Virus record (IMG/VR): IMGVR_UViG_3300035704_000306
Span: 1-22,324 of that record
DNA from: a virus
Strand: one strand, 5' to 3'
Length of the DNA: 22,324 nucleotides
The position numbers and the translations under genes were made by a program. Position 1 is the first letter of the stretch. Each line of letters starts with the position of its first letter. Below the pieces are notes generated by a model. That model saw only the letters and a program-made list of their open reading frames with translations, did not search any database and had not been told where the DNA came from. This document shows positions 1 through 22,324 of this stretch, in pieces.

Positions 1-104
1 CCCTAATAGCGAGCAGGCACTTTGTTGCATGCAAAGGATCACACCATTGGGATCCACTACGGGACAGTAGGTTGAAGGGCTAACCCTTGCGTCGCGTTTA
101 GGTA

Positions 105-132
105 TATCTAGGGCTTCTTTGAGGCCTAGATA
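105..132. promoter_or_regulatory. Inverted repeat ahead of the ATPase gene
   Basis: TATCTAGG (105-112) and CCTAGATA (125-132) form a perfect 8-bp inverted repeat with a 12-base loop. It ends 11 bases before the ATG at 144. It could be an operator or a leader hairpin. No clear Shine-Dalgarno sequence sits between it and the start codon. The function is inferred from position only. Confidence 0.35.
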
Positions 133-143
133 AGTATAAACCG

Positions 144-1343
144 ATGGATTGCTTCAAGAACCCTTACCGACCGACTGCTGGCGCAGCGCCTCCCGCCCTA
201 GTCGGTCGCGATGGCCTAATTGAGGAGTTTTGCGATGCGCTCAAGCGCACCCTAGATAGAAGACCGAGCAAGAGCATAATGCCGATCGGACTTCGGGGAG
301 TGGGAAAGACGGTTTTGCTGAACCGATTCGTTGCGGACGCCCGTGCCCTTGGCTTCGAAGTCTGCGACATCGAAGCAGAAGAAGACGGCAACCTTAGAAG
401 CGTGCTGATCGTTCGTCTCCGGAAGGCGCTACTTTCACTCGATGGCGTTGCGCGCGCGAAGCAAACGATTTCAGCGCTGGTATCGAAGGCCATGGCCGTT
501 CTAAAAAGTTTTGCCATGACGACGCCCGACGGAACCCAGTTTTCCATCGGTGTGGATGCACTTCAAGGCAGTGCAGACTCCGGGATCCTTAGCGACGATG
601 TTACGGACGTACTCGTCGCCGTCGGTGAGGCGGCTCGCGACGTCGATGCTGGGTTACTCATTGCGATAGACGAACTTCAGTATCTGGACGAGTCGGAATT
701 TGCTGCGCTGATAATGGCGGTTCACAAGACGACGCAACTGGATCTGCCAGTCATGTTCGTTGGAACGGGACTGCCGTCAATACCCGGAAAAGTAGGTGCC
801 GCAAAGTCGTACGCAGAACGCCTCTTTGATTTTCCGCATATAGGCTCGCTCGCACCGCATGACGCGAAAATAGCCGTCACAAGGCCCGCGTTTGAGCAAG
901 GCGTGCGTTTCCAGAATGACGCCTTGGATGAAATCTACCATATTACGGAAGGATATCCATATTTCATTCAAGAGTGGGCGTATCACATTTGGAATAATGC
1001 AAGAGGTTCGATAATAGGGATCAAGGACGTCATGGACGTTAGAGTATTTGTAAGAGAAGCTCTGGATAAGAGCTTCTTTCTCGTTCGTCTTGACCGGCTC
1101 AATGCTTCGGAAAAAGACTACATGAAAGCCATGGCAGAATTGGGTCCTGGTCCCCATCGATCGGCCGACATAGCGGAGCGATACGGAGCAAAAATGGAAT
1201 CCGTGAGTCCTCTTCGGTCGCAGCTCATCAAGAAGGGGATGATCTACAACCCCTCTCACGGAGATACGGCATTTACGGTGCCACTCTTCGATGATTTCTT
1301 GCGGCGTACTTTGACCACCCGAAGTCGCAAGAAGAAGCTCTAG
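144..1343 (+). CDS. AAA/ORC-type P-loop ATPase with C-terminal winged helix
   Basis: This 399-aa protein is predicted to be a cytoplasmic STAND/ORC-like ATPase that couples ATP binding to DNA or protein switching; the partner is unknown. The Walker A motif is GLRGVGKT (residues 49-56). Walker B is LLIAIDE (171-177, with D176 and E177), and a sensor-1-like strand FVGTGLP lies at 205-211. The EGYPYF motif near 269-274 is typical of ORC/Cdc6-like and archaeal-type ATPases. Residues about 325-390 look like a winged helix, and the protein ends in a basic RSRKKKL tail. The N-terminal NPYRP...LVGRD is the usual lead-in of this family. The gene stands alone, with no neighbour on its strand for over 800 bases. 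Its second half appears more AT-rich than the phage-like genes to the right. Family is fairly sure; the biological role is not. Confidence 0.8.
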   Translation: MDCFKNPYRPTAGAAPPALVGRDGLIEEFCDALKRTLDRRPSKSIMPIGLRGVGKTVLLNRFVADARALGFEVCDIEAEEDGNLRSVLIVRLRKALLSLDGVARAKQTISALVSKAMAVLKSFAMTTPDGTQFSIGVDALQGSADSGILSDDVTDVLVAVGEAARDVDAGLLIAIDELQYLDESEFAALIMAVHKTTQLDLPVMFVGTGLPSIPGKVGAAKSYAERLFDFPHIGSLAPHDAKIAVTRPAFEQGVRFQNDALDEIYHITEGYPYFIQEWAYHIWNNARGSIIGIKDVMDVRVFVREALDKSFFLVRLDRLNASEKDYMKAMAELGPGPHRSADIAERYGAKMESVSPLRSQLIKKGMIYNPSHGDTAFTVPLFDDFLRRTLTTRSRKKKL

Positions 1344-1491
1344 CCAGGAGAGGCCTGGGGTCTACCCGAGCACATACGCCGAGGAGGCGCGGTATCTCCC
1401 AGCGCGTACCGCCGGCGCCCGGAATGCCGAGCTTAGCCCGGCGTGCTTGTAGCGAGCTCCAATCGCGTGAAGGCCTAGGTGTTCAACTGCT

Positions 1492-1518
1492 GAATCGCGT
1501 GAATCGCGTGAATCGCGT
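1492..1518 (+). repeat. Three tandem 9-bp repeats
   Basis: GAATCGCGT is repeated three times without spacers. A further AATCGCGTG lies upstream near 1461. In the frame that stays open to about 1570 the repeats encode (N-R-V)n. This looks like slippage-type micro-repetition in a decayed gene end. Confidence 0.6.
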
Positions 1519-1635
1519 CACCTACAACGACGTCTATCGCGCGTACCTGCGCCGTTGGATTCTGCGTTAGATCGGCGACTACGAGCATGCCATCCGGGGC
1601 GCGGAGACGCTCCCCACTAAGGGCTGCTAAAAAGA

Positions 1636-1670
1636 TTAGAGCGGATGACCTTTGGGGCCGCCCGCTCTAG
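1636..1670. terminator. Possible hairpin, weak terminator candidate
   Basis: TTAGAGCGG (1636-1644) pairs with CCGCTCTAG (1662-1670), 9 bp with one wobble pair and a 17-base loop. No T-run follows on either strand, so calling it a terminator is speculative; it may only be a structural relic. Confidence 0.2.
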
Positions 1671-1716
1671 TCGCATCTAGAATACACGCTGGTCACTCCT
1701 TTCACGCGTTACGTCG

Positions 1717-1797
1717 CTAGACGAACATACGCAATAGGTGGATGGCCATTTGGATGGCGAATCCGAGGACCGTGAGAATGTTTATTGCTAAAATCAC
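1717..1797 (-). CDS. Possible 26-aa hydrophobic membrane peptide
   Basis: From a GTG at 1797 on the minus strand a 26-codon frame runs to TAG at 1717-1719. The peptide is almost entirely hydrophobic (begins MILAINILTVLGFAI, ends HLLRMFV) and could form one transmembrane helix. A strong GGAGG lies upstream on the same strand, about 11 bases from the GTG, which is slightly long. Peptides of this kind occur as small membrane proteins and as type I toxins. Nothing here shows an antisense RNA, so no function is assigned. A longer frame on the same strand (1709-1891) looks like random sequence. Confidence 0.25.
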   Translation of the reverse strand: MILAINILTVLGFAIQMAIHLLRMFV

Positions 1798-2190
1798 TGG
1801 CTGGATTACCTCCCTTCTTGATACTCGGTAGATCGCAGCCAAGGCGGCGAGTGATCGTGCCTGACTCCTGGGACCTTGCCTCCGACCCCATGGTTTCGTA
1901 GCGGTAAAATCTGAGGTAACTCAGCGGTCGTGCGCCCGGCGACGAACCCAGTACAACGTATAATTATGTCCGGGATTTCCACTCGCCAGAAGCTCCATTT
2001 GTCGCTACGTCAGTCAGGTCATGGCCATTAGAAGTGCCTCGCGGCCCGACTGGTTTTGTCCTTAGCATTGTTATCGATATCACTAAGAGGGCGTTCGCGC
2101 TTGGAGGAGTCATTTCTTTGGCCTGTATGGGGACCGCGCCTAAGACCGTCGAATAACTCGGAACACAGCTCTTCTCAGGAGACGATCGCA

Positions 2191-3162
2191 TTGTCGTACC
2201 CACGTAAGTGCACCGCTTTCGCGGCTACAGTGATGCTCGTTGCTTGCACCGCCGCTCCGTCGTCGCAGCCTCAGAGTCCGAACGTTCTCCCGGCAGCGCT
2301 CCACGCACCGTCCCCGCACGGATCGTGGATGGATCCGAGCGCGACGAGCCAGCGGCTGTTCTACGTGTCGGATACGGGAAACGATGCGGTGTACGTGTAC
2401 GGGGCGTCGTCAAACAACCTCGTCGGGACGCTCACGCATTTCAGTCAGCCGCTGGGCGAATGCGTAGACGCCAAAAGCGACGTCTGGATCGTCGATTCCA
2501 ACGGGCTCACCGAATACGCACACGGCGGCACCAAATCTATCGGATCGATCAGCATGTACCCTCGTTATTATGGCGATCACCCATACAGCTGCGCGATCGA
2601 CCCGACATCTGGTGAGATCGCCATCTCAATCATCAACCGGTATCAAGGGAACGATGCGGGGCTAGTGCTGGTTTGCGATTCGGAAGGGGATTGCACGTCA
2701 TATGTCACGCATGCTCGCGCCTACATCTATTTCGTGTCGTATAATAAGAACGGCGACCTCTACGCCGACGGAATAAAGATCGACAAAAATATTCTTTGGA
2801 TGGCGATGCGTCCCCACGGCGGGGTCTTCCAGAAGTTCACGATCAAAGGGGCAACAATCAAGTCGCCCGGAGCTTTGGTCAACGCAGAAGGCGTTTTTTC
2901 CGTTGGCGCGCCCGGATCATCCGGTAACTCCATGATTTACCAGGTTGCCGCAGACGGCACGGTGACCGGTACCACGCAACTCTCGCAGGCGAACGGATGC
3001 AGTCAGTTCGCGATCGCAGGGAATACGCAGTCCGCGCATGTGACCTGCCCCAATGTCGGCGGCGCGAACGTCACCAAGTACGACTATCCGGCCGGTGGAG
3101 ATCCGGTCGTGACGATCAAAGGCAAATTCGCACGGCCGTTCGCGGCCGTTTACAGCAATTAA
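2191..3162 (+). CDS. Secreted lipoprotein, predicted beta-propeller (paralogue A)
   Basis: This 323-aa protein is predicted to be an envelope lipoprotein. I chose the TTG at 2191 because AGGAGA (2177-2182) lies 8 bases upstream and translation then gives a compact lipoprotein signal peptide with lipobox L-V-A-C (Cys19). Upstream in-frame ATGs give a 45-residue extension without signal character. After the signal there is a low-complexity Ser/Pro linker, then repeated LYVSDTGNDAV, VDAKSDVWIVD, EYAHGG and CAIDPTSGEIAIS motifs. These resemble blade motifs of NHL/SMP-30-like propellers. It is clearly paralogous to the next gene, with the same order of LFYVSD/LLYVSD, GECVDA, EYAHGGT and SIDPxTG motifs. 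Binding partner or substrate cannot be read from the sequence. Confidence 0.75.
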   Translation: MSYPRKCTAFAATVMLVACTAAPSSQPQSPNVLPAALHAPSPHGSWMDPSATSQRLFYVSDTGNDAVYVYGASSNNLVGTLTHFSQPLGECVDAKSDVWIVDSNGLTEYAHGGTKSIGSISMYPRYYGDHPYSCAIDPTSGEIAISIINRYQGNDAGLVLVCDSEGDCTSYVTHARAYIYFVSYNKNGDLYADGIKIDKNILWMAMRPHGGVFQKFTIKGATIKSPGALVNAEGVFSVGAPGSSGNSMIYQVAADGTVTGTTQLSQANGCSQFAIAGNTQSAHVTCPNVGGANVTKYDYPAGGDPVVTIKGKFARPFAAVYSN

Positions 3163-3510
3163 AAAGAACGCTTCCTAGGATATCGCGACCGCAGTAATGC
3201 CAGATCGGCAGGCTCGCCAAAAGCGCACAATGGCCAAGCCTTCACGTTTGCCAAAAACCAGCGTCGGAAACTCTTTGGATGCTATCGTTTCGGGCGCTCA
3301 AGAAAACCCTTTTGCCGCAAAGATGCTCTGCTTGGCTTTCTCAATTCGTGCAATGCGTGTCGCCGGCCGCTTGGCTCCGGTAAAGTGGTAGAGGTAGCCC
3401 CGTCGCCTTCCAGGCGCCACAGGACTGGGCGGGGATCTCGTCGCCGTTCGGCGCAGTCGTCAGCCAATAGCGTTATGCCGTCACGTTCTATCGGTGGCAT
3501 GGAGGTTCGG
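3163..3510. other. Intergenic interval between paralogous lipoproteins
   Basis: About 350 bases separate the two lipoprotein genes. I see no convincing gene, promoter or terminator in it. The 64-codon frame at 3197-3391 lacks a ribosome binding site and any family character. The only clear signal is GGAGG at 3501-3505, which serves the downstream gene. Confidence 0.5.
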
Positions 3511-4470
3511 ATGAAACACATCCCCATTCGGTCGTTTTTGGCATGCCTGGCGTCGATGGTAATTTTTTCGAGCGGATGCAGCGGAGCGCCCAACCCCGAA
3601 ACGCAGGGCGCCATGCCCGGCGTTCAATTGCGGGAGCCGTTTCTGACGACCCCGTCTACGACGAAGCAAAACTTGCTGTACGTTTCCGACCCCGGAATCG
3701 GCGCCGTGGTTGTGTACGCGTACTTGCCTGCGAGGATCGTCTTTGTCGGATTGCTCGAGGGTACATCGTACGCAGCGGGAGAGTGCGTCGACGCCGCACA
3801 GAATGTGTGGGTTGCCGCGCATGGTGTGCTCCTCGAATACGCCCACGGCGGTACCAATCCGGTCGCCTTGCTCTCCACACCCTTAGGGAGTGCAACGGAC
3901 TGCTCGATCGACCCGCTAACAGGAAATCTCGCGGCGGTCAGCAGCTTCGGGAACGGCGGCGCGGTCGCCATCTTCAAGAAGGCTGGCGGTACGCCGAAGG
4001 TCTTTGTCGATCGAAACATCCATCAAAGCTATACGTGCGCGTACGACGGCACGGGGAATCTCTTCGTTGACGGTTACTCGAGCACAGAAACGTTCATTCT
4101 CGCAGAACTCCCGAGGGGAGCGAGACACTTTCGTACGATTCAGTTGAACCAGGCGTTCTCCGGTCCCGGCGACATGCAATGGGACGGCAAGTACCTCGTT
4201 ATCGACGATCCGAGAGAAGCGGTCATGTATCAGTTCTCCATCGCTGGAAGTACGGGGAGTGAAGTCGGATCGACGCCGCTGAACGGCTCGGGTTATGTGT
4301 CAAGGTTCTTTGTCGAGAAAGGCCGCGCGATCGTTCCCTTCCAAGGGAATCAGGGTGGCGTCGTCAACCTTTATCGCTACCCAGGGGGTGGATTCCGCAC
4401 CAGAACCATACGGAATTTCAGTGCTCCGGTTGCGGCCGTCGTCAGCCTCGGGTCGAGCCAGGGACCCTAG
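3511..4470 (+). CDS. Secreted lipoprotein, predicted beta-propeller (paralogue B)
   Basis: This 319-aa protein is a paralogue of the preceding gene. The ATG at 3511 is chosen because GGAGG (3501-3505) lies 5 bases upstream and the protein then opens with a standard signal: a basic MKHIPIR start, a hydrophobic core and a FSSGC lipobox (Cys23). Blade-like motifs follow: LLYVSDPGIGAVVVY, GECVDAAQNVWV, EYAHGGTNP, CSIDPLTGNLA, and a later CAYDGTGNLFVDG. The paralogues differ most in their C-terminal halves. Its TAG stop (4468-4470) shares the palindrome CTAG with the stop of the convergent NHL gene, so the two genes overlap tail to tail. The in-frame ATG at 3499 is less likely since it lies upstream of the ribosome binding site. 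Confidence 0.75.
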   Translation: MKHIPIRSFLACLASMVIFSSGCSGAPNPETQGAMPGVQLREPFLTTPSTTKQNLLYVSDPGIGAVVVYAYLPARIVFVGLLEGTSYAAGECVDAAQNVWVAAHGVLLEYAHGGTNPVALLSTPLGSATDCSIDPLTGNLAAVSSFGNGGAVAIFKKAGGTPKVFVDRNIHQSYTCAYDGTGNLFVDGYSSTETFILAELPRGARHFRTIQLNQAFSGPGDMQWDGKYLVIDDPREAVMYQFSIAGSTGSEVGSTPLNGSGYVSRFFVEKGRAIVPFQGNQGGVVNLYRYPGGGFRTRTIRNFSAPVAAVVSLGSSQGP

Positions 4471-5528
4471 CGTGCGAGAATTCCGTAAACGTTCGTGCGG
4501 AGCTTCGTCCCGCTAGTAAAGCCGGAGATGGATTGCGTTGGGTAATTGTTACCGTAAACCCCGGCCGCGAACTCCTCAACGATGCCATCGTAAACCGAGC
4601 AGCCGGCGAACACGTTGCCGGCGGCATCCACCGCGACGCTGGTCGTATTGTCCAAGCCGGTCTTATCTCCAGCAATCGTTTGGATCGGAGCAACGTTTCC
4701 GCTGGATCCAGCAGCGAAGATTGCAATACTTTGTTGCACACCACCATCATAATTATTAGCAACGTAGAGGTTTCCGCCGGCATCGAAAGCTATTCCACCA
4801 TTTCGAGACGCGAGCTGAGTGTTCAGGCCACCTATCGACCTGATAGGTAATACGTTGCCGTTTGCGCCCGGCGCATAAACGGTGATCGTTCCCGTACCGC
4901 CCGCGAGGCTCGCATTTGCCACGTAGAGGTCCCCGCTGCTGTCGAAAGCGATTCCGGCGGGGTAATACAATCCCGTCTTCATCCCGCTGATCTTCCGAAT
5001 CGGTTTCACGTTTCCAGTTGCGCTTGCAGCGTACACGGTAATGCTGTCGGCATGAAACTCGAGGCTGCCGTCGTTGGCGACGTAGACGTTGCCGTCTTGA
5101 TCGACCGCAATCCCGCGCGGATTATCTAGCCCCGTCTTCGAGCCGGTGATGCGGGCGATCGGCTCGTCGTTTATGCCGAAGCTCCCAGCCCCGTATACGG
5201 TGATGGAATGTAAGTTCGTAACGTAGATGTTAGCGGCAGTATCGAACGTGATGCCCATCGGCTGGTTGAGGCGGGTACGTCTGCCGTAAATCCGCGCGAC
5301 CGGTTTTTGAAATTTGCCATCTATCGGATAGGCGTTGATCGTCGCACCGAGCTTGTATGCAAAAGTCGCAACGTACAGGCAACCACCCGGCGTGCAGCCG
5401 GTAGTCGACCGACCGATGCTGGCTTCAGTCATCTGCCGCAATTCATTTCCCGCGATCCCCGAGGTCGACGGACCGCTACAGGCAGCCATCAACGCGGCCA
5501 CGGCGAGCAGTACACCAAATCTAGTCAT
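4467..5528 (-). CDS. NHL-repeat beta-propeller lipoprotein
   Basis: This 353-aa secreted lipoprotein starts at the ATG at 5528, preceded on the minus strand by AAGGAG with 8 bases of spacing. A longer frame to 5597 lacks both signal peptide and ribosome binding site. Signal: MTRFGVLLAVAALMAAC, Cys17 as lipidation site. The mature part has about six repeats of roughly 50 residues. The recurring core is P-x-GIAxDxxGNxYVAN followed by ITVYAxxAxGNxxPIxxIxG (examples NIYVTN, NVYVAN, DLYVAN, NLYVAN). This matches a six-bladed NHL propeller. Such proteins are common in environmental bacteria and bind ligands or surfaces; the specific role here is unknown. It converges on the neighbouring lipoprotein, sharing four bases. 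Confidence 0.85.
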   Translation of the reverse strand: MTRFGVLLAVAALMAACSGPSTSGIAGNELRQMTEASIGRSTTGCTPGGCLYVATFAYKLGATINAYPIDGKFQKPVARIYGRRTRLNQPMGITFDTAANIYVTNLHSITVYGAGSFGINDEPIARITGSKTGLDNPRGIAVDQDGNVYVANDGSLEFHADSITVYAASATGNVKPIRKISGMKTGLYYPAGIAFDSSGDLYVANASLAGGTGTITVYAPGANGNVLPIRSIGGLNTQLASRNGGIAFDAGGNLYVANNYDGGVQQSIAIFAAGSSGNVAPIQTIAGDKTGLDNTTSVAVDAAGNVFAGCSVYDGIVEEFAAGVYGNNYPTQSISGFTSGTKLRTNVYGILAR

Positions 5529-5712
5529 CGAAAGTCTCCTTCGACGGCAAGGCGAAGCGTGGCCTGGGCTCGTTCCACGAGCGGGGCTGGGTTCCATCGC
5601 GTTGCTGCCGCCACGATCGGCGGCGCGGCTGCGGGGCGGCTAGGCTCTCGGCCGGCGTGACGCCTGGCGATCGGCGCGAGGGACCAGCGGCGCTACGTAC
5701 GTTTCGCTTTAG

Positions 5713-6594
5713 TTAAAACCGCGCTTCGGGTGGATGAAGGCTGGATCCCTGAAGCCTTTTCATCTCACCGACGCGTACACGCAATGGCAAGTGAAAGGCC
5801 CAAACGGTAAATCCGTATCTGGTCGAACCGTCAGGCACGTTCACGAAACACTTCGTAATAGCCTAAATTGGGGAGTCCGCCGCGAACTTCTCAGCCGGAA
5901 TGTCGCCGATCTCGTGAGCGACGACGATCTCCCTAAGGTGGTCAAACCAAAGCCCGTCGCACTGACAGAAGAGGAAGTTCGGGACCTCCTGAAAGAGGCC
6001 AAGTCTCCCACAGGGCGCTCGAAGAAACGCGGCTATCTGAGCTCCCAGCCGTGGTTTTACCCGGCAGTTGCCTTCGCGGTGTACACCGGAGCCCGGCGCG
6101 GGGAAGTGTTGGCCTTGCGATGGAGTGACGCAAACCTTGACAAGGGGTCCGTCACGATCGCCAGATCAATTACGGAGCAAATGGAGATTAAGTCTCCTAA
6201 GAACGATCGGACGAGGACGGTCTCGGTGCCTGATAAGCTCTGCGCGATTCTCAAAAGTCACAGAGCAGAGCAGGCCAAAGAACGGCTCGCGCTCGGAGCC
6301 TCATACAAGGATGAGGATTTTGTTTTCGCTCATGCGGACGGCTCGCCCGTAGACCCGTGGAACTTTGGTCGGGCGGTGATCGACTGCATCAAGCGGGCCA
6401 AAGTCACGCATATCACGCTACACGGGCTTCGCGACACCCACGCGAGCCTGTGTGCCAAGGCTGGCGTTCCGCTCGAAGTCGTAAGTCAGGGCCTCGGCCA
6501 TGCGTCTATTGGTATCACGGCCGAGCGGTACTTACACGTTTACTCAGACAGAGATGCCGACGCGGCTCGAGCCTTCGAGAGGTTGGTGGGCTAG
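5713..6594 (+). pseudogene. N-terminally truncated tyrosine integrase (relic)
   Basis: Only the end of the core-binding domain and the catalytic domain of a phage-type tyrosine recombinase remain. From the ATG at 5734 it encodes 286 aa. In-frame codons upstream of that ATG (LKPRFGW, back to a TAG at 5710-5712) still resemble the P-x-[LF]-G element of integrase core-binding domains, so the ATG is probably not the native start. Compared with the 384-aa integrase at 18996 about 100 N-terminal residues are missing, including the arm-binding domain. Catalytic residues look intact (numbering from 5734): R121 in YTGARRGE, Lys near 154-156, H230 and R233 in LHGLRDTH, H256 in GLGHAS, Y266 in ERYLHV. 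It ends about 75 bp left of attL, in the same relation to the att repeat as the complete integrase. It is probably left from an earlier insertion. Confidence 0.75.
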
Positions 6595-6600
6595 GGAATC

Positions 6601-6635
6601 AAAAGGCTCCGTTGCATTTCTGTTGCACGGAGCCT
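6601..6635 (-). terminator. Rho-independent terminator for leftward transcription
   Basis: AGGCTCCGT (6604-6612) and ACGGAGCCT (6627-6635) form a perfect 9-bp stem with a 14-base loop. Read on the minus strand the stem is followed by TTTT (6601-6604), the arrangement of an intrinsic terminator. It probably ended the tRNA-Gln/tRNA-Glu transcript before the element separated them. It may also act weakly for the integrase relic read from the left. Confidence 0.5.
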
Positions 6636-6670
6636 CAGGCATCGCGAAAAACTCATATAGGATAAGGACG

Positions 6671-6699
6671 AAAAATGTAGCCCCAGCGGGATTCGAACC
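6671..6699. repeat. attL: distal copy of the tRNA-Glu 3' end
   Basis: These 29 bases are identical to 21087-21115 and correspond on the minus strand to the T-loop/acceptor end of tRNA-Glu plus flanking bases. The sequence then diverges into non-tRNA sequence. ACG plus an A-run on the outer side is also shared, differing by one A. This is the left attachment site. Confidence 0.9.
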
Positions 6700-6801
6700 T
6701 TTGCGCTAACGGAAACGGGCGAAATAGAGGTAGCCGGCGAGCACGAATCGGCCCCCTCCCGGCGTCCAAGACCCTCGATTTCCCTGATTTCTCCAGTTAC
6801 T

Positions 6802-6820
6802 CGTCACCCATCCGTCACCC
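6802..6820 (+). repeat. Left copy of putative integrase arm-site repeat
   Basis: CGTCACCCATCCGTCACCC is an imperfect tandem of CGTCACCC. An identical 19-mer lies at 21036-21054 near the other end, and a 17/19 match at 7533-7551. Its position about 100 bp inside attL fits an arm-type site for the N-terminal domain of the integrase. It directly abuts the stop codon of the gene at 6821. Confidence 0.65.
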
Positions 6821-7507
6821 TCAGGGTGATGGACTGGGGCTGAAAGTAGGCCAGATGTCTTTCACAATTAGCCCATACAGTGGGGCAAAGCAACACGCAT
6901 GAGCTGGCGGGCTGGCCTTTCCGTGGCGACCGCCTAGAGGATGCCAATGCCAGGTGGGACGTAGGCCCGGTTCCTGTGGCGTATTTTCCCAAATGAACTC
7001 GGCGTCGCCGGAGTGTATGCCGAAATCCGGGCTTTCTTCCCCCACCTGGAACCCAAAAACAAGGTACAGGTCATCGATAAGGTTCTGGCTTACGGCTCGG
7101 TCAACGAAGCAAAGCTGAGCAACCGTTTGCGTTGGATCCCCCGAACTACCCGCCTTTATACTGGGAAACCAAAGAACTCTCATCCTATCAGTCGGTAGCG
7201 TCGACGCTGGCCAAGGATTGCGCGAATTCTTGCCCATGCAGTAGACATGAACCTCGTACATATTATCGCGGCCAATGTTCTCTACGACGATGTCCCCCGA
7301 CAAGTTGTCTCCTGATCCTTCGCCGGTAATGCTGACGGCGGGGTACGCCATGAATTTCGGCAGCTCTTCGAGCGGCTTATGCGGCCAATGCGCTTCGACG
7401 AACGATATGAGAAGAATCAGCAGCGTCGGCGCGCCGAAGAAGATCGCGAGCTTGTTGGCGAGGCTGAGCCGGCGGAACCAATGCCATCGCCTAACTAGGT
7501 AAAGCAA
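6821..7507 (-). CDS. Hypothetical single-pass membrane protein
   Basis: I do not recognise this 228-aa protein. A basic start (MLYLVRRWHWFRRLSLANK) precedes one hydrophobic helix at about residues 19-38, followed by a soluble domain presumably outside the membrane. That domain has a beta-rich look (VSITGEGSGDNLSGDIVVENIGRD...). The last about 45 residues are rich in Pro, His and Cys and may not be conserved. The start is a TTG at 7507 without an obvious Shine-Dalgarno sequence, so the true start may differ. It is the leftmost gene of the element, transcribed toward attL, its stop touching an arm-type repeat. Such end positions often hold accessory genes. Confidence 0.5.
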   Translation of the reverse strand: MLYLVRRWHWFRRLSLANKLAIFFGAPTLLILLISFVEAHWPHKPLEELPKFMAYPAVSITGEGSGDNLSGDIVVENIGRDNMYEVHVYCMGKNSRNPWPASTLPTDRMRVLWFPSIKAGSSGDPTQTVAQLCFVDRAVSQNLIDDLYLVFGFQVGEESPDFGIHSGDAEFIWENTPQEPGLRPTWHWHPLGGRHGKASPPAHACCFAPLYGLIVKDIWPTFSPSPSP

Positions 7508-7532
7508 TATTTCTGTCCGCTATCCCAAGGCT

Positions 7533-7551
7533 CGTCATCCGTCCGTCACCC
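7533..7551 (+). repeat. Third, degenerate arm-type repeat
   Basis: CGTCATCCGTCCGTCACCC differs from the two terminal copies at 2 of 19 positions. It overlaps the stop codon of the small Cys-rich gene at 7546. It may be an additional integrase or excisionase site, or a decayed duplicate. Confidence 0.45.
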
Positions 7552-7716
7552 GCGTCGCTGCTTTTCAGGTCGCGGCTTTATGTAGGACGGACACTGACAA
7601 TTCTTCTCGGCCCTGTCCGACTTCTGCCATCCCCAATTGCAAAAGCCGCGTGCGTTTCCATCGGCCGCAACGTGACGCTCCCACGGATGCTCGCATCTGC
7701 GACAGGATGGTATCAT
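7546..7716 (-). CDS. Small Cys-rich (putative zinc-binding) protein
   Basis: This 56-aa protein starts at the ATG at 7716, which overlaps the TGA of the upstream gene in an ATGA arrangement (7713-7716), indicating translational coupling. It begins MIPSCRRCEHPWERH and has cysteines at residues 5, 8, 26, 40 and 42 plus three Trp. The spacing CxxC...C...CxC, with nearby His, suggests one structural zinc site. Basic residues throughout suggest nucleic-acid binding. No named family is recognised. It forms an operon with the putative regulator at 7713-8144. The coupling and Cys pattern make it likely to be a genuine short gene. Confidence 0.55.
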   Translation of the reverse strand: MIPSCRRCEHPWERHVAADGNARGFCNWGWQKSDRAEKNCQCPSYIKPRPEKQRRG

Positions 7717-8144
7717 TTTGCGGGCACGATTACCTCATCGTCGCGATCGAGTTCGGGTGGTAGGCTGCCGAACATCTGAATGACCTCCCACGGTTCTAAG
7801 CCAAGTTTTTTGCCTTCTTTGAGGGCGCCGGCGGCGTGTCGCGCCGCCCATTCGCCGAGGCTGAGGCGCCGTCTAACTCCCTGGCGTATCATCGATTTGT
7901 TAAATCGTTCGTACGCAGCAGGCACGCCACGACTCAGATCAGCGACGGCGTCGGCGTAGCGGCTCTTCGTGGCATATCCGAGACTTCGGCCGGGCGTTAG
8001 ATCCTGCCGCACGCGGTCCGCAGCCAAGGTTGACTCCGAATCGATGTAACCGAGCTTATCGGCCAGCGTTTCGATCGTGAAACCGACGTCCAGCTGCGCA
8101 CGTTTCACGGCCCTTGCGAACGTCGGGGTTGACGATTTTCCCAT
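7713..8144 (-). CDS. Putative regulator (repressor-like, divergent from early operon)
   Basis: This 143-aa protein has no secure family. The N-terminal part (FARAVKRAQLDVGFTIETLA, continuing DKLGY) has the look of an HTH region, followed by a helical basic stretch (TKSRYADAVADL) and an acidic C-terminus. It is transcribed divergently from the small HTH gene at 8202, the usual geometry of a phage lysogeny switch. The reading frame stays open upstream of the ATG (encoding SIEEFAAE), so the protein could begin slightly earlier at a non-ATG codon. It is translationally coupled to the Cys-rich gene downstream. A maintenance or immunity role is inferred from position only. Confidence 0.5.
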   Translation of the reverse strand: MGKSSTPTFARAVKRAQLDVGFTIETLADKLGYIDSESTLAADRVRQDLTPGRSLGYATKSRYADAVADLSRGVPAAYERFNKSMIRQGVRRRLSLGEWAARHAAGALKEGKKLGLEPWEVIQMFGSLPPELDRDDEVIVPAK

Positions 8145-8164
8145 TTCGGCGGCAAACTCTTCAA

Positions 8165-8204
8165 TGGATTTTTCGCAATTCCTGGTCCTATAATGGGAGC
8201 TATG
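8165..8204 (+). promoter_or_regulatory. Promoter of early operon, possibly leaderless
   Basis: A perfect -10 TATAAT at 8189-8194 is preceded by a weak -35 TGGATT (8165-8170) at 18 bp. Transcription would begin around 8201-8202, at the ATG at 8202 itself, so the mRNA may lack a leader, as with lambda cI from PRM. On the other strand ATTATA overlaps the same bases, so a divergent promoter for the 8144 gene could compete here. Confidence 0.5.
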
Positions 8205-8456
8205 GTAAGTTCGGCCGAGCGTGTATCAGACGCTCCCGCAAAGCGAAGTCTTTTGTGGCTTTTGGCATCGGGTTATTACGGCGGAATTCTCGCTGCCGCT
8301 TCGGCTCTCGGAATCGACTTCAAGACGCTGAGTCGGGCGTGCCAAGGCGCGAGCGTGTCGAAAGTGACGCGCGGTAAGTTGGAAAAAGCCTTCGGGTATC
8401 CCCTCGAGCGAATGCAACTCCCGATTGACCAAGTTCTAAAGGACTCGAGCCAGTGA
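8202..8456 (+). CDS. Small helix-turn-helix protein (early regulator)
   Basis: This 84-aa protein starts at the ATG at 8202. An in-frame ATG at 8193 overlaps the -10 box and is unlikely to be transcribed. The central part (GGILAAASALGIDFKTLSRA) fits a helix-turn-helix, followed by a basic helix and a short acidic tail. It heads an operon of four overlapping genes reading right. By position and size it could be the Cro-like partner of the divergent 7713-8144 gene. Its last codons overlap the next gene (GTGA). No close family is named. Confidence 0.55.
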   Translation: MVSSAERVSDAPAKRSLLWLLASGYYGGILAAASALGIDFKTLSRACQGASVSKVTRGKLEKAFGYPLERMQLPIDQVLKDSSQ

Positions 8457-8641
8457 CCGAGCTGCTAACCGCGGCCGATATCGCGCAACGCCTGCGGTGC
8501 TCGGCGCCGCACGTCCGGGCCCTTTGGGACGCCGGCGAGCTGCCGCACATTTCCATTCCCGGTACCCGTCCCGGAAGGCGCATGCGAAGACTCGACGCTG
8601 AGACCCTTGAGCGCTGGATCGAAGACCGGAGAGCGGCATGA
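8453..8641 (+). CDS. Excisionase-like HTH protein (MerR/HTH_17 type)
   Basis: This 62-aa protein has the standard layout of small Xis/AlpA-like DNA-binding proteins: LTAADIAQRLRCSAPHVRAL (winged helix recognition), a WDAGELPH turn, and a C-terminal RRLDAETLERWIEDRR helix. The GTG start at 8453 overlaps the previous stop (GTGA), and its own TGA overlaps the next ATG (ATGA). In integrated elements such proteins direct excision together with the integrase or act as early regulators. Here the integrase lies 10 kb away at the other end. The family fold is quite sure; the excisionase role is inferred. Confidence 0.7.
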   Translation: MTELLTAADIAQRLRCSAPHVRALWDAGELPHISIPGTRPGRRMRRLDAETLERWIEDRRAA

Positions 8642-8802
8642 AGTCGATCGATCGTGCTATCCACGCGCCGGCGCACCTCCTGCCGAAACAATATTCAGAG
8701 CGTCGCGAGATCCGCGATGCGGCGGCGTCCCGGCCGTTCGTGCTCGGGCAATGGAATCGAAGTAACGGAAAGCGCGTCGCGCAGTCGCGGGAGACGAAGT
8801 GA
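8638..8802 (+). CDS. Hypothetical 54-aa basic protein
   Basis: This short frame is wedged between the Xis-like gene (ATGA overlap at 8638-8641) and the tape-measure gene (TGATG at 8800-8804). It encodes MKSIDRAIHAPAHLLPKQYS... rich in Arg, Ala and Ser. There is no recognisable domain. Reality is supported mainly by perfect head-to-tail coupling on both sides. It may be a linker for translational coupling or a small DNA-binding or assembly factor. Confidence 0.5.
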   Translation: MKSIDRAIHAPAHLLPKQYSERREIRDAAASRPFVLGQWNRSNGKRVAQSRETK

Positions 8803-11800
8803 TGTCCGACCAGGACATGAGCCTTGACGTCGAGATCACTGGCAACTCCGGCGGCGCGCAAGACGCGATGCTCGGTTTCGTTAGCTCGATCGATCGCGTC
8901 CCTCAATCGGTAAATGTCAGCCAGGCATCGCTCGATCGCCTTAGCACCGCGCTCGACGGCATCGTCATGCAGCACGGCTTACTCGCCGACGCTTCCGACA
9001 AGACCAAAACGAAGGTCGACGACGTCACCAAGTCGACCACGGAAGGCTCGAAAGCCGCCGGAGAATTCAACAGCGTCGGCGGCGACATGGCGCGCATGAT
9101 GTCGTCGCTCGGCGTCGAGTCGGGAGCAGCTGCGGGCCGCATCGGCGCCTTTGCCGGCGCGCTTGGATCGCTGAAGAGTGCTGCTCCAGAAATTATCGCG
9201 ATCGTCTCGGCTGCAACGGCCGCGATCGCCGGGTTTGAAATTGGGAAAGAGGCCATCAAATCCGCCTCCGACCTCGAAGACTCCATGACACGGTTGGGCT
9301 CGGTTGTGCGAGCGCAGGGCGGAAGCTGGGTGGCATTATCCGGCCAAGTGAAAGAATTCACCGACCAGCAGATGCGCACCACGATCTTCAGCGATACGCA
9401 GGTAGTTGACTCGCTAAATCGGCTGGTCGCATCCGGAATGAGCGTCGCCGATTCGATGACGGTAACCCGCGTTTCCGAAGACCTGGCCGCCGCCACCGGA
9501 CACAACCTCATGGACGTAACCGTGCAGCTGATCGAAGCACAGCACGGGCGACTCATGGGCCTTGAATCTCTCGGTCTGCTAACGCGCCAGCAGATTAAAG
9601 ACGGCATGACCTTTAACGAGGTGCTGGAGGCCGTTGAGCAACACATGGGCGGAGCAGCGCAATCCGCCACAACGACCTTTTCCGGCGCACTCGCGGTTCT
9701 CCATAATTCGTGGTCGGGGCTGCTCGAGAACGCCGGTACGCCGTTCCTTGCACTCCTGACGGATATCGTGAGGGGCGTTACGCCCGTCGTCGATATTCTC
9801 TCTGGCGATCTTGCATCGTCACTGAAAGGATTCAGTTCCTGGGCGTCAGACCACGCACCGGAAATCGCGACGGCGTTTGGGCACATCGAAGACGATGCGC
9901 AGAACATGGTCACTTACTTTCAGAGTGACGTGGCGCCAGAAGCGGGAAAGCTATTTGATGCATTCGGAAATCTCGCCGATTCCATCAACGGGGCGGATTC
10001 TGCAGCCGGTAAGCATAGCGGATGGGATGATCTCGCAAAGGCGATCTCCGCGGTTTCGGATACGATTACTGGAGTCATCGGCCTTTTTACAAGCGCCGCG
10101 GATATGGTCGATGGGCTGTCGCATCGCATCCAGAGTTTGCCGGCTCCGGCCCGGTGGGCAGTCGGTCTAACGCCCGTTGGCGCCCTGCTGGATCCCGGCG
10201 ATCAATCTCAGCAATCTGCAGCTGCGACGACGCTACCACCGGGAGCCAGCGATTCACCAGCGGCCTTAGCCGCAGCATTCAAGCAGATGCAGCATGCCGC
10301 TCCCAGCGCGGGCCCACCGCACGTCCAAGGCGGCGATCAGCCACTTGGCGGCACCAAGGGCAGCGGATCACAGCCGCAATACTCGCCAATGGGGCTTATT
10401 GAGCCGACGCAGTTCACTGCTGTGGATGCGGCCGCGAAAGCGGCAACGGCGGCGGTTAAGGGACTGTCCGAAACCGAGGCCGGCCTGACGCAGCGGATGA
10501 ACGGCGCGTCGACGATGTCGGACTACCTCGCCGACAAACAAAAACTCTATACCGCCAGCATTTCTGGAACTGAAGCTGTAATCGAAAAGCTCTCCTCGGC
10601 GCACAAAGTCGAGAATAACGCGCTCGCGACTCTTACGCCTGAAGTGGAAGCCGCTCGCGAGAAATACAATAGCTTGGCGACCGCCTACAACACTGCCGAC
10701 AAGGCCCTTTCGCAGACAACCAAGCCGACGAAAGACCAAACGAAGGCGGTTGCGGACGCGAAGTCCGCTGCGGATGCCGCGAAGAAGAGCTACGACGATT
10801 TAAATACGCAGCTCACGAAGACGACTTCGGCGCTTCAGACGACAAACACTGAACTCGACAAGCAAAAGGCTGCGCTCGCTGCCTTAAATAACGAAGTCAC
10901 GGATCTTACTCGTGAGTACGGTGAATGGCAGAAAAAGCAGGCTGCCGCTCAGAACGAAAGCGTTGCAACTCTCGGCATGTCGACGCGGCAGCTGTACGAC
11001 TACTATGCGCAAGCCTACGCCAGTGACTCGGCGCTTTGGTTGTACTACCAAGAGCAAAAGAACGTCACGATGATGACGGAGATCGAGCCGCAGCTCAAGC
11101 AAGATCAGCAGAAGATGAATCAAGAGCAGCTCAAGCTCTACCAAGAGGATTACCAAAACAAGATCAATTTCGAATCGTCGGCAGTGTCTCGAATATCCTC
11201 GTTCATGGATGCGATCGTTATCCAGCACAAATCTATGGCCGACGAACTCAAAACCGTGTACGCGGATATCGAGGGATACTTTATCGACATGGTCGCCAAA
11301 ATGCTGACCGAGGCGATGATGGCGGCCCCCTGGATACAAGCGCTGTTCGGTGGTGGCGGCGTAGATCCGGCGACGTCGAGCACGGACGTGCAGCTCGGCG
11401 CAGGCGGCCCGGGTTCGTTTAGCGCGTCGGCAATCTCGGGCGGAGCATCGTCGCCGCTCGGCGCAGCGATTTCGCGCGCGATGTCGCCGTCCGGCGGCGG
11501 CGGCAGTGTCGGAAGCGGATCGTACGCGTTCGGCGGCGGCGCCGGCGGTGGTTACGGCGGCGGCGGTAGCATGTCGCCCGACTTCAGTATGTCGGGCGGT
11601 GGCCTCGGTCCGCAATCAGGTTCCGCGCCATCGTCCTCCGGTGGGGCCAGCGGCGGGAGCTACGGCGCTTCGGGATACCACTACGGCCTGGGCGGCTCTC
11701 CGGCGATGACGGGACTCGCTGGCGTGCTGGCGCGTAGCGGTCTCGGCGGTATGTTTGGTGTCGGGATGGCCGGCGACATGATCGGTGGCCTCGCGTTCGG

Positions 11801-12740
11801 CAACAAAGGTTACTCCGCGATCGGCGGTGCGGTCGGCGGGATACTTGGCGGCGCCGGGCTCGGAGCGCTCCTCCTTGGTGGGTTCGGAGCCGGCGGAATG
11901 GGCGGAATGCTCGCCGGACTTCTCGCTGGCGGACCGGCAGGGTGGGGCATTCTCGCGGCAGGTGCGTTGCTGGGCGCCTTTGGTGGCTCCATGTTCGGCG
12001 ATCACTTCAATCCGGCTGACGAACCCGACCAAGGCTCGACGCAAGACGCGTGGGGCATCGCGAACGCCGACATGCAAGGCATGACGTCGGCGAACCCAAT
12101 GAACGCCAGCGGCAAACAGTACGTCATGGACAGTCAGACGTCAGCGGCGACCAGTGGCAAAGGCTGGAATCTGTTGATGGAGCAGTTCGTTTCGAAGTTC
12201 CGCGGTAGCCAGAACGCACTGCCGTCGGATCTTCAGGGCGTCTTTCCGCAGATCGAGCAGCTCTGGGGTGGCGCGACCGACAAGCAGTTCTTCAACTCCG
12301 ACGGCAAAGACGGTTACCTTGACATCGGCAGCGGCAAGCGCGCATTGTGGGGCGAATTCTGGGGCGTTGTCCAGGCGCACGGTCAAGAGATTTCGCAGCT
12401 CATGCAAACGTTCACGCCGACCGATATTTATCTGTCGTCGCTGAGCGGAGGAATGCGCAGCGGTGGAAGCTCGACGCCGAGCCCTGGCGGCGGTGGGTTC
12501 AACAGCCCATTCGCGCTTCAGTCGCCGGCCGGCGGTAACGACAACTCCAACGCGATCGCGTCGGGCGGGCCGGGTAAACTTGGTGGCCTCGTCAGCCAGC
12601 GGCTGGCGCAAAGCATCTCAATCGTCGTACACCAGCACAACTCGGGAACGATGGTCGACAACAACAACATGGCACGCGCTATTCAGGACGCCGTGGGCCA
12701 AGCATTACCAGGCGCGCTTCAAGATTTAAATATGCGCTGA
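8802..12740 (+). CDS. Phage tail tape-measure protein
   Basis: The product is 1312 aa. Tape-measure proteins set tail length during assembly and leave the tail with the DNA. The ATG at 8802 has GGGAG 8 bases upstream; a GTG at 8799 would add one residue. Residues about 150-330 carry the typical tape-measure core (AIKSASDLEDSMTRLGSV, TRVSEDLAAATGHN, a SATTTFSGALAVLHNSWSGL segment). Residues about 540-713 form a long Ala/Lys/Thr-rich coiled coil. Residues about 897-940 are nearly pure Gly/Ser, and about 968-1066 form hydrophobic Gly-rich membrane-like segments. The end ARAIQDAVGQALPGALQDL is a common tape-measure terminus. At about 0.15 nm per residue the length would correspond to a tail near 200 nm. 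No tail chaperone pair precedes it; instead it sits in the early operon. Confidence 0.85.
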   Translation: MSDQDMSLDVEITGNSGGAQDAMLGFVSSIDRVPQSVNVSQASLDRLSTALDGIVMQHGLLADASDKTKTKVDDVTKSTTEGSKAAGEFNSVGGDMARMMSSLGVESGAAAGRIGAFAGALGSLKSAAPEIIAIVSAATAAIAGFEIGKEAIKSASDLEDSMTRLGSVVRAQGGSWVALSGQVKEFTDQQMRTTIFSDTQVVDSLNRLVASGMSVADSMTVTRVSEDLAAATGHNLMDVTVQLIEAQHGRLMGLESLGLLTRQQIKDGMTFNEVLEAVEQHMGGAAQSATTTFSGALAVLHNSWSGLLENAGTPFLALLTDIVRGVTPVVDILSGDLASSLKGFSSWASDHAPEIATAFGHIEDDAQNMVTYFQSDVAPEAGKLFDAFGNLADSINGADSAAGKHSGWDDLAKAISAVSDTITGVIGLFTSAADMVDGLSHRIQSLPAPARWAVGLTPVGALLDPGDQSQQSAAATTLPPGASDSPAALAAAFKQMQHAAPSAGPPHVQGGDQPLGGTKGSGSQPQYSPMGLIEPTQFTAVDAAAKAATAAVKGLSETEAGLTQRMNGASTMSDYLADKQKLYTASISGTEAVIEKLSSAHKVENNALATLTPEVEAAREKYNSLATAYNTADKALSQTTKPTKDQTKAVADAKSAADAAKKSYDDLNTQLTKTTSALQTTNTELDKQKAALAALNNEVTDLTREYGEWQKKQAAAQNESVATLGMSTRQLYDYYAQAYASDSALWLYYQEQKNVTMMTEIEPQLKQDQQKMNQEQLKLYQEDYQNKINFESSAVSRISSFMDAIVIQHKSMADELKTVYADIEGYFIDMVAKMLTEAMMAAPWIQALFGGGGVDPATSSTDVQLGAGGPGSFSASAISGGASSPLGAAISRAMSPSGGGGSVGSGSYAFGGGAGGGYGGGGSMSPDFSMSGGGLGPQSGSAPSSSGGASGGSYGASGYHYGLGGSPAMTGLAGVLARSGLGGMFGVGMAGDMIGGLAFGNKGYSAIGGAVGGILGGAGLGALLLGGFGAGGMGGMLAGLLAGGPAGWGILAAGALLGAFGGSMFGDHFNPADEPDQGSTQDAWGIANADMQGMTSANPMNASGKQYVMDSQTSAATSGKGWNLLMEQFVSKFRGSQNALPSDLQGVFPQIEQLWGGATDKQFFNSDGKDGYLDIGSGKRALWGEFWGVVQAHGQEISQLMQTFTPTDIYLSSLSGGMRSGGSSTPSPGGGGFNSPFALQSPAGGNDNSNAIASGGPGKLGGLVSQRLAQSISIVVHQHNSGTMVDNNNMARAIQDAVGQALPGALQDLNMR

Positions 12741-12767
12741 ACCTTTCTTTTGCAGGGAGATCCTCAC

Positions 12768-13241
12768 ATGAAACTAGCTTCGGTCGAAGTCGCGCTCCAT
12801 AACGTCGAGCGCCCGAAAAACAAAGAACACAGCCAGCTTCTCGCGGAGATCGAAACGCTCCAAGCCGAGCGACGCGAGAACCTCACCAAGAGCGCCGCGT
12901 CTGGCGGTGACACCAAACTCGCCGCAAGGCGCCGCGACATCGATTCTCGGCTTGAAGAGGTCGCCGCGCGGTGCATCGTGCTCGAAGACGAGGTCGGGAT
13001 CGAGAACGACATCTTGCTGCAGGCGGCACTCGAAAAGAACTTCGCGGACGTCGCGATCGAGAATCAAAAGGTTGATGCCGCAAAAGCCGCCGCGGACGAA
13101 GCCGAAAAGGCTTGGCAAGATGCCTTAGCAGCCGTAGATGCGGCCGAAAGGCAGCGGGGAGCCGTCGACCGCACGTTCACGATCGGCAACGCGATAACAA
13201 TGAATAGAAACGTCAACTCCGGCGCCCAACTCAGCGCCTGA
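12768..13241 (+). CDS. Hypothetical coiled-coil protein
   Basis: This 157-aa protein is predicted to be almost entirely alpha-helical, with heptad-like stretches (HSQLLAEIETLQAERRENL, AAKAAADEAEKAWQDALAAV) and a short polar tail. The ATG at 12768 is chosen because AGGGAGA (12754-12760) precedes it at good spacing; a frame opening at 12750 lacks a ribosome binding site. It lies 27 bp after the tape measure and probably shares its transcript. It could be a scaffold-like or tail-assembly helper, but no family is recognised. Confidence 0.6.
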   Translation: MKLASVEVALHNVERPKNKEHSQLLAEIETLQAERRENLTKSAASGGDTKLAARRRDIDSRLEEVAARCIVLEDEVGIENDILLQAALEKNFADVAIENQKVDAAKAAADEAEKAWQDALAAVDAAERQRGAVDRTFTIGNAITMNRNVNSGAQLSA

Positions 13242-13262
13242 TCCCTCGAAAGAAATAGCAAA

Positions 13263-13562
13263 ATGCCTAACCGTGAAATCTCGACGAAGCTCGGTCTTTC
13301 GACCGACTCGATCGTTAAGGCGGTCGTCAAAAAGACCATGGAAGACTTAATCAAGCAAAAGCGGACCGCTAAGCCGATTCAAAAGCCCGCTGCCAAAGCG
13401 GCGGAGGTCAAAACGTTCGCTCAACGTCAAGTCGAGGTCGCGGCAGTCACCAACACCGTTAAAGCCTTGCCGAAGCCGACGAAGGATCAGATCGCAGCCG
13501 CTGGTGGCGGCGTTCTCGGCTATCTGCGCGCGACTCGCGAGCTGCAGCGCTCGTCGGAATAG
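13263..13562 (+). CDS. Hypothetical 99-aa basic protein
   Basis: I do not recognise this protein. It opens MPNREISTKLGLSTDSIVKA, which could be a short DNA-binding helix pair, followed by a Lys/Ala/Pro-rich middle and the C-terminal GGGVLGYLRATRELQRSSE. A weak AAAGAAA lies upstream of the ATG. It follows the coiled-coil gene by 21 bp, so it likely belongs to the same operon. The basic composition suggests nucleic-acid contact, but this is inference. Confidence 0.5.
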   Translation: MPNREISTKLGLSTDSIVKAVVKKTMEDLIKQKRTAKPIQKPAAKAAEVKTFAQRQVEVAAVTNTVKALPKPTKDQIAAAGGGVLGYLRATRELQRSSE

Positions 13563-13778
13563 GCTTGCGTTTACGCGTTGTGGTCCGCGTAGCGCAAAAG
13601 TGGGCGGCGATTATGGACTTTCGCCGTCCATGGAGCGCGAGACCGAAGGGCCTGGTGCGGCCCCTTTGGTAATCTGCGCCCGGGTCGATAACCCGGCGGC
13701 GGAGCCGGAGAACTCCGTCGTCGGGACGACCACCAGTCTCATCCCACGCAACGTGCGCATCCCCGGAAATGGGCCCCG
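13563..13778. other. Hairpin-rich noncoding interval before the initiator gene
   Basis: These 216 bases carry several short perfect stem-loops. ATGGAC pairs with GTCCAT near 13614-13632, CCGGGT (13680-13685) with ACCCGG (13691-13696), CGGAG with CTCCG near 13707-13718, and GTCGTC with GACGAC near 13718-13731. A 97-codon frame spans the interval but has no family character. The structures could belong to a leader RNA of the initiator gene, a small RNA or a packaging signal. None can be proved by eye. Confidence 0.4.
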
Positions 13779-14651
13779 ATGTCTGATCGATACGTAAAGC
13801 TGCCCGTCAGCGTCGTCAACGACGAACGCCTGAGCGCTGAAGCCGTCGTGGCCTATGCGATCATGCTCGACGCCTCACGGGATGGCAAGTGCATTATCGG
13901 GTTCGAACGGCTGGGCAAGCGGCTGCACCGATCGCGTGACACCGGACGCCGCATCGTGCGCGAGCTGATCGATGCCGGATACGTGCGCTCGCTCCCAATC
14001 AAGAATGGGCAGCGACCGAGATACGAGCTGCAGAAAGTCGCGCCGGCGACGGTCCCGTCGACCTATACGGAGCGCCAGCGGCTTGGGGGCTATAGATCGC
14101 GACGGGCTACAGCGAACGACCGCGGTGCGGAGTACTTCGAGAAAGCCATGCGCGAAAAACAACGCCGGCAGGGCATCCTAACCGGTGGCATCGATGCTAC
14201 GGGTCAAGAAGCCTCAACCTGTGGCACCGATGCAACGGGTCCATCCGACAAAACCCGTGGCACGGATGCAACGGGTACCGGTAGCGTGGACGCCACGGGA
14301 ACCCGTAGCACCGATGCAACAGACCCGTTGCACCCATGCAACGAAACCCGTAGCACCCATGCCACCCATTCTAGACTTAATTCTAGACTTATAATTCTAG
14401 GGCCCGAATCCAAAAACGAAAACGCCGCAGACGAACCGAGCAAAGATCTCGTCGATCTCATCCGCCGATGCGGCTTCAACGGCGACGCCGAAAGCAAAGC
14501 CATCTGGGCGACGCATCAGACCGCCGGCCCACTGGGCGCCGATCGCTACCTCCTCGGCTGGCTACGGTTCGCGCTGAATCAGGACGGCATCGAAGACCGG
14601 CTCGACTTCGCGGTCCGCAAGACGCAACGCATGGAACGGGTGCCCGACTAA
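13779..14651 (+). CDS. Replication initiator, winged helix, origin inside gene
   Basis: This 290-aa protein is probably the origin-binding initiator of the element. Residues about 1-85 (DRYVKLPVSVVNDERLSAEA, FERLGKRLHRSRDTGRRIVR) form a winged-helix domain of the kind found in phage and plasmid initiators. Residues about 134-197 are low-complexity, with repeated xTDATG motifs encoded by DNA iterons. Residues 200-290 form a conserved-looking helical C-terminus (DLVDLIRRCGFNGDAESKAI) that may recruit replication proteins. Layout and internal origin parallel lambda O, although no sequence kinship to O is claimed. Its TAA overlaps the next ATG (TAATG). No clear Shine-Dalgarno sequence precedes the ATG at 13779. 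Confidence 0.65.
   Translation: MSDRYVKLPVSVVNDERLSAEAVVAYAIMLDASRDGKCIIGFERLGKRLHRSRDTGRRIVRELIDAGYVRSLPIKNGQRPRYELQKVAPATVPSTYTERQRLGGYRSRRATANDRGAEYFEKAMREKQRRQGILTGGIDATGQEASTCGTDATGPSDKTRGTDATGTGSVDATGTRSTDATDPLHPCNETRSTHATHSRLNSRLIILGPESKNENAADEPSKDLVDLIRRCGFNGDAESKAIWATHQTAGPLGADRYLLGWLRFALNQDGIEDRLDFAVRKTQRMERVPD
14180..14369 (+). repeat. Seven palindromic iterons (putative origin)
   Basis: Seven 25-bp units start at 14180, 14216, 14252, 14276, 14300, 14322 and 14345. Each is a nested palindrome: outer arms ACCCGT and ACGGGT, inner arms GCA and TGC around CCGA or CGGA. Some units are degenerate. In unit 6, CGTTGCA pairs perfectly with TGCAACG. Spacings are 36, 36, 24, 24, 22 and 23. 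The 22-base step puts unit 6 in another reading frame and the 23-base step restores it, so the DNA rather than the peptide repeat is what is preserved. Initiator-binding iterons are the best explanation. Confidence 0.8.
14369..14400 (+). other. AT-rich tract next to iterons (putative unwinding element)
   Basis: Directly after the last iteron TTCTAGACTTA occurs twice (14369-14379, 14381-14391), followed by TTCTAG (14395-14400). The tract is the most AT-rich part of the gene. Iterons followed by an AT-rich region are the layout of lambda-type origins, where initiator binding opens the adjacent DNA. Confidence 0.65.
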
Positions 14652-15145
14652 TGGCCCGCGGCAACACGTGCAAGGTCTGCATCCACGACCAGCGCAAAGC
14701 CATCGACCTCGCTCTCGGTCACGGAAAACCGTGTCGGGAGCTCGCAACGAAATTTCAGGTCAGTCAGCAATCCCTGGAACGGCACCGAGCGAGGCACCTA
14801 CAGCCGGCCCTCGCTCGCGCAGCAGTTCGCCGCGAGGGTATCACGGCAGAGGCGCTGGTCGACAAGCTTCTGGGCTACATCGAAGCGGCTGAACGCGGCG
14901 TCGCCGTCGCGGAACAAAATGGCGATCTTACGGGTTTGGCTCGGTGCCTGAAAGAGGCGCATGCGATTACGCTCAGCGTCGGAAAGACGATCGGGATCTG
15001 GAGCGATCGGCCGCAGATCGTGAACGACAACCGCCGGCAGCTGATGGTGAACCTCGACGCCCGCGGCCTCGACGAGCTGCTGAAGATGCGCGAGGGCCTC
15101 GAGGATCTTGGCGTGCCGGCGCTTACGACGACGGGCGCTTCTTGA
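14651..15145 (+). CDS. CxxC/helix-turn-helix phage protein (possible small terminase)
   Basis: The product is 164 aa. The ATG at 14651 overlaps the initiator stop (TAATG). The N-terminus CKVCIH (Cys7, Cys10, His12) could bind zinc, followed by an HTH: CRELATKFQVSQQSLERHRA. The rest is helical (EALVDKLLGYIEAAERGVAV and an Asn/Arg-rich middle). Proteins of this CxxC-HTH type are frequent in phages, where they are annotated as DNA-binding or small terminase-like proteins. Since the element has a large terminase but no obvious small subunit, this is one of two candidates; the other is the gene at 16268. A regulator is equally possible. Confidence 0.5.
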   Translation: MARGNTCKVCIHDQRKAIDLALGHGKPCRELATKFQVSQQSLERHRARHLQPALARAAVRREGITAEALVDKLLGYIEAAERGVAVAEQNGDLTGLARCLKEAHAITLSVGKTIGIWSDRPQIVNDNRRQLMVNLDARGLDELLKMREGLEDLGVPALTTTGAS

Positions 15146-15317
15146 AATGGCGCTTGAGATCGGCGAGCTTCGCGCCCTCGATCAGCGACTCGATGATCGT
15201 CCCCTCGGTGACGCCGGCGAAGCCTTCGAAGCGCAGCTCGGACTTCATCGCCTCGAGCTTGCGCTTCGGTCCCGGCGCCAGGTCGAAGCTCGTCCGCCGC
15301 TTGGGTTCCTTGGCCAT
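15123..15317 (-). CDS. Ribbon-helix-helix-like small DNA-binding protein
   Basis: The product is 64 aa. The start KRRTSFDLAPGPKRKLEAMK matches a basic beta-strand followed by a helix, and TEGTIIESLIEG the second helix, as in MetJ/Arc/ParD-type proteins. It is read divergently from the serine recombinase, and CGGTTT repeats between them overlap the recombinase promoter, so it may be the local repressor. Its 3' end overlaps the end of the convergent 14651-15145 gene by 23 bp. No toxin gene is adjacent on its strand, so a toxin-antitoxin role is unsupported. The fold is inferred from pattern. Confidence 0.5.
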   Translation of the reverse strand: MAKEPKRRTSFDLAPGPKRKLEAMKSELRFEGFAGVTEGTIIESLIEGAKLADLKRHFKKRPSS

Positions 15318-15341
15318 GCCCGAGGGAATGCCACGCCAAGG

Positions 15342-15395
15342 CGGTTTTCCCGCTTCACGGTTTCCCGGTTTTGCCTCTTGTCGGTTTTTCGGTAT
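15342..15395 (+). promoter_or_regulatory. CGGTTT direct-repeat operator in divergent promoter region
   Basis: CGGTTT occurs at 15342, 15358, 15366 and 15382, with a partial CGGTAT at 15390. Series of short direct repeats are typical of ribbon-helix-helix operators; small serine recombinase sites are the alternative. The last copies overlap the -35 region of the recombinase promoter, so occupancy should repress it. Confidence 0.5.
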
Positions 15396-15428
15396 TCGTG
15401 TATGATGCCGTTACAATACCAAGGAGGT
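15378..15428 (+). promoter_or_regulatory. Recombinase promoter and strong ribosome binding site
   Basis: TTGTCG (15378-15383), a 17-bp spacer and TATGAT (15401-15406) form a good sigma-70-like promoter. AAGGAGGT (15421-15428) is a near-perfect Shine-Dalgarno 9 bases before the ATG at 15438. It decides the start and rejects the long upstream extension of the frame to 15108. Confidence 0.65.
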
Positions 15429-15437
15429 CCCCCACAC

Positions 15438-16130
15438 ATGACCACAACGGCAAAGACTATCTCGTACCTACGCGTCTCGACTCGCAAGCAGGGTGCGTCG
15501 GGACTTGGACTCGAGGCGCAGCGCGCGGCAGTCGCCCAGTACGTCGTCACCAACGGCTGCGAGCACGTCGCCGAATACCTCGAGATCGAATCTGCCCGCC
15601 GCGACGAGCTCGACAACCGTCCGCAGCTGCGCAACGCCCTGGCCCACGCCAAGCGGTCCGGCGCAACGCTCGTCATCGCGAAGCTCGATCGCCTCGCTCG
15701 CAGCGTGAAGGTCGTCTCGGCGTTGATGGCCGCCGGCGTCGACTTCGTATGCTGCGATCAGCCCGTCGCCAATCGGTTCACGATCCACATCTTCGCAGCG
15801 GTCGCCGAGAACGAGTCGCGGCAGATCAGCGAACGGACCAAGGCCGCAATGGCGGCTGCGAAGGCGCGCGGCCGCGTTTTCGGCTGCCCAACGAATCTTA
15901 CGTCGGCCGCACGGCTTAAAGGCGCCCAGCGGGCTGCGGTGGCTCGTAGCAGCGCCGCTCGCGACGCTTACCGAGACCTGGTTCCGATCGTGCAATCGAT
16001 GCGCGGCGACGGCGCGAGCTTATCGAGCATCGCCGAGCACCTCAACGCCGCCGGTCACACGACTCGTCGGCAGCGCCCATGGACGAAGGTTCAAGTGTGC
16101 CGGCTCCTGGCGCACGGAGCGGCCGCATAA
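15438..16130 (+). CDS. Small serine recombinase (resolvase/invertase family)
   Basis: This 230-aa protein cuts and rejoins DNA through a 5'-phosphoserine. The catalytic domain begins ISYLRVSTRKQ (Arg12, nucleophile Ser14). It carries GLGLEAQ, the LDRLARS motif (residues 83-89) with active-site Arg, and the helix AAVAENESRQISERTKAAMA into the DNA-binding arm (about 120-146). Residues about 175-230 form a C-terminal HTH (SLSSIAEHLNAAGHTTRRQR). Length and layout match resolvases and invertases rather than large serine integrases. In this element integration is explained by the tyrosine integrase, so this enzyme may resolve multimers or invert a segment. It overlaps the next gene (TAATG). Confidence 0.85.
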   Translation: MTTTAKTISYLRVSTRKQGASGLGLEAQRAAVAQYVVTNGCEHVAEYLEIESARRDELDNRPQLRNALAHAKRSGATLVIAKLDRLARSVKVVSALMAAGVDFVCCDQPVANRFTIHIFAAVAENESRQISERTKAAMAAAKARGRVFGCPTNLTSAARLKGAQRAAVARSSAARDAYRDLVPIVQSMRGDGASLSSIAEHLNAAGHTTRRQRPWTKVQVCRLLAHGAAA

Positions 16131-16267
16131 TGGGCGACGTCGTACAGCTTTTCGACGCACCGACCCGCGCCGCAGTGGCCTGGAGTGCCTTGGCGGAGTG
16201 GCTTCGGTCGCCCGAGTTTCTTGAAGCCGTAGACCCCAACTTTCGACGTGACGAGGACCCAGCGTAA
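16130..16267 (+). CDS. Hypothetical 45-aa protein with MGDVVQLFD start
   Basis: The start at 16130 overlaps the recombinase TAA (TAATG). An in-frame ATG at 16079 inside the recombinase gene has no support. The protein begins MGDVVQLFDAPTR, then a short amphipathic helix (WSALAEWLRSPEFLEAVD) and an acidic tail. Its first nine residues nearly match those of the next gene (MGDVIRLFD). No family is recognised. Its TAA immediately precedes the ATG of the next gene. Confidence 0.5.
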   Translation: MGDVVQLFDAPTRAAVAWSALAEWLRSPEFLEAVDPNFRRDEDPA

Positions 16268-16723
16268 ATGGGCGACGTCATTCGTCTTTTCGACCGGTTC
16301 AGCGACCGCAAGCAGGTCGAGCTTGCGTTGACTGCCGCGGACGCTCCGCCGCCCGAAGATCGTCTCGAGCGCTGCGCCAGGCTCTCTGCTGAGGTTTGGG
16401 CGAGGCTACCCGAACGCGATGGCCAACAGCACCTGAGAACCACGATGACCGACCTGCGGGTCGACGCAGCGTTGGCGCTCGTTCGCGACGAAGCGCGGTT
16501 GGCGCGCGAAAACCCGGCGGCTCCACTCAGTCCGTACGCCAAAATCTGCCTTGACCTGGACGCCATCGCGGCGAGAATCGAACGCATGGAGGCTATGGCG
16601 GAGTGCCTCGACTGCGAAGATAAGCCCGGCGCCGAGGTCCTGGCGAAGGTCCGCGCCCACGGCACGAAACGTCGCGCTAAAAGCCTTTCGCGCGCACCGG
16701 GTGACCCAAAATGCCCGGCGTAA
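16268..16723 (+). CDS. Hypothetical helical protein, possible small terminase
   Basis: This 151-aa protein lies immediately upstream of the large terminase and overlaps it by 13 bp, the usual place of a small terminase subunit. It begins MGDVIRLFDRF, nearly the same as the preceding small protein, then continues as an Arg/Ala/Glu-rich helical protein (LERCARLSAEVWARLPE, TMTDLRVDAALALVRDE). It ends in a basic region (KVRAHGTKRRAKSLSRAPG). No HTH is evident, so a small terminase call rests on position alone. Confidence 0.5.
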   Translation: MGDVIRLFDRFSDRKQVELALTAADAPPPEDRLERCARLSAEVWARLPERDGQQHLRTTMTDLRVDAALALVRDEARLARENPAAPLSPYAKICLDLDAIAARIERMEAMAECLDCEDKPGAEVLAKVRAHGTKRRAKSLSRAPGDPKCPA

Positions 16724-18297
16724 CGCAGGCGGAAGCCCAAGCCGCGCGCTTCGCCGTCGACGCTGCGATCGCGCGCAAGTCGTTCCTCGAGTTTTGCCCG
16801 CTGGTCTATCCCGGATTCGTCGCGGCGCCGCACCTGGTGCTGTTGGCCGAACTGCTCGAGCGTGTCGAACGCGGCGAACTTCGTCGGATTATCGTCTCGC
16901 TGCATCCAGGTTCGGGGAAGTCGACGCTGCTGCAGCTATTCCAAAGCTGGTATCTCGGTCGCGACCCCAAGCGCCGGATAATCTCGACGTCGGCGGCGCA
17001 GCGGCTCGTCGTTCGCAACTCGCGTGCGGTGCGCGACGCGCTGCGCGAGCCATCGTGGCCGTTTGAAGCCAAGCTTGCGCCCGAAGCGACCGCGGCGGAC
17101 GTTTGGGAGACGACGGCGGGCGGCGGCATGTTTGCGGTGGGCGTCGAGGGTGTCGTGACGGGTTGGCGTGCGCCGTTGATCGTGTGCGACGACTTGCAGG
17201 ACGGCCCCGGGTCGAAGCTCGAGCGCGACAACCTCGAGCAGTGGTTCCGTGGTAAGCTCCTGCCGCGTCTCGAGCCAAATGGCGCCGTCGTGATCGTGCA
17301 AACGCGCTGGAGCAAAGATGATCTCCCCGGCCGGGTGATGGACGGCGCGCGCGGCAAGGCATGGCACTACGTGCGTATCCCGGCGCTGAGCGAAGGCGAA
17401 GGCGACCCTCTCGGCCGGCCCGAGGGCGAAGCGTTGTGGCCAGGTCGTTTCAATGTCGAGGCGCTCGAGGAGATCCGCGCGGACTCCGGCCCGAAGCATT
17501 TTGCGGCACAATATCAGGGCGCTCCGGTCATCGATGGCGGTGAAGTGTTCCGGACCGAATGGTTCGGACGGTATCACGCAATCGATCTGCCGCGTGACCC
17601 CAATACCGGCGGCCTGAAAATGACGCGGATCGTCTGCGCGCTCGATGCCGCGTCCAAGACCGGCGTGCGTAACGACTATTCGGTCGTACTCGCGCTCGGC
17701 GAGCACTCCGGCAAGTTCTACGTGCTCGACCTGCGCCGCGCACGCGTGGAATATCCCGAACTCAAGCGCATGGTCCTGAGCGCACATGATCGCTGGCGCC
17801 CGTCGCACTTTTACGTTGAGGACACCGCCAACGCGACGGCGCTGATTCAGCAGCTCAAAAGCGAATCGCACCTGCCGATTATCCCGGTGAAGGTCACGGC
17901 GTCGAAGGATGCGCGCGCGGAGGCGGTTAGCGGCATCGTCGAGTCGGGCCGGATCATGCTGCCCTACGACGCTCCGTGGCTTGCGGACTTCGAGGACGAG
18001 GTTTGCTCATTCCCGAGCGGCGACCACGACGATATCGTCGACGCGTTCACGATGGTGCTTTCGCAGGCGGTGAAGAAGCCGTTTTCGTTCATATTCTCGT
18101 TCGGCGCCGACGACGTTGTCGACGATCTCACGATCAACAGCTCGGCAGAAGAGACGGCAGAATACAAGCAGGCGTGGAAAGAACGCGAGCGCGAGGAAAA
18201 AGAACGCGAGCGCGAGGAAGCTGCGAATCTTGGCGGCCTCGTCGTGCCGCCCGACTTCACCGGCGGTGTCGGCAACGCATTGAAGCGGATTCTTTGA
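16711..18297 (+). CDS. terL: Terminase large subunit
   Basis: This 528-aa protein is the packaging motor and nuclease that pumps DNA into a procapsid and cuts it. The ATPase domain has Walker A HPGSGKST (residues 65-72), Walker B LIVCDD (156-161) and the coupling motif QTRWSKDDLPGR (197-208). The RNase H-like nuclease domain supplies acidic residues: D312 in LDAASKTG, E370 and D371 in YVEDTANA, and the HDDIVDAF motif near 439-446. Length and motif order match phage terminases of the family with a C-terminal nuclease, and nothing appears truncated. A strongly charged KEREREEKEREREE helix (about 490-503) lies near the C-terminus. No portal gene follows, which is abnormal for a phage. A complete motor fits a satellite that packages its own DNA into helper heads. 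Confidence 0.93.
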   Translation: MPGVTQAEAQAARFAVDAAIARKSFLEFCPLVYPGFVAAPHLVLLAELLERVERGELRRIIVSLHPGSGKSTLLQLFQSWYLGRDPKRRIISTSAAQRLVVRNSRAVRDALREPSWPFEAKLAPEATAADVWETTAGGGMFAVGVEGVVTGWRAPLIVCDDLQDGPGSKLERDNLEQWFRGKLLPRLEPNGAVVIVQTRWSKDDLPGRVMDGARGKAWHYVRIPALSEGEGDPLGRPEGEALWPGRFNVEALEEIRADSGPKHFAAQYQGAPVIDGGEVFRTEWFGRYHAIDLPRDPNTGGLKMTRIVCALDAASKTGVRNDYSVVLALGEHSGKFYVLDLRRARVEYPELKRMVLSAHDRWRPSHFYVEDTANATALIQQLKSESHLPIIPVKVTASKDARAEAVSGIVESGRIMLPYDAPWLADFEDEVCSFPSGDHDDIVDAFTMVLSQAVKKPFSFIFSFGADDVVDDLTINSSAEETAEYKQAWKEREREEKEREREEAANLGGLVVPPDFTGGVGNALKRIL

Positions 18298-18533
18298 TGC
18301 GTTCGCTGCGCCAAGCCGATCCGGACGCGATGGCCAGGCGACGCCGGGCGCGCACGGCCGCACCAACCGAGCTCGAGATTGAGTCGACGGCACTGATCGT
18401 ACCGCCAGCCACGGCGCCGAGGTGCCCAATCTGCGACGTGACCATGATGCGCCGCCAATCGCGCGCGAAGTCGTACTTTTGGGGATGCACGCGCTATCCG
18501 CACTGCCGCGGAACGCGCCCGACAAAGACGTAA
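18297..18533 (+). CDS. C4 zinc-finger protein (topoisomerase-tail type)
   Basis: The product is 78 aa. The ATG at 18297 overlaps the terminase stop (TGATG). A basic N-terminus (MARRRRARTAAPTELEIES) leads to a C4 zinc-ribbon: CPICDVTMMRRQ then FWGCTRYPHC and RGTRP. This matches the zinc fingers at the C-termini of bacterial topoisomerase I, which bind single-stranded DNA. Free-standing copies occur in phages and mobile elements as DNA-binding accessories, often of unknown purpose. The coupling to terminase suggests a packaging or DNA-end role, but this is inference. Confidence 0.7.
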   Translation: MRSLRQADPDAMARRRRARTAAPTELEIESTALIVPPATAPRCPICDVTMMRRQSRAKSYFWGCTRYPHCRGTRPTKT

Positions 18534-18547
18534 AAACACAACAGCCC

Positions 18548-18571
18548 CGGCGGCGCGCAAAATCGCCGCCG
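18548..18571 (+). terminator. GC-rich intergenic hairpin
   Basis: CGGCGGCG (18548-18555) pairs perfectly with CGCCGCCG (18564-18571) around an 8-base loop (CGCAAAAT). No T-run follows, so it is not a textbook intrinsic terminator. It may weaken read-through or protect the mRNA 3' end between the packaging and integration modules. Confidence 0.35.
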
Positions 18572-18600
18572 AGGCAACCAAAGAAAGGTTTGGACTTTCC

Positions 18601-18999
18601 ATGGCTCTCAATATCGTATCACATTCAGACCACGAAGCAGTGCTGGAAATGGTGACACACTGGCTACATCGCGTTAGCAACACTAAACGAAATTTCCCAG
18701 AAGCGTTGGCCGATCTTGCATCTGAGCAATGCCTACACGATGCACTGCTCGATGCCGGCGATAAAAGTGCGCGGCAGGAACTCTGCATCGAAGAAATCTT
18801 TGGCGCCGGCGTTAACTTTGGAATCGCGGCCGCATTGGCGGTGCTGGAGAACCCGTTCTCGGTGGATATCGAGCGTCTAAGGACGGCGATTGGCGCGGCA
18901 GACAAAGCGATCCGAGTCCTTGCGGAGTCTGCTCGACGTGATACGGCCTTGGTCGCCGCGCACAGAATCGTCGAAGACCGGGAGCCTGTTACGCCGTGA
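18601..18999 (+). CDS. Hypothetical 132-aa protein
   Basis: I recognise no family. It starts at the ATG at 18601, about 12 bases after AAAGG. The protein is soluble and helical, with an acidic, Ala-rich composition (LADLASEQCLHDALLDAGDK, VDIERLRTAIGAADKAI). It overlaps the GTG start of the integrase (GTGA at 18996-18999), so the two are translationally coupled. A partner or regulator of the integrase is plausible by position only. Confidence 0.5.
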   Translation: MALNIVSHSDHEAVLEMVTHWLHRVSNTKRNFPEALADLASEQCLHDALLDAGDKSARQELCIEEIFGAGVNFGIAAALAVLENPFSVDIERLRTAIGAADKAIRVLAESARRDTALVAAHRIVEDREPVTP

Positions 19000-20150
19000 G
19001 AGGACACATTCGGCAATGGCGCAAGCCCGGCGCGTATAAAGTCTGGCTCGAGCATCCAACCGTTGACGGCAAGCGCAAACGCGAGACGTTCGTCGTTCAC
19101 GGTTCGAAAAAAGATGCTGAGGCCAAAATGGCCGAGCGGATTGCCGCAATCGAGCGTTCCGACTACTCGCGAGCGGAGCGCTCGACTCTCTCCGACGCCG
19201 CCGATCGGTGGCTAAGAGCACGCAGGCCGAATGTTGGCGCGAAAACGTATGCGCGTTATGAAGGTATCGTGCGCGACTACATCAAGCCGACGATCGGTGA
19301 CGTGCAGCTGCGTAAGTTGACGCCGCTGCATATCGAGGATGCGATATCCAAATGGCGCGATGCCGTGCCGAAAAAACGGCTAGGTGGTCGACTGGGCAAC
19401 AGAAGCTTGCACCATTTGTTCGCGACGCTGAATACCATGCTAAAGCAGGGCGTTCGGTGGAATCTTATTGCGCGCAATCCGTGCGAGGCAGTCTCGCCGC
19501 CGTCAAAGGGTCGCGCGGAGATCGTCGCGCTCGACGAAGCCGGCGCCGTCGCGTTGCTCGAAGGTCTGCACGACACATGCCTTGCCGGACCGGTTAGATT
19601 GGCGTTGCTTACGGGGTTACGGCGAGGCGAGTTGCTCGCGCTGAAATGGGATGACGTCGACCTAGATCGACGCGTCGCCGTCGTAAAGCGGTCGCTCGAG
19701 CAGTGTCAAGGCGGCGCGTGCGCGTTCAAAGACACGAAGACGAAGAAGAGCCGGCGACCTGTTCCCTTGACAGCAGCGGTCGTTGACGCCCTGCGCGCGC
19801 ATCGCGTCGCGCAGAACGCTATAAAGCTTTCGACCGGTGGCAACTACAACCCAGAGCGGCTTCTTTTCCCTGATCCCTTGACCGGTCTTCCATGGGGCCC
19901 AGACCGTTTTTCATCGCAGTTCTACTATCGAGTGCACAAACTGGGCGTGCCAGTAACTTTCCACGGCCTGCGTCATAGCTTCGCGACAATCGCCCTGCGC
20001 GCACGGGTGCCTATGAAGCTAGTCTCGGACATTCTGGGTCACACGACGACGGCAATTACCGCGGATCTCTACACGCACGTTCTCGAAGATATGCAGCACG
20101 AGGCTGCCGATCGCGTTAGCGCGGCATTGGTGGCCGCAGCACTGGCTTAG
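18996..20150 (+). CDS. int: Tyrosine integrase of the element
   Basis: This 384-aa protein catalyses recombination between the element and the tRNA-Glu attachment site through a 3'-phosphotyrosine. The N-terminal residues about 1-55 (GHIRQWRKPGAYKVWLEHP) resemble the arm-binding domain. Residues about 63-125 form the SAM-like core-binding domain (TYARYEGIVRDYIKPTIGDV). The catalytic domain has R209 in TGLRRGE, Lys near 248-251, H323 and R326 in FHGLRHSF, H349 in ILGHTTT and Y359 in DLYTHV. The GTG start overlaps the upstream TGA, with GGGAG 11 bases upstream. Full length and all catalytic residues present imply a working enzyme. It lies about 0.9 kb from attR, at the tRNA end, and converges with the cargo gene (stops overlap). 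Confidence 0.93.
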   Translation: MRGHIRQWRKPGAYKVWLEHPTVDGKRKRETFVVHGSKKDAEAKMAERIAAIERSDYSRAERSTLSDAADRWLRARRPNVGAKTYARYEGIVRDYIKPTIGDVQLRKLTPLHIEDAISKWRDAVPKKRLGGRLGNRSLHHLFATLNTMLKQGVRWNLIARNPCEAVSPPSKGRAEIVALDEAGAVALLEGLHDTCLAGPVRLALLTGLRRGELLALKWDDVDLDRRVAVVKRSLEQCQGGACAFKDTKTKKSRRPVPLTAAVVDALRAHRVAQNAIKLSTGGNYNPERLLFPDPLTGLPWGPDRFSSQFYYRVHKLGVPVTFHGLRHSFATIALRARVPMKLVSDILGHTTTAITADLYTHVLEDMQHEAADRVSAALVAAALA

Positions 20151-21031
20151 TTACTTAGTGAGGCATCGATACGTGCGAGAAGGCTCCGGTCTGGGGCAGA
20201 CTCTGAGGCCAGCTTATCGGTCAGGGGCTTCCATCTAGCCGCGAGATCAGCAATACGCTCACCGAGTTCAGGTATCATGATGGAAAACGGTAGAACTATC
20301 GAGAGCACATGCCCGATTGCGCGGGCAAAGACGCGATGGAATTGGGGATCGTGATAGAGTGCCGCTTGAATTTGAGGCCCGGCTTGCAGAATGCTATCGC
20401 CGGCATCCGCCAATGCTGTGATATCGGCGTGATTCCACTTGCTATTCATCTTCGTTTCATAGCTATCTTGAGCAAAGCTCTGGGCCTTGTCTTCTTTCGA
20501 ATAGGCCCCGCGCTCTATTTTCTCCATTGTCTCGCCGTCGATCTCCGCGTAAACTTTTTCCATTGTCGTTCGTACTGGGTGACCGTCGGGAACTCTCGCT
20601 GCAAGCTCTTTGCGCGACGGCTCAAGGGCGTTTACCATCTGCAGCGCAATATCTTTGCGGCCGGGCAATAGCCGGCAACGCGTTGCGATTTGTCCCAGTG
20701 CGCGCGCGTGGATGTAGGCGGGCTTGGTTCTTCCGGAAGACGCAAGCAATATAAACGCTTCGCCTTCTGTGGCGCCAATAGCCGCACTCGCGACGAGGAC
20801 GTCCCAAAGTGCGCGAAGCTCCTCGTTCTGGCTCGGTGTGAATGTCCGCGCGGCCCCAACGACTGCGTACAGCACGCTAACTGCGTCGATCATCAAATCC
20901 ATCATCGCGGGATCGACCACGTTGACGGGACCCCGCGGGATCAACACTTTGACTACGGTGGATCCGTCATAGCCAGTTGCGCGTAATGGGCCTCTTCGTT
21001 TCGGAAGGGGCGGTTCAGGAGCCTCATTCAT
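20147..21031 (-). CDS. Unknown cargo protein between integrase and attR
   Basis: This 294-aa, mostly helical protein is not recognised. It has a Pro-rich basic N-terminus (MNEAPEPPLPKRRGPLRATG), a helical central part (EELRALWDVLVASAAIGATE, RTKPAYIHARALGQIATRC) and a hydrophobic stretch near the end (AIGHVLSIVLPFSIMIPEL). The pattern of conserved-looking RALGQ and SKWNHADI motifs is loosely like DUF5677-type proteins, but this is weak. It converges on the integrase and starts 5 bp inside the right arm-type repeat, so integrase binding could affect its expression. The location next to int and att is where satellites and prophages often carry accessory genes such as anti-phage defences or modifiers. 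Confidence 0.55.
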   Translation of the reverse strand: MNEAPEPPLPKRRGPLRATGYDGSTVVKVLIPRGPVNVVDPAMMDLMIDAVSVLYAVVGAARTFTPSQNEELRALWDVLVASAAIGATEGEAFILLASSGRTKPAYIHARALGQIATRCRLLPGRKDIALQMVNALEPSRKELAARVPDGHPVRTTMEKVYAEIDGETMEKIERGAYSKEDKAQSFAQDSYETKMNSKWNHADITALADAGDSILQAGPQIQAALYHDPQFHRVFARAIGHVLSIVLPFSIMIPELGERIADLAARWKPLTDKLASESAPDRSLLARIDASLSN

Positions 21032-21035
21032 ATTG

Positions 21036-21054
21036 CGTCACCCATCCGTCACCC
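21036..21054 (+). repeat. Right copy of putative integrase arm-site repeat
   Basis: This 19-mer is identical to 6802-6820 and lies 32 bp inside attR. With the left copy it marks both ends of the element in the same direct orientation. Tyrosine integrases with an N-terminal arm domain use such sites besides the core. Confidence 0.65.
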
Positions 21055-21086
21055 AAATGCAGTCGTGCAACGTGTTTTAAGCACGA

Positions 21087-21115
21087 AAAAATGTAGCCCC
21101 AGCGGGATTCGAACC
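21087..21115. repeat. attR: copy within the intact tRNA-Glu gene
   Basis: This 29-bp segment is identical to attL. On the minus strand it covers the last 22 bases of the tRNA plus 7 bases of flank. The insertion keeps the tRNA complete because the element supplies the 3' end. Confidence 0.9.
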
Positions 21116-21166
21116 CGCGTTACCGCCGTGAGAGGGCGGCGTCCTAGGCCTCTAGACGATAGGGCC
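21094..21166 (-). tRNA. tRNA-Glu (anticodon CTC)
   Basis: The 73 bases fold as a cloverleaf: acceptor GGCCCTA with TGGGGCT (G1-U72 and U6-G67 wobble), anticodon stem CCGCC/GGCGG around loop CTCTCAC (anticodon CTC), T-arm GCGGG/CCCGC with TTCGAAT. The discriminator is A. CCA is not encoded (CAT follows), so it must be added by the nucleotidyltransferase. It is the integration target and lies 3 bp from tRNA-Gln. Confidence 0.92.
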
Positions 21167-21169
21167 GCC

Positions 21170-21243
21170 TGGCTCCCGGCCCTCGATTCGAACGAGGAAT
21201 AACTGATTCAGAGTCAGTCGTGATGCCCTTTCACTAGCCGGGA
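21170..21243 (-). tRNA. tRNA-Gln (anticodon CTG)
   Basis: The 74 bases include an encoded CCA: acceptor TCCCGGC with GCCGGGA, D-stem GTGA/TCAC, anticodon stem ACTGA/TCAGT around loop CTCTGAA (anticodon CTG), T-arm CCTCG/CGAGG with TTCGAAT, discriminator G. It lies directly upstream of tRNA-Glu on the same strand, so the two are probably cotranscribed. Confidence 0.92.
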
Positions 21244-21261
21244 ATAGGCACGTCGGATATA

Positions 21262-21846
21262 CTACAGGACGCCCTTCGGGTCTTGCAAGCGGTTTCTGCG
21301 CGCGTTCTTCCCGCCGTAAGTGTCGGTTTGGCTGTGGCAGTTGGGGCAAAGCATTCGCAAGTTCTCCAAACGATGGTCGTTCCGAATCCCGTTGATGTGA
21401 TCGACGTGGATGCTCAGGCGTCGCCCCAGCCACGCGTCGAGCCCGCAAATTTGGCATCGGTTTTCAAGGAGACCGGCGCGCAGTAGGCGCGCCTTCACAT
21501 TATGCCGGCTTCCGCCGCGAAGCATGATTTCCGTTAGCGGCCTACCCGGTGGCCGCGTTTTTATTTCGCCGCGCTCCCTGGCTTTTTGCCAGGCCTCAGA
21601 ACAGAAGCCAAAGACTCGTTTGCATTCGTAAAATGAGTTCCCCTGATCGTAGTAGGCCTGGATTGCCGCCCAGTCGTATCGGCGTCGCCGATCCCCGAAG
21701 GGCTTTTCGGCCGTGCGAAGCTCGCCGCGCTTGATCGCCTTGTTCCAGGCGGTATGCGTGAGGCCGAAGCGTTCTCGGCATCTTACGAGGCCGTTTCCCT
21801 CATCGTGAAAGCGTTGGACCTCTTCCCAATCGTAGATGCGTCGCAT
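21262..21846 (-). CDS. HNH endonuclease with duplicated N-terminal HTH-like repeat
   Basis: This 194-aa protein is probably a nicking or cutting DNase of the HNH family. The HNH module has a zinc pair Cys131/Cys134 (CQICG), H147 and D149-H150 (IHVDHINGI), N162 (ENLRML) and second pair Cys167/Cys170 with H171 (CPNCHSQTD). The N-terminus has two similar units: IYDWEEVQRFHDEGN...RERFGLTHTAWNKA at about 4-38 and YDWAAIQAYYDQGN...VFGFCSEAWQKA at about 57-89, each like an HTH. The family is common near tRNAs and in genomic islands of environmental bacteria. The stop lies 18 bp before tRNA-Gln, so the tRNA promoter is probably inside the gene. It is outside the element; whether it is mobile itself is unknown. 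Confidence 0.82.
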   Translation of the reverse strand: MRRIYDWEEVQRFHDEGNGLVRCRERFGLTHTAWNKAIKRGELRTAEKPFGDRRRRYDWAAIQAYYDQGNSFYECKRVFGFCSEAWQKARERGEIKTRPPGRPLTEIMLRGGSRHNVKARLLRAGLLENRCQICGLDAWLGRRLSIHVDHINGIRNDHRLENLRMLCPNCHSQTDTYGGKNARRNRLQDPKGVL

Positions 21847-21997
21847 GATGAAAGCCTAAGATGTTTCGGTGCCAACAGGGCGGCACTTTATTTCACGAGC
21901 TCACGCCCCGCCCCCCAGGCCCGAGATGCGCTTGGCGGCCTTGGGTAGAACTGTAGGCGTCCGTCGCGCAGGCAGCCGAGCTGGAGGAGGTTTTTTC

Positions 21998-22324
21998 GTG
22001 CAGGCGATCGTTTTGGTTGGCGGGGAGGGGACGCGGTTGAGGCCGCTGACCTACGGGACTCCCAAGCCGATGGTGCCGATCATGAACGTCCCGTTCTTGG
22101 CCCGCACGATGGAGCGCCTGTACGAGGCCGGGATCCGCGACGTGATCCTACCGGCAGGGTACATGCCCCAAGCGATCGTCGACTATTTCGGCGACGGATC
22201 GCGGCTCAACATGCAAATTACCTACGTGATCGAGGAGACTCCGCTCGGCACCGCGGGCGCGATCAAGAACGTCGAGCAGCACATTACCGGGCGGTTCTTC
22301 GTGCTCAACGGCGACGTCCTGACC
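21998..22324 (+). CDS. Sugar-nucleotide pyrophosphorylase (5' part, runs off window)
   Basis: The frame starts at a GTG (21998) with a very strong GGAGGAGG (21983-21990) 7 bases upstream and is open to the end of the window (109 codons seen). The N-terminal Rossmann signature GGEGTRLRPLT, followed by PKPMVPIMN, is that of nucleotidyltransferases making NDP-sugars from sugar-1-phosphate and NTP. ETPLGTAGAI and LNGDV (the metal-binding Asp) follow at the expected places. Mannose-1-phosphate guanylyltransferase or glucose-1-phosphate nucleotidyltransferase are both possible, and the deciding residues lie beyond the window. It is chromosomal and unrelated to the element. Confidence 0.88.
   Translation, partial: MQAIVLVGGEGTRLRPLTYGTPKPMVPIMNVPFLARTMERLYEAGIRDVILPAGYMPQAIVDYFGDGSRLNMQITYVIEETPLGTAGAIKNVEQHITGRFFVLNGDVLT

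Follow-up and report, generated by a model that had tools for sequence, protein, structure and literature searches.

Tape measure proteins (TMPs) encoded by phage satellites have been characterized experimentally in the PLE satellites of Vibrio cholerae, in which a satellite-encoded TMP acts beside a helper-encoded capsid and tail to form chimeric tails (PMC12987554, published in Nature in March 2026). In that system the satellite TMP replaces the phage TMP in virions, and deletion of tmp cuts PLE transduction by 96–99.9%; a difference of 95 aa in TMP length gave a difference of 10 nm. The same paper notes putative tmp genes in some cf-PICIs (Extended Data Fig. 10). The cf-PICIs carry an integrase, a replication gene, and TerL (and possibly TerS), and by definition encode their own capsid, portal, protease, and connectors (as summarized in PMC10690885). 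PICI and SaPI elements are att-bounded islands of 12–16 kb with int/xis, a replication initiator, and a packaging gene. An additional comparison is offered by the Pseudomonas satellite prophage AH14b (PMC4936722), a 16.8-kb element that lacks a structural gene set, in which no head, neck, or tail genes were identified and which is thought to use the capsid of a larger prophage.

The window analyzed here (a whole 22,324-base virus record, IMGVR_UViG_3300035704_000306) contains a 14.4-kb element that encodes both a terminase large subunit (TerL) and a TMP, but in which no capsid genes were detected. As compared with PLE, it occurs in a different phylum, carries its own TerL (whereas a PLE study cited in PMC12987554 is titled as manipulation of the viral packaging motor), has no recognized chaperone gene beside the TMP, and encodes a TMP related to those of siphophages with integrases rather than to the lytic contractile phage ICP1. 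As compared with cf-PICIs, no capsid, portal, protease, or connector gene was detected. As compared with PICIs and SaPIs, size, att bounds, int/xis, and initiator are shared, but the element carries a large terminase and a TMP, and no capsid remodeler was recognized. Satellite TMPs are therefore already known; what appears new is the combination of TerL and TMP without a capsid, the phylum, and recurrence across two TMP families, though an earlier description of such satellites outside the open-access literature cannot be ruled out.

The element is bounded by an exact 29-bp direct repeat, AAAAATGTAGCCCCAGCGGGATTCGAACC, at 6671–6699 (attL) and 21087–21115 (attR). The longest match between the same two 500-bp flanks after shuffling was 15 bp in 300 trials. 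The right copy is the 3′ end of an intact tRNA-Glu(CTC) at 21093–21166 on the minus strand, the integration target. The host is an uncultured, soil-type member of the Eremiobacterota: the flanking nucleotidyltransferase is 89% identical to that of the closest sequenced host relative (the metagenome-assembled genome palsa_1529), and the best 20 hits are all of that phylum. In palsa_1529, the same tRNA-Glu/tRNA-Gln block lies about 0.1 kb from a homolog of the window's outer integrase fragment, a truncated integrase located just outside attL, with no 14-kb insert between; this is an empty site for the element.

Profile searches of the element's ORFs recovered an intact 528-aa TerL at 16711–18297 (+) (phrog_38, E 4.9e-112; Terminase_6C, E 4e-16) that retains Walker A (GSGKS), Walker B (CDD), and nuclease Asp motifs, as well as a 1313-aa TMP at 8799–12740 (+) (phrog_58, E 7.8e-13). 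Also identified were an excisionase-like HTH_17 protein at 8453–8641 (+) (E 6e-10), a DnaD/O-like replication initiator at 13779–14651 (+), a serine recombinase of the resolvase/invertase type at about 15435–16130 (+) (E 2e-29), and a 384-aa tyrosine integrase at 18996–20150 (+). The initiator gene carries six 21-bp repeats within its frame at 14180–14365, a putative origin. A 165-aa HTH protein at 14648–15145 (+) is found beside TerL in most related elements; it is a small-terminase candidate by position only, as its AlphaFold model (pLDDT 76) returned no significant PDB match. None of the element's ORFs scanned matched a portal, capsid, protease, tail-tube, baseplate, holin, endolysin, or other lysis family, and no convincing defense family was found in the element. 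No tail assembly chaperone or hub gene was recognized beside the TMP.

At the attL end, a 228-aa protein with an N-terminal hydrophobic stretch (6821–7507, −) has no family; a 56-aa Cys-rich protein (7546–7716, −) weakly matches phrog_1311, of unknown function; and a 143-aa protein without a family (7713–8144, −) occupies the position of a repressor. These are followed by an 87-aa protein (8193–8456, +) conserved in the sister element described below (47% over 64 aa). Directly downstream of the TMP lies a gene for a 163-aa protein (12750–13241, +); a 158-aa gene sits in the same place in the sister element, without detectable sequence similarity. A 99-aa protein (13263–13562, +) is conserved in the sister element and in one TMP-less relative (G100:C4, below). 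Upstream of TerL are a 62-aa protein (16079–16267, +), 60% identical over 45 aa to one of the phage contig G001 (below), and a 151-aa protein (16268–16723, +) whose end overlaps the start of TerL. A 132-aa protein with no family (18601–18999, +) precedes the integrase. The largest unknown, a 294-aa protein (20147–21031, −), lies reversed at the attR end and is predicted, with low confidence, to be all-helical, with no sign of a capsid fold. It has weak relatives in six genomes of the phylum, a scan of viral contigs with this gene confirmed none, and it is probably cargo.

The original prediction, made from the sequence alone, was of a satellite-like element with its own terminase and tape measure, an integrase, an Xis-like protein, an initiator with origin, and precise att repeats, but no portal, capsid, protease, tail-tube, baseplate, or lysis genes. 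These data confirm that observation, with minor corrections: the TMP frame is 1313 aa counting the GTG start, rather than 1312, and the serine recombinase and the conserved 165-aa HTH gene had not been mentioned. The accompanying interpretation, that such a satellite would redirect both packaging and tail length, with decay of a larger prophage as the alternative, is only partly supported: the satellite reading stands and decay is disfavored, but redirection of tail length is not supported. The TMP is 1313 aa and that of the sister element 1258 aa, as compared with 1238 aa in the closest phage; at the usual 0.15 nm per residue, the difference of about 75 aa predicts a change of only about 11 nm. 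Nor is a satellite-encoded TMP unprecedented, given the PLE satellites and the putative tmp genes of cf-PICIs.

Whether relatives are small elements or full 35–50 kb prophages had been set in advance as a test of the satellite reading. A total of 149 Eremiobacterota genomes were searched with TerL, the TMP, a second TMP family, and the 165-aa HTH protein; most relatives are in metagenome-assembled genomes, and only this phylum was covered in depth. Relatives of TerL occur in 21 genomes and relatives of the window TMP in 9. One contig, G100:C39 (contigs are given here by genome and contig number), has both in the window's order: the 87-aa gene, xis, TMP (1258 aa), small genes, initiator, HTH gene, TerL, and integrase. 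This sister element spans 13.7 kb and is bounded by a 35-bp repeat at tRNA-Leu(CAA). Identities to the window are 28–36% (TMP), 43% (TerL), and 45% (C-terminal integrase), so the architecture is old. Other att-bounded TerL elements, without TMP or capsid, are G100:C4 (12.4 kb, tRNA-Pro), G082:C72 (11.3 kb, tRNA-Leu, the same site as G100:C39), and G084:C17 (8.9 kb, tRNA-Thr). The window's TerL groups with that of G100:C4 (support 100/100; dN 0.34, dS about 1.6), which has no TMP, indicating that TMP moves separately from TerL.

A second TMP family was identified in contigs G037:C9 (730 aa), G010:C105 (642 aa), and G002:C32 (660 aa); these TMPs are related to each other at 27–30% and were not detected by the window's TMP profile. 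G010:C105 is an att-bounded 16.8-kb element, while no att pair was identified for G037:C9 and G002:C32, both of which carry the second TMP and TerL. A search with these sequences recovered two att-bounded elements in which no TerL was found, G002:C28 (18.7 kb) and G039:C9 (18.5 kb), as well as G114:C5, a 16.5-kb element at tRNA-Pro with a small terminase (phrog_4102, E 3e-17), the TMP, and a hub-like gene, reminiscent of the BhuB gene carried by PLE11. The same TMP family lies after a tail sheath gene (phrog_23) in a phage contig, G014:C201, followed by a relative of the hub-like gene, consistent with a contractile-tailed helper type; the hub-like assignment rests on position only. Scans of the larger unknown ORFs of these elements gave replication, regulation, and unknown families only, though genes in relatives were called with a simple ORF picker and not every small ORF was included. 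Counting att-bounded elements in which no capsid genes were detected, six carry a TMP: the window element, G100:C39, G010:C105, G002:C28, G039:C9, and G114:C5.

Full phages of the phylum have a homologous TMP plus tail and head modules, and one phage, G075, carries homologs of both TerL and TMP. No match to the window TMP was found in 50,697 public phage records, and a genome scan with its C-terminus confirmed none. However, a 57.4-kb IMG/VR contig (G001), a siphophage with portal, head morphogenesis, and tail genes and a TerL of another family, encodes a TMP whose C-terminal third is 85% identical to that of the window, while the rest is about 30% identical. DNA identity reaches 93–97% around residues 1060–1240 but is about 40–45% over most of the N-terminal two-thirds, and synonymous divergence along the gene runs from 0.22 to 0.45 to saturation. 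This is the pattern of recombination between satellite and phage lineages, rather than of plain common descent of the whole gene. The shared part has dN/dS of about 0.21 over residues 841–1275 (0.09 for residues 1066–1240). The TMP of G100:C39 is in turn closest to other phages (47–49% to G051 at the N-terminus, 46% to G117 further in) rather than to that of the window. Each satellite TMP thus resembles different phages; a single clade for the two siphophage-type satellite TMPs is not supported but not rejected either (AU p 0.275), and a single origin followed by exchange cannot be excluded.

These data suggest, with moderate confidence, that the element is an integrative satellite of Eremiobacterota siphophages that makes chimeric virions. 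In this view, on helper infection or induction it would excise by Int/Xis, replicate from the repeats inside its initiator gene, package its DNA with its own TerL (perhaps with the 165-aa HTH protein as small subunit) into helper-made heads, and have the helper's tail tube, chaperones, and tip assemble around its own TMP instead of the helper's. Carrying the TMP would bias tail assembly towards satellite particles and could protect the element from TMP-directed defenses or exclusion, while tail length would hardly change. The gene set, att bounds, relatives, intact reading frames, and mosaicism with a phage TMP are directly evident from the sequences, whereas mobilization, helper identity, incorporation of the TMP into particles, and the benefit to the satellite are inferred, the helper from TMP mosaicism alone and incorporation by analogy with PLE. 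Weighing against this model, no chaperone or hub gene was recognized beside this TMP, in contrast to PLE; the close TerL relatives G100:C4 and G082:C72 lack a TMP, so that it is not essential to the TerL-satellite way of life; and G001, the closest phage by TMP, has a TerL of another family, so that the pairing of the satellite TerL with a helper portal remains putative.

Of the alternatives, the one that survives best, though it appears unlikely, is that the TMP is not incorporated but acts as a decoy or interference protein, titrating helper tail tube or chaperones and so limiting the helper, while satellite particles use unmodified helper tails. The optional presence of the TMP among related elements and the strong divergence of its N-terminal two-thirds from the phage TMP that shares its C-terminus would be consistent with this. 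However, full-length, phage-like sizes and conservation of both ends are unnecessary for a decoy, and the PLE precedent shows incorporation.

Less likely still is a decayed prophage, in which a 35–50 kb phage lost its head, tail, and lysis modules and TerL and TMP happen to remain. Both genes are homologous to genes of full phages of the phylum, G075 has both, and a truncated integrase lies just outside attL. However, the gene order is not a phage order, with xis directly before TMP and TMP before rep and TerL; the same order recurs with intact frames in G100:C39; seven further att-bounded elements of 8.9–18.7 kb show no capsid genes in scans of their larger ORFs; and the TMP and TerL frames are intact, with dN/dS near 0.2. 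A complete phage whose head genes are too diverged to recognize is very improbable, despite several proteins without a family, as the element is only 14.4 kb, no unassigned ORF exceeds the 294 aa of the reversed, cargo-like, predicted all-helical protein, and portal, capsid, protease, and tube do not fit in the space left.

A broader reading remains possible but tentative: that a widespread set of satellites in Eremiobacterota has repeatedly captured the TMP of whichever helper it exploits, both siphophage-type and myophage-type and often with its own TerL, so that DNA choice and tail core are satellite-specified while capsids and tail tubes are borrowed. Tail-core replacement would then be a general, convergent satellite strategy, rather than one confined to Vibrio. 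The finding of TMP genes of two families in at least six att-bounded elements without detected capsid genes in one uncultured phylum would turn the Vibrio case into a general pattern and indicate that tail assembly is a target of satellite parasitism, as capsid assembly is. It would also supply natural TMP mosaics that suggest which part of the TMP must match the helper (the C-terminal third) and which may diverge.

A tyrosine integrase truncated at its N-terminus lies just outside attL (window 5734-6594); a homolog is found next to the same tRNA-Glu in L014, the corresponding locus of the related host genome palsa_1529, where the 14-kb element is absent. This fragment looks like the remnant of an earlier island at the same tRNA. 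A 62-aa protein (window 16079-16267) is shared with phage G001, the 57.4-kb contig (L012:10797-10931; 60% identity over 45 aa, 79% DNA identity over 91 nt), and represents a second gene in common with that phage.

Six 21-bp repeats (window 14180-14365) lie inside the initiator reading frame, as in lambda O; the sister element, G100:C39, instead has three 18-bp repeats just after its initiator gene (L138:14688-14754). The sister element also encodes, just after the TMP cluster, a 144-aa protein (L138:12909-13343) that is 26% identical over 117 aa to a phage protein matching the prohead protease family XkdF (Peptidase_S78_2), and is a possible capsid-interfering fragment. Additionally, a SEC-C protein of 306-317 aa is conserved at 43-64% between TerL and integrase in three satellites (L138:18116-19069, L140:9308-10228, and L143:12606-13550), though it is absent from the window.

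The TMP-bearing satellite G002:C28 carries a SIR2-type candidate defence gene as cargo (L199:4455-6215; PDC-S65, E 2e-162). This satellite is one of several distinct TerL- or TMP-bearing satellite pieces held by a single Eremiobacterota MAG, palsa_1529 (G002; contigs C101, C32, C114, C21, C28, C26, and C74), a heavy load for one genome.
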